A stretch of DNA of 64,000 bases. Origin: Methylocapsa sp. S129. Lineage in GTDB: Bacteria; Pseudomonadota; Alphaproteobacteria; Rhizobiales; Beijerinckiaceae. The DNA is taken from positions 1-64,000 of the forward strand of contig NZ_LMUI01000016.1 of NCBI RefSeq assembly GCF_009765995.1, given 5' to 3'. The translations under genes were made by a program, and so were the position numbers. How positions within the stretch are numbered: position 1 is the stretch's first letter; each line of letters begins with the position of its first letter. This document shows, one piece after another, positions 1 through 64,000 of the stretch. The notes beneath the pieces are model-generated. The model did not search any database. It was not told where the DNA came from and worked only from the letters and a program-made list of their open reading frames with translations.

Positions 1-505
1 CGCCCCCCGCCTGTACGCCCGCCGCCGCCGCCGGAGAATCGGCGAGCGGCTTGGCGACGAGGGCGCCCGCCGCGGCCTTGCCGTCGGCGCTATGGCCGAC
101 CGGCTGCACTTCGACGCCGAGCCAGCCGTGCGGCGGGCCGACCGCCTCCTTGCCTTTGCAGGTCAGCTTTCGCGCGGTGATTTCATTCAGGCGCGTTTGC
201 AATTTCGTCTTGAAGAAAGCATCCGCCTTCTGCAAGGCGTCCTGCGTGACGCAGGCTCGAATCGCTTGCTGCGCGCGCTTTTCAAAATCGTCCGGCTGTC
301 CGCAATAGGTGAGCACGGCTTCTTCGAACGCGAGCGTATCGAGGCGATCCCAGAAAAACTTCTCCTGGTCTGTCGTCATGCGCGCGAAATCGAGCGCGCC
401 ATAGGGCGCGTCGTCGGCGCGGCCGACGGACAGGCAACAGAATGTCGCGATGATCGCCAAGGCGATGGAGGCCCGGATGCGCAAACGCCCCTCCTGATTC
501 ATCAT
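1..505 (-). CDS. Secreted PDZ-domain protein, N-terminal part
   Basis: The gene runs off the left edge, so only about 168 N-terminal residues are visible. Two adjacent ATG codons (505 and 502) can start it. A hydrophobic stretch near residues 10-30 ending in a VGRAD-type junction looks like a Sec signal peptide, so export is inferred. The middle (about 35-115) is charged, has three cysteines and matches nothing I know. From about residue 122 the pattern GWLGVEVQPV, then VAKPLADSPAAAAGVQAGG, is the carboxylate-binding loop and following strand of a PDZ domain as in HtrA and CtpA proteins. No protease domain precedes it, so it may be a PDZ adaptor; the missing C terminus could change this. Confidence 0.6.
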   Translation of the reverse strand, partial: MMNQEGRLRIRASIALAIIATFCCLSVGRADDAPYGALDFARMTTDQEKFFWDRLDTLAFEEAVLTYCGQPDDFEKRAQQAIRACVTQDALQKADAFFKTKLQTRLNEITARKLTCKGKEAVGPPHGWLGVEVQPVGHSADGKAAAGALVAKPLADSPAAAAGVQAGG

Positions 506-525
506 CCAAAAGGCGCCGCGTGTTT

Positions 526-1014
526 CTACTTGAATCGCCAGTCCACGCTGTAATCCAAAGTGAACAGGAACTGGCTCGGCGTGTTGCCAGGCGCGTCGGT
601 CACCGTCCAGGTCCCCGAACCTTCGATGCCCGCATATTTGCCGGTTCCCCCGATCAGCGAGATCGGCCCGCTTTCCGGGCCTTCGTAAGTCATGAAAATC
701 TTGTCGCCGTCCGCGTCGGTCTCAACGCATGTGCCCGTGAATTTGTAGCCGTCTACGCGCGCATGCGATTCCTCAAGGCAATGGATGGCGAAATTGTCGA
801 GCGTCTTGGCCGCCTCCTTGTTCTTGACGATGCCGACGCAGTCGGCGGAGGACTGCGACCCGACCGCGCCCATGTCGATGATTCCGAGCGAGCGACAGAC
901 CGTGTAGGCGGCGAGCTTCGCCGATCCCGTGCGCGGAAACGGCGAGTCGGCGGCCGCGGGCATGGACATGAGCGACAAACCGAGCAAAGCGACGCTTGCA
1001 GATAGAATCTTCAT
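526..1014 (-). CDS. Small secreted protein of unknown function
   Basis: 162 residues. Residues 1-22 form a clear signal peptide ending SMPAAA before DSPF, so the mature protein is probably periplasmic or secreted. The C-terminal half has strand-rich motifs (FMTYEGPESG, GGTGKYAGIEGSGTW) resembling the glycine-rich repeats of small beta-barrel secreted proteins common in Rhizobiales. Three cysteines are present (CRSLG, DCVG, HCLEE and TGTC regions), so disulfides are possible. A good Shine-Dalgarno, GGGAG, lies about 6 bases before the ATG. It lies just upstream of the PDZ gene on the same strand (20 bp gap) and may be co-transcribed. No function is assigned. Confidence 0.7.
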   Translation of the reverse strand: MKILSASVALLGLSLMSMPAAADSPFPRTGSAKLAAYTVCRSLGIIDMGAVGSQSSADCVGIVKNKEAAKTLDNFAIHCLEESHARVDGYKFTGTCVETDADGDKIFMTYEGPESGPISLIGGTGKYAGIEGSGTWTVTDAPGNTPSQFLFTLDYSVDWRFK

Positions 1015-1357
1015 AAACCACTCCCTTCAGCGGCCGGCCCGGAACAAACGGGCCTCACCGGATGGCCTTGTCAGGCTAACCGCAACGCGGCGGCGTTTTG
1101 GAGCGCGCTTCCGATGAGACAGCGAACGCCATGACGCCCACTGTAACATAAAGCTCCTTATGTCGCCTGGCCGCAATCCGAGCGTGGGGCGACAGACGCG
1201 CCGCACGCGATCGTCAAGGAATCGCCGATGTATTTCCCGCTTCAAATCGGAATCGGTGGCACTGACTTTGCTTCTTCGTCGGCGTAGAGTGAAATGGCGA
1301 TCATGCCAGAATCCTATCATACGTTCGCAACCTGTCGAGAACAGCGCGGGGATTGCC
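1015..1357. other. Intergenic region between divergent genes
   Basis: About 340 bases between two genes read outward. It must hold the promoters of both. I see no convincing coding frame, repeat or RNA gene; the frames open here on both strands are arginine-rich translations typical of non-coding GC-rich DNA. Confidence 0.5.
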
Positions 1358-1726
1358 GTGAATATATTGGGAAATAATGGCGTCGAAAAATTCACGGTTG
1401 CCATTCAGTCGTTCGGAAAATGGTTCTTCGATCTCCTGTTAAATGCGGCCATCGTCGCAGGGTTGCTGCTTGCGGCGAAGGAGACCAATAGCATGGCGGT
1501 CAAGACGCTCGCCTATGCGTCATGGGCGATATTCTTCCTTTATGTCGGCTCGTTTTTCGTTCACTTCCGGCTGGATTTGTTCGATTGGGTGAAGGACCTT
1601 CGTCTTCGCGGCGCCCTCGAACTGGCCTCTGGCATCATCGTGGCCGTCCTCATCGTCGCCTGCCTCAATTTGATGTTCCAAAGGATCATCGCCGCCGCCG
1701 TATCCGCGATAGCGTTGAGCAAGTAG
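1358..1726 (+). CDS. Small integral membrane protein
   Basis: 122 residues from a GTG start. The frame stays open upstream to 1160, but that part translates to an arginine-rich sequence unlike a protein, while GTG 1358 has GGGGA six bases upstream. Three hydrophobic segments are visible: about residues 26-41 (LLLNAAIVAGLLLAAK), 49-66 (AYASWAIFFLYVGSFFVHF) and 86-110 (LELASGIIVAVLIVACLNLMF). Short charged loops (KETNS, DWVKDLRLR) separate them. Function unknown; probably an inner-membrane protein. It has no clear operon partner. Confidence 0.55.
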   Translation: MNILGNNGVEKFTVAIQSFGKWFFDLLLNAAIVAGLLLAAKETNSMAVKTLAYASWAIFFLYVGSFFVHFRLDLFDWVKDLRLRGALELASGIIVAVLIVACLNLMFQRIIAAAVSAIALSK

Positions 1727-1986
1727 ACGGTTGCGCGCAAGCTTCGGCTGAGCGAAGCAAAGGTCGTCAGACGCGCGCGGGGCAGGGCAAAGACGGCTGG
1801 TTCAGCTACGGTTGCACGCTGATTATCCGACTAGACGGCGCCATCGCCCATCGCACGCGCGAGCTTGTCGAAGACGTGGCGGTTTTCGACCTGTCGTAGG
1901 CGGGAGATCGTCGCATCATTCTTGCATTTCGCACGCGGGTCGATGCGAGACGCGTTGGAGGTTCCTCGACGCGACGCCAGTCGAAG

Positions 1987-2958
1987 TCATGGAGCCGGAT
2001 GAGCGCGCCCGGCGCGAAATCGGGCTCGGGGCGCGGGCGGCGACGCTATTGCACTGTGCCTTTCCCTCAGCATGTCCGCGGAGTCGCGGACGACTTCGGA
2101 GATCTGCAAGAGCTGCGCGACCAGCGGGCTCCTCTTACGCCAGATCATGCCGATCGTACGCGAGGGCTGGGGACTCCTGAAGCGCGCGATGGACACGGAC
2201 GCGGAGCGCGTCTCCATCGCCACCGCCATTTCCGGAATCAAGGTGACGCCGATGCCGGCGCCGACCATTTGAACCAGCGTGGATAGAGAGCTGCCGTCCA
2301 ACAATTCGCGCGTCAGCACGGAGTGCATATTGCAGAACGCCAGCGCCTGGTCGCGAAAACAATGCCCTTCTTCCAGCAGAAGCAGCCTCATCTCCCGCAG
2401 CGTTTCGCGATCGGGCACGGGCTTTCCCTCATCTTCGCCTGGCCGCACCAGCACGAATTCCTCGGTAAACAGCGCAACCTCGGTAAACAAAGGTTCGGAC
2501 ACCGGCAGCGCGACAATCGCCGTATCCAGCCGGCCGTCCGCCAGCTCCTGAATCAGCTTCGGGGTCAGCGTCTCGCGCACATGAATGTCGAGGCCGTCGT
2601 AAAGGCGCGTCAGGTTGCCGATGATGGTGGGCAGCAGATAGGGGGCGACCGTCGGGATGACGCCCATGCGCAGCGGCCCCACCAGCCGATCCCGCGACGC
2701 TTGCGCCAGGTCTCCCAGCGCATCGACCGCACGCAGGATGTCGCGGGCGCGCCGGACGAATTCTTTGCCGAAATTGGTCAGATGGACCTGACGCGCGCTT
2801 CGTTCGAACAGCGCCGCGCCCAGGGATTGCTCCAATTCCTTGATCTGCATCGACAAAGCCGGCTGTGAGATGGCGCAGGCGTCCGCCGCGCGTCCAAAAT
2901 GGCCATGCAGCGCCAGCGCTTCGACATAACGAAGCTGCTTGAGCGTCAGATTGTTCAT
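1987..2958 (-). CDS. oxyR: Hydrogen-peroxide sensor OxyR, LysR family
   Basis: 323 residues. The N-terminal winged helix-turn-helix (about 1-60, LKQLRYVEALALHGHFGRAA) is LysR type. Two cysteines in the context EEGHCFRDQALAFC fall at about residues 200 and 209, matching the redox pair C199/C208 that form the peroxide-induced disulfide in E. coli OxyR. The gene diverges from katG across 184 bp, the classic arrangement in which OxyR activates katG and represses itself. The tail after about residue 300 is longer than in E. coli (305 residues) and is proline/arginine-rich. OxyR identity rests on both cysteines and the katG neighbour. Confidence 0.93.
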   Translation of the reverse strand: MNNLTLKQLRYVEALALHGHFGRAADACAISQPALSMQIKELEQSLGAALFERSARQVHLTNFGKEFVRRARDILRAVDALGDLAQASRDRLVGPLRMGVIPTVAPYLLPTIIGNLTRLYDGLDIHVRETLTPKLIQELADGRLDTAIVALPVSEPLFTEVALFTEEFVLVRPGEDEGKPVPDRETLREMRLLLLEEGHCFRDQALAFCNMHSVLTRELLDGSSLSTLVQMVGAGIGVTLIPEMAVAMETRSASVSIARFRSPQPSRTIGMIWRKRSPLVAQLLQISEVVRDSADMLRERHSAIASPPAPRARFRAGRAHPAP

Positions 2959-5341
<2,383 letters not shown>

Positions 5342-5691
5342 TTGCGGCGAAACGTCGGGTCCAGGGCGGCGCGCATCCATGCTTGGCTGCGATCCGCCCA
5401 GGAAGCCGATCGGTGTCAAAGACAAGAAACCGGGGCGGCGTTTGCCAAAAAATTGAAACGCCGCCCTCGGGCGGAGGCCCGACGGATGTTTGCGCGGGCT
5501 TTCCCGTGTTCCCTCATCCGAGGCTGATCTCGCCTCGCGATAGCGTAGCGCCTTCACTCGGCGCGCGGCTACAAACGGTCGGTTGAGTTCGAAGCCAACT
5601 TCAGCTTGTCCCGCAATCGCCGACCACAAGCCGAAACCGCCTTGTCGCCCCATTCGTTGGGTCTCACGCAAGGGGCGCGGTTCACCGCAAT
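5342..5691. other. Intergenic region between convergent katG and an exported-protein gene
   Basis: About 350 bases after two converging genes. Apart from the hairpin at 5435-5466 I see nothing: no RNA gene and no credible reading frame. Confidence 0.5.
5435..5466 (+). terminator. Perfect 10-bp hairpin after katG
   Basis: GGCGGCGTTT at 5435-5444 pairs exactly with AAACGCCGCC at 5457-5466 across a 12-base loop. It lies about 95 bases after the katG stop, between convergent genes. No T tract follows on either strand, so it is a factor-assisted terminator or 3'-end stabiliser rather than a textbook intrinsic terminator. A hairpin of the same geometry is at 14758-14789. Confidence 0.45.
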
Positions 5692-7353
5692 CTATGGATT
5701 ATACATCACCCACGCCGAAACGAGGTCAAAGTCGTTGGCGCTCGCAGGGGCAATCTCAAAACGCAACTTACGCGCCCGCGGATCAATGGATAGGGGCAGT
5801 GTTTCGCTTACGAAATTGCTCGACAGGACGACGGAGCCGGCATTCGCTTGCGGATCAAATGTGAATTTCCGGCAATGCCGCCCCTCATTGTCGCAGCCGG
5901 TTTCTTCAGAGGTCAGGTTGTGAGCTGTGAATGTCGCCTTCGATAAGTTGACTCCGTCGCCAGCCATTTGAGTCAAAGAGAGCTTAAGAGACCCGCTCCC
6001 GGCTTCGGTCCGCGCAATGACGCCCAAAGTGTAGGAACCGCTTCGCGTGAGGGATGAAATGGGGATATCTTGATGAATGGACTCAGAACCACATCCCCCA
6101 CCGCAGCCGAGTCGCAAATAGGCAATGCCATTGAGAGGAATCGGGCTGTCGTGCGTTGTGTCGTCTTTGGTTTTGGATACGAGAAGCGCCGCATGCGACA
6201 AATGCGATGTGTCCCAATTGGGCAGCGGGGTCAGTGTGGCGCCGTTAAAATGAAAATTGCGCAGCAGATTTAATCCGGAGACTGGCCAAGCCGGCGGCTG
6301 AACAGGCGGATTTTGCAACACAATGTTCGACCAGTCACGACAATCGATCATTGTGAATGACCGCCCCTCATAGGTCATTTGAATTTTTGTCGCGTTTGTC
6401 TGACTTGCCTGAAGAGTGAAAGGCGCCGACGTCATGTTCGGACCCGCGCTGCATATCTTGCTGGCGTTAGCGGCTCGCTCTTGTATTTTCGCCGCGGGCT
6501 CTCGTCCATCGCTCTCAAGCTGGATTTGGGGCGCCCAGCTTTCCCAGCGCGTGAGGCCATAGGTCTTCGTGAAGTAGAAAACCTCCAGATGCCCGTAAGA
6601 CATCCACTTGGCCATAATCTGCGGGTCTTTTGTTGTTCGCAGACCCATAATTGTGACAATCGCGTCAAGCGGTTTGACGGGCGCGCCGTTGATCCCGGCG
6701 AAGGGAAAATTTCGTGCGAATGACCAAGTGAAAATCTGATCGTTTATGTGGCGCGCCGGGCATGCGCCGGGGTATTGTTGATTGTCCTCTTCCCACGCGC
6801 CAGTCGATCCAATCGATGGTTTTGCGCTGCCCGGCGATTGAAGAGAGCTGAGAAACGAAGCTGGGAAAAAGAGCAGGCCATTATAGTTTTTGCAGCCGGC
6901 GCCGAAGAAAGTCGTCGCATATTCTCCCGCGCCAATCCTTGTCTCGCTTCCTGACGCCCAGCCATCTTTGATCACATAGGCGTCATAACCATCGGCCCAC
7001 ACCTTAAAGCGCGACGCTTCATCGTTCTTGGGATCGAGCCAATCGAAGGAGGCGACAATATAGTTGGTTCCATCTGCGCCAACCCGTGGATAAATATCTT
7101 TATACTGCTGTTTGGCGTTATCCATTTTTCGATAAGGCAGCGGGTCGCCAGGCATGATGGGTCTGGGTCGGGTGCCAGCCGGACAGCCCAGATAAGGGTC
7201 CGCGCTTACCGGCCTGTTGCCGCCGTCGACGCATATTTTAGGGATGATCCAGTCAAGCATGCTGGTCTCAGACGCGGTTGTGGCGTCAGCTGAGCCCGCA
7301 ACGCTCAAAGCGAAAGTAATGAATAGCGGTTTCAGAAATGCAGATAGCGTCAT
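5692..7353 (-). CDS. Large exported protein of unknown function
   Basis: 553 residues from ATG 7353; the frame extends to 7395, but the 7353 start gives a clean signal peptide (MTLSAFLKPLFITFALSVAG, cleavage near SADA) and has GAAGAG upstream. The mature protein is rich in Trp, Tyr, Asn and cysteines (KICVDGG, GAGCKNYNG, GACPARH, GCGGGCGSES, TGCDNEGRHC), suggesting disulfides outside the cytoplasm. The last 200 residues (LLRNFHFNGATLTPLPNW; FDLVSAWVMYNP) look like a beta-sandwich, carbohydrate-binding-type module. Codon use is less GC-rich than its neighbours, with many A/T third positions, a possible sign of transfer. I do not recognise the family. Confidence 0.7.
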   Translation of the reverse strand: MTLSAFLKPLFITFALSVAGSADATTASETSMLDWIIPKICVDGGNRPVSADPYLGCPAGTRPRPIMPGDPLPYRKMDNAKQQYKDIYPRVGADGTNYIVASFDWLDPKNDEASRFKVWADGYDAYVIKDGWASGSETRIGAGEYATTFFGAGCKNYNGLLFFPASFLSSLQSPGSAKPSIGSTGAWEEDNQQYPGACPARHINDQIFTWSFARNFPFAGINGAPVKPLDAIVTIMGLRTTKDPQIMAKWMSYGHLEVFYFTKTYGLTRWESWAPQIQLESDGREPAAKIQERAANASKICSAGPNMTSAPFTLQASQTNATKIQMTYEGRSFTMIDCRDWSNIVLQNPPVQPPAWPVSGLNLLRNFHFNGATLTPLPNWDTSHLSHAALLVSKTKDDTTHDSPIPLNGIAYLRLGCGGGCGSESIHQDIPISSLTRSGSYTLGVIARTEAGSGSLKLSLTQMAGDGVNLSKATFTAHNLTSEETGCDNEGRHCRKFTFDPQANAGSVVLSSNFVSETLPLSIDPRARKLRFEIAPASANDFDLVSAWVMYNP

Positions 7354-7542
7354 GATCTTGACTCTTCGGATGAAAGAAAACTGGCCTGCGCCCAAGACCT
7401 GCGCCCAAGAGATGATCCGGTTCCAATGTTAGAGGATGGCGTTTTCTGACGCGAGGGTTGGGGTGGGCGCGCATCGGAGCCAGTCGGGGCTGCGCAGCCG
7501 GTCGCTTCGAGACGGCCCGCTCGCGCCGGGTGTTCGTTGTCC

Positions 7543-8442
7543 TCAAACAGGCCCGCGATAGCGCAGCGCCTCCACGAGCAAGGCGAACGCCGGCGCCGTC
7601 TGGCGGCGGCTGGGATAATAGAGGTGGTGGCCGGAAAACGGCGGGCACCAGTCGGCGAGCACGCGCACGAGCCGCCCGTCGGCGATGAAGGGCGCCGCCT
7701 CGTCCTCCATCACGAACGCCAGCCCGAACCCATCGATCGCCGCCCTGAGCATGAGAGGCGCCTCGTTGAACACAAGCTGCCCGTCGACGCGCACATTCAG
7801 GTCGCGGCCATTCTTCCCGAGCTCCCAGGCGTAGAGTCCGCCCAGAGTCGGAAAGCGCAGGTTGATGCAGGAATGATGGGTGAGATCGTGTGGCGTCTTC
7901 GGCGCCGGGCGGCCGGCGAAATAGGATGGGGCGCCGACGATGGCCATACGCAGGTCCGGCCCAATGCGCACTGCGATCATATCTTTAGCCACTTGCTCGC
8001 CGAGGCGAACGCCCGCGTCGTAGCGCTCGGCCACGATGTCGGTCAGCGCCGCGTCGATCGAAAGCTCGACCTTGACGTCCGGATAAGCGGGCAACAGCCG
8101 CGCCAAAGCGGGCCAAAGGATCGTCTCGACCGCGTGGCGGCTGGTCGTGATGCGGATCGCGCCCGCGGGCTTCTCCCGGAGTTCGCTGAGCGCCGCGAGC
8201 CTGGCGTCGATGTCATCGAACGCCGGACGCAGCGTCTCGATCAGCCGCTCGCCCGCTTCGGTGGGCGCGACGCTGCGCGTGGTGCGCGTCAGAAGCTGCA
8301 GCCCGAGCCCCGCCTCTAGGCGCCGCACTGTATGGCTCAGCGCTGACTGGGACGTCCCCAGCTTGGCCGCGGCGCGCGTAAAGCTGCGTTCCTCCGCCAC
8401 GGCGAGAAACGCCGTCAGATCCCCGAGTTCTTCGCGCCGCAT
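7543..8442 (-). CDS. LysR-family transcriptional regulator
   Basis: 299 residues. The helix-turn-helix is at about 1-60 (LTAFLAVAEERSFTRAAAKLGTSQSALS), followed by a LysR substrate-binding domain (about 90-290) of the group with SRHAVETILWPAL and an SCINLRF motif, seen in regulators such as those next to oxidoreductases and transporters. It faces the aldo-keto reductase gene across 174 bp, so it most likely regulates that gene. A perfect palindrome ATTCATGAAT (8441-8450) covers its own start codon and might be an autoregulatory site; this is inference. Confidence 0.88.
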   Translation of the reverse strand: MRREELGDLTAFLAVAEERSFTRAAAKLGTSQSALSHTVRRLEAGLGLQLLTRTTRSVAPTEAGERLIETLRPAFDDIDARLAALSELREKPAGAIRITTSRHAVETILWPALARLLPAYPDVKVELSIDAALTDIVAERYDAGVRLGEQVAKDMIAVRIGPDLRMAIVGAPSYFAGRPAPKTPHDLTHHSCINLRFPTLGGLYAWELGKNGRDLNVRVDGQLVFNEAPLMLRAAIDGFGLAFVMEDEAAPFIADGRLVRVLADWCPPFSGHHLYYPSRRQTAPAFALLVEALRYRGPV

Positions 8443-8601
8443 TCATGAATTCCAGATATAGGTTCATGCGCACTTTAACGCCTAATCGCTGAGCGACATA
8501 TCCTCTAAGTTGGCGCCATGCGGCAACGGACAGGCCGATGAGCGCTTGGCCGACTGGCCTTTTTGATCGTCGCGCCCGGCGGCGCCGGAACGTCACTCTA
8601 G

Positions 8602-9600
<999 letters not shown>

Positions 9601-9626
9601 GCGAAACCCGCCTGAAGGAAAGTCCG

Positions 9627-10511
9627 ATGCGCATTGGCGTTCTGGGTTCGGGTCTGATGGGCGGCAAGCTCGGCGCGATCTTCGCGCGCGCCGGCCATGA
9701 AATCGTGTTCAGCTATGCGCGCCGTGAGGAAAAGCTGACGCGGCTCGCCTGGGCCGCGGGCGCCGCCGCGCGGGCGGGCGCGCCGAGGGAGGCCACGCAG
9801 GGCGCCGACGCGCTCTTGCTCGCCGTCCATTGGTCGCGGATCGACGACGTGTTGAAACAGGCGGGCGACCTATCCGGCAAAGTCATTGTGACTTGCTGCC
9901 TGCCGCTCAACCCGGGCAATACCGAACTTGTCGTCGGACGCGCCTCCTCGGGCGCCGAGGAACTCGCCAAGAAGGCTCCGCGCGCCCGAATCGTCTCCGC
10001 CTTCCACACCGTGCCCAGCGAAGTGTTGTTCGATGTCTTCGAGCGGAAGTTGGCGAGGCCGAGCCTCGTCTACAGCGGCGACGAACAATCGAGCAAAGCG
10101 ATCGCCGCTGCGCTCATTCGCGACGCCGGCTTCGATCCCGTCGATGCGGGCCCGCTCAAGAGCGCCCGCTATTCCGAACCGTTCGGACTGCTCGTCGGTC
10201 ATCTCGCCTATAATGGAAGCGGAGGCCCGGAACTCGCCTATCGCTTCGAGCGCGAATGCCGGCCGATCTCGCTCATCGCTGCACGAAACAGCCGATCGTT
10301 TTCCGACATCTGGTTTGCTAGAAAGCGATCGAACTCTGACGCCAGTTCCGGCGCCAGAATCACCCCTCTGTCTGACATTTTCAGCAGGCCTATTCGCTCC
10401 GCGTCATGGAGCACGATGCGGATATGGGTTCGCGATACGCCGAAACGTTCGCCGAGATCGGCGAAAGATGCGGGATGCGACACGCCTTCTGGCGACTCAC
10501 GGCCAAGCTGA
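9627..10511 (+). CDS. NADP/F420-dependent oxidoreductase-like protein with a foreign C-terminal tail
   Basis: The first about 208 residues are a complete Rossmann oxidoreductase: GVLGSGLMGGKLG at the N terminus binds the dinucleotide, and ELAYRFERE lies where this family normally ends within a few residues. The frame then continues about 86 residues into arginine/serine-rich sequence that is the antisense of the next gene's 3' end (10238-11131). I infer that the normal stop was lost in a junction near 10250. The core is probably functional and the tail non-native. Despite the domain name, many such proteins use NADP rather than F420. It sits 26 bp after the aldo-keto reductase gene. Confidence 0.75.
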   Translation: MRIGVLGSGLMGGKLGAIFARAGHEIVFSYARREEKLTRLAWAAGAAARAGAPREATQGADALLLAVHWSRIDDVLKQAGDLSGKVIVTCCLPLNPGNTELVVGRASSGAEELAKKAPRARIVSAFHTVPSEVLFDVFERKLARPSLVYSGDEQSSKAIAAALIRDAGFDPVDAGPLKSARYSEPFGLLVGHLAYNGSGGPELAYRFERECRPISLIAARNSRSFSDIWFARKRSNSDASSGARITPLSDIFSRPIRSASWSTMRIWVRDTPKRSPRSAKDAGCDTPSGDSRPS

Positions 10512-11131
10512 AGCAGCTTCATGAGAACCAACAGACCGGCTTCGCGCCGTGCAAAGAACATCGTCTTCGGGTTTTCCATCCTATGCCTGGCGATATCGGC
10601 GAACAAGCGGGCTCCGGCGCGGCGCTGCGCTTTCTGCAAGTCCGGATCGTGGTCCATCGCCAGGCTATAGCCAGGAGAGGGAAACAATGTTTTCAACGGC
10701 TCGTAATCGATAGCGAGCCAATCCCGATCATGCCTCAGCATCTTTTGTGTCGGCGTCAGGATCTGCGCCCGTCGATCCCTGACGCACGGGACGGCCTCGA
10801 CGAACCCGGTGTCGATGAGGCGGGCGATGATCGCATCGATGCGGCGCGGGCTCGACAGGCGGAACGCGCGCATCGCCTCTTTCACCGCCGCCTTTGTCGG
10901 CCATGTCGCGCGATCATTCTCGTCATAGCCGGCATGAAGACACAAGATGACAAAAAACACCGCCGAACGGCCAGCCTCCAGGAGAAACCGATTGCCTGGC
11001 CGATATTCGTGCTGGGCGATAATCGCATCGATATAGCGACAGCGCGCCGCGTCGAAATTTGGGTGAGCCAGAATCGCGTCGGGAACAATGTTCGGCCATG
11101 CGCCTGTCGCGTCCGGTTCCATAGTGGACAT
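10238..11131 (-). CDS. Winged-helix transcriptional regulator, two HTH regions
   Basis: 297 residues. An N-terminal segment (about 60-125: WPTKAAVKEAMRAFRLSSPRRIDAI and a DTGFVEAVPCVRDRR wing) and a C-terminal one (about 215-270: FADLGERFGVSRTHIRIVLHDAERIGLL) both look like winged helix-turn-helix units, so a DNA-binding role is inferred. It follows the flavin monooxygenase gene by 59 bp on the same strand and is probably its operon partner. An AGGGAAC precedes the ATG. Its last 90 codons overlap, tail to tail, the readthrough part of the preceding plus-strand gene. I do not know a named family for it. Confidence 0.7.
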   Translation of the reverse strand: MSTMEPDATGAWPNIVPDAILAHPNFDAARCRYIDAIIAQHEYRPGNRFLLEAGRSAVFFVILCLHAGYDENDRATWPTKAAVKEAMRAFRLSSPRRIDAIIARLIDTGFVEAVPCVRDRRAQILTPTQKMLRHDRDWLAIDYEPLKTLFPSPGYSLAMDHDPDLQKAQRRAGARLFADIARHRMENPKTMFFARREAGLLVLMKLLQLGRESPEGVSHPASFADLGERFGVSRTHIRIVLHDAERIGLLKMSDRGVILAPELASEFDRFLANQMSENDRLFRAAMSEIGRHSRSKR

Positions 11132-11190
11132 GGGTTCAGTTCCCTGTTTTTGGGGAATGCTGTGTTTGAATCATCGCGGCGGCCAAGCGG

Positions 11191-12738
11191 TCACGCCACC
11201 TTTGCGTTTGGGGCGCGCAAGACCGCTTCAAGCCTTGCGGTTTCGTCGGCCGTGAACGTCGTTGTGGCGATCGCTCCGAAGGCGCGCGCGGCCTCGGCTG
11301 TCCGCGCCGGGGCGTCCGCAAGCGCATCCGGGCCGGTCAGGCGGAACGAGATCGGCGATAGGGGACCGAACCACAGCGCGCGCTCCAACTCCGGCCAGGA
11401 CGCGGGGTCGGGCTCGACGCCGGCGTTGCTAGCGAAGATCGTCGCAAGCGCATGCATGGGGACTTCCGGCGGCCCAGCGCGGCGGGTGCGCGCCATCGCC
11501 AAGCCTTGCCGCATGGTCTGGGCGGGGGGCAGGGGGCGAAGTCCGGCCCACATATAGGTCAACCAGCGCGCCTGCAGTTCGAAGACCGGAAAGTTGGGCC
11601 CGATCAATTGATACGCCCCGATGAACGCAAGCCCATCGAGATCGGGATGCAGCGTGTGATCGAAGAGATCGATGTGAACGCCGTCGAGGTCCAGGATCTG
11701 CGATATCGCATCGCTCAGGAACGGCAGGGACAATCTGAAGCCGGCGCCGAGGATAAGGGCGTCGAATTCCTCGCTGGCGCCGTCGGCAAAGCGCACCGTC
11801 CGGCCGTCGACCGCCGCGATCCATGGTCGCGGCTGGATGCGGCCTTCGGCGACCAGCGCGAGATAGTTCTGCGACTGGGTCAGGCCTGCGGCGAAAATAT
11901 TGTCGTCCGGCTTGGGCGCGCCAAATTGCTCCGGGCTGCCGCAACGGCTGACAACCATGGCCTTCATGCCCGCCGCGATCGCCTCTGGCGGCAATGTCTG
12001 GCCGGCCACGGCCGCAAAGCGGGTGAAGGCGACGTGATCGGTCGGCACGCCGGCGAGCAGCTTCTGCAAGACATAGCGCTGGCGGCGCATGGCGAGCGTG
12101 ACCTTCGCCGCGCCGGCAAACGCCAATTCGCTCGCAATCTCAAGCGCACTGATCGAACATCCGGCGACAAGCACGGATTTGCCGCGATAAGGCTCGGCGC
12201 CGCCATAGCGCGCGCTGTGGATGAATCCGCCGGAGCCGGCGAATGTCGTCATGCCGGGAATATCGGGCATTTCGGGGGATTGATTGCGGCCGCTGGCGAC
12301 GACAACGCGATTGTAATGTTCCAAAACCGATTCATCGCCGTGGCGCGAGCGGACGATCCAACCTGAACCGGGACCGCGCTCCACGCTCTCGACACGCGTG
12401 GAAAGCCGAATGCCCGCGCCGAGGCCGCTCGCCTGCGCGTAACGTTCGAGATAGGCGAGCATGTCCGCATCTGTCGGATAGACGCTGACGCCCGGGGCGT
12501 GATCGAGATCGCTGAAGGCCGATAAGATACGGCTGGTGTTGGTGCGCATGCCCGGCCAGACGGCGCTTGTCGGCGAAGCGGCGTTCCACTGTCCGCCGAT
12601 GCGGTTCGACGCTTCGAATACGATCGGCTCGAAGCCATGCTTCTTCAGGTAGCGGGCCGTAACGAGGCCGGCTGGTCCGCCGCCGATCACGGCGATGGCG
12701 CGCTCAGGCATGCGGATGGGGTCGAGGGAAGCGTCCAT
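11191..12738 (-). CDS. Flavin-containing monooxygenase (FMO/BVMO type)
   Basis: 515 residues. FAD-binding GGGPAGLVTARYL is at about 18-30, the second NADP-binding glycine motif in VLVAGCSISALEIASELA, and the FMO-identifying fingerprint appears as FIHSARYGG. A late LGAGFRLSLPFL matches the conserved C-terminal motif of FMO-type class B monooxygenases. It should insert one oxygen atom into a soft nucleophile (N or S) or a ketone with NADPH and O2; the substrate is unknown. It is transcribed away from the PNPOx gene, with a duplicated 16-bp element in the shared promoter, and precedes the winged-helix regulator gene. Confidence 0.9.
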   Translation of the reverse strand: MDASLDPIRMPERAIAVIGGGPAGLVTARYLKKHGFEPIVFEASNRIGGQWNAASPTSAVWPGMRTNTSRILSAFSDLDHAPGVSVYPTDADMLAYLERYAQASGLGAGIRLSTRVESVERGPGSGWIVRSRHGDESVLEHYNRVVVASGRNQSPEMPDIPGMTTFAGSGGFIHSARYGGAEPYRGKSVLVAGCSISALEIASELAFAGAAKVTLAMRRQRYVLQKLLAGVPTDHVAFTRFAAVAGQTLPPEAIAAGMKAMVVSRCGSPEQFGAPKPDDNIFAAGLTQSQNYLALVAEGRIQPRPWIAAVDGRTVRFADGASEEFDALILGAGFRLSLPFLSDAISQILDLDGVHIDLFDHTLHPDLDGLAFIGAYQLIGPNFPVFELQARWLTYMWAGLRPLPPAQTMRQGLAMARTRRAGPPEVPMHALATIFASNAGVEPDPASWPELERALWFGPLSPISFRLTGPDALADAPARTAEAARAFGAIATTTFTADETARLEAVLRAPNAKVA

Positions 12739-12798
12739 GGCAGGGGTCCTTTTTGCTTGGCTGATCCCAGTGCCTACATCCTTCCGCGATCTCGCTTT

Positions 12799-12846
12799 CC
12801 TAAATGATTGCTAAGGGCTACGGTTCGCTCCCTAAAAGATTGCTAA
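12799..12846. promoter_or_regulatory. Tandem 16-bp repeat in a divergent promoter
   Basis: CCTAAATGATTGCTAA (12799-12814) and CCTAAAAGATTGCTAA (12831-12846) differ at one base and lie 32 bp apart, about three helical turns, on the same DNA face. They sit between the flavin monooxygenase start (12738) and the PNPOx gene. The pattern suggests an operator for a dimeric or tandem-bound regulator, perhaps the winged-helix protein of 10238-11131 or the PNPOx-GAF protein. The longest PNPOx frame starts inside the first copy, which argues for a later start. Confidence 0.6.
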
Positions 12847-12848
12847 CC

Positions 12849-13340
12849 ATGGGTCCAAGGCCCCGCATGCTGATCGATGGCGATCTCGCCGCCTTCCTGG
12901 AAAGCCCGGTGATGATCATCCTGGGGACATCCGACGAATATCTGCGACCGCAGATCGGGCGCGGCGTCGGGGCGATGGTGGCTTCGACCGAAGGCCGCGT
13001 CGATGTGACGGTGTCCAATCGGCAATGGCCGATGGCGGTGGCGAATGTGCGGGCGAACGGCAAACTTGCCGTGACCTTCGCCAGACCGCACGACTACGTC
13101 TCTTATCAGGTGAAGGGGCGCGCGTCGGTGATCGACGCCTCGCCGTCGCACATCGCCAGCTCACGACAATATATCGCGGCGGTGTCCGCCGCGCTGGTCG
13201 GGCTCGGCCTTGAAGACTGGGTCGCTGCGCAATGGTTCAGCGACGAGGAGCCCCTGGTTCTGTCATTGGCTGTAGAGTCCATCTACGTCCAGACGCCGGG
13301 CCAACAAGCCGGCCGAACTTTTGACCGGCAGCGATCATGA
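12849..13340 (+). CDS. Pyridoxamine 5'-phosphate oxidase-like flavin protein
   Basis: 163 residues from ATG 12849. The frame begins at 12804, but its first 15 codons lie in the duplicated regulatory element; ATG 12867, with AGG before it, is another candidate. The split-barrel FMN-binding fold is indicated by LESPVMIILGTSDEYLRPQIGRG, GRVDVTVSNRQWPMAVANVRANGKLAVTFARP and YQVKGRASV. Such proteins reduce small substrates or bind flavin or haem as sensors. It overlaps the next gene by four bases (ATGA), so translation is coupled; the partner begins with the same fold. Role unknown, possibly linked to the facing flavin monooxygenase. Confidence 0.75.
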   Translation: MGPRPRMLIDGDLAAFLESPVMIILGTSDEYLRPQIGRGVGAMVASTEGRVDVTVSNRQWPMAVANVRANGKLAVTFARPHDYVSYQVKGRASVIDASPSHIASSRQYIAAVSAALVGLGLEDWVAAQWFSDEEPLVLSLAVESIYVQTPGQQAGRTFDRQRS

Positions 13341-14680
13341 TCGGCCTTGAGCGTCTGTCCGCTTGTTTCGAAGGCGTGATTCCATCCATCATCGCCACGG
13401 CGTCGGCGGACGGCATGCCCAATATCTCCTATCTCTCGCATGTCGCGCTCGTCGACGAAGGCCGCGTGGCCCTGTCGAATCAGTTCTTCACGAAGACCGC
13501 CGCCAATATTCTGGCCAATCCCAGCGTCGGCATCCTGCTTGTCGATCCCCGCGATGGAGCGCAACATCAATTGACTGCGACGTTCGAACAGTCGCTCGAT
13601 CGTGGCGATCTTTTCGATAAGATGGCGTCACACCTGCGGGCGACCAGCGCGCAACTCGGCATGGCCGATGTGATGGCGCTACGCGGGGTCGACATCTACA
13701 AGGTCGCGTCCATCGCGGCGGTCTGGTCGCCTGTCGGCGCCGTTGCAAGCCCGCCGCCAACAGCCGAGATGCGCCTCGCGGCGGCGACCGCCGTCACCGG
13801 AAAAATCTCTCAAGCCACCGAGATCAGTTCAATTATCGATGCAATTCTCGATGGTCTGCGCGACAGTTTCGGCTTTGGCGCCACGATGCTGTTGATGCTG
13901 GAGCCGGCCGGCGAGCGGCTTGTCACCGTCGGCAGCCGCGGCTACCCGTGGACAGGAATCGGATCGGAAGTCGCGATGGGCGAGGCCCTGATCGGGACGG
14001 CCGCGGTCGAGCGCCATTCTGTTCGGATCAATGATATGAGCCGCATCCGTCGGTTTGGATCGGCTATCCGTGCGTCCTCGGCCGACGAGAACCGGACCCG
14101 CACCATCTTTCTGCCGTCGCTGCCGGACGCGATGAGTCAGATCGCGCTGCCGTTGATCGCCCAGGGGGCCGTCCGCGGCGTGCTCTTCCTGGAGACCTCT
14201 GAACGACTCGCGTTTCTTCAGGGAGTCGAAGCGGCGCTGTCGATCGTCGCCGCGCATGCCGCGGCGGCGCTCGCGCTTGCAGAGCATGAGGCGAGCAACG
14301 CGCCCGCCATCATGACGTCGATCGAAGGGGCTGGCGCGCTCGCGGGGCGTCCGTTCAAAGTGGTCCGCCATACCTATGACGACAGTATCTTTATTAACGG
14401 CGACTATCTCATCAAAGGCGTCGCGGGTCGTCTCCTCGTCCATTTGCTGGGCCTGCATCTGCGCGAGGGGCGCGCGACATTCACCAATCGCGAGATGCGG
14501 CTATCCGACGAACTTCGCCTGCCGGAGTTCAAGGATAATCTCGAAACGCGATTGCTCCTGCTCAGACGGCGTCTGGACGAAAAAGCCGCGCCTATCCGAT
14601 TGCGCCAGACCGGTCGCGGCAGGCTCAGCCTCGAACTGGCCGGCCCCGCGCATCTGGAGACCGTCGCGGCGCGCGGCTGA
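13337..14680 (+). CDS. PNPOx-GAF protein with a C-terminal winged-helix-like region
   Basis: 447 residues with an unusual build. Residues 1-150 are a PNPOx-like split barrel (VIPSIIATASADGMPNISYLSHV; NILANPSVGILLVDP). Residues about 160-320 form a GAF domain (ISSIIDAILDGLRDSFGF; GEALIGTAAVERHSVRINDM; QIALPLIAQGAVRGVLFLE). The last 100 residues (VRHTYDDSIFINGDYLIKG; LETRLLLLRRRLDEK) resemble the fold of a response-regulator-type winged helix, which I rate only as possible. I infer a cytoplasmic flavin/redox sensor. It is translationally coupled to the preceding single-domain PNPOx gene. Other possibility: an enzyme with a regulatory GAF domain. Confidence 0.7.
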   Translation: MIGLERLSACFEGVIPSIIATASADGMPNISYLSHVALVDEGRVALSNQFFTKTAANILANPSVGILLVDPRDGAQHQLTATFEQSLDRGDLFDKMASHLRATSAQLGMADVMALRGVDIYKVASIAAVWSPVGAVASPPPTAEMRLAAATAVTGKISQATEISSIIDAILDGLRDSFGFGATMLLMLEPAGERLVTVGSRGYPWTGIGSEVAMGEALIGTAAVERHSVRINDMSRIRRFGSAIRASSADENRTRTIFLPSLPDAMSQIALPLIAQGAVRGVLFLETSERLAFLQGVEAALSIVAAHAAAALALAEHEASNAPAIMTSIEGAGALAGRPFKVVRHTYDDSIFINGDYLIKGVAGRLLVHLLGLHLREGRATFTNREMRLSDELRLPEFKDNLETRLLLLRRRLDEKAAPIRLRQTGRGRLSLELAGPAHLETVAARG

Positions 14681-15038
14681 AGTCCACGATCTTCAATCTC
14701 GGCCGTATCGTCAGTTCAAACGGACCGAGGTGGAGCGCCCCTTCTTGCGCCACGCGGGGCGGGCTTTACGGATTGCCAAAAAGCCCGCCTCCTATGGCGT
14801 GTTGACTTGATCGCGGCTCCGCGGCGCGGCGAAATCCATTGAGGGCTGTTCTCGTCGACAATTACCAGTCGGGCGCCGGCAATTATCATTTTGGCTGTCC
14901 GATGAACGTTAATATAGGACGCCCATAACGAGAATCGCCGCCCCCCGACCCAAGATTTGCGTTGGGCGCCGAAGCGGTTATTGTCCGCGCCGTTTGGGCG
15001 GGAGGACGCATGCCGACGCCCCTGGAGTGTTCGCTGGT
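14681..15038. other. Intergenic region before plsX
   Basis: About 360 bases holding a hairpin (14758-14789) and presumably the plsX promoter. In many alphaproteobacteria the gene before plsX is a DUF177 (YceD) gene or rpmF; neither is present here. Confidence 0.5.
14758..14789 (+). terminator. Perfect 10-bp hairpin
   Basis: GGCGGGCTTT (14758-14767) pairs with AAAGCCCGCC (14780-14789) around a 12-base loop, 77 bases after the PNPOx-GAF stop. No T tract follows. The geometry equals that of the hairpin after katG. Confidence 0.5.
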
Positions 15039-16100
15039 ATGAATAGCGAGGTTCGCATAGCGCTGGATGCGATGGGTGGTGATAGCGGACCTTCGGTTGT
15101 CGTGCCGGCGGCCGCGATCGCGCTTGTCCGCCGCCCCGACATCAGTTTTTCGCTCTACGGCGATGAGAGCGTCGTCCGCCCTCTTCTCGACGCGCATCCG
15201 GCGCTCGCCCGGAAGGCGCGGCTCGTTCATTCCGACGTTTCGATCAAGATGACCGACAAGCCCAGCCAGGCTTTGCGCGCCGGCCGGCGCTCTTCGTCGA
15301 TGTGGCAGGCGATCGACGCCGTCAAAAAGGGGGAGGCCGATGTCGTCGTATCCGCCGGCAATACCGGCGCCCTGATGGCCATGGCCAAAGTCTGTCTGCG
15401 CACCATGCCGCAGATCGACCGCCCCGCGATCGCGGCGATGTGGCCGACCCTGCGCGGCGAATCGATCGTGCTCGACGTCGGCGCGACCATCGGCGCCGAC
15501 GCCCAGCACCTGATCGACCTGGCGATCATGGGCGCGGCGATGGCGCGCATCATTTTCGACATCGACCGCCCGACCGTCGGCCTGCTCAACGTCGGGGTCG
15601 AGGAAATCAAGGGGCTCGAGGAAGTCAAGGCGGCGGGCCGCGCGCTGCGCGAAGTGGGCCTGCCGCACCTCGACTATCACGGGTTTGTCGAAGGCGACGA
15701 TCTTGGCAAAGGCACGGTCGACGTCATTGTGACGGAGGGTTTTACAGGCAATATCGCCTTGAAGACCGCCGAGGGCACGGCCAAGCAGATCGGCCAATAT
15801 ATCCGTGATGCGATGAACCATAGCTGGAGCTCGCGCATCGGCTATTTCTTCGCGCGCAGCGCTTTCAACGCGTTGCGGGAGAAAATGGACCCCAGCAAGG
15901 TTAATGGCGGGGTGTTCCTCGGCCTCGACGGGGTGGTCATCAAGAGCCATGGCGGAGCGGACGCCGATGGCTTCGCCGGCGCCATCGAGGTCGGTTACGA
16001 CATGGTGCGACATGAACTTCTCGCCAAGACACGCGAAATGATCGCGCAAGCCAATGAGGCGCGCGCGCATCTTTCGCCGCCCGTTCAGATCGATTCCTGA
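15039..16100 (+). CDS. plsX: Phosphate acyltransferase PlsX
   Basis: 353 residues from ATG 15039. The frame is open from 14994, but family proteins begin at [13 protein letters not shown], and TGGAG stands upstream of 15039. PlsX converts acyl-ACP and phosphate to acyl-phosphate, the acyl donor for PlsY in phospholipid synthesis, as a peripheral cytoplasmic enzyme. Family motifs include [34 protein letters not shown] and [16 protein letters not shown]. It is followed 28 bp later by fabH, the usual order. Confidence 0.97.
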
Positions 16101-16128
16101 AGGGTCAATCACAGGATTGTTGGATCCC

Positions 16129-17112
16129 ATGAACACGCATATTCTTCGTTCCGTCGTGCGCGGCGTCGGCGCCTATCTGCCCGAGCGCGTGCTGACCAAC
16201 GCCGATCTGGCGAAGACGGTCGACACGACGGACGAATGGATCCAGCAGCGCACCGGCATACGTCAGCGCCATATCGCGGCGCCGGGCGAGACGACCTCGC
16301 AGCTCGCCACCAAGGCGGCGCAGGCGGCCCTCGCCAATGCGGGCCTCACCGGCGCCGACATTGACCTCATCATCGTCGCCACTTCGACTCCCGATTACAC
16401 CTTTCCGGCCGTGGCGACGCAGGTTCAGGCCAATCTGGGCGTCCAGCACGGCGTCGCCTTTGACTTGCAGGCGGTTTGTTCGGGATTCGTTTTCGCGACG
16501 ACGACAGCCGACAAGTTTCTGACCTCCGGCTCGCACAAGCGAGTGCTGGTGATCGGCGCCGAGACGTTCTCGCGCATTCTCGACTGGGAGGACCGCACGA
16601 CCTGCGTGTTGTTCGGCGACGGCGCCGGAGCGGTCGTGCTCGAAGCCCAGGAAAGCGATGGCACGCTGACTTCGCCAGGAATCATCACCTCGCAATTGCG
16701 CTCGGACGGGCGCCATCGCGCCAAGCTCTATGTCGACGGCGGCCCTTCGACGACGCAGACGGTTGGTCATTTGCGGATGGAGGGCAAGGAAGTGTTCCGC
16801 CATGCGGTCGGCATGGTGACCGATGTCGTCAAGGCGTGCTTTGCCGACGCCGGCGTCACGGCCGCCGACATCGACTGGTTCGTGCCTCATCAGGCGAACC
16901 GTCGGATCATCGACGCTTCCGCCGAGAAGCTCGGCCTCGCGCTCGAAAAGGTTGTGAAAACCGTCGAACTTCACGGCAATACTTCCGCCGCCTCGATCCC
17001 TTTGGCCCTGTCCGTCGCCTGTAAGGACGGGCGCATCAAGAAGGGCGACCTCGTCATGATCGAGGCGATGGGCGGCGGCTTCACTTGGGGCGCGTCGCTG
17101 ATCCGTTGGTGA
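16129..17112 (+). CDS. fabH: Beta-ketoacyl-ACP synthase III FabH
   Basis: 327 residues from ATG 16129; the longer frame (from 16054) overlaps plsX and adds a non-homologous stretch. FabH condenses acetyl-CoA with malonyl-ACP to start fatty-acid synthesis. The catalytic triad is visible: Cys117 in LQAVCSGF, His254 in [10 protein letters not shown] and Asn284 in LHGNTSAAS. The C terminus [13 protein letters not shown] is typical. It follows plsX. In most relatives ihfA comes next; here an unrelated efflux operon follows. Confidence 0.98.
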
Positions 17113-17497
17113 AGCGGGCCGACCCCAGGCCGCCAGCGATCCGGCGAGGGTCCAGGCCCGCATGAACGCCAAGGCGGTTTTGCGCTACGCCGCGTTCGCC
17201 TGTCGGACGCGGGACGATCGATTGCTTGAAGCCGTTACCGGATCTGGCGGGACGACGATGGGCAGCTTTTGTCCTCGTCTGAGCTTATATTTCTTTATAT
17301 TTCTCACGAACAGTTCATCTGACATTATAGAACATATCCCGTAAAAGGCGCACGATGTGCATCTCTACGCGATCGTTGCTGTCGCTGGAGAAGGATGCAT
17401 TTGCACCTGTGCACGATATCGTTTGATTGCTTTGCCGACCAGGCATCCAGCCCTCGACTCAACCTGAGGGCGCCGTGCCGCGGAGAAGGATGGGAGA
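17113..17497. other. Intergenic region before the RND efflux operon
   Basis: About 385 bases with an AT-rich core (17285-17340). A small palindrome GAACAGTTC (17308-17316) lies in it and could be part of an operator. Otherwise nothing: no regulator gene stands here, although RND operons often have one, and the 60-codon frame at 17162 has no protein-like features. Confidence 0.45.
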
Positions 17498-18727
17498 ATG
17501 GGCTTTCGCGGATTCTTCCGGCTGCTGATTCTGATAATAGCAGCCGGGTGCCTGTACAGCGTCTATGCGCCGGAAACCGCCGAGAAATGGGCGCCGGGGG
17601 CCGGCGCCTATGCGCGAAAGCTGCATGACCTGCTGCCGGGCGGCGCCAGGACAGGCGAGGTCAAAACGGCCGCCGCCGCGCCCGAGCCGCCGAAGGGACC
17701 GCCGCCGGCTCTTGTCTCCATCGCCCAGGCCAAACGCGCCGATTATCCCCTCTATCTGGACAGCCTTGGCCAGGCGCAGGCCTATAATACGGTGACCGTG
17801 CGCACGCGCGTCGACGGACAGGTAATGAAAATCGCTTTCGACGAAGGCCAGATGGTGAAGGCTGGCGATCTGCTCGCGCAGATCGATCCGCGTCCTTTCC
17901 AGGCCGCGCTCGATCAGGCCAAAGCGAAAAAGAGCCAGGACGAAGCCAATCTCGCCAACGCCAAGCTCGATCAGCAGCGCTATGCGACGCTCGCCAAACA
18001 GAGTTTCGCGACCCAGCAGCAGCTCGACACGCAGAACGCGCTGGTCGCGCAATTGACGGCCGCGATCGCCGCCGACGCGGCTTCGATCGACGCCGCGCAG
18101 GTGCAACTGGACTACACGACCGTGCGCGCGCCCATTACCGGCCGCACCGGCTTCCGCCTTGTCGACGAGGGCAATATCGTCGCGGCCAGCCAGCAGACCG
18201 GCATCGTCACGATCGCACAATTGCAGCCGATCGCGGTGATCTTCACCGCGCCTGAAGGCGAGGTGACCAAAATCAACGCGACGCTGGCCGCCGGGGCGCC
18301 GCCCCAGGTGCTGGCGCGCGACTCCAGCGGCGAGAAGACGCTCGCCACCGGCCGTCTCTCGGTGACCGACAACCAGGTCGACGTCGCCACCGGAACGATC
18401 CGACTGAAGGCTGAGTTCGCCAACCAGGACAATGCGCTGTGGCCAGGCCTTGCGGTCTCGACGCGGCTCACGATCGGCGATTTGAAGAACGCGGTCGTTG
18501 TGCCCACCGAGGCTGTCCAGCATGGCCCCAACGGCCTGTTTGTCTATGTCATCGACGACAAGAATCGCGCCGCCATGCGGCCAGTGACGGTCACGCATCA
18601 GGACACTGCGCAGGCGGTGATCGACAAGGGCGTGAACGATGGCGACCGGGTGGTGACCGTGGGGCAATATGTGCTCCAGCCCGGGACGCCGGTCGCGATC
18701 GACACCGCCGCCAATTCCGGGAGCTGA
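17498..18727 (+). CDS. RND efflux periplasmic adaptor (MdtA-like)
   Basis: 409 residues. An N-terminal signal anchor (about 6-25) is followed by a Pro/Ala-rich linker, then a lipoyl half (VRTRVDGQVMKIAFDEGQMVKAGDLLAQIDP), an alpha-hairpin coiled coil (about 130-205, with Ala/Gln-rich heptads), the second lipoyl half (VRAPITGRTGFRLVDEGNIV) and a beta-barrel. It links the inner-membrane pump to an outer-membrane channel. The pump gene follows after 4 bp. No outer-membrane factor gene is adjacent, so a TolC-like protein coded elsewhere must be used. Confidence 0.94.
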   Translation: MGFRGFFRLLILIIAAGCLYSVYAPETAEKWAPGAGAYARKLHDLLPGGARTGEVKTAAAAPEPPKGPPPALVSIAQAKRADYPLYLDSLGQAQAYNTVTVRTRVDGQVMKIAFDEGQMVKAGDLLAQIDPRPFQAALDQAKAKKSQDEANLANAKLDQQRYATLAKQSFATQQQLDTQNALVAQLTAAIAADAASIDAAQVQLDYTTVRAPITGRTGFRLVDEGNIVAASQQTGIVTIAQLQPIAVIFTAPEGEVTKINATLAAGAPPQVLARDSSGEKTLATGRLSVTDNQVDVATGTIRLKAEFANQDNALWPGLAVSTRLTIGDLKNAVVVPTEAVQHGPNGLFVYVIDDKNRAAMRPVTVTHQDTAQAVIDKGVNDGDRVVTVGQYVLQPGTPVAIDTAANSGS

Positions 18728-18731
18728 ACGG

Positions 18732-21700
18732 ATGAACGGAGGTATTTCGGCGCCCTTTATCCGTCTGCCTGTCTCCACGACGCTGATCATGGTGGCGATC
18801 CTGCTGGCCGGCGCCGTCGCTTATCCCTTGTTGCCGGTCGCGCCGCTGCCGCAGATCGACTTCCCCACCATCGCCGTCAGCGCCCAGTTGCCGGGCGCTT
18901 CGCCCGACACGATGGCCTCGTCGGTCGCCCAGCCGCTTGAGCGGCAGATCGCGCAAATCCCCGGCGTTTCGCAGATGACGTCGACGAGCTTCCTCGGCGC
19001 GACGTCGATCAGCGTGCAATTCGACCTCGACCGCAATATCGACGCGGCCGCCAACGACATCCAGGCCGCGGTCAACGCCGCTTCGGGACAATTGCCGAAA
19101 AACCTGCCGAGCCCACCGACCTATCGCAAGGTCAATCCGTCGGACACGCCGATCCTGATCCTGTCGGTCCAGTCCGATGTCGCGCCGATCATCGAGGTCG
19201 ATGACGCCGCCGAAAACATTCTCGCCCAGCAGATCAGCCAGATATCCGGCGTCTCGCTGGTGCGCGTCGGCGGTCAGGTGACGCCGGCGATCCGCGTGCA
19301 GATCGATCCGGCCAAGCTTGTCGAAAAGAATCTGCAGCTCGAGGACGTGCGCACGCAGATTGGCATCGCCACGGTCGACAGCCCGAAAGGTTCGATCAAC
19401 GGCCAGAAGCAGGGCTATACGATTTTCGACAACGACCAGCTCACCAAAGCCGAAGAGTGGAACAACATCATCATCGCCTATCGCAACGGGGCGCCGGTGC
19501 GCATCCGCGACATTGGCCAGGCGGTGGCCGGACCAACGGACGACACCCAGGCGGCCTGGGGCAATGGCAAACGCGACGTCTTCCTGGTCATCTTCAAGCA
19601 GCCTGGCGTGAACGTCATCAAGACGGTCGAGAAAATCAAGCAGACGATGGTGCATTTGGAGGCGGCGATTCCCGCCAACATCCACGTCAGCGTACTTTCT
19701 GATCGCACCACGACGATCCGCGCCGCGGTCAATGACGTGCAATTCACCTTGATGCTCACCATCGGACTCGTCGTCATGGTGATCTTCATTTTCTTGAGGA
19801 GCTTCTGGGCGACGCTCATTCCCAGCGTCACCGTGCCATTGGCGCTGCTCGGCGCCTGCGGCCTGATGTACGCGGCCAATTACAGCCTCGACAATCTCTC
19901 CTTGATGGCGCTGACTATCGCGGTCGGCTTCGTCGTCGACGACGCCATCGTGATGCTGGAAAACATCACCAGGCATATCGAGGAGGGCATGAAGCCCTAC
20001 CAAGCGGCGATGAAGGGCGCGGGCGAGATCGGCTTCACCATCATTTCGATTTCGCTTTCGCTCATCGCGGTTCTCATTCCGCTGCTGCTGATGAGCGGCA
20101 TCATCGGACGCCTGTTCCGGGAATTCGCCGTGACTCTGGCGATGACCATCCTGGTCTCGGCCTTTGTGGCGCTGACGCTGACGCCGATGATGGCCTCGCG
20201 CTTCCTCAAGCCGCACGGCGAGGAGCGACACGGGCGCCTCTATATGCTCAGCGAGCGCGGCTTCAATGCGATGGCGAATGGCTACGAGCGCGGGCTCGAT
20301 CTCGTGCTGCGCCATCGTTTCGTGACGCTGCTCGTCTTTCTTTTCACGGTCGGCTTGACCGGCTACCTCTTCGTCGTCATTCCCAAGGGCTTTTTTCCGC
20401 AACAGGACATCGGCATCTTGTCCGGCACTTCTGAGGCGGCGCAGGATATTTCCTTCACGGAGATGATGAAGAAGCAGGAGGAGCTTGGCGCGATCGTCCA
20501 GGCCGATCCGGATGTCGCCACGGTGGCGATGGCGCTGGGCGCCGGCGTCGGGAGCACTTCGCAAAATACTGGACGCATGTTCATCACGCTCAAACCGCGC
20601 GACGAGCGCGGAGCCGATGCGTTCCAGATCATCGCGCGGTTGCGGCCCAAGCTCGCCAAGGTCGAAGGCGCGCGGCTCTATCTCCAGGCGGCGCAGGACG
20701 TGACGGTTGGCGCGCGCGCCTCGCGCACGCAGTTCCAGTATACGGTGCAGGACGCCAATCTCGAAGAGCTCAACACCTGGACGCCCCGGCTTCTCGACAA
20801 GCTCAGGGGATTGCCCGAATTGCGCGACGTGGCGACCGACCAGCAGGCCGCCGGCACGACGCTCACGCTCAAGATCGACCGCGATATGGCGTCTCGCTTC
20901 GGCATCCAGCCGCAACTGATCGACGATACGCTCTATGACGCGTTCGGGCAGCGCCAGGTCGCGCAATATTTCACCCAGATCAACACCTATGACGTCATCG
21001 AGGAAATCCTGCCGTCGCTGCAGGCCAACCCGGCCAGCCTCGAGAAGCTTTACATCCGGGCGCCCTCGACCGGGCAAATGGTGCCGATGAGCGCCTTCGC
21101 GAAATGGACGACCAATCCGATTGCGCCGCTTTCGATCAGCCATCAAGGCCAGTTCCCTGCGATCACCATCAGCTTCAACCTTGCCCCCGGCGTCGCGCTC
21201 GGCCCGGCGACGACGGCGATCCAGCGGGCGGAGCGCGAATTGCGCCTGCCGGCGTCGGTGACGACGACCTTCCAGGGCAATGCGCAAGCCTTCCAGGATT
21301 CGTTGGCGACCGTGCCGCTGCTGATCCTGGCGGCGCTGATCACCGTCTATCTGATCCTCGGCGTGCTCTATGAGAGCTTCATCCACCCGCTGACAATTCT
21401 TTCAACGCTGCCCTCGGCGGGCTTCGGCGCACTCGCGACGCTGATGCTGTTCGGCTACGAATTCAGCCTCGTCGCGTTGATCGGCCTTATTCTGCTGATT
21501 GGCATCGTCAAGAAGAACGGCATCATGATGGTCGATTTCGCGATCGTCGCCGAGCGCGACGAACATCTCTCGACCGAGCAATCGATCCGCAAAGCGGCGT
21601 TGATGCGCTTCCGCCCGATCATGATGACGACGATGGCGGCGATGCTCGGCGGCGTGCCGCTGATGTTGGGCACGGGCACCGGCGCGGAACTGCGCCAGCC

Positions 21701-21896
21701 GCTTGGCTATGCGATGGTCGGCGGCCTTTTGGTGAGCCAGGCGCTTACCCTGTTCACCACGCCGGTCATCTATATCTATCTCGACCGTCTCTCCAATTGG
21801 CTGTCGCGCAGCAAGAAACGCAGCGTGGAACGGGAGCCAGAGGGCGGCCATTCGGCGCCGGATTGGGGCGAGGAGCGCCCGCAAGCGGCCGAGTAG
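18732..21896 (+). CDS. RND multidrug efflux pump (MdtB/MdtC-like)
   Basis: 1054 residues from ATG 18732; the frame extends upstream into the adaptor gene, but FIRLPVSTTLIMVAILL is the family start. Twelve membrane segments and two large periplasmic loops fit the HAE1/MdtBC type. The proton-relay acidic pair lies in GFVVDDAIVMLENI in the fourth membrane segment, and the matching GIVKKNGIMMVDFAI in the tenth. Proton-driven export of hydrophobic compounds is inferred. It is in one operon with the adaptor gene. Confidence 0.95.
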   Translation: MNGGISAPFIRLPVSTTLIMVAILLAGAVAYPLLPVAPLPQIDFPTIAVSAQLPGASPDTMASSVAQPLERQIAQIPGVSQMTSTSFLGATSISVQFDLDRNIDAAANDIQAAVNAASGQLPKNLPSPPTYRKVNPSDTPILILSVQSDVAPIIEVDDAAENILAQQISQISGVSLVRVGGQVTPAIRVQIDPAKLVEKNLQLEDVRTQIGIATVDSPKGSINGQKQGYTIFDNDQLTKAEEWNNIIIAYRNGAPVRIRDIGQAVAGPTDDTQAAWGNGKRDVFLVIFKQPGVNVIKTVEKIKQTMVHLEAAIPANIHVSVLSDRTTTIRAAVNDVQFTLMLTIGLVVMVIFIFLRSFWATLIPSVTVPLALLGACGLMYAANYSLDNLSLMALTIAVGFVVDDAIVMLENITRHIEEGMKPYQAAMKGAGEIGFTIISISLSLIAVLIPLLLMSGIIGRLFREFAVTLAMTILVSAFVALTLTPMMASRFLKPHGEERHGRLYMLSERGFNAMANGYERGLDLVLRHRFVTLLVFLFTVGLTGYLFVVIPKGFFPQQDIGILSGTSEAAQDISFTEMMKKQEELGAIVQADPDVATVAMALGAGVGSTSQNTGRMFITLKPRDERGADAFQIIARLRPKLAKVEGARLYLQAAQDVTVGARASRTQFQYTVQDANLEELNTWTPRLLDKLRGLPELRDVATDQQAAGTTLTLKIDRDMASRFGIQPQLIDDTLYDAFGQRQVAQYFTQINTYDVIEEILPSLQANPASLEKLYIRAPSTGQMVPMSAFAKWTTNPIAPLSISHQGQFPAITISFNLAPGVALGPATTAIQRAERELRLPASVTTTFQGNAQAFQDSLATVPLLILAALITVYLILGVLYESFIHPLTILSTLPSAGFGALATLMLFGYEFSLVALIGLILLIGIVKKNGIMMVDFAIVAERDEHLSTEQSIRKAALMRFRPIMMTTMAAMLGGVPLMLGTGTGAELRQPLGYAMVGGLLVSQALTLFTTPVIYIYLDRLSNWLSRSKKRSVEREPEGGHSAPDWGEERPQAAE

Positions 21897-21914
21897 CCTC
21901 GCTCAGACGCCGCG

Positions 21915-22541
21915 TCAAAATCGGCTGTTTTTGACTAGGCGCGGCGCGCCGACGAAGGGCAGATAGCCCCGGGGTTCCGGCGCCTTGGCGACAGGGGCGG
22001 CGCTTGGCGCGGATGAAGAAAGAAAGCGATCGATCGGGTGCGGCGCAGCCTTGACGGGTTCCTCCGTCGGAGCCTGCGCAGGAGCGGGCGCATCCGCGAT
22101 GCGATTTTCGAGCTGCGCGAGGGATGACGGAGCCACTGCGGGCTCCTCGATCGCAGCGGCCGTTTCGACCGGTGCATCCTGCACGCGATATTCGTCCTGC
22201 GAGACCGCGTTCACCGGCTCGGCGGCGGCGGGCGGGGGCGGCGCGTCTTCCACCGCGCCTGCGGAAGGCACAGCGGCGGGCGGATCTTGGGGGCCGAGAA
22301 TCTCAGCGAGCTGCGCCGCCGCCCGGTCGACGACCAACAGCGCGCGATATTCCGGTTGTTGCGCAAGTTGGCGCTGAAGCTGCAATTTGACCTCTTTGAG
22401 CGAGGTCAGCACTTCCGAAAGCATATCGTTTCCCGTCGCGGACACGCGTTCAGTTGAAACAGCCAGAGCTTGCGCGAGACTGGGCGCGGCGCGTTGATGG
22501 ACCTGATTTCCCGCCGGCGCGACCGGCGCCGCCTTCGTCAA
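21915..22541 (-). CDS. Ala/Pro-rich protein of unknown function
   Basis: Up to 208 residues from a TTG at 22541. An ATG at residue 40 (before LSEVLTSLKEVKLQLQRQL) with GGGA upstream is an alternative start. The part from about 40-75 is predicted helical and could form a coiled coil; the rest (about 80-190) is low-complexity Ala, Pro and Glu, probably disordered, ending in a conserved-looking GYLPFVGAPRLVKNSRF. No signal peptide. It stands alone on this strand between the efflux pump and the chemotaxis operon. Function unknown. Confidence 0.5.
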   Translation of the reverse strand: MTKAAPVAPAGNQVHQRAAPSLAQALAVSTERVSATGNDMLSEVLTSLKEVKLQLQRQLAQQPEYRALLVVDRAAAQLAEILGPQDPPAAVPSAGAVEDAPPPPAAAEPVNAVSQDEYRVQDAPVETAAAIEEPAVAPSSLAQLENRIADAPAPAQAPTEEPVKAAPHPIDRFLSSSAPSAAPVAKAPEPRGYLPFVGAPRLVKNSRF

Positions 22542-22830
22542 TTGATTTGTTATTAACCGCCGTCGTTTAACTATGACGGACGATCTGTTGAATCCGGGGG
22601 CGCGCCAGCCGATTCAAAGGCATGACGCCGCCAGATTGTGTCAGTCGAAGTCTGACATACCATCTCCCAACAATCCGAATTGCGCTCAGGCCGATATTTA
22701 GAAGCTGAAGCGAATGTTGTTGAGTAAACATTCGCCAATGCGCCGATCAAGGTAAATAAATAGATAATAAATTAGCCTCATAATCGTGGACAAATAGAAA
22801 TAACGCATAGTTATACGAGGGTGGCGGGTA
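22542..22830. promoter_or_regulatory. Intergenic region before the chemotaxis operon
   Basis: About 290 bases, AT-rich from 22700 to 22815, presumably holding the promoter of the chemotaxis operon on one side and of the Ala/Pro-rich gene on the other. A GAGGGTGG element precedes the chemoreceptor ATG. No clear sigma-28 or sigma-54 box was found by eye. Confidence 0.4.
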
Positions 22831-24366
22831 ATGATTTGGTTCAGGGAATCGGCGTCGATCAAATTGAAGCTGTCGATTGCGTTCGGTCTCCAATTCGTCC
22901 TGACGGCGTCCTTGCTCGTCCTCCTTTATCTCGTCGCCTCGCAGCAATTGCCTGCCGTTGACGCTTTGGCCGCCGGCGGCGCGATCGTCCTGCTTTTGGC
23001 GGTCTTTAGCGTCGCCTTTGGACGCGCGCTCGCCGCGCCCTACGTGGCGACGGTCGCGCGGATGGAAGCGCTGGCGGCCGGAGACATCGCGTCGCCGATT
23101 CCCTTCACCCGCTATCGCGATGGCGTCGGCCGCATCGCGAAGGCCATGCAGTCCCTTCTCGAAGCGGCGGTCGCCAGAACCGACGCTGAGGCGCAAGCCG
23201 GGGCGCAGATTCGCCTAGTCGAAGACGAACGCGCCGAGCGCGAGGCGGAGCGGGCCCAAGAGGGCCGCCAGGACCAATTCGCCATCGAGGCTTTGGGGCA
23301 GGGCCTGGGCCGGCTCGCCAGCGGCGATCTGATCTTGCCCATCAATACGCCTTTCGCCGCGAAGACGGAGAGGCTGCGCAAGGATTTCAACGCCTCGGTC
23401 GAAAAACTGAAGCAGACGATGCAGGCGGTCGCCTCGAGCGCGGAGGCGATCGAGGCGGGCGCGCGGGAAATCTCGACGGCCTCCGACGATCTCTCGCGCC
23501 GCACCGAGCAGCAGGCGGCCAGCCTCGAACAGACGGCGGCGGCGCTCGACCAGATCACGGCGACCGTCAAGAAAGCCGCCGAAGGCGCCGCCCATGCCCG
23601 TCAGGTCGTCACAGTCGCGGATGTCGACGCCAAGAAAAGCGCGTTGGTGGTCCGGCAGGCCGTCGAGGCGATGGACGCCATCGCCAGCTCGGCGCGCCAG
23701 ATCAGCCAGATCATCGGCGTGATCGACGAAATCGCGTTCCAGACCAATCTGCTGGCGCTGAACGCCGGGGTTGAGGCGGCGCGGGCCGGCGACGCCGGCC
23801 GCGGCTTTGCCGTCGTGGCGTCCGAAGTGCGCGCGCTCGCACAGCGCTCGGCGGCGGCGGCCAAGGAGATCAAGGGCCTGATTTCAGCATCGACCGGGCA
23901 GGTGGATCACGGCGTCAAGCTGGTGGCGGAGACCGGCAATTCGCTTGAACGGATCATGGCGCAGGTCGGTGAGATCAACATTGTCGTTTCCGAAATCGCG
24001 GCGGGCGCGAAGGAGCAATCCACCGGCCTCGACGAAGTCAACGCCGCCATCAATCGGATGGATCAGGTGACGCAGCAAAATGCGGCGATGGTCGAAGAAT
24101 CGACGGCGGCGAGCCGTTCGCTGACCGGGGAGACCGCCCAATTGTCGGGCCTCGTCAGCCAATTCCAAATCGGCCGGGCGCGGGACGGTTCCATGCGCCG
24201 CGAACTGCAAAAGGCCGCGCCGCACGCTTTCCGGGCCGCAGCCGGAAACGGCGCCCGCACGGAGACGCGCCGATCGGCGCCGCGGATCGAGCGCGCGACG
24301 CCCAAGGCGATGGTTGCGAATGGCGCGCCCGTCGCCGCGGTCGCCGATGGCTGGGAGGAGTTCTAG
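22831..24366 (+). CDS. Methyl-accepting chemotaxis protein with a CheR tether
   Basis: 511 residues. Two membrane segments (about 14-36 and 45-65) are separated by only about eight residues, so there is no periplasmic ligand domain. A HAMP domain follows (about 65-118), a second HAMP-like unit ([16 protein letters not shown], about 160-200), then the signalling coiled coil whose hairpin tip is [21 protein letters not shown]. The C terminus is GWEEF, fitting the xWxxF pentapeptide that tethers CheR and CheB. It probably senses internal or membrane-borne signals, or acts with other receptors. First gene of the operon, in the position of mcpE in S. meliloti. Confidence 0.95.
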
Positions 24367-24367
24367 G

Positions 24368-24667
24368 ATGAAACAAACGCAAGGGACCATGCAGACGCTG
24401 CGGCTTCCCGAGATTCTGGACATCACGCGCGCCGGGCCTCTGGCCGAGTCCTTTCGCGCCTTGCGCGGCGCCGAACTCGCCGTCGACGCCGCCCAGGTTC
24501 AACGCATCGGCGCCCAATGCGCCCAGGTCATCATGTCGGCGGTCTCGACCTGGCAAGCCGATGACTTCGCGCTTTGCGTGACGGAACCCTCACCTGAGTT
24601 CCGCGAGACCTTTTCGCTTCTCGGAATCGGACTGGCCGAAATCGCAACAGAAGAAGCAGCGCAATGA
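24368..24667 (+). CDS. Small STAS-domain chemotaxis protein in the cheS position
   Basis: 99 residues from ATG 24368, directly after the receptor stop. The pattern LRLPEILDITRAGPLAESF, AELAVDAAQVQRIGAQCAQVIMSAV and FSLLGIGLAEIA is that of a STAS (anti-sigma antagonist-like) fold; the phosphorylatable serine of SpoIIAA is not apparent (IGAQC replaces the usual DSSG). In S. meliloti the gene in this place is cheS (97 residues), reported to aid binding of CheY1 phosphate to CheA in signal termination. I assign that role by position and size only. It overlaps cheY by four bases. Confidence 0.75.
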   Translation: MKQTQGTMQTLRLPEILDITRAGPLAESFRALRGAELAVDAAQVQRIGAQCAQVIMSAVSTWQADDFALCVTEPSPEFRETFSLLGIGLAEIATEEAAQ

Positions 24668-25032
24668 GCAAAGTCATACTGACGGTCGATGATTCCCGCA
24701 CCATGCGCGACATGTTGAATCTCGCGCTGGTGGAGGCCGGCTATCGCGTCACGCAGGCCGTTGACGGCCTGCAGGGGCTCGAAATGTTGTGCGCGGCGGA
24801 AACGCCCGACGTTATCGTCACGGACCTCAACATGCCCAAACTCGACGGGTTCGGCTTCATCGAGGCGGTCCGCAAGGACGCGCGATTTCGCGCCATTCCC
24901 ATTCTTGTGCTGACGACGGAGAGCGATGGCGAAAAGAAGAACCGCGCCCGCCAGGCCGGCGCCACCGGTTGGATCGTCAAGCCGTTCGATTCCTTGAAGC
25001 TCGTCGAGGCGATCCGCCGCGTCGCCGCCTGA
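24664..25032 (+). CDS. cheY1: Chemotaxis response regulator CheY (first copy)
   Basis: 122 residues, a single receiver domain. Acidic pocket D9/D10 (LTVDDSR), phospho-acceptor D54 (VIVTDLNMPK), the conserved Thr in LVLTTES and Lys in WIVKPFDS are all present. It is phosphorylated by CheA. In the two-CheY systems of rhizobia, CheY1 acts as a phosphate sink and CheY2 drives the motor; position in the operon suggests that this copy is the sink. Translationally coupled to the STAS gene (ATGA). Confidence 0.95.
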   Translation: MSKVILTVDDSRTMRDMLNLALVEAGYRVTQAVDGLQGLEMLCAAETPDVIVTDLNMPKLDGFGFIEAVRKDARFRAIPILVLTTESDGEKKNRARQAGATGWIVKPFDSLKLVEAIRRVAA

Positions 25033-25055
25033 ATTCTTTTAGGAAAGTCAAGCGC

Positions 25056-27218
25056 TTGGACACGATCGAGACGATAAAGCTGACCTTCTTTCAGGAATGC
25101 GAGGAGCAACTCGCAGAACTTGAATCGGGCTTGCTCGCGATGAACGAAGGCGCCGCCGATTCCGAGACGGTCAATGCGGTCTTCCGCGCGGTCCATTCCA
25201 TCAAGGGGGGCGCCGGCGCCTTCAAGCTCGACGATCTCGTGCGCTTCGCCCATATTTTCGAGACAACGCTCGATCAGATCCGGATCGGCCAACTGCCGCC
25301 GTCGCCCGAGGTCATGAAGGTCGTGCTGCGCACCGCCGATGTCCTCGCCGACCTTGTGGCCGCTGCGCGCGAAGGCGATCGCCTCGATGAGGCGAAATGG
25401 CTTCCGGCGTTGGAGGAGTGTCGCGCCTTGAGCGACGCGTCCCACGACGCCATCGAGCTTGCCGACTTTCAACCCGTGCGCGTGAGCTTCGACGATATCG
25501 ACGCTCCCGTTGCGCCCGCGCGCCCGCCTCGTGTTTTCACGATATATTTCAAGCCGAAGCGCGAGCTTTACGCCAACGCCAACGAATCCGTGCTGCTGCT
25601 GCGCGAACTTGCCCGGCTCGGCGAGATGACGGTCGCCTGCGACGCGTCGGCGCTTCCGCTTCTTGGCGAGCTCGATGCGGACGGCGCCTATTTCGCCTGG
25701 ACGGTTGAACTCGTCACCACGCGGGACGAAGCGGAAATTCGCGAGGTTTTCGAGTTCGTCGAGGGCGACTGCGATCTTACGATCGAAGGCGCGGCGATTC
25801 CGGCGCCCGCGCCATCCGATGTCGCGGCGCTGATCCGTAGGGTTCAGGCGGAGATGGGCGCCGAATCGCGCGCGCCCGCGTTCGTCCAACGCCCCGCGCC
25901 CGTCCATGCGAATGCGCCTTTGAAACTCGTCGCGGACGCAGCGCCGTCCGAGGGTCGATCCGCCGCGCCGCCGGCGAAGGCGGATATCGCCAAAAATGAA
26001 ATTGCTCCTCCGGCCGCGACGATCCGCGTCGAATTCGATCGCGTCGACCGATTGATCAATCTCGTCGGCGAACTCGTCATCAACCAGGCCATGCTCTCGC
26101 AGCGCATTATCGAGGCGGGCTTCGCCAACGGTTCGGCCGTCACGGTCGGTCTTGACGAGCTTGAACAATTGACGCGCGAGATTCAGGAAAGCGTCATGGC
26201 GATCCGCGCGCAGCCCGTCAAATCCTTGTTTCAGCGGATGTCGCGCATCGTTCGCGAGGTCGCCGACGCGACGGGCAAGTCCGCGCGCCTCAAGACGGAG
26301 GGCGAAAGCACCGAGATCGACAAGACCGTTGTCGAACGGCTGGCCGATCCGCTCACCCATCTCATTCGCAATGCGATCGATCATGGCCTGGAGGCGCCGC
26401 ACAGCCGCGCCGCCGCCGGCAAACTCTCCGAAGGAATCGTGCGGCTTTCGGCGGCGCATCGGTCGGGCCGGGTCATTATCGAGGTCGCCGATGACGGCGC
26501 CGGGATCGATCGCGCGCGCGTGCGGGATGTGGCGATCGGCAAGGGCCTCATCCCCGCCGACGCCCAGCTCACCGACGCCGAGATTGACAATCTCATCTTT
26601 CTGCCGGGCTTCTCGACGGTTTCGGAACTGTCCAATATTTCGGGACGCGGCGTCGGCATGGATGTCGTCAAGCGGTCGATCCAGGCTTTGGGCGGGCGCA
26701 TTTCCATCGCCTCGCGACCCGGCAAAGGCTCGACCTTCACCATGAGTCTGCCGCTGACCCTGGCCGTTCTCGACGGCATGGTTGTATCGACCAGCGGCCA
26801 GACCCTCGTCGTTCCCCTGACCGCCATCGTGGAGACGCTCAGGCCCAAGAGCGGTGATGTGCACGCGCTGGGGTCAGGCGCCGATGTCCTGGCTATTCGC
26901 GGCAGCTTCGTGCCCCTGATCGACGTGGGCCGCGCCCTGGGTTTCCGCACCGTTCCCGCCGATCCGCTCACCAGCGTCGTCATTCTGATCGAGACGGAAG
27001 GCCGCGCCAGGAATGCTCTGCTCGTCGATACGATTCAGGATCAGCGCCAGGTGGTCATCAAGAGCCTGGAAGCCAATTACTGCCATGTTCCCGACATTGC
27101 CGCGGCGACGATTCTGGGCGACGGCCGCGTCGCCTTGATTCTCGACGTCGACGCTTTGGTCGCCCGCTCGCGCGGCGACGTCGCGCCCGCCGACCTCCCA
27201 TTCGCAGAAGCAGGTTGA
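25056..27218 (+). CDS. cheA: Chemotaxis histidine kinase CheA
   Basis: 720 residues from a TTG at 25056, preceded by AGGAAA at nine bases; upstream codons in this frame are only the shadow of cheY. The Hpt domain carries the phosphorylated His47 (FRAVHSIKGGAG). A linker with a CheY-binding-type region follows, then the dimerisation/HisKA part (VEFDRVDRLINLVGELVINQAM), the ATPase (HLIRNAIDHGLE; VADDGAGID; GRGVGMDVVK; GKGSTFTMSLPLTLA) and the C-terminal CheW-like domain. It phosphorylates CheY1, CheY2 and CheB. The next gene is cheW after 3 bp. Confidence 0.97.
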   Translation: MDTIETIKLTFFQECEEQLAELESGLLAMNEGAADSETVNAVFRAVHSIKGGAGAFKLDDLVRFAHIFETTLDQIRIGQLPPSPEVMKVVLRTADVLADLVAAAREGDRLDEAKWLPALEECRALSDASHDAIELADFQPVRVSFDDIDAPVAPARPPRVFTIYFKPKRELYANANESVLLLRELARLGEMTVACDASALPLLGELDADGAYFAWTVELVTTRDEAEIREVFEFVEGDCDLTIEGAAIPAPAPSDVAALIRRVQAEMGAESRAPAFVQRPAPVHANAPLKLVADAAPSEGRSAAPPAKADIAKNEIAPPAATIRVEFDRVDRLINLVGELVINQAMLSQRIIEAGFANGSAVTVGLDELEQLTREIQESVMAIRAQPVKSLFQRMSRIVREVADATGKSARLKTEGESTEIDKTVVERLADPLTHLIRNAIDHGLEAPHSRAAAGKLSEGIVRLSAAHRSGRVIIEVADDGAGIDRARVRDVAIGKGLIPADAQLTDAEIDNLIFLPGFSTVSELSNISGRGVGMDVVKRSIQALGGRISIASRPGKGSTFTMSLPLTLAVLDGMVVSTSGQTLVVPLTAIVETLRPKSGDVHALGSGADVLAIRGSFVPLIDVGRALGFRTVPADPLTSVVILIETEGRARNALLVDTIQDQRQVVIKSLEANYCHVPDIAAATILGDGRVALILDVDALVARSRGDVAPADLPFAEAG

Positions 27219-27221
27219 ACC

Positions 27222-27689
27222 ATGAGCGAGATGATGACGAGCCCCACGCCCAATGGCGTCGAACTGATGGCGTTCCGTATCGGCGCCCAGGAGTTTTGCG
27301 TCGACATCGTGTCGGTGCGCGAGATCCGCGGCTGGACCCCGGCGACCGCCTTGCCGCATTCGCCCGATTTCGTGCGCGGCGTGATCAATCTGCGCGGCGT
27401 GGTGTTGCCGATCGTCGATCTGGCGGCGCGCCTCGGCCTGGCATGCGTCGAGCCGACTTCGCGCCACGTCATTATCGTGGCGCAGGTCGGCAAGCAGATC
27501 GTCGGCCTGCTTGTCGACGCCGTGTCTGAAATACTCACCGTCACCGACGATATGGTTCAGCCGACGCCGGATGTCGCGTCGGAAATGGCCAAGACATTTG
27601 TCCGCGGCGTTCTAGCGATCAATCAGAGAATGATCAGCCTGATCGCGCTGGACGAGATCCTGCCAAAAACATTGCGCGATGCGGCGTGA
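27222..27689 (+). CDS. cheW: Chemotaxis coupling protein CheW
   Basis: 155 residues. A single CheW/SH3-like domain with motifs FRIGAQEFCVDIVSVREI, PDFVRGVINLRGVVLPIVDLAARLG and VGLLVDAVSEIL. It joins CheA to receptors in the cytoplasmic array. It is three bases after cheA, and its stop overlaps the cheR GTG start. Confidence 0.97.
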   Translation: MSEMMTSPTPNGVELMAFRIGAQEFCVDIVSVREIRGWTPATALPHSPDFVRGVINLRGVVLPIVDLAARLGLACVEPTSRHVIIVAQVGKQIVGLLVDAVSEILTVTDDMVQPTPDVASEMAKTFVRGVLAINQRMISLIALDEILPKTLRDAA

Positions 27690-28579
27690 GCGTTATGGCG
27701 GGCGCGTTGCGGCGGATTGAAACGGGGCGGGAGTCCGGAGCGGGAGAGTTCCCGTTCACCAATGAGGACTTCAACCGTATTGCCGTCCTGCTTCGGCGGG
27801 AGTCCGGAATTCATCTGCGCGAGTCGAAAGCCACCTTGGTCTATTCGCGGCTCGCCAAGCGGTTGCGGGCGCTGCGCATCGAGAGTTTTCGCCAATATTG
27901 CAAGCTGGTGGCCGTCGACGGCGAGGAGCGCGTCAACATGCTGGCCGCCCTCACGACCAATGTGACGCGGTTTTTTCGCGAGCCGCACCATTTCGAGCAT
28001 CTGAAGACCCGCGTTCTGCCGCCCTTGCTCGAGGCCGCGCGCCAGGGCGCCCCGGTGCGTCTGTGGTCGGCGGGATGTTCGAGCGGCCAGGAGGCGTATT
28101 CCATCGCTCTGGCCATCCTCTCGCTCATGCCGGACGCGGCCTCGCGCGACATCAAGATTCTCGCGACCGATATCGACCCCTATATGGTGGCCAAAGGACG
28201 CGTCGGCGCCTATGGGGCCGCCGAGCTTCGCGATGTGCCGCTCGAGATGAAGCGGCGCTGGTTCGAGGCGGTTCCGGGAGAAGCGCGAGGCTTTCTTCGC
28301 GTCAACGACGACCTGCGCGCGCTCGTCGCGTTCCGCGAACTCAATCTGATCGGCGATTGGCCGATGCGCGGCCAGTTTCACGCGATATTTTGCCGCAATG
28401 TCGTCATCTATTTCGAGGAAGCGACGCAATCGCAGCTCTGGAGTCGGATCCTGCCGCTTCTGTCTCCGGGCGGCTGGCTCTATATCGGTCATTCCGAACG
28501 CGTGTCGGGCGCCGCGCTCAGCGCGCTCGAAAATGTCGAGATCACGACCTACCGCCTGAGCGGGAGCGCGCGAACATGA
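27686..28579 (+). CDS. cheR: Chemoreceptor methyltransferase CheR
   Basis: 297 residues from GTG 27686, which overlaps the cheW stop (GTGA); ATG 27695 is a second choice. The N-terminal helical domain (about 15-85, [30 protein letters not shown]) is followed by the SAM-binding domain with [28 protein letters not shown] and [12 protein letters not shown]. It methylates glutamates on receptors. The local receptor ends in the pentapeptide GWEEF that such enzymes can bind. Overlaps cheB by four bases. Confidence 0.97.
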
Positions 28580-29613
28580 GGCCGGTTCGCGTTCTCGTCG
28601 TCGACGATTCCGCGACCATGCGCGGATTGATCCGGGCCGCCCTCGAGCGCGATCCGGAAGTCGAAGTCGTCGGACAGGCCGCCGATCCCATTGAAGCCCG
28701 TCAGGCGATCAAGGCCTTGAATCCGGATGTGATCACGCTCGATGTCGAAATGCCGAACATGAACGGCATCGAATTTCTTGAAAAAATCATGCGGCTGCGG
28801 CCGATGCCGGTGATCATGGTGTCGAGCCTGACGACGAGCGGCGGCGACGCCACGATACGCGCCCTCGAAACAGGCGCCGTCGATTGCGTCGCCAAGCCGT
28901 CAAGCGGCGACGAGGACGCTTTCGGCGAGCTGCCGGCGATCGTGAAAATGGCGGCGGGCGCCTTCGTGCGGCCGAGCGCGCCGCGCCGCGTCGAGCCGCG
29001 GTCCAGCGCTCGCCAGACGCCCGGCTATATCCATGACGGGCGGGTCGTCGCGATCGGCGCCTCGACGGGCGGCGTCGAAGCGTTGATCGCCGTGCTCTCG
29101 GAATTTCCCGCCAATTGCCCGCCGACCGTCATCACCCAGCATATGCCCGCGAATTTCACCCGGAGTCTGGCGCAGCGGCTTGACCGGATCTGCGCGCCAA
29201 GCGTCAGCGAGGCCAGCGACGGCGCGGCGCTCGAGCAGGGCCATATCTATCTGGCGCCAGGCGGCCGCGCGCATCTTGAGGTCGTCGGCTCGAGGCGTTT
29301 GTATTGCCGCCTGCGTCCGGGCGAGGCCGTCAACGGCCATCGGCCGTCGGTGGATGTGCTGTTCGCCTCCGTCGGCAAGGCGGTCGGCGAAAAAGCGGTC
29401 GGCGTGATCTTGACGGGCATGGGCCGGGACGGGGCCGCCGGGCTGCTCGAAATGCGCAAGGCCGGCGCGCGCACGCTCGGCCAGAACGAAGCCAGCAGCG
29501 TGATCTATGGAATGCCCCGCGTGGCGTTCGAATGGGGAGCCGTGCAAAAACAATTGCCGCTGACCCGGCTCGGACAAGAGATACTGACCGCCGCCTCGCC
29601 GCGGAATCCATAG
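28576..29613 (+). CDS. cheB: Chemoreceptor methylesterase/deamidase CheB
   Basis: 345 residues from ATG 28576 (ATGA overlap with cheR). The receiver domain has D10/D11 (VVDDSATMR) and phospho-acceptor D56 ([12 protein letters not shown]). After a linker, the methylesterase domain shows the Ser of [11 protein letters not shown], the His of ITQHMPANF and the Asp of GMGRDGAAG. It removes methyl groups from receptors when phosphorylated by CheA. Confidence 0.97.
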
Positions 29614-29624
29614 AGGCGATGGCG

Positions 29625-30014
29625 ATGGCGCTCAGGGATCAACTCAGGGTTTTGGTCGTTGACGACACCTCGGTCAGCCGCGCGCTGATCTGCGACGCGC
29701 TCGACCAGATCGGCATGAAGAATGTCTCGATCGCCAGGGATGGCGAAGAGGGGCTTCACGCGATGATCGCCAAGCCGTCGCACCTCGTCATTTCCGACCT
29801 CAATATGCCCAAGCTCGATGGCCTGGGTCTGCTGCGCGCGGTGCGCGAATGCGAGCCGATCAAAAAGGCGGCGTTCATTCTGGTGACGGGCCGCGGCGAC
29901 AACGCGGTCGTCGCGCAGGGAAGGAAATATGGTTTGAACAACCTCCTCGCCAAGCCTTTTACCGTCGACTCTCTGAGAACCTCCATTGAGGCGGTGGTCG
30001 GGCGGCTCGGATGA
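29625..30014 (+). CDS. cheY2: Chemotaxis response regulator CheY (second copy)
   Basis: 129 residues from ATG 29625, chosen over ATG 29619 because AGAGG lies eight bases before it and only two before the other. Receiver residues: D13/D14 (VVDDTSVSR), phospho-acceptor D58 (VISDLNMPKLDG), Thr in LVTGRGD and Lys in LLAKPFTV. By analogy with S. meliloti this copy binds the flagellar motor. It follows cheB and overlaps cheD by four bases. Confidence 0.93.
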   Translation: MALRDQLRVLVVDDTSVSRALICDALDQIGMKNVSIARDGEEGLHAMIAKPSHLVISDLNMPKLDGLGLLRAVRECEPIKKAAFILVTGRGDNAVVAQGRKYGLNNLLAKPFTVDSLRTSIEAVVGRLG

Positions 30015-30553
30015 GAACAGTCGAAGTGATCGAGCGCCGGATCCATGTCATGCAGGGCGAATATTGCGTCAGCACCGATCCAGGCGTCATGCTCACGACG
30101 CTGCTGGGCTCCTGCGTCGCCGCCTGCATGCGCGACCCCGAGGCGCAGGTCGGCGGCATGAACCATTTCCTGCTGCCCGGGACCGACGACCGGTCGCAAA
30201 CGCGCGCGGCGGAGAGTTATGGCGTTCATCTGATGGAGCTTCTCGTCAACGATCTCCTGCGCCACGGCGCCCGCCGCGAGCGCCTGGAGGCCAAGCTGTT
30301 TGGCGGCTCGGCGACGATGCAGGGATTATGCGACATCGGTGCCCTCAACAGCCAGTTCGCCGAACGATTTCTTCGCCATGAAGGCATCGCCTATGCGGGC
30401 GGTAGCCTCGGGGGCGATCGCGGCCGCCGCATCCAGTTCTGGCCGACCTCCGGGCGGGCGCGGCAAGCCGCCATGCGTAAGAACGAAGCCTTTACGTCGC
30501 CGAGCGCCAGCCTTCCGCTGCGGGCGCTGGGCGGAGAGGTCGAACTGTTCTGA
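30011..30553 (+). CDS. cheD: Receptor glutamine deamidase CheD
   Basis: 180 residues. The catalytic Cys35 and His52 of this family appear in LLGSCVAACM and GGMNHFLLPG, with the conserved Thr just before the Cys. It deamidates receptor glutamines to methylatable glutamates. The rest has KLFGGSATMQ and the ending GGEVELF. Start ATG overlaps the cheY2 stop. Confidence 0.94.
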   Translation: MRTVEVIERRIHVMQGEYCVSTDPGVMLTTLLGSCVAACMRDPEAQVGGMNHFLLPGTDDRSQTRAAESYGVHLMELLVNDLLRHGARRERLEAKLFGGSATMQGLCDIGALNSQFAERFLRHEGIAYAGGSLGGDRGRRIQFWPTSGRARQAAMRKNEAFTSPSASLPLRALGGEVELF

Positions 30554-30580
30554 GAGGCGCGCGACGTGAGAGCGTGAGAG

Positions 30581-30967
30581 ATGACAATGAATTCTTTCGA
30601 GACGCCAAAATCCCGGACGATGCCCGTCGCCGATCTGTTGCAGCGGATCGCCGATGAGCTGCGCGATCTCACGCAGGTCGTCGACAATCTGCAATCCCTG
30701 GTCGGGCGCCTCGTCGCGGCCAGCGCCATTCGCGATGGCGACGCCATGCGCGAATTGCAGAATTTCGATCGCCTGGGACAAAACCTTTCCGGCGTCGCCA
30801 ATTTCGCCGAGGCTTTGGGCGGCGCGGCGCCCGAGGATTGGCTGGTCAATCCCCATTCCGCCTCGCGCGCCGTCCATCTCTCCGATCTCGCGGCCCGCCT
30901 GGTTTCCCAAGGCGCGCGCGGGCCGGCATCCGACCCGGCTGGAGCGGGGGAGCTTGAGTTTTTTTAG
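30581..30967 (+). CDS. Small protein in the cheT position with a CheZ-like DxxxQ motif
   Basis: 128 residues from ATG 30581 (ATG 30587 also possible). Last gene of the chemotaxis operon, where S. meliloti has cheT. It is largely helical (about 15-80: VADLLQRIADELRDLTQVVDNLQ). The segment FDRLGQNLSG holds D63-R-L-G-Q67, matching the DxxxQ motif in which CheZ phosphatases use Asp and Gln to dephosphorylate CheY. The ending GELEFF is acidic/aromatic, like a CheZ C-terminal tail. A CheY phosphatase or a CheT-like role is inferred, not shown. Confidence 0.7.
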   Translation: MTMNSFETPKSRTMPVADLLQRIADELRDLTQVVDNLQSLVGRLVAASAIRDGDAMRELQNFDRLGQNLSGVANFAEALGGAAPEDWLVNPHSASRAVHLSDLAARLVSQGARGPASDPAGAGELEFF

Positions 30968-30993
30968 GACCTTCTTGATCGAAACCATTCGTC

Positions 30994-31059
30994 GTCATTG
31001 CGAGGGAGCGCAGCGACGAAGCAACCCAGACTGAGGCTTTGGTAGCCTTGTCTGGATTG
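30994..31059. repeat. REP-like palindromic element
   Basis: Begins GTCATTGCGAGGGAGCGCAG and continues with the CGACGAAGCAA-CCCAGA pattern of a well-known dispersed bacterial repeat. CAACCCAGAC (31022-31031) pairs 9/10 with GTCTGGATTG (31050-31059), and inside it AGGCT (31034-31038) pairs with AGCCT (31044-31048), giving a long hairpin. It lies 27 bases after the last chemotaxis gene and may stabilise or end that transcript. Only one copy was seen in this window. Confidence 0.7.
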
Positions 31060-31108
31060 GTTCTCAATGAGCCAGACGCCGGTGCGAGCGCCGTCCACAC
31101 CATCACCG

Positions 31109-31149
31109 TAACTTCGCATAATGCCATCCGCCTCATGATGCGAAAGTTA
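31109..31149 (-). terminator. Imperfect inverted repeat downstream of a LysR gene
   Basis: TAACTTCGCAT (31109-31119) faces ATGCGAAAGTTA (31138-31149), an 11-bp stem with one bulged A. It lies about 33 bases beyond the stop of the minus-strand LysR gene and could be its terminator. No T tract is visible. Confidence 0.3.
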
Positions 31150-31181
31150 TGCAATTCGAGATGATATTCCTGGACAGACTC

Positions 31182-32093
31182 TCAGGCTTGACGCGACGCG
31201 GGTTTGTTCGGCCCGACCAGTTCGTCGAGGCGCGACAGGAACAGTTTCAGGATCGGCGAGGTGTTCGACTTGCTGTAACCCACTGCGACATCGATCATCG
31301 GCGCCTCGCCTTCCAGCGGTCGGCTGACCACGGACGCGGGCAAAAGGTTCTTGGCATAGGCGGGCATCAGCGCCAGCCCCCGAGTCGAGGAGACTAAAGA
31401 CATGGCCATCGCCAGGTTGTCCACGCCGTGGTCGAGCTTGATGTCCACGCCCGCCCGCCGAAGGTAAGCCTCGGTAACGGCGCGCAACACGGTGGCTTTC
31501 TTGGAGCCGCCGATGAAAATCTGCCCGACGAGCTCGCGTGGATGAATTGCCTGCTTGGCGACGAGACGATGGTCGCTCGGCATGAGGACGATGAGTGGTT
31601 CCCGATCCACAACGTGGTACCCGAGATCATAGCCAGGCTCCGCGCGTAGGAAGGCCAGATCCAGCCGGCCGCGGGCAAGCGCGTCGGCAAGGTCGGGCGA
31701 ATAGTCGCTGCTGATAGCGACTTCAATGTTCTTCAGCTCGTCGCGCAGCACGGCCATCACCCGCGGCAACCAGTCCATCTCCTGACCGGTTTGGAAGCCG
31801 ATCGCGAACGTCTTCTTTGCCGGACGCGCCTCCGTGCGCGCCGCTTCGACAGCAGCGTCGACCTGCATCAGCGCCAAGCGGGCGTGGTCGAGAAACGCCC
31901 TACCCGCAGCGGTCAATTCGACGCCACGAACGCTGCGCGACAGCAACTCGGCGCCGACCTCGTATTCCAGATCGCGAATCTGCCGGCTCAGCGAGGGCTG
32001 TGAGGTATGGAGCCGCCGCTTCGCGGCGGTCGTGAGATTGCCCGCTTCGGCCACGGCCACGAAATAACGCAGATGTCTCAACTCCATAACCAT
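31182..32093 (-). CDS. LysR-family transcriptional regulator
   Basis: 303 residues from ATG 32093; the longer frame (to 32198) adds unlike sequence and would cover the divergent promoter. The HTH (MELRHLRYFVAVAEAGNLTTAAKRRLHTSQPSLSRQI) is followed by the effector domain (AIGFQTGQEMDWLPRVMAVL; FLRAEPGYDLGYHVV). The HCA/CynR-like pattern suggests control by an aromatic or small organic acid, but this is weak. It faces the SDR-hydrolase pair across 128 bp and probably regulates it. Confidence 0.9.
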   Translation of the reverse strand: MVMELRHLRYFVAVAEAGNLTTAAKRRLHTSQPSLSRQIRDLEYEVGAELLSRSVRGVELTAAGRAFLDHARLALMQVDAAVEAARTEARPAKKTFAIGFQTGQEMDWLPRVMAVLRDELKNIEVAISSDYSPDLADALARGRLDLAFLRAEPGYDLGYHVVDREPLIVLMPSDHRLVAKQAIHPRELVGQIFIGGSKKATVLRAVTEAYLRRAGVDIKLDHGVDNLAMAMSLVSSTRGLALMPAYAKNLLPASVVSRPLEGEAPMIDVAVGYSKSNTSPILKLFLSRLDELVGPNKPASRQA

Positions 32094-32221
32094 TCCATGC
32101 CTGGGAGATATGCCGCCCAGCCTACAAAGTCTTTTCCGAAAGCGCCATCCGTGCCCAGCTAACCCATACAAGGCTTTGCTATCGAAAGCTTTATCCACAC
32201 CACAGATCCAGGAGTATCCTA

Positions 32222-32965
32222 ATGAACAAGCAAGTTGTCCTGATCACAGGAGCTCTCACAGGCATCGGTCGCGCCACCGCTGTCGCCTTTGCAAAGAACG
32301 GCGCGCAGGTCGTCGTCGCCGGTCGGCGTGACGAGGCCGGCAACGCGCTCGTCAAGGAACTGCGTTCCTTTGGCTCCGAAGCCGAGTTCATCAACACCGA
32401 TGTACGGAAGGAGGAGGACGTCCGCGCCCTGGTCGACAAAACCGTCGCGCGATTTGGCCGCCTCGATGCTGCAGTAAACAACGCCGGCACCGAGGGTCAG
32501 GTTGGCCCGATCACGGATCAGACTGCGGAAAGCTACGCTGCGACGTTCGATACGAATGTTCTCGGTGTGCTCTTGAGCATGAAGCACGAGGTGCGCGTCA
32601 TGCAGAAGCAGGGCAGCGGCAGCATCATCAACATCTCCTCTACCTACGGCCACGAGGGGGCGGCAGGCGCCTCTGTCTATGTCGGCAGCAAGCACGCCGT
32701 CGAAGGCATCACCAAGTCGGTGGCCCTGGAGACCGTGAAATCGGGGATCCGCGTAAACGTCGTAGCGCCCGGGCCGATCGATACCGGTATGCTAACCCGC
32801 TTTACGGGCACGCCGGAGAACAAAGCGGCCTTGATGACGAGCGTTCCGATGAATCGCCTCGGCCGCTCGGAGGAGATCGCGAACGCCATCGTCTTCATCG
32901 CATCGGACGAAGCATCGTTCATCACCGGCCACGTTCTCAATGTCGATGGCGGCAAGAGCCACTGA
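32222..32965 (+). CDS. Short-chain dehydrogenase/reductase
   Basis: 247 residues, a classical SDR. The cofactor motif is TGALTGIGRAT, the NNAG motif is in AAVNNAGTEGQ, and the catalytic Ser-Tyr-Lys set is in INISSTYG and YVGSK. The basic residue after the second strand (AGRRDEAG) suggests NADP. The C terminus SFITGHVLNVDGGKSH is typical. AGGAG stands before the ATG. It precedes the alpha/beta hydrolase gene by 71 bp and faces the LysR regulator. Confidence 0.93.
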   Translation: MNKQVVLITGALTGIGRATAVAFAKNGAQVVVAGRRDEAGNALVKELRSFGSEAEFINTDVRKEEDVRALVDKTVARFGRLDAAVNNAGTEGQVGPITDQTAESYAATFDTNVLGVLLSMKHEVRVMQKQGSGSIINISSTYGHEGAAGASVYVGSKHAVEGITKSVALETVKSGIRVNVVAPGPIDTGMLTRFTGTPENKAALMTSVPMNRLGRSEEIANAIVFIASDEASFITGHVLNVDGGKSH

Positions 32966-33036
32966 CTCCCGTCCAGGCGCGAAGCTTCCTCCGCGCCTGT
33001 TTGGCGACTCAGGCGTCGATTCAAGAGGTAATCCCA

Positions 33037-33924
33037 ATGACACAATATACTCATAAAACGGCGCCGACGCAGTTCGTGGAGGCGGGCGGCATCCGCTTCG
33101 CCTACCGACGTTTCGGCAAACCGGGCGGCGCGCCGCTCGTCTTCAACATGCATTACATGGGTACGATGGACCATTGGGATCCGGCGGTGACCGACGGCGT
33201 CGCTAAAGAGCGCGAAGTCATCCTGTTTGACAATGCCGGCGTCTCGAGCAGTTCGGGCGATGTTCCGGGCTCGATCGCCGAGATGGGCGCCAACGCGATC
33301 GCCTTCATCAAAGCGATCGGACTCGAGCAGGTCGACGTTCTCGGCTTTTCGATCGGCGGTCTCGTCGCACAGGAAATTGCGGTGCAAGCCCCAGATCTCG
33401 TCCGCCGCCTGGTGCTAGTCGGCACTGGACCGCGAAGCGGCGAGAGCATGGATACCGGCACGCCGGAAGGCAAGCAGATCTTTGGCGCTGCCCATGAGCA
33501 TCCGGACGATCTTTGGCTTCGCGTTCACTTTACGCCCTCGGACGCGAGCCAAGCCGCCGGACGCCAGTTTCTCAAACGCTCTCAGATTCGCACCAAAGAT
33601 CGCGACCCTCCGGTAACTGAGAAGGCCTCGCTGGCGCAGCGCGCTGCAATCGCCAAATGGGGCGCCAAGCGCGAACACGCCTGGGATTATTTGAAAGACG
33701 TCAAACAGCCGACTCTGATCGTCAACGGCAGCAATGACGTCATCATTTATACGATCAACTCGTACATCCTGCAGCAGAATCTGCCCAACGCTCAACTGGT
33801 CATCTATCCCGATTCGGCGCACGGCTCTCTGTTTCAATATCCGGCGCTGTTTGTCGCTGACATGACGCGGTTCCTGAATGCCGAGGCGCCGTTTTCGATT
33901 GAAGAGGATACAAGCCATGACTGA
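33037..33924 (+). CDS. Alpha/beta-fold hydrolase
   Basis: 295 residues from ATG 33037, which has GAGGT upstream; the frame opens earlier at a TTG. The nucleophile Ser is in the elbow GFSIGGLVAQE, the acid is probably the Asp in NGSNDVIIY and the His is in DSAHGSLFQYP. The oxyanion region is NMHYMG. It resembles chloroperoxidase/esterase-type hydrolases induced with LysR-SDR modules. Cytoplasmic. Its 3' end overlaps a DUF427 relic by eight bases. Confidence 0.9.
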   Translation: MTQYTHKTAPTQFVEAGGIRFAYRRFGKPGGAPLVFNMHYMGTMDHWDPAVTDGVAKEREVILFDNAGVSSSSGDVPGSIAEMGANAIAFIKAIGLEQVDVLGFSIGGLVAQEIAVQAPDLVRRLVLVGTGPRSGESMDTGTPEGKQIFGAAHEHPDDLWLRVHFTPSDASQAAGRQFLKRSQIRTKDRDPPVTEKASLAQRAAIAKWGAKREHAWDYLKDVKQPTLIVNGSNDVIIYTINSYILQQNLPNAQLVIYPDSAHGSLFQYPALFVADMTRFLNAEAPFSIEEDTSHD

Positions 33925-34000
33925 CAAGCGGATGAAAATTCCGGGGCCTGGACATCCCATCTCGATCGAGGAGAACCCGCGTCGCGATCGGCGATCCTGA
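33917..34000 (+). pseudogene. Truncated DUF427 gene fragment
   Basis: A 27-codon frame starting at ATG 33917, overlapping the hydrolase stop, reads MTDKRMKIPGPGHPISIEEN then PRRDRRS and a stop. MKIPGP-HPI-I--NP-R is the N terminus I associate with DUF427 proteins, which normally run on for about 90 more residues. The rest is not recognisable downstream. I infer a gene disrupted by deletion; another 3' remnant was not found. Confidence 0.6.
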
Positions 34001-34072
34001 CCCGAGATTGCGCTCGTATGGGACGCTGACGGAAGTCGTAGGGTTCAGCGAAGCGCGAGCCATTTCGCGCGG

Positions 34073-34717
34073 TCAAAGGACGACGACGCGCGTTCCCTTC
34101 GCGACCCGCTGATAGAGATCCATCACGTCGGAGTTGAGCATCCGGATGCAGCCGGACGATACGGCTTTGCCGATCGAATTGGGCTCGTTGGTCCCGTGGA
34201 TGCGAAACAGCGTGTCCTTGTTGTCCTGAAATAAGTAGAGGGCGCGCGCGCCGAGCGGATTCTCCATACTGCCGTCCATATGGGCCGGCAGCTCCGGGCG
34301 ACGCTCCAGCATTTCCGGCGGCGGCGTCCAGCCGGGCCAGAACGCCTTCCGGCCGACTTCTGCGGTTCCCTTCCAGGCGAAGCCCTGGCGCCCCACGCCG
34401 ATCCCATACTGGATCGCCCGTCCGTCGCCGAGCGACAGAAACAGCTTGCGCAGTCGCGTGTTGATGGTGAGCGTGCCCGCCGGCTCCCCGGTGGGATCGG
34501 CGATTTCCCGACGCGTCGACAGGCTCATGTCGACGTCTTTGTCGAAGCCGCCAGGCGTCGAATAATAGGGATCGGCGTCGGCCGGCAGATCAGCGTGGGC
34601 CGCCGGCGGCGGCGCAAAGACGTCCGGGAGAGGAAACAGAGACGCGGCCGTTCCCCCGTTCGTCGAGATCGCGAAGCTCGCGAGGCTGATCAGGAGAAGA
34701 TTTCGCGCATAACGCAT
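34073..34717 (-). CDS. L,D-transpeptidase (YkuD family)
   Basis: 214 residues from ATG 34717, with GGGGGCGG upstream; the frame runs on to 34846 but the shorter form gives a normal signal peptide ([12 protein letters not shown]). It acts in the periplasm on peptidoglycan, forming 3-3 cross-links or attaching proteins. The YkuD motif is clear: [23 protein letters not shown], with the catalytic Cys and His. [27 protein letters not shown] is also typical of the alphaproteobacterial type. Confidence 0.95.
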
Positions 34718-34842
34718 GGATGACCGCCCCCATATGCCCTGCGCCTGCTTGTCGAAAACAAAAATGGCGAAATCGGGACGAGGTCCATGATTTGCCGCAA
34801 TTATTGCGGCGCCGGGTGCGAGCCGGTTCAAATGGCGGCCTC

Positions 34843-35205
34843 TCATCCTGTCGGCTGGCCGTAGCAGGCGAACACGCGTTCGCCGTGGCCATGTTCATCG
34901 AACTCGACGAGATCGCTCACCAGCATGCCGCTTTCGCGGCGGTAAATGACGCACATGGCGTTCACGCCGAGGAGCACGTCGATCAGTTCGAAATGCAAGC
35001 CTGGCGCTTTCACGCCGATGGCGAAATTGTCGCGGAGTTTGGCCTTGCCGTGCAACCATCCGTCAGCAAGGCCCCAGCGGGCGACGACGGTGGGCGAAGA
35101 GAAAGCGACATTTTCGGCGTAATGGCTCATGATCGCGTCGAGGTCGCGATCGTTCCAGGCGGCGCACCAAGCGGCGGCCTTCCGCCGGGCTTCTTCCAAG
35201 GTCAT
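34843..35205 (-). CDS. SnoaL-like (NTF2 fold) protein
   Basis: 120 residues. The pattern [29 protein letters not shown] at the N terminus and [20 protein letters not shown] later is that of the SnoaL/NTF2 alpha+beta barrel, found in ketosteroid-isomerase-like enzymes and in proteins of unknown function. It is cytoplasmic, 125 bp upstream of the L,D-transpeptidase on the same strand. Function not deducible. Confidence 0.85.
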
Positions 35206-35318
35206 GATGAACTCCCCATGAGCCTATCATAAAGCTGCCGCTCGCGATTGACGACTGGGGCGTCCAATATCAATCATAGTGCGCGAGAAGCGGCTGGCGG
35301 GTCATCGCGCCGCCCCGC

Positions 35319-36128
35319 TCACACCGCAGCCAGAACCCGCGCCTGCAATGCGGCGAGCTCCGCGTCGCTGGCATCGCGCTGCTGCCTCTTATGCGGGATC
35401 GGCAGATCGAGCGCGATGGCGCCCTCGCGCAGCGCCAGCACCCTGTCGCCAAGCGCCACCGCCTCGGCGACATCGTGGGTGATCAGCAATGCGGTGAACC
35501 CATATTCGCGCCACAGGCTCTCAAGCAGCCGGTGCATTTCGACGCGAGTCAGGGCGTCGAGCGCACCGAAGGGTTCGTCGAGCAGGAGCACGCTGGGCCG
35601 GCTGACGAGCGCGCGGGCGAGGGCGACGCGCTGGCGCTGGCCGCCCGACAGGATGCGCGGCCAATCGTTGGCGCGATCGGCAAGGCCGACGGCCGCCAGA
35701 GCCTCTAGCGCGCGCGCGCGCCATTCCGGCCCGCGCGCGATTCCGACATTGGCGATCACGCTCTGCCAGGGCAGCAGACGCGCATCCTGGAACATCATGC
35801 GCGCGGCGCCCTGCAGTCCCGCGACCGGCTGGTTGTCGATCGCGATCGCGCCGGCGCTCGGGCGCTCTAAGCCGGCGACAAGGCGCAGCAGGGTCGATTT
35901 GCCGCCGCCCGATCGGCCGACCACGACGACGAATTCGCCGGGCCGGATGGTCAGATCGAGGCCTTTCAACACTTCGCGCGGACCGAACGCCTTGGATACC
36001 GAGCGAAGCTCGATCGCCAGACCGCTGCGGGCGGACGATGCGGTCCGCGCCTCCTCGATGTCGGGCGCGCGAAGCTGCTGCGAAGACGCAAAAGAGGCGT
36101 CCTGGAAAAGCTGCGCCTGCGAACTCAT
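35319..36128 (-). CDS. ssuB: Sulfonate ABC transporter ATPase SsuB
   Basis: 269 residues. Walker [11 protein letters not shown]-loop FQDARLLPW, signature LSGGQRQR, Walker [12 protein letters not shown], and H-loop LLITHDV are present, and the set is typical of the nitrate/sulfonate/taurine group. It energises uptake of alkanesulfonates with SsuC and SsuA. It overlaps ssuC by four bases. The first about 35 residues are a variable leader. Confidence 0.93.
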
Positions 36129-36919
36129 GCATGGGCCTCAATGGGTCTGGCGTAGCTCGGATGCCACGCGAGCGCGGCGCGTTCGAAGAGTTTTATGATC
36201 ACGTCCGAGAACTTGCCGAGCAGGGCGTAGATGATGATTCCGAGCAGGACGACATCGGTTTGCAGGAATTCGCGCGCGTTCATCGTCATATAGCCGATGC
36301 CCGAGGACGCCGAGATCGTCTCGGCGACGATCAAGGTGAGCCACATGATGCCAAGGCCATAGCGCAGCCCGACGAATATGGAGGGCAGGGCGCCGGGTAG
36401 AATGACGCGCCAGAACAAAGCCAATGGCCCCAGGCCATAAACCCGCGCCATTTCGACGAGGGCCGGATCGATGGTGCGCACGCCATGATAGGTGTTGATG
36501 TAGACGGGGAAGAGAACGCCGATCGAAACAAGAAAAATCTTCGCCTCCTCGCCGATGCCGAACCATAGAATGACGAGCGGGATGATGGCGAGATGCGGGA
36601 TGTTGCGCAGCATCTGCAGGGAGGAATCAAGCGCGACTTCAGCCGGGCGCCAGAGGCCGTTGACGATGCCAAGCGCGAGGCCGAGCAGGCCGCCGATCAG
36701 CAGCCCCTGCAACGCGCGCCCGGCGCTGACGGCGACGTTCTGCACAAGGCTGCCGTCTTGCCAGGTCTGCCAAAAGGCCCGCGCGACCGCGCTCGGCGCG
36801 GGCAACACGCGCGCGGCGATCAGGCCGCTGTCGGCCGCGAACTCCCAGCCGACGAGAAGCGCGACGGGCAGAATCCACGGGGCGAGGCTGTCGGGTGGGC
36901 GGAGGGACAAGCGCGTCAT
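36125..36919 (-). CDS. ssuC: Sulfonate ABC transporter permease SsuC
   Basis: 264 residues with about six hydrophobic segments. The inner-membrane protein has the EAA-type loop ([22 protein letters not shown]) that binds SsuB. It follows ssuA by 6 bp and overlaps ssuB by 4 bp. Confidence 0.93.
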
Positions 36920-36925
36920 GGGACC

Positions 36926-37882
36926 TCAACTGCCGTTGGCGCGCACGGCGTCGCTGATCTTGATCGGCTTGGGGATCAGCCCGAGGCCATAGAACGCATC
37001 GGCGATTTTCTGCTGGTCGGCGGTCACGTCGGCGTTGATCGGCTGGACGCCCCAGGACTGCCGACCGAGCGCCAGTTTCAGGATCGGCGCGGGAATGCCG
37101 ACCGCGGGACTAAGTTCGCTCGCGGCTTGGTCGATATGATCCTTCGCCCAATCATCGATCTCCCTGACGGAGGCGAGAACGGCGTCGACCGCCGCCGGAT
37201 TGGCCGTCGCGAATTTCTGCTCGGCCAGATAAAATTCCCGATTGGCGGCCACGCCCCCCTCGCCATTGGTGAGGACGCGCGCCTCAAGCGTTATTTCGGC
37301 GGCGGCCGCGAAAGGATCCCAAATCGCCCAGGCGTCGACCGAGCCGTTTTCGAAAGCGGCGCGTGCGTCCGCCGGCGTCAGAAAGACGGTCTTGATGTCC
37401 GTGTATTTCAGGCCGGCCTTCTCTAGCGCCTTGACCAGCAAATAATGGACGTTTGAGCCTTTGTTCAGCGCGACGGTCTTGCCCTTGAGCTCGGCGATGC
37501 TGTGAATGGGGCTGTCTTTTGGCGCCAGGATTTCCTCGCCGCGCGGCGCCGGCGGTTCATTGGCGACATAAACGAGGGGCGCTCCGGCGGCCTGCGCGAA
37601 GATCGGCGGCGCTTCGCCGGTGATGCCGAAATCGAGAGCGCCGACATTGAGCGCCTCGAGCAATTGCGGGCCGCCGGGAAACTCCGTCCAGGCGACGGAA
37701 TAGCCAAGCGGCGCGAGTTTCCTCTCGAGCAACCCGCGCGCCTTCAAAAGCAGGAATGTGCCATATTTCTGGTAGCCGACCCGCACAACCTTGTCCGCGG
37801 CCTCGGCGGCGGCGCCCGCGAAAGCCGCTAGGATCGCTGAGGCGACGACGATGCGCGCGATTCGTCCCAAAAAGCTCTTCAT
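36926..37882 (-). CDS. ssuA: Sulfonate-binding protein SsuA
   Basis: 318 residues from ATG 37882 (the frame includes a TTG at 37888; AGGAAA lies before the ATG). A signal peptide ends near AEAADKVV, giving a periplasmic protein. GYQKYGTFLLLKARG, TEFPGGPQLLEALNVGALDFG, PPIFAQAAG, and NKGSNVHYLLVKALEKAG are SsuA-type motifs. First gene of ssuACB. Confidence 0.94.
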   Translation of the reverse strand: MKSFLGRIARIVVASAILAAFAGAAAEAADKVVRVGYQKYGTFLLLKARGLLERKLAPLGYSVAWTEFPGGPQLLEALNVGALDFGITGEAPPIFAQAAGAPLVYVANEPPAPRGEEILAPKDSPIHSIAELKGKTVALNKGSNVHYLLVKALEKAGLKYTDIKTVFLTPADARAAFENGSVDAWAIWDPFAAAAEITLEARVLTNGEGGVAANREFYLAEQKFATANPAAVDAVLASVREIDDWAKDHIDQAASELSPAVGIPAPILKLALGRQSWGVQPINADVTADQQKIADAFYGLGLIPKPIKISDAVRANGS

Positions 37883-38015
37883 CGCCAATTTCCTAGGCCC
37901 TTGTCATATCGTGAAGCCAATCAACATATATTTTCTATAGACAAATAGCAATCAATGAAAGAAAATAGGGCCAAATTCATCCTCGGCGCCTCAGCGTCAG
38001 TGCAAGGGAATCCCA
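37883..38015. promoter_or_regulatory. ssuA/ssuD divergent promoter region
   Basis: 133 bases, AT-rich at 37920-37975, between the divergent ssuACB and ssuD genes. It should hold both promoters and sulfur-responsive (Cbl/CysB-type) sites, which I did not place. Confidence 0.4.
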
Positions 38016-39212
38016 ATGGCCAACGCCAACGATCTGCCGCCGCCCGCGGCGCAAACCGACGTGCTGTGGTTCCTGCCGACCCATGGCGACGGCCGGTATC
38101 TGGGCAGCGACGTCAACGCCCGGCATGTCAATCTGAACTATCTCGGCCAGATCGCGCGCGCCGCCGATGAACTCGGCTATTTCGGCGTGCTTTTGCCGAC
38201 CGGCAAATCCTGCGAGGATTCCTGGGTCGTCGCCTCGGCGATGGTCCCGCTGACCCAGCGTTTGCGCTTTCTGGTCGCCGTGCGGCCCGGCCTGCAGACG
38301 CCGACCGTCGCCGCGCGGATGACCGCGACGCTGGACCGTCTCTCGGAAGGACGATTGCTGATCAATGTCGTCACCGGCGGCGATCCGGGCGAGTTGCGCG
38401 GCGACGGCGTCTTCACCGATCACAACGAACGCTATGAAGTGACCGACGAATTTCTCACCGTTTATCGCAAATTGCTGGCGGGCGAGGAAGTCTCCTACGA
38501 CGGCAAGCACATTCATATCGAAAAGGGCAAGCTGATCTATCCGCCGGTGCAGAAGCCGCATCCGCCGCTCTATTTCGGCGGTTCGTCCGATGCCGGCAAT
38601 CGCGTCGCCGCCGAACATGTCGACGTCTATCTGACCTGGGGCGAACCGCCCAACGATGTCGCGCAGAAGATCGCCAAGGCGCGCGCGATGGCGGCCGAGC
38701 GCGGCAGAACGCTCTCGTTTGGCATCCGCCTCCATGTGATCGTGCGCGAAACCTCCGCCGAAGCGTGGCGCGCCGCCGACAGCCTGATTTCGAAGCTCGA
38801 CGACGCGGCGATCGAGAAGGCCCAAAAGTCCTTCGCCAATTTCGACTCGGTCGGACAAAAGCGCATGGCCGCCCTGCACGGCGGGCGGCGCGACAAGCTC
38901 GAAGTCAGCCCCAATCTTTGGGCCGGCGTCGGCTTGGTGCGCGGCGGCGCCGGCACGGCTTTGGTCGGCAATCCCGATGAAGTGGCCGAACGCATGAAAG
39001 AATATATGAAGCTCGGCATCGACCGCTTCATTCTTTCGGGCTACCCCCACCTCGAAGAATGCTATCGCTTCGCCGAACTGGTTTTCCCAAAACTGCCGCT
39101 GAAGGCGACAACCGGCTCAAATCTCGGGCCCGCGCGCCACGGCGGCCCGTTCGGCGAAGTCATCGCCAATATCGAGGCGCCGTCGCACCGCCGGGCGGTG
39201 AGCGCGAGCTAG
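38016..39212 (+). CDS. ssuD: FMNH2-dependent alkanesulfonate monooxygenase SsuD
   Basis: 398 residues, a bacterial-luciferase-fold enzyme that splits alkanesulfonates to aldehyde and sulfite using FMNH2 and O2. Motifs include [55 protein letters not shown] and [13 protein letters not shown]. Length is close to the E. coli enzyme (381). The FMN reductase SsuE is not adjacent, so reduced flavin must come from an enzyme coded elsewhere. It faces ssuACB. Confidence 0.97.
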
Positions 39213-39426
39213 CGCTGGCCGATAGCGCGCGAACGCAAGGTTTCGCGCCGGCCAACGATCGCTCCGGCGATTCCTGTTCTACAAAATAATAGGTTAATTC
39301 TGGCGGCTGGCGATCTCCGGTCTTGCAGGCGAAACCGGGCGCCGTGTCGGCCGCTCGGAGAATTGTTCAGATTCGTCTCTGTCAAGACCTTGCCGTCAGG
39401 CCTCGGGCGGACATAACATCAGGTCC

Positions 39427-39933
39427 ATGGTCGACACGCTCATATCCATCCGAACGGCTCGCGACGGCGATGAAGTCAGCATCGCGGACGTGCATGACGC
39501 CGCCTGGCGCGACGCCTACCAGGGCGTCATTCCCGGCCGCGAGCTGGAGCGTATGATCGCCCGGCGCGGGCCGATGTGGTGGCGCAATGCGATCGCGCGC
39601 GGCTCAAGGCTGCTGGTTCTCGACTTCGGCGACAAGCTCGCCGGCTATGTCAGCTATGGCCGCAATCGCGTGCCCGCCTTGACCTATAGCGGTGAAATCT
39701 TTGAGCTTTATCTGGCGCCTGAATATCAGGGCGGCGGCTTTGGGCGGCGTATGTTCGAGGCCGCGCAAAAGGATCTCGCCGATCACGGCTATCGGTCGTT
39801 TCTGGTCTGGGCCTTGGCCGACAATGATCGCGCCCTGGGGTTCTACAGCCGTTTGGGCGGGCGCGTCGTGCGGCGCGCCCATGAAAAATTCGGCCAGGAA
39901 ACGCGCGAGCGCGTCGCCTTCGGCTTCGAATGA
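39427..39933 (+). CDS. GNAT-family N-acetyltransferase
   Basis: 168 residues. Acetyl-CoA motif A is at EYQGGGFGRRMFEAAQ, with LYLAPEYQG before and ALADNDRALGFYSRLGG after it. RTARDGDEVSIADVHDAAWRDAYQGVI is the usual N terminus of this group. Single-domain, cytoplasmic, with no known substrate. It stands between ssuD and ppa as a separate gene. Confidence 0.9.
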   Translation: MVDTLISIRTARDGDEVSIADVHDAAWRDAYQGVIPGRELERMIARRGPMWWRNAIARGSRLLVLDFGDKLAGYVSYGRNRVPALTYSGEIFELYLAPEYQGGGFGRRMFEAAQKDLADHGYRSFLVWALADNDRALGFYSRLGGRVVRRAHEKFGQETRERVAFGFE

Positions 39934-40048
39934 CGGATGAAAGGACCGCAAGGCTCGGCTTGTTCGTAAGCCCGCCGCCGCGCCACAATTGTCTTTGCGG
40001 CGATTTGAGGCCTAATCAGTCCGTTTTCGCCTTCCCGGGAGCCCGGCC

Positions 40049-40585
40049 ATGAACGTTGACGCCGTTTCGATCGGCAAGAACCCGCCTTACGAAGTCAATG
40101 TCGTCATCGAAGTGCCGATCGGCGGCGAGCCGATCAAATATGAGATGGACAAGAAGATCGGCGCGCTCGTCGTCGACCGGTTTCTCTATACGTCGATGCG
40201 CTACCCCGGCAATTACGGCTTCATCCCCCATACGCTGTCGGACGATGGCGACCCCTGCGACGTGATCGTGGCCAATACGCGCGCGATCATTCCCGGGGCC
40301 ATTATGAGCTGCAAGATCGTCGGCGTGTTGCTGATGGAGGACGAGGCGGGCGGCGACGAAAAGCTTCTCGCCGTGCCTTCCGCCAAACTCACGCAGCGTT
40401 ATGCGAAAATCGAGAATTATGTCGATCTGCCCGAAATCACACTCAAGCAGATCGAGCATTTCTTCGCCCATTACAAGGATCTGGAGCCCAACAAATGGGT
40501 CAAGATCACGCGCTGGGGCGACGCAGCCGAAGCGCATTCGCTTGTTCTGGCGGGGATCGAACGCGCCAAAGCCAAGGCGAAATAG
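40049..40585 (+). CDS. ppa: Inorganic pyrophosphatase
   Basis: 178 residues, family I soluble pyrophosphatase. It hydrolyses pyrophosphate to drive biosynthesis. Metal-binding and signature residues are seen in [47 protein letters not shown] and KLLAVP. Length matches E. coli Ppa (176). Probably co-transcribed with the following cupin gene (32 bp gap). Confidence 0.97.
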
Positions 40586-40617
40586 CGGCTGATGTCGAAA
40601 TTGTCCGAGGCCGCCTG

Positions 40618-41298
40618 ATGCGCCGCTCCTTCATCGACGCCCGCATCGACGCGATGCTGGCTTTATGCGATCGCCACAGCTTCAAGCTGCCCCCTTTCGC
40701 ACTATGGGACGAGGCGCGCTATCGCGCCCAACCCGTGTCGGCTCAGCGCATCAACGCGGCGGGGCTCGGCTGGAATGTCGTGGAATTCGCACCCGGCGCC
40801 TATCGCGAACAAGGCCTCACGCTCTTCACGACGCGCATGGGCGATTGGCGCGGCCTCGCCACGGGCGGCGGCCGGCTTTATGCCGAAAAGGCGATGATGG
40901 CGGAAGACGGACAGCGCGCGCCGCATCACTTCCACATCGTCAAGACCGAAGACATTTTGAACCGCGGCGGCGCGCGATTCGTCGTCGAATTGTTCAAGGT
41001 CGACGCGCAAGGCGTTCGGCTCGATGAACATTTCAAAGTGCTGAAAGATGCTGAAATGCTCGATTTGGCGCCGGGCGCGCGCGTTTCGCTGGAGCCCGGC
41101 GAAAGCCTGACGCTCGAACCCTTTGTCGCCCATTCCTTCTGGGCCGAGGGCGGCGCGGTCCTCGCTGGCGAAATATCGCTCGTCAACGACGATGCGACCG
41201 ATAATTATTTCCTGCCGCCGCTCGCGCCCTTTGCTCGAATCGAAGAGGACGCGCCGATGCGTTACGTCACAGTGCGCGATCACGCGAAGTTTGTTTGA
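40618..41298 (+). CDS. D-lyxose isomerase-like cupin protein
   Basis: 226 residues from ATG 40618. The frame opens earlier inside ppa. The cupin barrel has His/Glu metal ligands: PHHFHIVKTEDILNRGGARFVVELF and PFVAHSFWAEGG. The pattern FAPGAYREQGLTLFTTRMGDW and APHHFH...TEDI is that of the D-lyxose ketol-isomerase family (YdaE). It may isomerise a pentose; a nucleoside hydrolase, which releases ribose, lies convergently next to it. Confidence 0.8.
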   Translation: MRRSFIDARIDAMLALCDRHSFKLPPFALWDEARYRAQPVSAQRINAAGLGWNVVEFAPGAYREQGLTLFTTRMGDWRGLATGGGRLYAEKAMMAEDGQRAPHHFHIVKTEDILNRGGARFVVELFKVDAQGVRLDEHFKVLKDAEMLDLAPGARVSLEPGESLTLEPFVAHSFWAEGGAVLAGEISLVNDDATDNYFLPPLAPFARIEEDAPMRYVTVRDHAKFV

Positions 41299-41306
41299 GG
41301 TGGAAT

Positions 41307-42290
41307 CTACCGCCGCGCCAATCTCTCCATCGCGGCGATGAAATCCTCGATCATCCGCTCCGCCCGCACGCCGACCGCCACTTGCGCATTGGGCTTGCGC
41401 CGCCAGACGCCGCGCCAGTCGGCGAGCGTCATGCCATTGGCCAGCGTTCCCGTGGTTTCGACATCGACCGCGACGGCCGCGGTGTCGATCAGCGTCGGAT
41501 CGATCGCCGCCGCGATGGCGAGCGGATCGTGCATGACGAAATAGCGGCGGCCCTCGCGTTTTTCGACGCGCTCGAAATAATGCCTCGTTGAATCCTGGAG
41601 AAATTGCAGAAGGGCGGGGGCGTGAGCCGCGCCTTCGCAGCGGCGCGCAAGATCCCTCAAATGTTCCGGCAGGAGCAGGGTCTGGCGCGTGACGTCGAGG
41701 CCGACTGCGACAAGCGGCGCGGAGCCCTCGCCGCCGAAGCTTTGAAAGACGATGCGCGCCGCCTCCGGATCATGCCAGATGTTGAACTCCGCCGCCGGCG
41801 TGGTGTTGCCGCCCTCCTTGAAAGCGCCGCCCATCAGCACTAGGCGCTTCAACAGTTTAGGCAATTCGGGTTCGCGCATCAGCGCCACCGCGACATTGGT
41901 GAGCGGGCCGGTGGCGATGAGGACGATCTCGCCAGCATGAGCTTTGGCCGCCGCGACGATTTCGTCGATCGCGTTGCCGGCATTCGCCGCGACGGCCGGT
42001 TCGGGCAGAATCGCATTGCCGAGCCCCGAGCCGCCATGAATTTCGCTCGCATCCTCCGGCTCCCGCATGATCGGGCGCGCGCAGCCTGGCCAGACCGGAA
42101 TCTCGGGGCGCCCCGCCAGCGCCAGAACGGCGCGTGTGTTGCGCGTCGCGCGCGTGAGATCGACATTGCCCGCGACCGTCGAGACGCCGAGGATCGTCGC
42201 CTGCGGCGCGGCGCAGGCGTAGAGCAGGCCAAGCGCATCGTCGATGCCGGTGTCGACATCGAGGATGAGAAGGGTTTTGGCGTCGGGCAT
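41307..42290 (-). CDS. Inosine/uridine-preferring nucleoside hydrolase
   Basis: 327 residues from ATG 42290, with GAGG just upstream; the longer frame (to 42404) is not homologous. Calcium/ribose-binding Asp cluster DVDTGIDDALGLL is at the N terminus, with GNVDLTRATRNTRAVL, TGPLTNVAVAL and the late VMHDPLAIAAAIDP, all family features. It splits nucleosides into base and ribose. Convergent with the cupin gene (stop to stop 8 bp). Confidence 0.94.
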   Translation of the reverse strand: MPDAKTLLILDVDTGIDDALGLLYACAAPQATILGVSTVAGNVDLTRATRNTRAVLALAGRPEIPVWPGCARPIMREPEDASEIHGGSGLGNAILPEPAVAANAGNAIDEIVAAAKAHAGEIVLIATGPLTNVAVALMREPELPKLLKRLVLMGGAFKEGGNTTPAAEFNIWHDPEAARIVFQSFGGEGSAPLVAVGLDVTRQTLLLPEHLRDLARRCEGAAHAPALLQFLQDSTRHYFERVEKREGRRYFVMHDPLAIAAAIDPTLIDTAAVAVDVETTGTLANGMTLADWRGVWRRKPNAQVAVGVRAERMIEDFIAAMERLARR

Positions 42291-42403
42291 CGGAAACCTC
42301 TGGGTGGGAAACGTCGATTTGGCTGACGGGCGGGAATGTCTTATCAAGGCCTTCTGGCGGACGAAGCTCGCTTTTGTCGTGGCCCAACCTGTGGAATGGG
42401 TCA

Positions 42404-43819
42404 ATGCTTCAAACCGTCGAAACTGACAATACCCGCGCAGCGTCTTCGCGCCCGTGGTTCGCGCGCGAAGCCGCCGCGATGCTGGCGTTGAGCTGGCCGC
42501 TCATTGTCGCCAATGTCGCACAAAGCGCGATGACGACGACCGATCTGATGATGCTGGGCTGGCTGTCGCCCAAGGCGCTTGCCGCTGGCGCGCTCGGTTA
42601 CAATCTGTTCCTGCCTCTGCTGCTGTTTGGGATCGGGCTGATTGGCGCCGCCGCGCCGATCGTCGCCAGCCTTGTCGGCGCCAATGCCGATGATGTCGCC
42701 GGGCCGCGCCTCGCGGCTCATCAAGCGTTCATCAGCGCGATCGCCGTGGCTTTGCCGATGTGGGCGTTGCTGTGGAATGCGCAAAGCATTCTGATCGCAT
42801 TTGGCCAGGAGCCGGATCTCGCCGCGCAAGCGGCGATCTATCTGCACGGCTTGCAATGGGCGCTGGCGCCCGCCTTTCTGTTCTTCGCAGCGCGTTCGGT
42901 TTTCTCTGCGCTCAATCGAACCGGCCCGACGCTGCTTGCCGGCGTGCTGGCGGTTGGCGTCAATGCAGCCGCCAATTACCTGCTGATTTTCGGCAAGCTC
43001 GGCCTCCCGGCACTCGGCATATTCGGTTCGGGCCTCGCCACGTTCTTGTCGCAATGCTTCATGCTGCTGGTGCTCATCTCTTACGCCTTCATCGATCCGC
43101 ACCTGGCGCGCTACAGGCTGTTCAGCAGTGTCTGGCGGATCGACTGGCGCAAGCTTGGGCAATTGTGGCGGCTCGGAGCGCCGATCGGTCTGACCATCAC
43201 ATTCGAGATCACGATCTTCGCTGCGTCGGTGTTCCTCATGGGTCTGATCGGCGCGGCGGCGCTCGAAGCCCATGCGGTGGTCTTTCAGATCGTCTCATTG
43301 GCCTTCATGATTCCGCTGGGCCTCAGCCAGGCGGCGACGGTGCGGGTCGGCCATGCCTTCGGCGCGTGCGATCGCGTGAACGTGTCGCGTTCGGGCTGGA
43401 CAGCGCTGACGATCGGCCTTGGTTTCATGGTTCTATCCGCCTCGACGATGCTGCTGTTTCCAAAATTCCTGTTGTCGGGCTTCATTGATGTCGACGCGCC
43501 GGCCAATGCCGAAACCGTCGAACGCGCAGGCGCCTTTCTGCGCGTCGCGGCTTTGTTCCAGATATTCGACGGCGCGCAGGCGGTGGCGGCAGGCATGCTG
43601 CGCGGCGTGCATGATGCGCGCGCGCCGATGCTCATCGCTCTATTCGGCTATTGGGGCATCGGCCTGCCGGTCGGCGCGCTGCTCGCCTTCGAAACATCGC
43701 TGGCGGGTGTGGGACTGTGGATCGGACTGGCTTGCGGTCTCGCCTGCGTCTCAGTCCTGCTTCTGGTGCGATGGCGCTTGCGGGAGAAGGCGGGATTCTT
43801 CAAGGAGGCGGTCTCGTGA
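42404..43819 (+). CDS. MATE-family multidrug/cation efflux transporter
   Basis: 471 residues from ATG 42404; a TTG start at 42374 is possible. Twelve hydrophobic segments. The first half has LALSWPLIVANVAQSAMTTTDLMMLGWLSPKALAAGALGYN and GIGLIGAAAPIVAS, typical of NorM/DinF-type proteins that exchange Na+ or H+ for cationic drugs. The second half is a similar bundle. It lies alone beyond the nucleoside hydrolase gene, facing it. Confidence 0.95.
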   Translation: MLQTVETDNTRAASSRPWFAREAAAMLALSWPLIVANVAQSAMTTTDLMMLGWLSPKALAAGALGYNLFLPLLLFGIGLIGAAAPIVASLVGANADDVAGPRLAAHQAFISAIAVALPMWALLWNAQSILIAFGQEPDLAAQAAIYLHGLQWALAPAFLFFAARSVFSALNRTGPTLLAGVLAVGVNAAANYLLIFGKLGLPALGIFGSGLATFLSQCFMLLVLISYAFIDPHLARYRLFSSVWRIDWRKLGQLWRLGAPIGLTITFEITIFAASVFLMGLIGAAALEAHAVVFQIVSLAFMIPLGLSQAATVRVGHAFGACDRVNVSRSGWTALTIGLGFMVLSASTMLLFPKFLLSGFIDVDAPANAETVERAGAFLRVAALFQIFDGAQAVAAGMLRGVHDARAPMLIALFGYWGIGLPVGALLAFETSLAGVGLWIGLACGLACVSVLLLVRWRLREKAGFFKEAVS

Positions 43820-43878
43820 GCCGGGAAGACGGCGCCTCGATAGTCTAAAATAGAATCCTGACCCGCTCCGACGCGGCC

Positions 43879-44574
43879 TTAATGAATTTCGCCGGCCCGT
43901 TTCAGCGCCTCCCGCATCTTGGCGCTGGTGAAGCCTGGGGCGCGGGCCACATCCAGGATCGCCTTTTCGCGACGCGCAACAAGCTCTATCGCATCGGGCA
44001 GCTTCTTTACTGCTTCTGCGGGAATGATGACGGCGCCATGGAAATCGGCGTGGATCACATCGTCATCCCTGGCGAGCATGCCGAAGACATTCACCTCGCA
44101 GCGCATCTGGACCATATGCACATGAGCGTGGCTCGGGCCGATGCGGCCGCCGATGATCTGAAAGCCGGCGGCGATCATATCGAGGTCGCGGAACGATCCA
44201 TTGGTGACGCAGCCCAATACGCCCAGTCCCCAATGGACGGTGGACTGGACTTCGCCCCAGAACGCGCCGTAGCCCGGACGATCGTCGATGTCCTGCAGCA
44301 CCGCGATCGTGGGTAGATCGGCGGCGGCGACATAGTCGTACCAATCCTCGCGCGACGGGATTGGTCCGCGCGGCTTCTCTTTCGCGCGGATGAGGCCGGT
44401 CCGCGCCACGCCGACGATCGGCGGCAGCTTGCGATCGACGGCGATCATCGGCTCGACGGTAAAGCCGATGGCGCGCCGTTCGGGCGCCACGAGTTCGAGC
44501 CCATTGCAGATCGTTGGCGTATCCCAGCGCTTGAGAATTTCGAGATCCGCAGCGGTGAAATGCCTTGTCGTCAT
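43879..44574 (-). CDS. RraA-like / HMG-aldolase-family protein
   Basis: 231 residues. RraA-type fold (beta-alpha-beta trimer): WDTPTICNGLELV, GYGAFWGEVQSTVHWGLGVLGCVTNGSFRDLDMI, and HMVQMRCEVNVFGMLARDDDVIHADFHGAVIIPAE. GCVTNGSFRD and DDDVIHAD hold the Arg/Asp residues used as metal site in the HMG/CHA aldolases of this family. Some members act as aldolases, others as RNase E inhibitors. Downstream end of the amide island, 96 bp after the amidase gene; its role there is unknown. Confidence 0.85.
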   Translation of the reverse strand: MTTRHFTAADLEILKRWDTPTICNGLELVAPERRAIGFTVEPMIAVDRKLPPIVGVARTGLIRAKEKPRGPIPSREDWYDYVAAADLPTIAVLQDIDDRPGYGAFWGEVQSTVHWGLGVLGCVTNGSFRDLDMIAAGFQIIGGRIGPSHAHVHMVQMRCEVNVFGMLARDDDVIHADFHGAVIIPAEAVKKLPDAIELVARREKAILDVARAPGFTSAKMREALKRAGEIH

Positions 44575-44670
44575 GAGAAATTCCTGCCGAAAAAAGCGAG
44601 GCCGGGGAAGAGCTGACTTAAGGAATATCGCATCGCCGCTCTGGCCGCCACGCAGAACCAGCCGCGACGA

Positions 44671-46110
44671 TCACGTCGTCGCGATCGATGGCCTGCGGTC
44701 GGCCCATGGACGCGCCTGCTCCAACAGGGCGCCGAGCCGCAGGATGTCGCCGTCGCTATGACGAGGGCCGATAATCTGGACGCTCGTCGGCAAGCCGTCC
44801 TGCGCCCAGCCCGATGGAACGGAAAGGGCGGGATGGCCGGTGAGGTTGAAGGGATAGACGAATCCGGTCAGGTGCGGCTGCGCAGGCCCGATCCCTTCGC
44901 CGTCGATCTCCACAACGCCCGAGGCGCCATTGAAATCGGCGGCGAGCGCGGTGCGGGTCAATGTCGGCGAGACCAGGAAATCGTATGTCTCGAACAGGCC
45001 CTGGACGGCGCGAAACAAACGCGTGCGCGCCGCGATCGCCTTGATGTAAGCGGCGATGTCGTATTTCTTGCCCGCGGCGACATAGGCCCGCAAAACGTGG
45101 TCGGTCTGGTCGCCGAAACGCTCAACCACTGCACCCAGATTATTGGCGATGGAGCAGAGATACAGCACCCGCTGGTCGTCTGATATCCAATCGACTTCAG
45201 CGATCACTTCTTCGACATCGGCGCCCAGATCGTTCAGTGCGCCAAGAGAATCTTTCGTGTTTTTCACGACATCGGCTGAAACAGCCTTGTTGGCGGCGCG
45301 GCTGAGATAGCCGATGCGCAGGCCGGACAGATTTTGCGACAAGAGCGCGGGTGAAATCTGGCCTAATGGAGCCGCATTCACGGTCCAGGGGTCCATCGGG
45401 TCGGCGCCCGCCATCGCCGCCTGCATGATCGCGGCATCGGCCACCGTTCGCGTCAGCGGGCCCGCTGCGACGACATTGCCGAACGCATCGCGCGCTTCTT
45501 GATAGGGCACGGCTCCTGTCGTGCCTTTGAGGCCGACAAGGCCGCAGCACGCCGCGGGGATGCGCGTCGATCCCGCGCCATCGCTGCCAAGGCCGATCGG
45601 GCCGAGACCCGAGGCGACGGCGGCTGCCGCGCCGCCGCTTGAGCCTCCCGGCGTGCGTTCGAGATTCCAGGGGTTGCGCGTCGTGCCGAAGATCGGCGCG
45701 TCGGTTTGACCTTTGATGCCGAATTCGGGCGTCGTCGTTTTGCCGATCATGATGGCGCCGGCCGCGCGCAGCCGGGTGACCAGGATATCGTCGCGGTCGG
45801 GGACATTGTCGGTGAAAGCGATCGACCCGAAAGTGGTGCGAACGCCCTTGGTCGGAATCAGGTCCTTGATGCTGACGGGAACGCCATGCAGCGGGCCGAG
45901 CTTTTGCCCTGACATGACCGCCTGCTCCGCGGCTTTCGCGCCTTCGCGCGCATGATCGGCCGTCACCGTCACGAAGCAATTGAGTTTGGGTTGCAGACGC
46001 TCGACGGCCGCCAGAACCGTATCCATATATTCGACGGGCGATAGCTTCTTGCGGCGGATTAGGGCGGCAGCGGTAATCGCCGGCATGAAGAGAAGGTCAG
46101 TATTCGCCAT
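44671..46110 (-). CDS. Amidase-signature family amidase
   Basis: 479 residues. The catalytic Ser-Ser-Lys triad is Lys82 (VSIKDLIP), Ser157 (GGSSGGAAAAV) and Ser181 (SDGAGSTRIP), the nucleophile. It hydrolyses a carboxamide to acid and ammonia or amine. No signal peptide, so it acts in the cytoplasm on an imported compound. It is 43 bp after the dppF-like gene, so it probably belongs to the transporter operon. Could also be a GatA-like paralogue, but no gatB or gatC is near. Confidence 0.93.
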   Translation of the reverse strand: MANTDLLFMPAITAAALIRRKKLSPVEYMDTVLAAVERLQPKLNCFVTVTADHAREGAKAAEQAVMSGQKLGPLHGVPVSIKDLIPTKGVRTTFGSIAFTDNVPDRDDILVTRLRAAGAIMIGKTTTPEFGIKGQTDAPIFGTTRNPWNLERTPGGSSGGAAAAVASGLGPIGLGSDGAGSTRIPAACCGLVGLKGTTGAVPYQEARDAFGNVVAAGPLTRTVADAAIMQAAMAGADPMDPWTVNAAPLGQISPALLSQNLSGLRIGYLSRAANKAVSADVVKNTKDSLGALNDLGADVEEVIAEVDWISDDQRVLYLCSIANNLGAVVERFGDQTDHVLRAYVAAGKKYDIAAYIKAIAARTRLFRAVQGLFETYDFLVSPTLTRTALAADFNGASGVVEIDGEGIGPAQPHLTGFVYPFNLTGHPALSVPSGWAQDGLPTSVQIIGPRHSDGDILRLGALLEQARPWADRRPSIATT

Positions 46111-46153
46111 GATTGAGCAGCCTTGCAGGTTGGAAAAGTTGGAAGAGGGCGGC

Positions 46154-47125
46154 TTAGAGGGTTTCGTAGAGGTGACAGGCGGTTTGGCGGCCGGGCGCCG
46201 TCTCGCGAAGCCTGGGCTCTTCGACCTGGCAGCGCGGCATGGCGTGAGGGCATCGCGTATGAAATCGGCAGCCCGGCGGCGGCGCGAGCAGGCTGGGAAC
46301 TTCGCCGCCGATCACCGGGCCTCTCACCCGTGCGGGATCAGGGCGGGGAACGGCGTCAAGCAGCGCCTGCGTATAGGGGTGCTGTGGCTGCTCGTAGAGC
46401 GCGTCCTTCGAAGCTATCTCGACGATCGAACCGGCGTAGATGACGGCGACGCGTTGGGCGACGGCGCGGACCACCGCAAGATCGTGGGCGATGAAGAGGT
46501 AGCCGATCCCGAATTTCGTTTGCAGGTCCATCAACAGATTGACGACCTGCGCCTGCATCGAGACGTCGAGCGCCGATACGGGTTCGTCGCAGACGATGAA
46601 GCCGGGCTCGAGCGCGAGCGCGCGGGCGATGACGATCCGCTGCCGCTGGCCGCCGGAAAATTCATGCGGAAACCGCTCAGCGGCGTCGCGGGGCAGGCCG
46701 ACCATCTCAAGTAGTTCTTTGACGCGATGGCTCCTGTCGCGACGCGTATGCGCGCCGGCGATGTCGATCGGCTCGGCGATGGAATCGCCCACGCGCATGC
46801 GCGGATTGAGCGCCGCATGCGGGTCCTGGAACACGAATTGGACGCGCGATCGCACGGCGGCGAGATTCGCCTTGCGCTCGGGTCCCGTGATCGTGCGGCC
46901 GAACAGTTTGACCGAACCTCCCGTCGGCTCGAACAGCCCGACTAGGATGCGTCCGGCAGTGGATTTGCCGGAGCCCGATTCGCCGACCAGGCCCAGCGTC
47001 TCGCCGCGGCCGACATCGAACGACAGCTTGCGTAGAACCTGCAGCGTGGTCCGCCGCGCACGCGCCTTGCCGACGTTGAAGGCCATATCGAGATCGCGCA
47101 CTTCGACGAGAGCGTCGTCAGCCAT
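46154..47125 (-). CDS. Dipeptide/oligopeptide ABC transporter ATPase DppF/OppF-like
   Basis: 323 residues from ATG 47125 (ATGA overlap with the preceding ATPase). Walker A GESGSGKSTA, Q-loop FQDPHAALNPRMRVGD, signature EFSGGQRQR, Walker B GFIVCDEPVSALD. The C-terminal oligopeptide-ABC domain with the CxxHAMPRC-type iron-sulfur-like cysteine cluster (RFHTRCPHAMPRC) is typical of Opp/Dpp ATPases. Works with the next four genes. Confidence 0.95.
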   Translation of the reverse strand: MADDALVEVRDLDMAFNVGKARARRTTLQVLRKLSFDVGRGETLGLVGESGSGKSTAGRILVGLFEPTGGSVKLFGRTITGPERKANLAAVRSRVQFVFQDPHAALNPRMRVGDSIAEPIDIAGAHTRRDRSHRVKELLEMVGLPRDAAERFPHEFSGGQRQRIVIARALALEPGFIVCDEPVSALDVSMQAQVVNLLMDLQTKFGIGYLFIAHDLAVVRAVAQRVAVIYAGSIVEIASKDALYEQPQHPYTQALLDAVPRPDPARVRGPVIGGEVPSLLAPPPGCRFHTRCPHAMPRCQVEEPRLRETAPGRQTACHLYETL

Positions 47126-48111
47126 CAGGTTAAGTCCGCGGCGCGGGTGCGGGGCGTGCAGCGCAGGCGATGCCCGTCGGCGATCGCAATCAGCCGCGGC
47201 GGCGCTGTGCGGCAAATCGGCTCGGAATGCGCGCAGCGCGGACCGAAGCGACAGCCATCAATTGTTTCGTCTGGATCGGGAATGCGGCCGGGTATGGCGT
47301 AGAGCCGCGCGGCGCCTCCGTCCAGCGCCGGCATGGAGGCCATCAGGCCTTCCGTATAGGGATGGCGCGGCGACTGGAAGAGAACATCGACCGGCGCATC
47401 CTCGACGATGCGGCCCGCGTACATCACGATGACGCGTCGGGCGAATTCTGCGATCACGCCGAGATCGTGCGAGATCAACATCACGGCCATCCCGAGTTCG
47501 GCGCGCAAGTCGCGCAGCAGTTCGAGGATTTGCGCCTGGATCGTTACGTCGAGCGCGGTTGTCGGTTCATCGGCGATCAACAGACGCGGGCGGCAGGCGA
47601 TGGCGATGGCGATCATCACGCGTTGGCGCATCCCTCCCGACAACCGGTGCGGATATTCGTCAACGCGCCGCGCCGCGTCCGGGATGCGCACGAGGTCAAG
47701 CAATTCGATAGCTTTCTTGCGCGCCGCGGCGCGCGACATGCCCTGATGCAGGCGCAAGGATTCAGAGATCTGGTCGCAGATCGTTAGGACCGGATTGAGC
47801 GACGACATCGGATCCTGGAACACCATGGCGATGTCGCGTCCGCGAATGCGGCGCAGGTCGCGCTCGGACGCCTGCAGCAGATCGCGGCCGGCATAGGAGA
47901 TGGCGCCTGTCGAATATCTTGCGGCGCCGCGCGCGTGCAGCCGCAGGATCGAAAGCGCCGTGACGCTCTTGCCGCTGCCCGATTCGCCAACCACGCCCAC
48001 GCATTCGCCTTCCGCAATATCGAAAGAAACGCCTTCGACGGCGTTGGCCCAACCGCGATCGGTGCGAAATTGCACGGTCAGGTCGTCAATCGAAACCAGC
48101 GGAGAGGCCAT
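47125..48111 (-). CDS. Dipeptide/oligopeptide ABC transporter ATPase DppD/OppD-like
   Basis: 328 residues. Walker A GESGSGKSVTAL, Q-loop FQDPMSSLNPVLTICD, signature RLSGGMRQR, Walker B RLLIADEPTTALD, H-loop LISHDLG. The C-terminal cysteine motif CRFGPRCAHSEPIC is present. Partner of the second ATPase, which it overlaps by 1 bp in the ATGA arrangement. Confidence 0.95.
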   Translation of the reverse strand: MASPLVSIDDLTVQFRTDRGWANAVEGVSFDIAEGECVGVVGESGSGKSVTALSILRLHARGAARYSTGAISYAGRDLLQASERDLRRIRGRDIAMVFQDPMSSLNPVLTICDQISESLRLHQGMSRAAARKKAIELLDLVRIPDAARRVDEYPHRLSGGMRQRVMIAIAIACRPRLLIADEPTTALDVTIQAQILELLRDLRAELGMAVMLISHDLGVIAEFARRVIVMYAGRIVEDAPVDVLFQSPRHPYTEGLMASMPALDGGAARLYAIPGRIPDPDETIDGCRFGPRCAHSEPICRTAPPRLIAIADGHRLRCTPRTRAADLT

Positions 48112-48112
48112 G

Positions 48113-48997
48113 TCAGCCCCGTCCTTTCAGGCGCGGATCCAAGATATCGCGCAGGCCGTCCCCCAGCAGATTGAGCCCGAGCGCAGCCAGACTGATCCCG
48201 AGGCCCGGAAACAGCATCACCCACCACGCCTCTGTCGCATAGTCTCTCCCTTCCGCGATGATATTGCCCCAACTGGGCGTCGGCGGCTGGACGCCGACGC
48301 CCAGGAAGCTGAGCGCGGCTTCCGCCAGAATGGCGTAAGCGAAGACGAAGGTGACATGCACGATCAGCGGACTGATGCTGTTGGGCAGGATATGGCGGAC
48401 CATGATCCGGATGTTGGACGCGCCGGCAATGCGCGCGGCCTCCACATAGTCGAGTTCCCGCACGACCAGGGCGGAGGCGCGCACGATGCGCACGCCCGCC
48501 GGCACATAGGCGACGGTGAGCGCGATGATGACGCTCTCCATACGCGGCCCCAACGCCGCCGTGACGCCCAGCGCCAGCAAGATGGCGGGGAACGACATCA
48601 GCGCGTCCATCACGCGCATCAGAATCGCATCGAGCCGGCGAAACTGCGCTGCGAGAATGCCAATGACCGCGCCAAACAGTCCCGACATGGCGGCGACGGC
48701 GAGACCGATCCAAAGCGAAACGCGCGCCCCATAGAGAACGCGCGTGAAAATATCGCGGCCGAAATTGTCGGTCCCGAACGGAAAAGCTTCGGAAGGCGGC
48801 TTGAAGCGAAACCGTACTTTCATGCTCGACGGATCGACGCCCGTGATGACGGGCGCGAAGATCGCCGCCAGAGTCAGCAGCGCGACAAGAATCAGGCCGA
48901 CCTGAAAGGAGCGGTGTCCCGCCAGCCGGCGCAGCAGCACAAATCGCCGGCGTGGCGCAAGCGATCCTGAAATCGAACCCGCCGCGATGTCAGTCAT
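48113..48997 (-). CDS. Dipeptide/oligopeptide ABC transporter permease DppC/OppC-like
   Basis: 294 residues from ATG 48997; the longer frame overlaps the permease before it by 68 bp. OppC-type motifs: [26 protein letters not shown], the EAA loop [21 protein letters not shown], and [18 protein letters not shown] near the C terminus. About six membrane segments. It overlaps the upstream dppB-like gene by eight bases. Confidence 0.95.
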
Positions 48998-49934
48998 ATC
49001 GCACCCGCGGATCCGCGAATGTGTAAAGCAGGTCGACAGCCAGATTGATTGCGACAAAGGCGAAGCCGTAGATCAGCATCACGCCCTGCACCAGGGGATA
49101 ATCGCGCGCCAATATGCCTTGCACCACCAAACGGCCGACGCCGGGCAAGGCGAAGACTTGCTCGATCACCACGGACCCCCCGATCGCGGTCGAAAGCAAA
49201 ATGCCGATCGCCGTAATGATCAGGATCAGGGCGTTGCGGAAGGCATGCTTGCCAACCGTCGTCCATTCGCTCAGGCCCTTGGATCGGGCGGTTCGGATGA
49301 AATCCTGGCTCAGCACGTCAAGCATCGCCGAACGGGTCATGCGCGCGAGAAAGCCGATCTGGAAGAGAGACAGCATGACCGCCGGCAGAACCAGCGACCG
49401 CAGCCAAAGCCCGGGATCGTGAGAGAATTCCACGTATCCGCTGGTCGGAAACCACCGCAGAATCACGCTGAACAGAATCACCGAAAGAATGGCGATCCAG
49501 AACGCCGGGACCGAGACGCCGATAAGGGCGACCGTCATGACGAACGAGTCGATCCAGGTCTGGCGATAATAAGCTGCGATTGCGCCCGCGAAGATCCCGA
49601 TCGGCAGCGTGATGGCGATCGATAGTCCGGCCAATGACAATGTCACCGGCAGACGCTCGCCCATCGCGGAAAGAACGCTCTGGTTCAGCACCAGCGATGC
49701 GCCGAAATTGCCGTGCGCCAGGTGGACGAACCAGATGCCTAATTGCTCGATGAGCGGCCGGTCGAGCCCGAGATTATGGCGGACGGCTTCAATGGCTTCT
49801 GGAGAGGCCTGATCGCCGGCGATCACCACGGCCGGATCGCCCGGCAGCAGATTGATCAACAGAAAAGCCAGGATCGACACAATGACGATCACCGGCGCCG
49901 CCTGCAGAATCCTAAGCGCGATCAGCCGCGCCAT
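48990..49934 (-). CDS. Dipeptide/oligopeptide ABC transporter permease DppB/OppB-like
   Basis: 314 residues, six membrane segments. [17 protein letters not shown] at the N terminus and the EAA loop ([25 protein letters not shown]) are typical, as is [20 protein letters not shown]. First permease of the operon, about 100 bp after the binding-protein gene. Confidence 0.95.
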
Positions 49935-50036
49935 GAGCGCCTCGCTCTTCCGTTGTCGTCGCCGCGGTTCGCAAATCTTTCGGCGAAGATCAGAACTCTA
50001 GGAAACCGCTCTTGCCTTCACGCCGAAATCGTCCGT

Positions 50037-51602
50037 CTATTCCAGGTAAATATCCCAGAGTTGCAGGATGCCGGCATAGTCGGATTGCGCCTTCAGCTTC
50101 TTTGCATAACCGCTCAGGCGGCCAGAATCCGCGATCTTGATCATATGCGCGTCGCCCAGCACGATCTGCTGGATCTTCAGCCAGGCCGCGCGCCGCTTTT
50201 CGAGATCGGCTCCGGCGAAGAACTCCTTGTAAGCGGCGTCGAGCGCATCGTCGCCTTTGATGCTTGAAAATGCGTAGATCAGCGGCCGCCATGGCGAGGG
50301 CCCTAAAATATGTTCGGGGCCGAATAGCGTCGTCGACAGATTCCAGTCGCCGCTTCCCTGCTGCATATGGGCGGCGTTGGTCGTCCAGTCGACGACCTGC
50401 ACGTCGACGTTCATCCCGGCTTGCTTGAGTTGTTCGGCGACGACCAGCATGGTCGTGCGCATCCACTGGTAATTGCTATTGGTCTCGATGATGATTTTTT
50501 CGTTGTTATAACCGGCCTGCTTCAGCAGTTCTTTGGCTTTGTCGGCGCTCTTCACGTCGTACCAAGGCGTCGGCGCGGCATCGCCCAAATAGTAAGGCGT
50601 GCCGGGAAACGACATCCAGGGGTTGGGCTTGTTGATGCCGCCCGTCGCATCGATGATCTCGTTAATGTCGATCGCGGCGCCGATGGCCCGGCGGATCAGC
50701 ACGTTGGCGGTCGGCCCGTGCTGGGAATTGACGATGATGTAGCTGCCGCCGAGGGGAAACACCTCGCGAATGGCCAGCTCCGGGCGTTGTTCGACCTGTG
50801 CGCGCAACTCGGTCGGGATGGTCGACGCCAGTTGCACTTCGCCCGTCTGCAGCGCCGCGATGCGCGTCGTCGCCTCTGGAATGAAACGATAAAGCACGGA
50901 ATCGAGATAGGCGGTCTTTCGGCCGGCATAGCCGTCGCGCCCGGGCGAACTCATATCGGGCGCGTAGCCGTCGAAGCGCTTGATGACGAGATGGCTGTCC
51001 TTCACCCATTCGCCCAGCGAGAACGGGCCTGTTCCGATCACGTCAACGCTGCGCGCCGGCTTATCCTTTTGCGACGCTGGCAGGATCATGAAGGGAAAGA
51101 TCGGCCCCTTCATCGCATCCAGCAGAACGTAATTGGGGACCTTGAGATGGATGATGAGCGTATAGGGATCAGGGGCCTCGTATCGCTCGACATCCGCCAG
51201 CGCGCTCGCATTGGGACTGACGCGCTGATAGCGCTCAAGCGACGCCTGGACATCGGCCGAAGTGAGTTCGTCGCCATTGTGGAATTTGACGCCGCGCCGG
51301 AGCTCAAACGTATAGGCCTTCGAGTCGGCCGAAGGGGTCGCCTTGGCGGCGAGCATCGGTTTTGTCGCGTTCTGGCCATCGAGCGCAACCAGCCCCTCGA
51401 AGACGTTATGAATGACTTCCAGTTCGACCAGACTCGACGAAACATGCGGATCGAGCGTGCCCGGGCCGGAGACGGTTGCGTAAGCCAGGGCGCCGCCCTT
51501 CTTGGCTTGCGCGAGCGCCGATCCAGAGTTCATCGGTAGCCACGCCAGCGCGCCGATCGCCAACGCTCCTCGAGAGAAATCCCGTCGTCCTAAAGTGGCC
51601 AT
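50037..51602 (-). CDS. ABC transporter substrate-binding protein, family 5
   Basis: 521 residues. The N terminus MATLGRRDFSRGALAIGALA is a twin-arginine (Tat) signal, cleaved near SALAQA. The mature part has the DppA/OppA pattern: YATVSGPGTLDPHVSSSLVE, FELRRGVKFHNGDELTSADV and the LLKQAGYNNEKI motif near residue 380. It binds a peptide-like or other solute in the periplasm and delivers it to the next four products. Its promoter carries one of the four shared 13-bp elements, 75 bp upstream. Confidence 0.93.
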   Translation of the reverse strand: MATLGRRDFSRGALAIGALAWLPMNSGSALAQAKKGGALAYATVSGPGTLDPHVSSSLVELEVIHNVFEGLVALDGQNATKPMLAAKATPSADSKAYTFELRRGVKFHNGDELTSADVQASLERYQRVSPNASALADVERYEAPDPYTLIIHLKVPNYVLLDAMKGPIFPFMILPASQKDKPARSVDVIGTGPFSLGEWVKDSHLVIKRFDGYAPDMSSPGRDGYAGRKTAYLDSVLYRFIPEATTRIAALQTGEVQLASTIPTELRAQVEQRPELAIREVFPLGGSYIIVNSQHGPTANVLIRRAIGAAIDINEIIDATGGINKPNPWMSFPGTPYYLGDAAPTPWYDVKSADKAKELLKQAGYNNEKIIIETNSNYQWMRTTMLVVAEQLKQAGMNVDVQVVDWTTNAAHMQQGSGDWNLSTTLFGPEHILGPSPWRPLIYAFSSIKGDDALDAAYKEFFAGADLEKRRAAWLKIQQIVLGDAHMIKIADSGRLSGYAKKLKAQSDYAGILQLWDIYLE

Positions 51603-51676
51603 TTAGGTCCCCTCCGGCTTCAGCGTTTATGACGAGGGCGTTAGCGGCCTATTGCCCACGCCTGGCGTCCATAGAA

Positions 51677-51689
51677 GTATATCATATAT
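51677..51689. promoter_or_regulatory. AT-rich operator, copy 1
   Basis: GTATATCATATAT, 12 of 13 bases matching the ATATATCATATAT form. It is 75 bp upstream of the binding-protein gene that starts at 51602 on the minus strand. Inferred GntR-family site. Confidence 0.6.
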
Positions 51690-51713
51690 GAATACAAAAA
51701 TCGTGCCAGCAAC

Positions 51714-52940
51714 TTACGTCGCGCTCATGGCGTCGAAAGCGGCCTTGGTCGCTTCCAACGCAAAGTCGATATCCGCCGTAGTATGCGCCGTTGACAGAAA
51801 CATATTGTGGCGCGGATGCAGGTAGACGCCGCGCTTCAACGCCTCCAGCGTGAAACGCTCGCCTTTGGCGAAATCCGCGTCGTCGTCGAAGAGAAGCGTC
51901 GGCATCTGCGGCGGTCCGCTTTGGCGTATGCCGATTCCGGCGGCCTTAGCCTGCGCCGCGATGCCCTTGCGAAGACGCAACCCCATTTCGCGCATCTGGC
52001 GCGGTCCGTCGATGCTTTCAAGCACGTCGAGCGTCGCCACCGCGGCGGCCATCGACACGGCGCTGCACCAGAATGAGCCCGTGACGAATATGCGTGAGGC
52101 CGCATCGCGGAACCGGTCATTGCCCGTCACCGCCGCCAGGGCGTAGCCGTTGGCGATCGCCTTGCTCCAGGCGCTGAGGTCCGGCTGCACCCCGACCAGA
52201 TCCCAGCTTCCGCGCAAGGTGAGCCGAAAGCCGGCGCGGACGTCATCCAGGATTAGCGCCGCGCCCTTGGCGTCGCAGAGTTCGCGCGCGCGTTTTGCGA
52301 AGGCCGCGTCCGGCAGTTCCTGATCAAAACCATAGTCATGCCGGAACGCCGAAACGATCACGCCGGCAAGATCGTCGCCCGCGCTTGCGACCGCCGCTTC
52401 AAGGCTCGCAATGTCGTTGTAAGTGAACGTCAGCAGATGCGCGCGATCCTCCGCCGTCACGCCGAGCGGATGGGGCGAGCACCAGGGAACCGCGCCGTGA
52501 TAGGCGCCTCGCGCCGCCAATATCTTGCGGCGCCCGGTCGCGGCGCGCGCCAGGGTCACGCAGGTGGTCGTGGCGTCGGTTCCGTTCTTCGAGAACATCG
52601 CCCAGTCGGCGTGCGGGATGAGGTCGACAAGACGCTCGGCCAACTCCACCATACGCTCGGACGGCCCGTTGAGGCAGTCGCCTGCCGCCATTTGGCGCTG
52701 CACCGCCTCCGTTACCGCCGGATGTTTGTGGCCCAAGACGATCGGGCCCCAACTGCACATGAAGTCGACATAACGCCGGCCATCGACGTCCCAAAGATGG
52801 CATCCTTCGCCGCGTTCGAAAAATTGCGGATAGCCCGCCGGCAACCCCTCGCTGCGCATGTGGCCGAACATGCCGCCGGGAATGACGCGCCGTGCGCGCG
52901 CCCGAAGCTTCTGGTCTGGCGTCTCTGTATGGACATTCAT
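51714..52940 (-). CDS. Class III aminotransferase, glutamate-1-semialdehyde-mutase-like
   Basis: 408 residues, PLP-dependent fold-type I. The Schiff-base lysine is K260 in LSAWSKAIANGY, and the substrate/cofactor regions KNGTDATTTCVTLARAATGR and LILDDVRAGFRL are clear. VIPGGMFGHM and WDVDGRRYVDFMCSWGPIVLGH resemble HemL, but it is probably an amine/amino-acid aminotransferase or mutase of the island. A paralogue starts at 63649. An operator copy lies 33 bp upstream. Confidence 0.92.
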   Translation of the reverse strand: MNVHTETPDQKLRARARRVIPGGMFGHMRSEGLPAGYPQFFERGEGCHLWDVDGRRYVDFMCSWGPIVLGHKHPAVTEAVQRQMAAGDCLNGPSERMVELAERLVDLIPHADWAMFSKNGTDATTTCVTLARAATGRRKILAARGAYHGAVPWCSPHPLGVTAEDRAHLLTFTYNDIASLEAAVASAGDDLAGVIVSAFRHDYGFDQELPDAAFAKRARELCDAKGAALILDDVRAGFRLTLRGSWDLVGVQPDLSAWSKAIANGYALAAVTGNDRFRDAASRIFVTGSFWCSAVSMAAAVATLDVLESIDGPRQMREMGLRLRKGIAAQAKAAGIGIRQSGPPQMPTLLFDDDADFAKGERFTLEALKRGVYLHPRHNMFLSTAHTTADIDFALEATKAAFDAMSAT

Positions 52941-52972
52941 CGCGCAGCCCTTTTAGTTTTCCTCAGCTTACA

Positions 52973-52985
52973 ATATATGATATAT
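52973..52985. promoter_or_regulatory. AT-rich operator, copy 2
   Basis: ATATATGATATAT, the exact consensus, 33 bp upstream of the aminotransferase start and just beyond the end of the GntR-type gene (stop at 53022). Confidence 0.65.
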
Positions 52986-53021
52986 CCGTCAAGCCTGAGG
53001 ATTGGGCGACGCGCATGGCCC

Positions 53022-53789
53022 TCACCCCTGTGTCTCGCGCACCGCCGCCTTGCGCTTCTGTGGAGTGCGAAAGCTCAAATGCATGCCGCCATCGGGCGCA
53101 TCGACGAGCGCAACTTCGCCGGTTTCCATCTTGCCCATTAGCGCGACAAGGCCAGCGCCGCCTTCGATCATGTCGTCCTGAACCGCCTGGCGGGCGGCCG
53201 CGGGGTCGCGACGACGCAGCGCCTCGATCAGGGTGAGATGCTGATGCGCGCCGGGATAGGTCGGGGGCGCGTAGGGATAGAGGAATTTGAGCAACGGACC
53301 GTTGCGCAACCAAACGCTCTCCAGAATCGACACGAGATCGCTCATCTGCGAAGCGCGATAGATCAGAAAATGAAAGTGAAAATTGGTCAGCGTCGCGGCC
53401 TCGAAATCGCCACTCTTCTCCGCCGCGATCAATTCCCGATGCGTTTGCTCAAGCCGCACGAGATCGCTCGACGTTATCAATGGGGTCGCTTTCTCGGTGG
53501 CGAGGCCTTCCAGCAGCAAGCGCACCTCGCGCAGCTCTTTGTAGCGGGACAGCGAGAGATTGGCGACGGTGATCGCCTGGCTGGACCGGATCTCCAGCCC
53601 TCCTTCGCGAACGAGCTGCATGATCGCTTCGCGAACCGGGGTCTGGCTGACGCCCATCGCCAAAGCCATCTCGCCGATCCGCAGCCGTTGCCCCGGCCAG
53701 AAGCGTCCAGCCATCAAAGCTTCCCGGAGCTGGGTGTAGACGCGCGACGTGAAATTTTCGCGATTGCTGACTTTCAGTCCGCCCAGCAT
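53022..53789 (-). CDS. GntR-family regulator, FCD (FadR-like) subgroup
   Basis: 255 residues. The N-terminal winged helix (LREALMAGRFWPGQRLRIGEMALAMGVSQTPVREAIMQLV) and a C-terminal helical FCD domain with His ligands (FHFHFLIYRAS; PGAHQHLTLIEALRRRDP) define the subgroup, which usually binds a small carboxylate or metabolite and represses catabolic genes. It lies inside the amide island, 6 bp after the penicillin-acylase gene on the same strand, and is the obvious candidate to bind the four ATATAT(S)ATATAT elements. Confidence 0.92.
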   Translation of the reverse strand: MLGGLKVSNRENFTSRVYTQLREALMAGRFWPGQRLRIGEMALAMGVSQTPVREAIMQLVREGGLEIRSSQAITVANLSLSRYKELREVRLLLEGLATEKATPLITSSDLVRLEQTHRELIAAEKSGDFEAATLTNFHFHFLIYRASQMSDLVSILESVWLRNGPLLKFLYPYAPPTYPGAHQHLTLIEALRRRDPAAARQAVQDDMIEGGAGLVALMGKMETGEVALVDAPDGGMHLSFRTPQKRKAAVRETQG

Positions 53790-53795
53790 CGATAT

Positions 53796-56117
53796 CTATC
53801 CCTGTGCAAGCGCCTCTTCAGGCCCCGAGGCATACACGCCCCCATCCCCGAAGAACAGACGCTGACGCGAGGACGCATCCGTCGCAATCTTCGCCCAATC
53901 GTAAAGCATGGGAACCATCTCGCCGGCGGCCCAGGTCGCGTTCTGGTTCATATGCGAGGAATTGCCCGGTTCGCCAGAGGCGCCGTGAAAGACGATCCAG
54001 CGGCAATTCTCCCAAGCGCCGACATCGAAGACATAGCGGGACAATGAGCCATATACCGCCCGAGAGCCAATGCTTCCGGCGCACCCCGTGGCGAAAACCG
54101 TATCATTGTCGCCGCCGACGGGCGCTGAGACCCGATCGAGCCTGGCCGCTTCGTCAGGAAAGGTACCGGATAGCGGATGAACGAGACGCGGCAAATGCGC
54201 GACGCCCCAATCCTCCAGCGGCGTCGCGGCGGCTTGCGCGAGCGCCAATTGCAAGAGCTCTTCCCATGACGCCCCGCCGAGCAGCGAACGATCGTCGTTG
54301 CGCAAAAGCCCTGGAACCGCCCACCACAATTGATTCTCGGCGTTCGTGCCCGGGGGCACCTGGGCATAGGGGCTCTCCATCGCGGCGCGTAGGCCGCTGC
54401 GGTCGGCGACCAGCTTCGTCAACGCCAGGCGCACGGCATTGTAAGCGGTCGCGCCTTTCGAGGCCGCCGTCATAAGCCCATCCCAATCCAGAATGGCGCG
54501 ATGCAAAGCCGCAGCGGCCGGTTCGCTCACCGTCACCGCGCGAAGACGCTCGCGCATTTCCTGACCCGGAATCGTCTCGAGATCGCGGTGGATCGCCGCC
54601 ATGTCGTCGACCGAAGCGGACGCCTGCGCCGCCAGGCGCCGCCAAATGCGCCGTGCGCGGTGGGGCGGCATCGCATCGGTGCAGAGATAATCGTCGCCCT
54701 CGGCGGCGACGCGGTTGTTCGCGGTGACGATTGCGCCGCCAGGCGGATTGATGGCGGTCGGCATGCGGCTCCAATCAATAATTCCGTCCCATTCGTGCTC
54801 TCCAGTCCAGCCGGGGACTGGCAGCCATCCGTTCGAACGGGGCCGCCGCGGCACCTTGGCGCGGACGCGATAGCCGATCTTGCCGGCCGAGTCCCCTGTG
54901 ACGAGATTATGGTCGATCAAACCCCATTCGCGCGTCGCCTCGTAGAGCGTTTCGACCGTCTTCGCCCGCAACATCGGAATCAGGCAATCGAAGGACCGGT
55001 CGGTCTCCGCAAACTGCATCGAACGGAGCGCCAGCGCCGAGCCCTTGCTCGGATCGCCGGCGATGATCGGGCCATGCCGCGTCTCCACAACCTCGACCCC
55101 GACATCGGTTTCGCCTTTGACGGCGATGTGTTCGCGACGCCGTTGAACCGGCTCCCATTGACCCTTGAACAGGCACGTCTGCGCATCGTCGGAAAAGCGC
55201 TCGACATAGAGGTCGTGAATATCCACGAAAGCGTGGGTGACGCACCAGGCGACTGACCCGTTATGGGCGAAATGGGGGAAACCTGGCACGCCGGGAACGG
55301 TCAGGCCGATCGCATCGAATTCGTCGCAGGCCAGATGGATCTGCGCGTACATATTGGGCATTTCCAACACGCGATGCGGGTCGCCGGCGAGCAGCGGACG
55401 CCCCGTCGCGGTGCGGTCGGGGCTTAACGCCCAGTTGTTGCTGCCGCCGCCGGTGACATCGGGGGCCGCGATATCGAGCAAGGCTTCAATTCCCGGACGC
55501 AGATCTTCGAGCGCCGCGCGATAGGGCCCTGTCTCAAGGCCTGGAGGTAGGCACAGAAGTTCGTTTCCCCCGTCTTCGAAGCGCAGCTTGGCGATTCCCT
55601 CCGCCCCGACGATTGGCAAAGAGGAGGCGCGCCACAGCTTCCACCAGACCGAACCCATCAGAAATCCGATTTGCCTCATCACCGCGATCGAGTGCCAGGG
55701 AAGCCACGCGATCGGCTCGACGTTGAGCAACCGATATTCGACGGGACGATAGCCGGTTGCGATGAAGCCGTTGACGCCGCGCGCGTAGGATTCCAGCATC
55801 GCGCGGGCTTCCGCTCCCAGAGCGGCGAAATCTCGTTGCGAGGCGCCGGCGGTGTTCACCTGCCGCGCCAGGATATCGCCGCTAACCGCCACTTTGCCGA
55901 CCCATTCGGCATAATGTCCGGTGCCCCGGCGAAGCAACGCCTCCATCTGCCAAAGCCTGTCCCGCGCATGGACAAAGCCGAGCGCCGCGAAGGCGTCCGA
56001 TCGGGAGCGCGCTTTGATGTGCGGGATGCCCCAGGCGTCGCGCCATATATCGGCGCCCGGCGATTCGCCCGTTTCGTTGCGAAAATTGGGCGTTGCGGAC
56101 GCTGCCTTTGCAGTCAT
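53796..56117 (-). CDS. Penicillin-acylase-family Ntn hydrolase lacking a signal peptide
   Basis: 773 residues from ATG 56117 (AAGGAA eight bases before it); a TTG 12 codons earlier is possible. The N terminus (MTAKAASATPNFRNETGE) is hydrophilic, so unlike classic periplasmic acylases it should stay in the cytoplasm. The self-cleavage/nucleophile Ser226 is in TGGGSNNWALSP, the alpha chain starts with IWRDAWGIPHIKA, and the beta chain has VPGVPGFPHFAHNGSVAWCVTHAF. It hydrolyses an amide of a carboxylic acid. Neighbours are the dimethylformamidase-like genes and the GntR gene. Confidence 0.92.
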   Translation of the reverse strand: MTAKAASATPNFRNETGESPGADIWRDAWGIPHIKARSRSDAFAALGFVHARDRLWQMEALLRRGTGHYAEWVGKVAVSGDILARQVNTAGASQRDFAALGAEARAMLESYARGVNGFIATGYRPVEYRLLNVEPIAWLPWHSIAVMRQIGFLMGSVWWKLWRASSLPIVGAEGIAKLRFEDGGNELLCLPPGLETGPYRAALEDLRPGIEALLDIAAPDVTGGGSNNWALSPDRTATGRPLLAGDPHRVLEMPNMYAQIHLACDEFDAIGLTVPGVPGFPHFAHNGSVAWCVTHAFVDIHDLYVERFSDDAQTCLFKGQWEPVQRRREHIAVKGETDVGVEVVETRHGPIIAGDPSKGSALALRSMQFAETDRSFDCLIPMLRAKTVETLYEATREWGLIDHNLVTGDSAGKIGYRVRAKVPRRPRSNGWLPVPGWTGEHEWDGIIDWSRMPTAINPPGGAIVTANNRVAAEGDDYLCTDAMPPHRARRIWRRLAAQASASVDDMAAIHRDLETIPGQEMRERLRAVTVSEPAAAALHRAILDWDGLMTAASKGATAYNAVRLALTKLVADRSGLRAAMESPYAQVPPGTNAENQLWWAVPGLLRNDDRSLLGGASWEELLQLALAQAAATPLEDWGVAHLPRLVHPLSGTFPDEAARLDRVSAPVGGDNDTVFATGCAGSIGSRAVYGSLSRYVFDVGAWENCRWIVFHGASGEPGNSSHMNQNATWAAGEMVPMLYDWAKIATDASSRQRLFFGDGGVYASGPEEALAQG

Positions 56118-56167
56118 GAAAGTCGTTCCTTGCCAAGCGCGGTTTTCGTTCAAGAATAGATGTTTGT

Positions 56168-58408
56168 TCAGAGAGGCGTGCTGTCCAGAAAGCGCCTGAG
56201 AACATTGCCCGTCACCTGACTGACGTTGTTCCGATAGCCTGCATGCGAAAGAGCGCAGACCCAGGCGATGGAGCCAGTCGAAAAGACAGCGCCGCCGTTG
56301 GCCGTAGGGAAGAAAGCGAGGTCAGCCCTCACTTGCGCATTTTGGTCGCCCATGATGCCGCGATGCAGCGTGCGCAGTTCTTCAGGGGTCGGCGTTCCGC
56401 CGTAACCGAGGCGGTCGGCCGTCGCCAGCCATACCAGGCCGGGCGGCGAGCCCAGCGTTGGTTCGACGCGATCGATTTCGATGCCAGCCGCGCCATTGCC
56501 GCGCAGGCCGAAATCGCCCAGCGGCGCGTCGAGATCGACGCCCTCTGTCAGCCACGCTACAGAGGGGTCGCGAGCGCCGTCGAGCCAGCGGTAGAAAGAG
56601 GATTCTGTGAATACCTGTCCATCGAAACCGACGCCGAGCAGGCGCTGAGGCGGGCGTCCGTTGCTCCGCCACGTACAGGACGGTTCTCCGGTAAAAGCAA
56701 GCGCGGTTTCTCCCGCTTCTCCCTCCCAGGTGCGCAATCCGCTCATGCCGCGTCGCATCTCGATCGTATGCGGCAGCGTCGGATGATAGGCGATGCGCCA
56801 ATAGAATCCATTGCCGCCAAGATACATGTGGCGACCGCCGCCTTGCTGATAAGCGTCGAAAGCGTCCCATATTTCCCGACTGATATATTCGGGATGCGAG
56901 CCTGTGATGACGCAGGCGTAGGGCGCCAGCGTCTGGACGCCATGGCGATGGATATCGTCGTCGGTAATGATATCGTAGGACTGCCCCAATTCCTCGAGCC
57001 AATCGAGCAAATGCGTGTCGTTTCCATAGTTGAAAACATTGCCGCGCGGCCGCGTATTAAGGATGGGGCGACGGGCCGTGCTGATGCTCCAGCCGCTTCC
57101 GTCGTTGTGGGTGTCGTAGGTGGAGAGGCCGAGCTCGCGATGCTCCTGGAGGTAGAGATCGTCGTGCGATAGCGTGAGCAGCCCCTCCAGCATGGCTTCG
57201 GCATGCACCTGGTCAAGACGAAGCGCGCTATTGGCGTAAGCTAGGAAAGTGCCCGTGCTAGCGACGAAGGCGAGCCGCGACTGAGGCTTGCCGAGTTCCG
57301 CGCGCACAAAGAACGCGACAAAGCTTTCCACCGGGTCGGCGTTCCCCTGCCTGGCTCGCAACCGCAGCGCATAGAAGCCGCTGCGCCAAGCGCTTGGCGT
57401 CGTCAGATGAAGCGTGGGGGCCCAACCAGCGTCCGCCATGTCGTCGCTATGGAAATGGATGGCTCCATATTGCGATGGCGCTTCGGTCCAGCGTTCGCTG
57501 CTTCCATTCCAATTGACCCCCGTCATCGCGCGCGTCGGCATCTGGCGCAACACGCCGTGCAGTCGATGCGCCGAGAGATCGCGCACCTGATCGGTCGGGA
57601 TATCCTGAGAGAAGTCCCAGGCGGCGATCAGAAGAGGATCGGCGGCAGCGGGCGTGGCGGCTTCGCAAAGGCGATGCAGCCCATCGATCGATAGCGCGGC
57701 GGCGTAGACGCGCGGGCGATCGATCTTTCCGTCGTAGAAGGCTTCGCAAAGGGCCGCGTCGCCAGCGTCTTTGGCGCGGGCGGCGATGACGAGCGGAGTA
57801 TCCATGGGCCAGGAAAGCGATGTCGGCCCTTCGCCCTCGACGACAACGCTGCGGTCGCGTCCGGCTTGTGGGTCGAGGCTGCGGACCATCACGCTGATGC
57901 GTCCGGTAGCGGGATCGTAGGCGCCGCCGGCCAGCACCCATTCCCGGGTCAATAGAGGAAGCCGCGACGCGACGCGCCAGGACTGGCCCTTGGCGGCCAG
58001 CACAAACTCAAGACAACCATCGGCGTCGAGGCCAAGCCGCCAGCCGGCCTTGATATCTTCCCGCCAGCGCGACAGGATCGTCTGCGGACGGGCGCCGGGC
58101 AAGGTCGGCCAGAGAAAAGCGCCGACGGTGAACGCGCCAAGCTTCGCCAGCGTCGGCGAATCTGGAATGATGGCGCAAGAACCGGGATAAATGGGCTGAT
58201 TGGCGAGGGCGACCGGTCCGTTGATCGCGCAGTCGAGTTCCGTCAGCTTCAGACCCGGTCCGTTCGGATCCGGGTCTGCGCATCGCACGCGCACCAGCGT
58301 CGCCTCGGCGCCGTCTAGCGTTTTGCTCGACAGGTGGAAAGCGATCGGCTCGCCGGGCGAGACGATCAGCGGCCATGCATAGCCCAGAACGGCCGTTGTA
58401 TCGGTCAT
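56168..58408 (-). CDS. dmfA2: N,N-dimethylformamidase-like large (beta) subunit
   Basis: 746 residues from ATG 58408 (ATGA overlap with the small subunit gene). The characterised enzyme hydrolyses dimethylformamide to formate and dimethylamine with a mononuclear iron held by two Tyr and one Glu. Matching residues are Y391 (FLAYANSALR), Y431 (LSTYDTHNDGSGW) and E507 with H505 (TGSHPEYIS); N533 (GGNGFYWR) and E644 (AGIEIDRV) match further catalytic residues in spacing. A LamG-like sandwich lies at about 85-260. The family holds uncharacterised relatives, so DMF itself is not assured. Confidence 0.85.
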   Translation of the reverse strand: MTDTTAVLGYAWPLIVSPGEPIAFHLSSKTLDGAEATLVRVRCADPDPNGPGLKLTELDCAINGPVALANQPIYPGSCAIIPDSPTLAKLGAFTVGAFLWPTLPGARPQTILSRWREDIKAGWRLGLDADGCLEFVLAAKGQSWRVASRLPLLTREWVLAGGAYDPATGRISVMVRSLDPQAGRDRSVVVEGEGPTSLSWPMDTPLVIAARAKDAGDAALCEAFYDGKIDRPRVYAAALSIDGLHRLCEAATPAAADPLLIAAWDFSQDIPTDQVRDLSAHRLHGVLRQMPTRAMTGVNWNGSSERWTEAPSQYGAIHFHSDDMADAGWAPTLHLTTPSAWRSGFYALRLRARQGNADPVESFVAFFVRAELGKPQSRLAFVASTGTFLAYANSALRLDQVHAEAMLEGLLTLSHDDLYLQEHRELGLSTYDTHNDGSGWSISTARRPILNTRPRGNVFNYGNDTHLLDWLEELGQSYDIITDDDIHRHGVQTLAPYACVITGSHPEYISREIWDAFDAYQQGGGRHMYLGGNGFYWRIAYHPTLPHTIEMRRGMSGLRTWEGEAGETALAFTGEPSCTWRSNGRPPQRLLGVGFDGQVFTESSFYRWLDGARDPSVAWLTEGVDLDAPLGDFGLRGNGAAGIEIDRVEPTLGSPPGLVWLATADRLGYGGTPTPEELRTLHRGIMGDQNAQVRADLAFFPTANGGAVFSTGSIAWVCALSHAGYRNNVSQVTGNVLRRFLDSTPL

Positions 58409-58764
58409 GCCATTGGTTCCTTGAACGATGGGGGCAGGGAGGTCCCGGTCAGCGCCTCCCAACGCCGCTTGAATACTTCCCACTCCGCTTCGGCGATGGA
58501 GGTGAAGACCTGGTTGGACAGAATCTCGATCGGCTTGCCGCGCATCCGCGGCAAGCGGCCAAGCGCCCATCGTCGTCCGGGCTCCTTCACGACGAGCACG
58601 TAGCGGCCGCTCGCCTCGGAATCGCCGGACCAGCGCATGCGATGCAGGAGCTTTTGCAGCTCATCCCCATGGGGGCCGCGTGGCTTACGGCGGAATTCCT
58701 CGACGAGATCGAGGCGGCTCGCATCGATCGGCCAATGAGCGGCCGCCGTATAATTGACCAACAT
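58405..58764 (-). CDS. dmfA1: N,N-dimethylformamidase-like small (alpha) subunit
   Basis: 119 residues. The known DMFase has a small subunit of about 15 kDa next to the large one. The order small-large, the four-base overlap with the large-subunit gene and the sequence (ELQKLLHRMRWSGDSE; GRYVLVVKEPGRRWALGRLP) support this. It contains no metal site. It begins 6 bp after the ABC binding-protein gene. Confidence 0.8.
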   Translation of the reverse strand: MLVNYTAAAHWPIDASRLDLVEEFRRKPRGPHGDELQKLLHRMRWSGDSEASGRYVLVVKEPGRRWALGRLPRMRGKPIEILSNQVFTSIAEAEWEVFKRRWEALTGTSLPPSFKEPMA

Positions 58765-58770
58765 GGTCGG

Positions 58771-59826
58771 CTACCGCGTCAGCCAGGACACCCAGCGCTC
58801 GCGCATCTTGGCGCGCTCGCTGGCGATCCACGCATAGTCGGCGATGATCAGCTTCTCGTAATTTTCGGGATAGCTTGGCCGATAGCGCCGCTCTTCGGGA
58901 GGCGCTTGCGCGCTCGCTTCCTTATTGTTCGAATCGAAGCTGACCTCGGTGCTGAACGGCAGGTGCTCGGTGGGGTTCTGCACGAAGAAGTCCAGGAATT
59001 TTAACGCGTTCTGCATATTCGGGCTGCCCTTGAGCACGGCCCAATTGCCCGTGTCGCGTATGGACCCGTTCCAGGTGAAATCGAAGTCGCCGCTCTTGGT
59101 CAGCGGCACGGCGCGACTGGAATAAAGCATGCTCATGACGGCGTCGCCGCCGCGCAGCACCTGCATCGAATTGTCGCCGCTCTTCCACCACACCGCGACC
59201 TGCGGCTTGATGGCGTCGAGCTTCTTGTAGGCGCGGTCGAGATCCATCGGAAACAGCTTGTCGCGCGGCACGCCATCGGCGATCAGCGCCGCCAGTGGGA
59301 CCCACCATTCGCGGTCGCCCGTGTCCGGCAGGGAGCGCGGCCCGGGGAATTTGGCGGTGTCGAAGAAATCCGCCCAGGATTGAGGGCCGCCGTTGGGGAA
59401 GGCTTTCTTGCTCCAGGTCAGCACCATGCCGCCCACCGTGCGGATCAACCCTTTCGGGCCGCAACTGTTGGGCAAGGCATGGGCGACGATCCCCGGCATA
59501 TTGGCGCAGTCGAGCGTCTCAAGAATGTCCGCTTGCTGGATAAGATCCGGAGGCGTGGCCGTCACAACGTCGAACGGCACGTTGCCGGTACGCTCGCCGG
59601 CGATGGCGCGCGCCCATTGGTCCGGGATTTCAATCGCGACGGCGCGGATACGGATGCCGGTCTCAGCTTCGAAGCGCTTGTAAAAATGCGTCTGCAAGCT
59701 GTTGGTCATCAGGCCGCCCGTGGTGGCGACAATGACCTCGCCTGGGTCGGCTCGGGCGCTTCGAAGCGCGGGAAAAGCGGCAACAGCTCCCGCTGCTGCG
59801 ATCAGGCTACGGCGTGTCATCCTCAT
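58771..59826 (-). CDS. ABC transporter substrate-binding protein, polyamine/Fe3+ type
   Basis: 351 residues. A Tat-like signal (MTRRSLIAAAGAVAAFPALR, cleaved near SARA) precedes a bacterial-SBP family 1/8 fold: VIVATTGGLMTNSLQTHFYKRFEAETG and PQSWADFFDTAKFPG, as in PotD/AfuA-type proteins. It would carry a cationic or small organic solute for the PotB-, PotC- and PotA-like components. It is followed 6 bp later by the dmfA1 gene, linking uptake with hydrolysis. Confidence 0.92.
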   Translation of the reverse strand: MRMTRRSLIAAAGAVAAFPALRSARADPGEVIVATTGGLMTNSLQTHFYKRFEAETGIRIRAVAIEIPDQWARAIAGERTGNVPFDVVTATPPDLIQQADILETLDCANMPGIVAHALPNSCGPKGLIRTVGGMVLTWSKKAFPNGGPQSWADFFDTAKFPGPRSLPDTGDREWWVPLAALIADGVPRDKLFPMDLDRAYKKLDAIKPQVAVWWKSGDNSMQVLRGGDAVMSMLYSSRAVPLTKSGDFDFTWNGSIRDTGNWAVLKGSPNMQNALKFLDFFVQNPTEHLPFSTEVSFDSNNKEASAQAPPEERRYRPSYPENYEKLIIADYAWIASERAKMRERWVSWLTR

Positions 59827-59857
59827 GGGTGCTCTCCTCCTGTTCGATGGCGCAAAA

Positions 59858-60655
59858 CTAACTTCGGCTCATGCCGCGCCTCAAGAAATGCCCTGCCGTC
59901 AGCGCGAGCAAGGTCAATCCCGTGAGCATGGTCGCCACGGCGGCGAGGGTCGGCGAAATATTGTAATCGATATCCTCGAACATCTTGCGCGGCAGCGACT
60001 TGTGATCGAGATCAGAAATGAAGAACGAGATGACTGGCTCATCGAAGGAGATGATGAAGGCGAAGAGCGCCGCCGACACGACGCCGGGTGCAATCAGGGG
60101 CAATGTCACGTGAAAGAAAGCCCGTAGCGGTCCCGCTCCGCAGGATAGAGCGGCGCGTTCAAGATCGGCGTCGAAGCGATAAAGGGACGCCAGCAACGTG
60201 AATATGACGAAGGGCAGGGCGAGCGCCGTATGCGCGACGACAAAGCCGACGGTCGTTCCCGTCAGGCGCAGCCGGTCGAAGACGAGGAACATCGCGATGG
60301 CGAGCGCGATATTGGGCACGATCACCGGCCCGACAACGAGAAGTTCGAACAAGGACTTGCCCGGCAAGCGGCCGCGCACCAAAGCAAGGGAGACGAGCGT
60401 GCCGACGACGGTCGCGACGATCATCGTCAGCACGGCGATCCTCAAGCTGAACAGCGTCGAGTCGACCCATTCCGGATCTGCGAAGAATTCAGCGTACCAG
60501 TGCAACGTGAAGCCGTTGGGCGGGAAGTGCAAATAACGATCCGGACCAAAGGACATCGGAATGATAAGAATTGTGGGCAGCAGCAGGAAGACGGTCACGG
60601 CATAAGCCACGGCGCTGACGGTCATGATTCCGGAAGATGTGCGGCGCCGCCTCAT
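59858..60655 (-). CDS. ABC transporter permease, PotC-like
   Basis: 265 residues from ATG 60655 (the longer frame overlaps the preceding permease). Six membrane segments and the EAA loop (LERAALSCGAGPLRAFFHVTLPLIAPG) are present. PotC-like members pair with PotB-like proteins. It overlaps the upstream permease by four bases. Confidence 0.93.
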   Translation of the reverse strand: MRRRRTSSGIMTVSAVAYAVTVFLLLPTILIIPMSFGPDRYLHFPPNGFTLHWYAEFFADPEWVDSTLFSLRIAVLTMIVATVVGTLVSLALVRGRLPGKSLFELLVVGPVIVPNIALAIAMFLVFDRLRLTGTTVGFVVAHTALALPFVIFTLLASLYRFDADLERAALSCGAGPLRAFFHVTLPLIAPGVVSAALFAFIISFDEPVISFFISDLDHKSLPRKMFEDIDYNISPTLAAVATMLTGLTLLALTAGHFLRRGMSRS

Positions 60656-61521
60656 ACCTGTCCCACGAAGCGATCGAGCCTGATGAGGCGGTTGAAGATC
60701 AAGACGAGGCAGAGAACAAAAGCAAGAAGCACGCCGATGATGGCGCCCGAGAAGGGCCAATCGAGCAACTCAGTCACCTGTTGCTGCACCAAAGTCGCCA
60801 GCATCATTTGCTGGGGGCCGCCGACGAGCGCCGGCGTCACAAAAAAACCGAGCGCAAGGAGGAACACCATAAGGCATCCCGACGCGACGCCGGGAAGCGT
60901 CAGCGGCAAGACCACATGGCGGAAGGCGGCGAAGCCGCCCGCTCCCAGAACCTGGGCTGCTCGCATATAATCGTCAGGGATGCCGCGCAACGCGGCGTAA
61001 AGCGGCAGAACCATGAAGGGCAGGAGGACATGGCTCATCGCCAGAACCACCGCGCCTTCCGTGTAGAGGAACTGCACGGGGGCGTCGACCAGGCCGAGCG
61101 CGGTGAGGATCTGATTGACCACGCCATTGCGCTGCAACAGCACGAGCCACGCATAGGTGCGCACCAGCACCGAAGTCCAAAGCGGCAAAAGAACGGCGAT
61201 CAGCAGAAGCCCGAGCAATAGACCGCGGCTGCGCGCGATCAGCCAAGCGAGCGGATAACCAAGCAGTAGCGCCGCGATCGTCACCAGAGCGGAAATGCGC
61301 AACGTGCGCAGCATGACGCGCAGATAGACCTCTTGGTCGAAGACCCTCGCGTAATTGTCGAGATTGAATTTGGGAACGGAGAGGCTCTCGTGCAGCAGGG
61401 TAAAAAGCGGCAGAAGAAAAGCGAGAATCATCACCAGGATGAACGGCGTCGCCAACAGCAGGCTCGCCGCGGGACTGTAGGTGCGGCCGCCGAGCGTGAA
61501 GCTTGTGGGCCGCTTTGTCAT
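60652..61521 (-). CDS. ABC transporter permease, PotB-like
   Basis: 289 residues from ATG 61521 (ATGA overlap with the ATPase stop). Six membrane segments; the EAA loop is DDYMRAAQVLGAGGFAAFRHVVLPLTLPG. Partner of the PotC-like protein. Confidence 0.94.
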   Translation of the reverse strand: MTKRPTSFTLGGRTYSPAASLLLATPFILVMILAFLLPLFTLLHESLSVPKFNLDNYARVFDQEVYLRVMLRTLRISALVTIAALLLGYPLAWLIARSRGLLLGLLLIAVLLPLWTSVLVRTYAWLVLLQRNGVVNQILTALGLVDAPVQFLYTEGAVVLAMSHVLLPFMVLPLYAALRGIPDDYMRAAQVLGAGGFAAFRHVVLPLTLPGVASGCLMVFLLALGFFVTPALVGGPQQMMLATLVQQQVTELLDWPFSGAIIGVLLAFVLCLVLIFNRLIRLDRFVGQV

Positions 61522-62639
61522 GATGTGGGATAAGCCCGCGCATCCTGCGGGCGCCATGTGAGGGATAGGTCCGCGCCAGGCCGCGGTTCCGCTGTTTCAT
61601 CGCCCGCCGAGAGCCTCGCGCGCAGAATCGGCCCCTTCGTGCGCAGCATCAATGTCGTGACGCTGCCCGCATAGATCGCTTCCTCCACCGTTCCGCCGAC
61701 CCCGCCCGCCGCCGCCGGTCCGAGCCGGACGCGTTCCGGGCGGACGGCGAGGCGGACTTGGGTTCCCTTGCGAAGCGGGGTCGCCGCGCAGGCCTGGGCG
61801 ATTTCGCCGCCTTCAAGCTGGACCGCGAGTTGTTCGTTGGCTGCGGCGTCGCTTGTCGCGATTCCGGGCCAGAAATTGCTCTCGCCGATGAAGCCCGCGA
61901 CGAATTCGGTCGCCGGCGCCTCATAGAGATCTTTCGGGGCGCCGATCTGCTGGAGCGCGCCGAGGTTCAAGACCGCGACCCGATCGGCCATCGTCAGAGC
62001 TTCGGTCTGGTCATGCGTGACGAAAATGACCGTGACGCCAAGTTTGCGCTGAAGATGCTTGATCTCGATCTGCATTTCTTCGCGCAGGTTTTTATCGAGC
62101 GCAGAGAGGGGCTCGTCCATCAGCAGGACCTGCGGATTGTAGACGATGGCGCGCGCGAGCGCGACGCGTTGCTGCTGTCCTCCCGACAATTGCGCTGGCC
62201 GGCGGTCCCCGTAGCCATCGAGACGGACCGTCTGAAGAGCCGCGCGCGCGCGCTTCTCGCGCTCGGCTCGCCCGACTTTGCGCATTCTTAGGGGAAAAGC
62301 GATGTTGTCGAGGACGCTCATGTGCGGAAATAGCGTGTAGCGCTGGAACACCATGCCAAGGTCACGCTTGTCAGGCGACATCCAGGTCACGTCGCGGCCG
62401 CTAATCTCGATGCGTCCGGAATCGGGAAAGTCGAATCCGGCGATGTTCATCAAGATTGTCGTCTTGCCGGAGCCCGACGGACCCAAAAGCGCCAGAAATT
62501 CACCGCCGCGGACATCAAGGCTGACGCCATTGACCGCCACGACATCGGCATAGCGTTTGACCAGGTCGCGCACCGCCACCTGACCCGCGGATCCGACGGC
62601 AATCGATGAATTTCGTCGCTCGTGCAAATACTTGCTCAT
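61518..62639 (-). CDS. ABC transporter ATPase, PotA-like
   Basis: 373 residues from ATG 62639. No good Shine-Dalgarno precedes it, and the operator/AT element lies 19 bp upstream, so a short-leader or leaderless transcript is possible. Walker A GPSGSGKTTI, Q-loop FQRYTLFPHMS, signature QLSGGQQQR, Walker B VLLMDEPLSALD, H-loop VTHDQTEAL, and a C-terminal TOBE domain (VRPERVRLGP). First gene of the long minus-strand transcript of the amide island. Confidence 0.95.
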   Translation of the reverse strand: MSKYLHERRNSSIAVGSAGQVAVRDLVKRYADVVAVNGVSLDVRGGEFLALLGPSGSGKTTILMNIAGFDFPDSGRIEISGRDVTWMSPDKRDLGMVFQRYTLFPHMSVLDNIAFPLRMRKVGRAEREKRARAALQTVRLDGYGDRRPAQLSGGQQQRVALARAIVYNPQVLLMDEPLSALDKNLREEMQIEIKHLQRKLGVTVIFVTHDQTEALTMADRVAVLNLGALQQIGAPKDLYEAPATEFVAGFIGESNFWPGIATSDAAANEQLAVQLEGGEIAQACAATPLRKGTQVRLAVRPERVRLGPAAAGGVGGTVEEAIYAGSVTTLMLRTKGPILRARLSAGDETAEPRPGADLSLTWRPQDARAYPTS

Positions 62640-62657
62640 CGAGAGTGTCAATTCGTA

Positions 62658-62670
62658 ATATATAATATAT
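62658..62670. promoter_or_regulatory. AT-rich operator, copy 3
   Basis: ATATATAATATAT, consensus with A at the centre, between the PotA-like gene (start 62639, minus) and the SDR gene (start 62767, plus). It may serve both. Confidence 0.6.
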
Positions 62671-62766
62671 CTTACTCTCTCCGCTCCGCAACCAAAAAGA
62701 CGCTGGGCCTGATCGCAGCCCTTTTGGCGCCGGATGAGGCGATGCGATGACAGAGAGGTTCTCCTT

Positions 62767-63582
62767 ATGGCGAAGAGCAAAACTCGATCGACTGGACCGG
62801 TCGCCATCGTCACGGGCGGAACGCACGGCATTGGGCGCGCGAGCGTCGAATTACTATCAGAGTCAGGTTGGCAAGTCGTGTTTCAGGGGCGCAGCGAGCG
62901 GGCGGGTCTCGAGCTTGAAGCAAGCCGCGCGGGCTTGAGCTATGTGCCGGGCGACCTTACGGAAGAAAAAATCATCCAGCGTCTGGTGGCCCGCGCCGAA
63001 GAGCTTGGCGAGGGACGTATTGCTGGCCTTGTGAACAACGCCGGCGTCGGCGTTCGCAAGCGCTTCGAGGATTGTGAAGCGTCGGATTGGGATAAGCTGT
63101 TCGCGATCAACGCCCGCAGCGCGTTTCTGGTGACGCGCGCGGCGTTGAAGGGCCTCAGAGCGGCGCGCGGCTCTGTTGTGTTTATCTCCTCGGTGGCGGG
63201 CCGCGGCGGCGAGGATGGGCTGTCGGTCTACTGCGCCACGAAGGCGGCATTGATCGGGCTGGCCAAAGCGCTCGCCATTGAACTTGGAGAGGAGGTCCGC
63301 TTCAATGTTCTGTGTCCGGGCCAGATCGCCACGCGCATGATGGCGCGCGTGGTCGAGGCGCCCGATCTCCTCGCCGCGGTCTCCAGCCGCATTCCGATGC
63401 GGCGCCTCGGAGAGGCGGGCGAGGTCGCCTCCGCAATCTCATTTCTTCTGTCTCCCGCGTCGTCCTTCATCAACGGCGTCGTCTTCGCCGTCGATGGCGG
63501 CGAGACGGCCGGCATCATGGGTGTCGCCGCGCCGAGCCCTCAACCGCGCAAGCGACGAAGCAAGGCGTCAGTGGGAAACTGA
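62767..63582 (+). CDS. Short-chain dehydrogenase/reductase
   Basis: 271 residues from ATG 62767, which has GAGAGG upstream; the frame opens at 62734. Cofactor motif VTGGTHGIGRAS, the NNAG motif (GLVNNAGVGVR), Ser in FISSVAGRG and Tyr-Lys in YCATK. The C-terminal end has a basic tail (RKRRSK). First plus-strand gene of the island, followed 66 bp later by the second aminotransferase. It may oxidise or reduce an aldehyde/alcohol made in the pathway; that is inference. Confidence 0.92.
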   Translation: MAKSKTRSTGPVAIVTGGTHGIGRASVELLSESGWQVVFQGRSERAGLELEASRAGLSYVPGDLTEEKIIQRLVARAEELGEGRIAGLVNNAGVGVRKRFEDCEASDWDKLFAINARSAFLVTRAALKGLRAARGSVVFISSVAGRGGEDGLSVYCATKAALIGLAKALAIELGEEVRFNVLCPGQIATRMMARVVEAPDLLAAVSSRIPMRRLGEAGEVASAISFLLSPASSFINGVVFAVDGGETAGIMGVAAPSPQPRKRRSKASVGN

Positions 63583-63599
63583 CGTTGTTGACGCTATAA

Positions 63600-63612
63600 A
63601 TATATCATATAT
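63600..63612. promoter_or_regulatory. AT-rich operator, copy 4
   Basis: ATATATCATATAT, the exact reverse complement of the copy at 52973, 37 bp upstream of the second aminotransferase start. Confidence 0.65.
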
Positions 63613-63648
63613 TATCTTAGCGATTGATCGACTGACACAGGTGTGCGG

Positions 63649-64000
63649 ATGACCCGGGTTGATTCAGCACTGAATTTGACGCGGGACGCCGATCTGCGTC
63701 GGCGCGCGACGAAAGTCATTCCTGGCGGCATGTGGGGGCATATGAATGTCGCCCGTCTCCCGCCGGGCTATCCCCAATATTTCAGCCAAGCGCGCGACTG
63801 TCGGGTCTGGGACGTCGATGGCAATGAATATGTCGACATGATGTGTTCCTTTGGCCCGATCATTCTCGGCCATGCCGATCCGGATGCGGAAAACGCCGCC
63901 GCCCAGCAGCGCAGCCGCGGCGATACGATGACAGGGCCGGCCGAATGCCAGGTCGAGCTTGCAGAGCTTCTCGTCGATACGCTCCCTCATGCCGACTGGG
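63649..64000 (+). CDS. Class III aminotransferase, second copy, 5' part
   Basis: The frame starts at ATG 63649 and runs off the right edge after 117 codons. It aligns without gaps to the aminotransferase at 51714-52940: VIPGGMWGHM against VIPGGMFGHM, WDVDGNEYVDMMCSFGPIILGH against the same region, and PHADW; by hand 59 of 102 residues are identical. The PLP lysine lies beyond the window. It is a paralogue within the same island, preceded by an operator copy. Confidence 0.88.
   Translation, partial: MTRVDSALNLTRDADLRRRATKVIPGGMWGHMNVARLPPGYPQYFSQARDCRVWDVDGNEYVDMMCSFGPIILGHADPDAENAAAQQRSRGDTMTGPAECQVELAELLVDTLPHADW

What the first reader, a model, noticed from the sequence alone, without database searches (positions are those of the whole stretch)
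43879..64000. Apparently undescribed amide-catabolic island with two importers and four hydrolases
One 20-kb block holds a polyamine-type ABC importer, a dimethylformamidase-like pair, a penicillin-acylase-family hydrolase, an amidase, an Opp/Dpp importer, two paralogous class III aminotransferases, an SDR and an RraA-like protein. Three enzyme classes cleave C-N amide bonds and all lack signal peptides, so an imported amide is broken down inside the cell. I know of DMF pathways and polyamine uptake separately, but not this combination. Substrate is not predicted.
Basis: partly seen in the sequence, partly recalled or inferred. Interest (0 to 1): 0.85.

Follow-up and report, generated by a model that had tools for sequence, protein, structure and literature searches.

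The report
Co-regulated amide-to-amino-alcohol breakdown regulon
A bacterium carries a set of genes, apparently all under one DNA switch, that most likely imports amide-containing compounds, cuts off the amide inside the cell and breaks down the freed amino-alcohol; the same set and switch recur in other bacteria, but the compound is unknown.

Summary
The genes are there, and the island is larger than reported. It runs from RraA (43879) past the window end to about contig position 68,900: a second aminotransferase, a split transketolase, a DUF1537 kinase and a FucA-like aldolase follow. Both class III aminotransferases are ~50% identical to FumI, which deaminates hydrolysed fumonisin. The DMFase-like pair keeps all five catalytic residues; the penicillin-acylase protein is 59% identical to a cephalosporin acylase.

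The set is co-conserved. Of 31 DmfA2 loci, 18 have a FumI-like gene nearby; of the other 13, all five whose genomes I searched hold one elsewhere (class rate: 12 of 384). A palindromic operator (GATATATCAWATA) lies in four intergenic gaps of the island; in 25 genome handles all 23 exact sites lie beside pathway families, often on separate contigs. Pathway-associated sites occur in 18 of 18 genomes with the GntR and 0 of 6 without.

Best reading: amide import, intracellular hydrolysis, FumI-type transamination to an alpha-hydroxyketone, then cleavage by a ThDP enzyme and/or kinase-aldolase. The substrate is unknown; an N-acylated vicinal amino-alcohol is the favoured type. Enzyme families are known; my searches found no paper describing the regulon.

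The parts
43879..44574 (-). RraA-like protein (aldolase/decarboxylase family); last gene of the run; not found in the related loci examined
   Evidence: PF03737 39.9 bits, cut-off 24.5; no hit in the loci
44671..46110 (-). amidase-signature hydrolase; 58-62% relatives lie beside operator sites in Roseomonas-type genomes
   Evidence: PF01425 347.6 bits
46154..51602 (-). Opp/Dpp-type importer: OppF 46154-47215, OppD 47125-48111, OppC 48113-49057, OppB 48990-49934, SBP5 50037-51602
   Evidence: Pfam
51676..51690 (.). operator-like palindrome between AT3a and oppA (2 mismatches, both strands; the weakest of the four)
51714..52940 (-). AT3a: FumI-type class III aminotransferase (49.6% to FumI)
   Evidence: PF00202; best PDB 6hbs E=1e-130, next 7e-57
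52972..52986 (.). operator, exact GATATATCATATA on minus strand, between GntR and AT3a
53022..53789 (-). GntR/FCD regulator, proposed to bind the operator
   Evidence: PF00392+PF07729; co-occurrence with operator 18/18 vs 0/6
53796..56153 (-). penicillin-acylase-family Ntn hydrolase; beta chain starts at Ser238 (SNNW); 59% to a cephalosporin acylase beta chain
   Evidence: PF01804 566.6 bits; 4hsr_B E=1e-205; 313/529
56168..58408 (-). DmfA2: DMFase-type large subunit (ORF extends to 58570; likely start MTDTTAV); Fe ligands conserved
   Evidence: PF20254 295.6 bits
58405..58764 (-). DmfA1: DMFase-type small subunit, 119 aa
   Evidence: homologous small ORF before DmfA2 in 23 of 31 loci (family F3)
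58771..59826 (-). PotD-type substrate-binding protein; best PDB match a mannopine-binding protein
   Evidence: PF13416; 5l9s E=5e-52
59858..61557 (-). PotC (59858-60760) and PotB (60652-61557) permeases
61518..62639 (-). PotA ATPase (likely start at 62639; the ORF runs to 62831)
62657..62671 (.). operator between divergent potA and SDR
62767..63582 (+). SDR-family dehydrogenase (55-59% relatives in the three Bosea clusters)
63599..63613 (.). operator just upstream of AT3b
63643..64000 (+). start of AT3b (C23:63643-64896), second FumI-type aminotransferase; followed beyond the window by TktN 64968-65831, TktC 65828-66847, DUF1537 kinase 66914-68191, class II aldolase 68254-68901 (contig coordinates)

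Best explanation
The island is a GntR-controlled catabolic regulon. Two ABC importers (Pot-type and Opp-type) bring in one or more amide-containing compounds. DMFase-like, Ntn and amidase-signature hydrolases remove acyl groups in the cytoplasm. A FumI-type aminotransferase moves the freed amino group, probably to pyruvate, leaving an alpha-hydroxyketone. That ketone is then cut between carbons by a thiamin-diphosphate enzyme (a two-chain transketolase here, a fused E1-type enzyme in Roseomonas) and/or phosphorylated by a DUF1537 kinase and split by a FucA-type aldolase, giving DHAP and an aldehyde. The most likely substrate type is an N-acylated vicinal amino-alcohol or amino-polyol. Shown here: the gene set, its co-conservation and the shared operator. 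Inferred: operator binding by this GntR, every reaction step, and the substrate type.
For: Co-conservation: of 31 loci found by DmfA2, 25 hold PotABCD and 18 a FumI-like aminotransferase within the ~10-kb flanks. I searched the genomes of 18 of the 31; 13 of these had already shown the aminotransferase in the locus, and the five that had not (L005, L010, L012, L014, L028) all have one elsewhere. The class rate is 12 of 384. In those 12, a DMFA2_C gene lies within 10 kb in 4, against 0.09 expected. Operator: 65 site rows at <=1 mismatch in 25 genome handles against 11 for the reversed pattern. All 23 exact sites are beside a pathway-family gene; of 42 one-mismatch sites 26 are, 2 are uncertain, 13 are not, 1 was not examined. 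In G445 and G447, whose pot locus has no aminotransferase, all 8 other sites lie at pathway families (AT3a, amidase/SBP5, GntR-E1/PenAcy, SBP5-kinase-aldolase; one at an amidase and a potA fragment). In Stella G182 the only second site is in front of TktN/TktC, 2 Mb away. GntR: pathway sites in 18 of 18 genomes with it, 0 of 6 distinct without. FumI chemistry: PMC2933618 figure legend. Aldolase closest to FucA, kinase over the OtnK cut-off.
Against: No enzyme was assayed. ~50% identity to FumI does not fix the substrate. The class II aldolase misses the OtnC cut-off (91 vs 250 bits) and the kinase passes OtnK only narrowly (371 vs 350), so the product of the kinase step is a guess. Why both a ThDP enzyme and a kinase-aldolase pair are needed is unclear. 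Not every FumI-like gene has this company: of the 12 class loci, 4 have DMFA2, 2 a transketolase pair and 2 a kinase-aldolase pair nearby; L067, L069 and L070 showed none of these among what I scanned, and L069 sits among TCA-cycle genes (not all ORFs were scanned). In the L005 genome DmfA2 and the aminotransferase lie on different contigs with no operator. 13 one-mismatch operator sites fall elsewhere. RraA is not conserved, and the oppA operator is the weakest. The genomes were not a random sample: they were chosen from DmfA2 or aminotransferase hits.
Confidence: 0.5

Rival explanations
1. One regulon, but the amine set free is not a vicinal amino-alcohol (for example a beta-amino acid, gamma-glutamyl amine or opine-like amine); the kinase, aldolase and transketolase act on another part of the molecule or on a by-product.
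For: The DmfA2 best PDB match is an N-acetyl-(R)-beta-phenylalanine acylase; beta-Phe aminotransferases are also in the AT3a hit list, far weaker (120 bits against 436). PotD is nearest to a mannopine-binding protein. In L060 a FumI-like gene lies near a gamma-glutamyltranspeptidase and an SDR.
Against: Aminotransferase similarity is far closer to FumI than to beta-amino-acid enzymes. This aminotransferase is often beside ketose-type enzymes (kinase + class II aldolase, or ThDP enzyme): 11 of the 14 plasmid loci read, though five of the 11 are near-copies.
Confidence: 0.28
2. Two or more separate catabolic operons that merely lie side by side (pot-dmf-penicillin acylase; opp-amidase-RraA; AT3b-transketolase-kinase-aldolase).
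For: Different genomes carry different subsets; RraA and the exact Opp proteins are not conserved.
Against: One operator motif lies in front of all of them in the window and, in other genomes, in front of the same families on separate contigs.
Confidence: 0.1
3. A DMF or formamide (C1/methylamine) utilisation island like that of Paracoccus.
For: DmfA1A2-like pair with the residues matching iron ligands Y399, Y440, E521 and H519, N547 conserved.
Against: DmfA2 is 36.6% identical to the annotated Paracoccus aminophilus DMFase; no dimethylamine or methylamine genes among the island's Pfam families; aminotransferase, kinase, aldolase and transketolase have no place in DMF breakdown; pocket residue F693 of DMFase aligns to a position that is Thr in 31 of 31 loci.
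Confidence: 0.05
4. A detoxification or resistance island against an amide antibiotic or toxin (beta-lactam, amphenicol, fumonisin-like) rather than a nutrient pathway.
For: Relatives of a cephalosporin acylase and of FumI.
Against: Two importers and a plausible carbon-skeleton route fit nutrition better. No search for resistance genes was made.
Confidence: 0.07

Closest known systems
FumI aminotransferase (fumonisin-degrading Sphingopyxis MTA144)
   Same: Same group of class III aminotransferases; ~50% identity; FumI nests among DMFA2-linked homologues of Roseomonas and Variovorax.
   Different: No esterase among the island's Pfam families; amide hydrolases, two ABC importers and a ThDP enzyme instead. 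The MTA144 fum cluster itself was not compared.
N,N-dimethylformamidase (DmfA1A2) and N-acetyl-(R)-beta-phenylalanine acylase
   Same: Large and small subunit arrangement, DMFA2_C domain, all five catalytic residues.
   Different: Different operon partners; the aromatic pocket residue F693 of DMFase aligns to Thr.
Glutaryl-7-ACA / cephalosporin acylase (4hsr)
   Same: 59% identity over the beta chain, same Ser nucleophile start.
   Different: Sits in a catabolic regulon; its physiological substrate is presumably not a cephalosporin.
Four-carbon acid-sugar pathways with DUF1537 kinase (OtnK) and class II aldolase/decarboxylase (OtnC)
   Same: Kinase passes the NCBI 3-oxo-tetronate kinase cut-off; adjacent class II aldolase-family gene.
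   Different: Aldolase is FucA-like, well under the OtnC cut-off; an aminotransferase seems to feed the route.
Mannopine/polyamine-type Pot importers
   Same: PotABCD layout, PotD nearest a mannopine-binding protein.
   Different: No opine-handling enzyme recognised among the island's Pfam families.

Membership tests
DMFase family (DmfA1A2) | DMFA2_C domain in large subunit | tested here: met
   295.6 bits, cut-off 27
DMFase family (DmfA1A2) | Fe ligands Tyr, Tyr, Glu and catalytic His, Asn | tested here: met
   Y445, Y485, E561, H559, N587 in 31 of 31 loci; residue list from PMC7686228 passages
DMFase family (DmfA1A2) | separate small subunit gene | tested here: met
   58405-58764; position and size only, no Pfam model matches a homologue and it was not aligned to the DMFase small subunit
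DMFase family (DmfA1A2) | hydrolysis of DMF | not testable with these tools
   needs an assay
Ntn penicillin/cephalosporin acylase | autoprocessed Ser at beta-chain N-terminus | tested here: met
   beta chain of 4hsr aligns from Ser238; processing itself not shown
Ntn penicillin/cephalosporin acylase | activity on glutaryl-7-ACA or cephalosporin C | not testable with these tools
   needs an assay
FumI-type aminotransferase | closer to FumI than to HemL | tested here: met
   436 vs 196 bits; 463 bits for AT3b; tree
FumI-type aminotransferase | deamination of a 2-amino-3-hydroxy compound with pyruvate | not testable with these tools
   reaction of FumI from PMC2933618; not assayed for AT3a/b
3-oxo-tetronate (OtnK/OtnC) pathway | 3-oxo-tetronate kinase model over cut-off | tested here: met
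   371.2 vs 350, narrowly
3-oxo-tetronate (OtnK/OtnC) pathway | 3-oxo-tetronate 4-phosphate decarboxylase model over cut-off | tested here: not met
   91.4 vs 250
Paracoccus-type DMF utilisation | linked dimethylamine/methylamine oxidation genes | tested here: not met
   none among the island's Pfam families; the rest of the genome was not searched
Paracoccus-type DMF utilisation | growth on DMF | not testable with these tools
   needs culture

The most novel reading that the evidence does not exclude
A widespread, previously unrecognised pathway for N-acylated 2-amino-1,3-diols, including ceramide-like or phytosphingosine-like headgroups: amide hydrolysis, transamination by the family to which FumI belongs, then transketolase-type or kinase-plus-aldolase cleavage to DHAP and an aldehyde. 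FumI and the cephalosporin acylases would be recruits from this pathway.
Probability: 0.15. Interest if true: 0.85.

Novelty: new variant of a known kind. Interest (0 to 1): 0.6.

Why it matters
It gives a defined, testable regulon (operator, regulator, importers, hydrolases, aminotransferase, C-C cleaving enzymes) in several alphaproteobacterial genera. It offers a possible natural setting for two enzyme families known mainly as tools: FumI, studied for fumonisin detoxification (PMC2933618, passages), and the industrial cephalosporin acylases, whose native role I take (general knowledge) to be unsettled. Because exact copies of the operator are so specific, it can be used to find the gene set in other genomes and to trap the inducer.

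Tried and rejected
Chloramphenicol-type substrates: three- to five-term searches returned 1, 5, 1 and 0 papers, none with a title on an aminotransferase/transketolase route (listings only, none opened); unsupported, not excluded. Sphingosine, DUF1537-aminotransferase and 3-oxo-tetronate-amidase searches returned no papers. DMFase with beta-Phe acylase gave none. Of the 13 papers naming dimethylformamidase (listing) none has a title on this gene set; of one (PMC7686228) I saw passages. Passages of PMC7711896 added nothing. The library is open-licence only.

DMF pathway: rejected as above. Operator-like sites in the own genome outside the island: near C38:410078 the next sizeable gene scanned, 1.1 kb away, is an amino-acid kinase/PUA protein, and near C17:885768 a Mutator-family transposase; taken as background, not excluded; the weaker ones were only checked for pathway families. 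The Bosea site C12:467967 lies between two SBP genes, and the same sequence recurs in a second Bosea (G455:C4), so it may be a further regulon member; I counted both as outside the pathway.

The aminotransferase tree uses 46 of 61 rows; 15 were dropped as duplicates or near-copies. Its root and long rows (L065_3605, Streptomyces) are unsure.

Counting notes. G458 and G280 give the same aminotransferase coordinates and are taken as one genome, so the 25 handles are 24 genomes. Palindromic sites can count on both strands (for example G340:C41:75271 and 75273), so 65 is a count of rows. The operator was first seen upstream of potA in these loci and then at other genes of the same loci, so most sites are not independent tests; the 8 further sites in G445 and G447, on contigs not seen before, are the better test. 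15 of the 23 exact sites are at potA. One listed site (G455:C9) was not examined. L020 was not held. 'Beside' means a family hit within about 1.5 kb or in the fetched cluster. Of 15 plasmid records with a FumI-like gene, 14 were read. In one search the Fisher value for 17/17 against 12/384 (1e-22) treats a chosen set as a sample, so I do not rely on it.
Full report
What is there. The window is C23:1-64000 of a 6.87-Mb draft genome. Its class is taken as Alphaproteobacteria because class-mate G182 has the contig length of Stella sp. ATCC 35155. From 62639 down to 43879, 16 genes run on the minus strand: potABCD, dmfA1, dmfA2, a penicillin-acylase-family gene, gntR, aminotransferase AT3a, oppABCDF, amidase, rraA. 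Divergent from potA, on the plus strand, come an SDR and AT3b, and beyond the window end the two halves of a transketolase, a DUF1537 kinase and a class II aldolase-family gene. The reported block is about four fifths of the island.

Enzyme identities. AT3a and AT3b match FumI (6hbs, aminopentol aminotransferase) with 436 and 463 bits; for AT3a the next PDB family, HemL, scores 196 bits. Identity to FumI is 50% and 51%. In a 46-row tree FumI lies inside a clade of 13 (support 100/99) in which 7 of the 12 other rows sit beside DMFA2 (Roseomonas-type L011 and L016, Variovorax L037 and L038, unnamed L065, L066, L071); AT3a and AT3b lie outside that clade in the same wider group. FumI moves the C2 amino group of hydrolysed fumonisin B1 to pyruvate and leaves a 2-keto-3-hydroxy compound (PMC2933618, figure legend and passages). 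DmfA2 is a relative of DMFase and of N-acetyl-(R)-beta-phenylalanine acylase. The iron ligands Y399, Y440 and E521 and the essential H519 and N547 of DMFase (PMC7686228, passages) correspond to Y445, Y485, E561, H559 and N587 of the ORF, present in 31 of 31 loci. The penicillin-acylase protein keeps the Ser that starts the beta chain and is 59% identical to the beta chain of 4hsr. PotD is nearest to a mannopine-binding protein. The kinase passes the 3-oxo-tetronate kinase cut-off (371 vs 350); the aldolase is FucA-like and fails the matching decarboxylase cut-off.

Conservation. A DmfA2 scan of named genomes gave 31 loci. PotABCD with DmfA2 is in 25 of 31, a FumI-like aminotransferase in 18 of 31. 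Nine Roseomonas-type loci add GntR, AT3a, penicillin acylase and a fused E1-type ThDP enzyme (L015, L017-L020, L022-L025); two Stella loci add penicillin acylase, GntR and AT3a; three Bosea clusters carry SDR, class II aldolase, kinase, TktN, TktC, GntR, Pot, Dmf and AT3a, most of the window's set, and one of them was read further and has penicillin acylase and an SBP5 next door. L005-L010 have Pot-Dmf without GntR or aminotransferase. Plasmid records show similar company around FumI-like genes: Variovorax (AT, GntR, TktN, TktC, amidase, penicillin acylase, SBP, permeases), a Pseudoroseomonas plasmid (DmfA1A2, amidase, aldolase, kinase, AT, SBP, GntR), Rhizobium SSA_523 (Pot, Dmf, Tkt, GntR, AT, Opp), Shinella and Agrobacterium with E1-E2, Rhizobium BG4, Novosphingobium and Nonomuraea with kinase and aldolase. 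A ThDP enzyme or a kinase-aldolase pair is present in 11 of 14 such loci, not all independent; L037, L043 and L089 have neither.

Statistics. FumI-like genes (E<=1e-90) occur in 12 of 384 class genomes besides the own one, DMFA2_C in 76 of 384. Eight of the 12 have DMFA2_C against 68 of 372 others (Fisher p=4e-4), and 4 of the 12 have it within 10 kb against 0.09 expected (p=3e-6). In the other direction I searched the genomes of 18 of the 31 DmfA2 loci: all 18 have one FumI-like gene. Thirteen of these had shown it in the locus already; L005, L010, L012, L014 and L028 had not. Eight loci without a visible aminotransferase (L006-L009, L013, L033-L035) were not checked. In the own genus 1 of 10 other genomes has the close DmfA2 (82%), so the island is patchily distributed.

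Operator. An AT-rich palindrome stood out upstream of potA in a 63%-GC region. TAATATATAATATA with up to 3 mismatches is found 11 times in the window against 0.04 expected; 9 of the 11 rows fall into four intergenic gaps of the island, 2 lie near 22760. The shared consensus is GATATATCAWATA. All 17 pot/dmf loci that contain the GntR have it near potA at <=1 mismatch; L005-L010 have neither; L012 and L014 have the site, and their GntR is on another contig. Genome-wide, at <=1 mismatch, 25 handles hold 65 site rows (reversed-pattern control 11). Exact sites: 23 of 23 beside a pathway-family gene, 15 of them at potA. One-mismatch sites: 26 of 42 beside a pathway gene, 2 beside distant SBP5 genes (uncertain), 13 elsewhere, 1 not examined. 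Two genomes serve as near-blind tests because their pot locus lacks the aminotransferase. In G445 the other three sites are in front of AT3a, between penicillin acylase and GntR-E1, and between SBP5 and the amidase orthologue. In G447 the other five are in front of AT3a, between amidase and SBP5, between GntR-E1 and penicillin acylase, in front of an SBP5 followed by kinase and aldolase, and between an amidase and a potA fragment. In Stella G182 the second and last site is about 90 bp in front of the TktN match, 2 Mb from the cluster. The GntR orthologue (E<=1e-40) is in 18 handles, each with a pathway-associated site, and absent from 7 handles (6 genomes), none with one. That this GntR binds the site is inferred.

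How it most likely works. Import by Pot and Opp systems; cytoplasmic amide hydrolysis by one or more of three hydrolase classes; transamination by AT3a/AT3b to an alpha-hydroxyketone (by analogy with FumI); cleavage of that ketone. Both downstream modules, a ThDP C-C cleaving enzyme and a kinase plus FucA-type aldolase, act on ketose-like alpha-hydroxyketones in known relatives (family knowledge), which is why I favour a vicinal amino-alcohol, ideally a 2-amino-1,3-diol. Several hydrolase classes may mean several acyl groups or more than one amide bond per molecule. The substrate is not identified; sphingoid-like, amino-polyol, gamma-glutamyl and amphenicol-like amides remain open. Importers with soluble binding proteins argue against long-chain ceramides.

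Novelty. All enzyme families are known. The regulon, its operator and the DMFase-FumI-transketolase link were not found in the ten literature searches made, which cover an open-licence library only.

Noticed in passing
L004 8960-19001 (C23:68959-79000) and L091 start: Directly downstream of the island lies a Pot-type importer with a nitrilase-like carbon-nitrogen hydrolase (by eye), a GntR-like gene and a further amidase; no site of this operator at <=2 mismatches was found in L004 beyond those of the island. Possibly a second amide pathway.
   Followed up: partly
G000:C51:476542-478785: A second DMFA2 paralogue (42%) elsewhere in the own genome.
   Followed up: no
G338 (whole genome): Ten DMFA2_C genes in one 3.8-Mb genome, four of them on contig C32; an unexplored expansion.
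   Followed up: no
L060 and L061: The closest relatives of AT3a (79-80%); in L060 it lies by an SDR and a gamma-glutamyltranspeptidase gene, again an amide-cleaving enzyme. No operator site and no close GntR in these genomes.
   Followed up: partly
L041, L042, L084, L085, L088: Shinella, Agrobacterium and Sinorhizobium plasmids carry a closely similar block: E2, aldolase, kinase, acyl-CoA dehydrogenase, fused E1, SBP5, FumI-like AT, class IV aminotransferase.
   Followed up: partly
L149 8968 and L191 7808 (two Bosea genomes): The same one-mismatch operator sequence recurs in two Bosea genomes; in L149 it lies between two solute-binding-protein genes; possibly a further importer of the regulon.
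   Followed up: partly
L183 6138-6555 (G447:C68): An exact operator followed by a short potA-like fragment, as if a promoter and potA start had been duplicated.
   Followed up: no
window 40495-43819: D-lyxose-isomerase-family gene, nucleoside-hydrolase-family ORF and MatE transporter just outside the island; no link looked for.
   Followed up: no
L021 12479-13801: In Bradyrhizobium LHD-71 a creatinase/M24-family gene sits between DmfA2 and AT3a, perhaps another C-N hydrolase of the pathway.
   Followed up: no

What the first reader, a model, noticed from the sequence alone, without database searches (positions are those of the whole stretch)
56168..58764. DMFase-like two-subunit enzyme with its iron ligands conserved
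Y391, Y431 and E507, plus H505, N533 and E644, match in context and spacing the residues I recall for the 2-Tyr-1-carboxylate iron site of the Paracoccus dimethylformamidase. So this chromosomal homologue is likely active, possibly on another N-substituted formamide. Its neighbour genes differ from the known DMF loci.
Basis: partly seen in the sequence, partly recalled or inferred. Interest (0 to 1): 0.7.

Follow-up and report, generated by a model that had tools for sequence, protein, structure and literature searches.

The report
Two-subunit iron amide hydrolase, not formamidase
A bacterial relative of the iron enzyme that breaks down the solvent DMF keeps its whole catalytic core, but it belongs to a separate branch that is repeatedly found beside a fumonisin-type transaminase and an uptake system, so it probably releases an amine from some imported larger amide rather than attacking formamides.

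Summary
Window 58764-56168 (- strand) encodes a 119-aa small and a 746-aa large subunit overlapping by ATGA. Y391, Y431, E507, H505, N533 and E644 align with DMFase Y399, Y440, E521, H519, N547 and E657: the iron ligands plus residues needed for activity. Both subunits match the DMFase chains by fold. The inference drawn from it is weaker. The same six residues occur in nearly all 88 family members compared, including N-acetyl-(R)-beta-phenylalanine acylase, so they indicate an active amide hydrolase, not a formamidase. The DMFase constriction F693 is T680 here. The enzyme sits in its own clade, apart from both characterised enzymes. In 22 of 34 loci of that clade, in about seven arrangements, a class III aminotransferase close to FumI (deaminates hydrolysed fumonisin) lies within about 10 kb, against 0 of 28 loci of other family branches; only 6 of 192 genomes have one. 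The window has it too, and a second copy just past its end. Best reading: a cytoplasmic Fe-dependent two-subunit amidohydrolase that cleaves an imported N-acyl amine, whose amine product is deaminated by the FumI-like enzyme. The substrate is unknown; formamide specificity is unlikely but untested.

The parts
56168..58408 (-). large subunit (746 aa) of a DMFase-type amidohydrolase; Y391, Y431, E507 predicted Fe ligands, H505, N533, E644 predicted catalytic
   Evidence: PF20254 295.8 bits; 6LVB E=7e-129 and 8HUY E=5e-130; fold match to 6LVB TM 0.79-0.81; residue mapping
58405..58764 (-). small subunit (119 aa), DmfA1-like, shorter N-terminus than the 141-aa DMFase small subunit
   Evidence: profile of orthologues hits DmfA1 of pAMI2 (24.9 bits); AlphaFold model's only PDB matches with E<=0.001 are 6lvb_B and 6lvv_B; upstream of the large gene in all 34 clade loci (and, for L057 and L102)
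58771..59826 (-). solute-binding protein of an ABC importer, mannopine/polyamine-binding type
   Evidence: SBP_bac_8; best solved relatives are mannopine-, polyamine- and agropine-type binding proteins
59858..60760 (-). ABC permease, PotC-like
   Evidence: conserved in 26 of 34 clade loci
60652..61557 (-). ABC permease, PotB-like
   Evidence: conserved in 26 of 34 clade loci
61518..62831 (-). ABC ATPase, PotA-like (longest ORF; true start probably further in)
   Evidence: TIGR01187 above its cut-off; conserved in 26 of 34 clade loci
53796..56153 (-). penicillin-acylase-family Ntn hydrolase; Ser238 at the expected start of the beta chain
   Evidence: PF01804 566.6 bits; glutaryl-7-ACA acylase 4HSR (beta chain aligned from residue 238) and D-succinylase among the closest solved
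53022..53789 (-). GntR/FCD regulator
   Evidence: conserved in 19 of 34 clade loci
51714..52940 (-). class III aminotransferase, FumI-like (49% identity to aminopentol aminotransferase 6HBS)
   Evidence: 436 bits to 6HBS against 196 or less to any other solved structure; identity; linked to this clade
44671..51602 (-). same-strand continuation: oligopeptide-type ABC importer (binding protein 50037-51602, permeases, two ATPases) and amidase (44671-46110)
   Evidence: membership of the cluster is less certain than for the other parts
62734..64000 (+). divergent arm: SDR 62734-63582 and the start (63643) of a second FumI-like aminotransferase that continues beyond the window to contig position 64896
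   Evidence: 62% identity to the first copy; coordinates

Best explanation
A cytoplasmic, Fe(III)-dependent two-subunit amide hydrolase of the DMFase fold. Y391, Y431 and E507 hold one Fe(III); the amide carbonyl binds the iron, water on the iron attacks with E644 as base, N533 stabilises the oxyanion and H505 assists, as proposed for DMFase. The small subunit is needed for an active complex. The physiological substrate is not DMF or a small formamide but a larger N-acyl amine, brought in by the adjacent Pot/opine-type ABC importer, and the freed amine is deaminated by the FumI-like transaminase. Shown here: homology, both subunits, the residue set, a separate clade, and repeated linkage to the transporter and the aminotransferase. 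Inferred: metal identity, catalytic activity, location, the substrate class and the order of steps.
For: Residues and fold (DMFase mutants in PMC7686228). Small subunit present in all 34 clade loci, and the DMFase large subunit alone is inactive (PMC7686228). Own clade, branches leading to it supported at 0.97-1.0. F693 becomes T680, and clade-specific S394, R397, Q400, H402 follow ligand Y391. FumI-like aminotransferase at 50% identity or more in 22 of 34 clade loci against 0 of 28 control loci of other branches, while only 6 of 192 alphaproteobacterial genomes have one; about seven arrangements. The own genome has two copies, both within about 6 kb of the pair. Pot-type importer in 26 of 34.
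Against: No substrate is identified. The Reyranella-type loci, among the nearest in sequence, lack the aminotransferase within about 10 kb. The cluster holds other amide hydrolases (penicillin-acylase type, amidase) that could supply the amine instead. The clade loci are not independent samples (many Roseomonas), so the Fisher p-value overstates significance. The AlphaFold model has pLDDT below 50 around Y391 and Y431, so site geometry was not tested. No signal-peptide prediction was run.
Confidence: 0.6

Rival explanations
1. One reading: an N-substituted formamide hydrolase close to DMFase in specificity.
For: Six catalytic residues and both subunits as in DMFase.
Against: Those residues are shared by the acylase 8HUY and the whole family; constriction F693 is T680 and residues after Y391 differ; the DMFase branch is a different clade; the neighbours are an importer and an aminotransferase, not the DMF-locus genes.
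Confidence: 0.1
2. An N-acyl beta-amino acid acylase, working like N-acetyl-(R)-beta-phenylalanine acylase, with the class III aminotransferase as a beta-amino acid transaminase.
For: Slightly higher identity to 8HUY than to DMFase (38% against 36%); an aspartate-aminotransferase-family gene is also near an 8HUY-like gene in Roseomonas marmotae p1318-3.
Against: The window enzyme is not in the 8HUY clade and has a small subunit, whereas the R. marmotae gene has no small-subunit gene before it and only the large chain of 8HUY was seen. The aminotransferase is far closer to FumI (436 bits) than to beta-phenylalanine aminotransferases (120 bits or less).
Confidence: 0.2
3. The hydrolase is a side enzyme: the pathway amide is cut by the penicillin-acylase-type or amidase gene, and the DMFase-like pair acts on a minor or different compound.
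For: Three amide hydrolases lie in one same-strand run; FumI-like genes also occur without a DMFase-like gene nearby, as on Shinella pShin-08.
Against: The small and large subunits with the importer are the most constant part of the clade loci; the penicillin acylase is in only 11 of 34.
Confidence: 0.1

Closest known systems
N,N-dimethylformamidase of Paracoccus (DmfA1/DmfA2; PDB 6LVB; PMC7686228)
   Same: Two subunits in the same gene order, same large-subunit fold, same iron ligands and catalytic residues, small subunit of the same fold.
   Different: 36% identity, different clade, F693 replaced by T680, shorter small subunit, no LuxR regulator or IS elements beside it; placed in an importer/aminotransferase cluster.
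N-acetyl-(R)-beta-phenylalanine acylase (PDB 8HUY, 8I59, 8I5A)
   Same: Same large-subunit fold and the same six residues; 38% identity.
   Different: Different clade; no small-subunit gene before its close relative on R. marmotae p1318-3; different loop after the first ligand Tyr.
FumI aminotransferase of the Sphingopyxis MTA144 fum cluster (PDB 6HBS; PMC2933618)
   Same: The neighbouring aminotransferase is 49% identical to FumI, which moves the C2 amino group of hydrolysed fumonisin B1 to pyruvate.
   Different: From memory, the fum cluster has no DMFase-like subunits; here the importer, SDR and other partners make a different set.

Membership tests
DMFase-type two-subunit iron amidohydrolases (DMFA2_C, PF20254) | C-terminal DMFA2_C catalytic domain | tested here: met
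   295.8 bits against a cut-off of 27, residues 292-724
DMFase-type two-subunit iron amidohydrolases (DMFA2_C, PF20254) | 2-Tyr-1-Glu iron ligands and catalytic His, Asn, Glu | tested here: met
   Y391, Y431, E507, H505, N533, E644 align with the DMFase residues
DMFase-type two-subunit iron amidohydrolases (DMFA2_C, PF20254) | separate small subunit of the DmfA1 fold encoded just upstream | tested here: met
   profile hit and fold match
DMFase-type two-subunit iron amidohydrolases (DMFA2_C, PF20254) | bound mononuclear Fe(III) | not testable with these tools
   needs purified protein; model too uncertain at the site
N,N-dimethylformamidase (the specific enzyme) | membership of the DMFase clade | tested here: not met
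   separate clade; 36% identity, while the Methylobacterium DM1 and pAMI2 copies are about 100% and 84% identical to 6LVB
N,N-dimethylformamidase (the specific enzyme) | F693 constriction of the pocket | tested here: not met
   T680 at the aligned position; the alignment in this loop is less certain than at the ligands
N,N-dimethylformamidase (the specific enzyme) | hydrolysis of DMF | not testable with these tools
   needs an assay
N-acetyl-(R)-beta-phenylalanine acylase | membership of the 8HUY clade | tested here: not met
   8HUY groups with L066 and L038, not with the window

The most novel reading that the evidence does not exclude
The cluster encodes an undescribed route for N-acylated vicinal amino alcohols or amino polyols: import, iron-dependent deacylation by the DMFase-like pair, deamination by the FumI-like enzyme to an alpha-hydroxyketone, then C-C cleavage by a thiamine-diphosphate enzyme (E1-type fusion in Roseomonas and Elioraea, a transketolase-like pair beyond the window end here), with a four-carbon acid sugar kinase and class II aldolase taking up the fragments. 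The iron hydrolase would then have a natural role quite unlike solvent degradation.
Probability: 0.2. Interest if true: 0.75.

Novelty: new variant of a known kind. Interest (0 to 1): 0.42.

Why it matters
Records of this family are widely labelled 'N,N-dimethylformamidase', yet 81 of 387 sampled alphaproteobacterial genomes carry a match and I found only two characterised members. Showing that the catalytic set is family-wide, and that this clade travels with a FumI-like aminotransferase and an importer, gives a concrete test for what these iron hydrolases do in nature. It also offers a candidate pathway of amide deacylation followed by deamination.

Tried and rejected
Sequence search of the small subunit against the PDB found nothing; a broader profile and the fold search did. 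NCBIfam has no family for either subunit. The literature library holds no paper on the beta-phenylalanine acylase that I could find. Considered and dropped: the residues as evidence for formamide specificity (they are shared family-wide); the AlphaFold model as a test of site geometry (pLDDT below 50 around Y391-Y431); ceramide-like lipids as a named substrate (chemical analogy only, no evidence).

Full report
OBSERVATION. The finding covers two genes on the - strand. The small subunit runs from 58764 to 58405 (119 aa) and the large subunit from 58408 to 56168 (746 aa), with a 4-base ATGA overlap; the longer ORF from 58570 in the list is an upstream extension. In that alignment and in a MAFFT alignment of 88 sequences, Y391, Y431, H505, E507, N533 and E644 fall on Y399, Y440, H519, E521, N547 and E657. 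The structure paper names Y399, Y440 and E521 as iron ligands and reports Y440A, E521A, H519A, N547A and E657A as inactive (PMC7686228).

FOLD AND SUBUNITS. The AlphaFold model of the large subunit (mean pLDDT 70.9) matches 6LVB over its whole length (TM about 0.8) and 8HUY (TM about 0.75). Its confidence is below 50 at residues 389-448, so the iron geometry could not be tested. The small subunit finds nothing in the PDB by sequence, but a profile of its relatives hits DmfA1 of plasmid pAMI2 with 24.9 bits, and its model (mean pLDDT 84.6) finds only DMFase small subunits with E at or below 0.001. A small-subunit gene lies just upstream in all 34 loci of the clade. The DMFase large subunit alone is inactive (PMC7686228), so the pair should be tested together.

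WHAT THE RESIDUES DO AND DO NOT SAY. Five of the six residues are identical in all 88 family members compared and N533 in 86, and this includes the beta-phenylalanine acylase. They support an active amide hydrolase and say nothing about formamides. The residue that narrows the DMFase pocket, F693, is T680 here, though this loop aligns less surely. Just after ligand Y391 the clade has its own conserved residues, S394, R397, Q400 and H402, where DMFase and the acylase differ. Whether these line the pocket is an inference from sequence proximity.

PLACE IN THE FAMILY. The family is common: 81 of 387 sampled alphaproteobacterial genomes have a match (some of these are short or weak), and the own genome holds a second member at 42% identity on contig C51. 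In a tree the window enzyme belongs to a clade with Reyranella, Roseomonas-type, Bosea, Bradyrhizobium, Stella, Elioraea, Variovorax, Rhizobium and Agrobacterium larrymoorei sequences. The DMFase branch and the acylase branch lie elsewhere; the branches leading to the window clade have support 0.97-1.0, while the deepest nodes are poorly supported.

NEIGHBOURHOOD. Upstream on the same strand lie a PotABC-like transporter and a binding protein whose closest solved relatives include mannopine, polyamine and agropine binders. Downstream are a penicillin-acylase-family protein closest to glutaryl-7-ACA acylase, with D-succinylase also among the best hits, a GntR regulator, a class III aminotransferase, an oligopeptide-type importer and an amidase. 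The Pot-type transporter is beside the pair in 26 of 34 clade loci. The aminotransferase is 49% identical to FumI, which moves the C2 amino group of hydrolysed fumonisin B1 to pyruvate (PMC2933618). At 50% identity or more it occurs in 22 of 34 clade loci and in none of 28 loci of other family branches. Only 6 of 192 genomes have one at E<=1e-90. Its position varies: next to the large gene (Stella), after an E1-type thiamine enzyme (Roseomonas, Elioraea), on the opposite strand downstream (Bosea, Bradyrhizobium), upstream in three ways, 4.8 kb downstream (Rhizobium), and behind the acylase and GntR genes in the window. This speaks for repeated linkage, though many loci are related and the Fisher p-value (2e-8) must not be taken at face value. 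The own genome carries a second FumI-like gene that starts at 63643 and runs past the window end, followed by a transketolase-like pair, a four-carbon acid sugar kinase and a class II aldolase. A similar set, with an E1-type enzyme and without DMFase-like genes nearby, is on Shinella plasmid pShin-08.

INTERPRETATION. The best reading is a cytoplasmic iron amide hydrolase that releases an amine from an imported N-acyl compound, the amine then being deaminated by the FumI-like enzyme. The chemistry at the site is carried over from DMFase. The substrate class is inferred from neighbours only. Other branches of the family also sit near amine-deaminating genes (D-amino acid dehydrogenase, primary-amine oxidase), which fits amide cleavage followed by deamination as a general theme, but this was read from annotations and not counted.

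NOVELTY. The enzyme is a member of a known family. Its clade has no characterised member that I could find, and its pathway partners differ from those of the DMF locus, so I call it a new variant of a known kind; the enzyme chemistry itself is expected to be the known one.

Noticed in passing
own genome contig C51:476545-478785 (loci L002, L096): A second DMFase-like large subunit (42% identity) with its own small subunit, in a different branch of the family.
   Followed up: partly
contig C23:63643-71757, just past the window end (locus L116): Second FumI-like aminotransferase, transketolase-like pair, four-carbon acid sugar kinase, class II aldolase, carbon-nitrogen hydrolase and cyclase-family gene, then another Pot-type transporter.
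   Followed up: partly
Methylobacterium sp. DM1 plasmid pLVM1 (locus L065, 5974-8277): A copy about 100% identical to the aligned part of the 6LVB DMFase, annotated as hypothetical protein.
   Followed up: no
Roseomonas marmotae p1318-3 (locus L066, 7980-10160): Large subunit 48% identical to the beta-phenylalanine acylase, near an aspartate-aminotransferase-family gene and with no small-subunit gene before it.
   Followed up: no
Halalkalicoccus jeotgali plasmid 2 (locus L062, 7980-10292): A DMFase-like gene in a haloarchaeon, next to a primary-amine oxidase.
   Followed up: no
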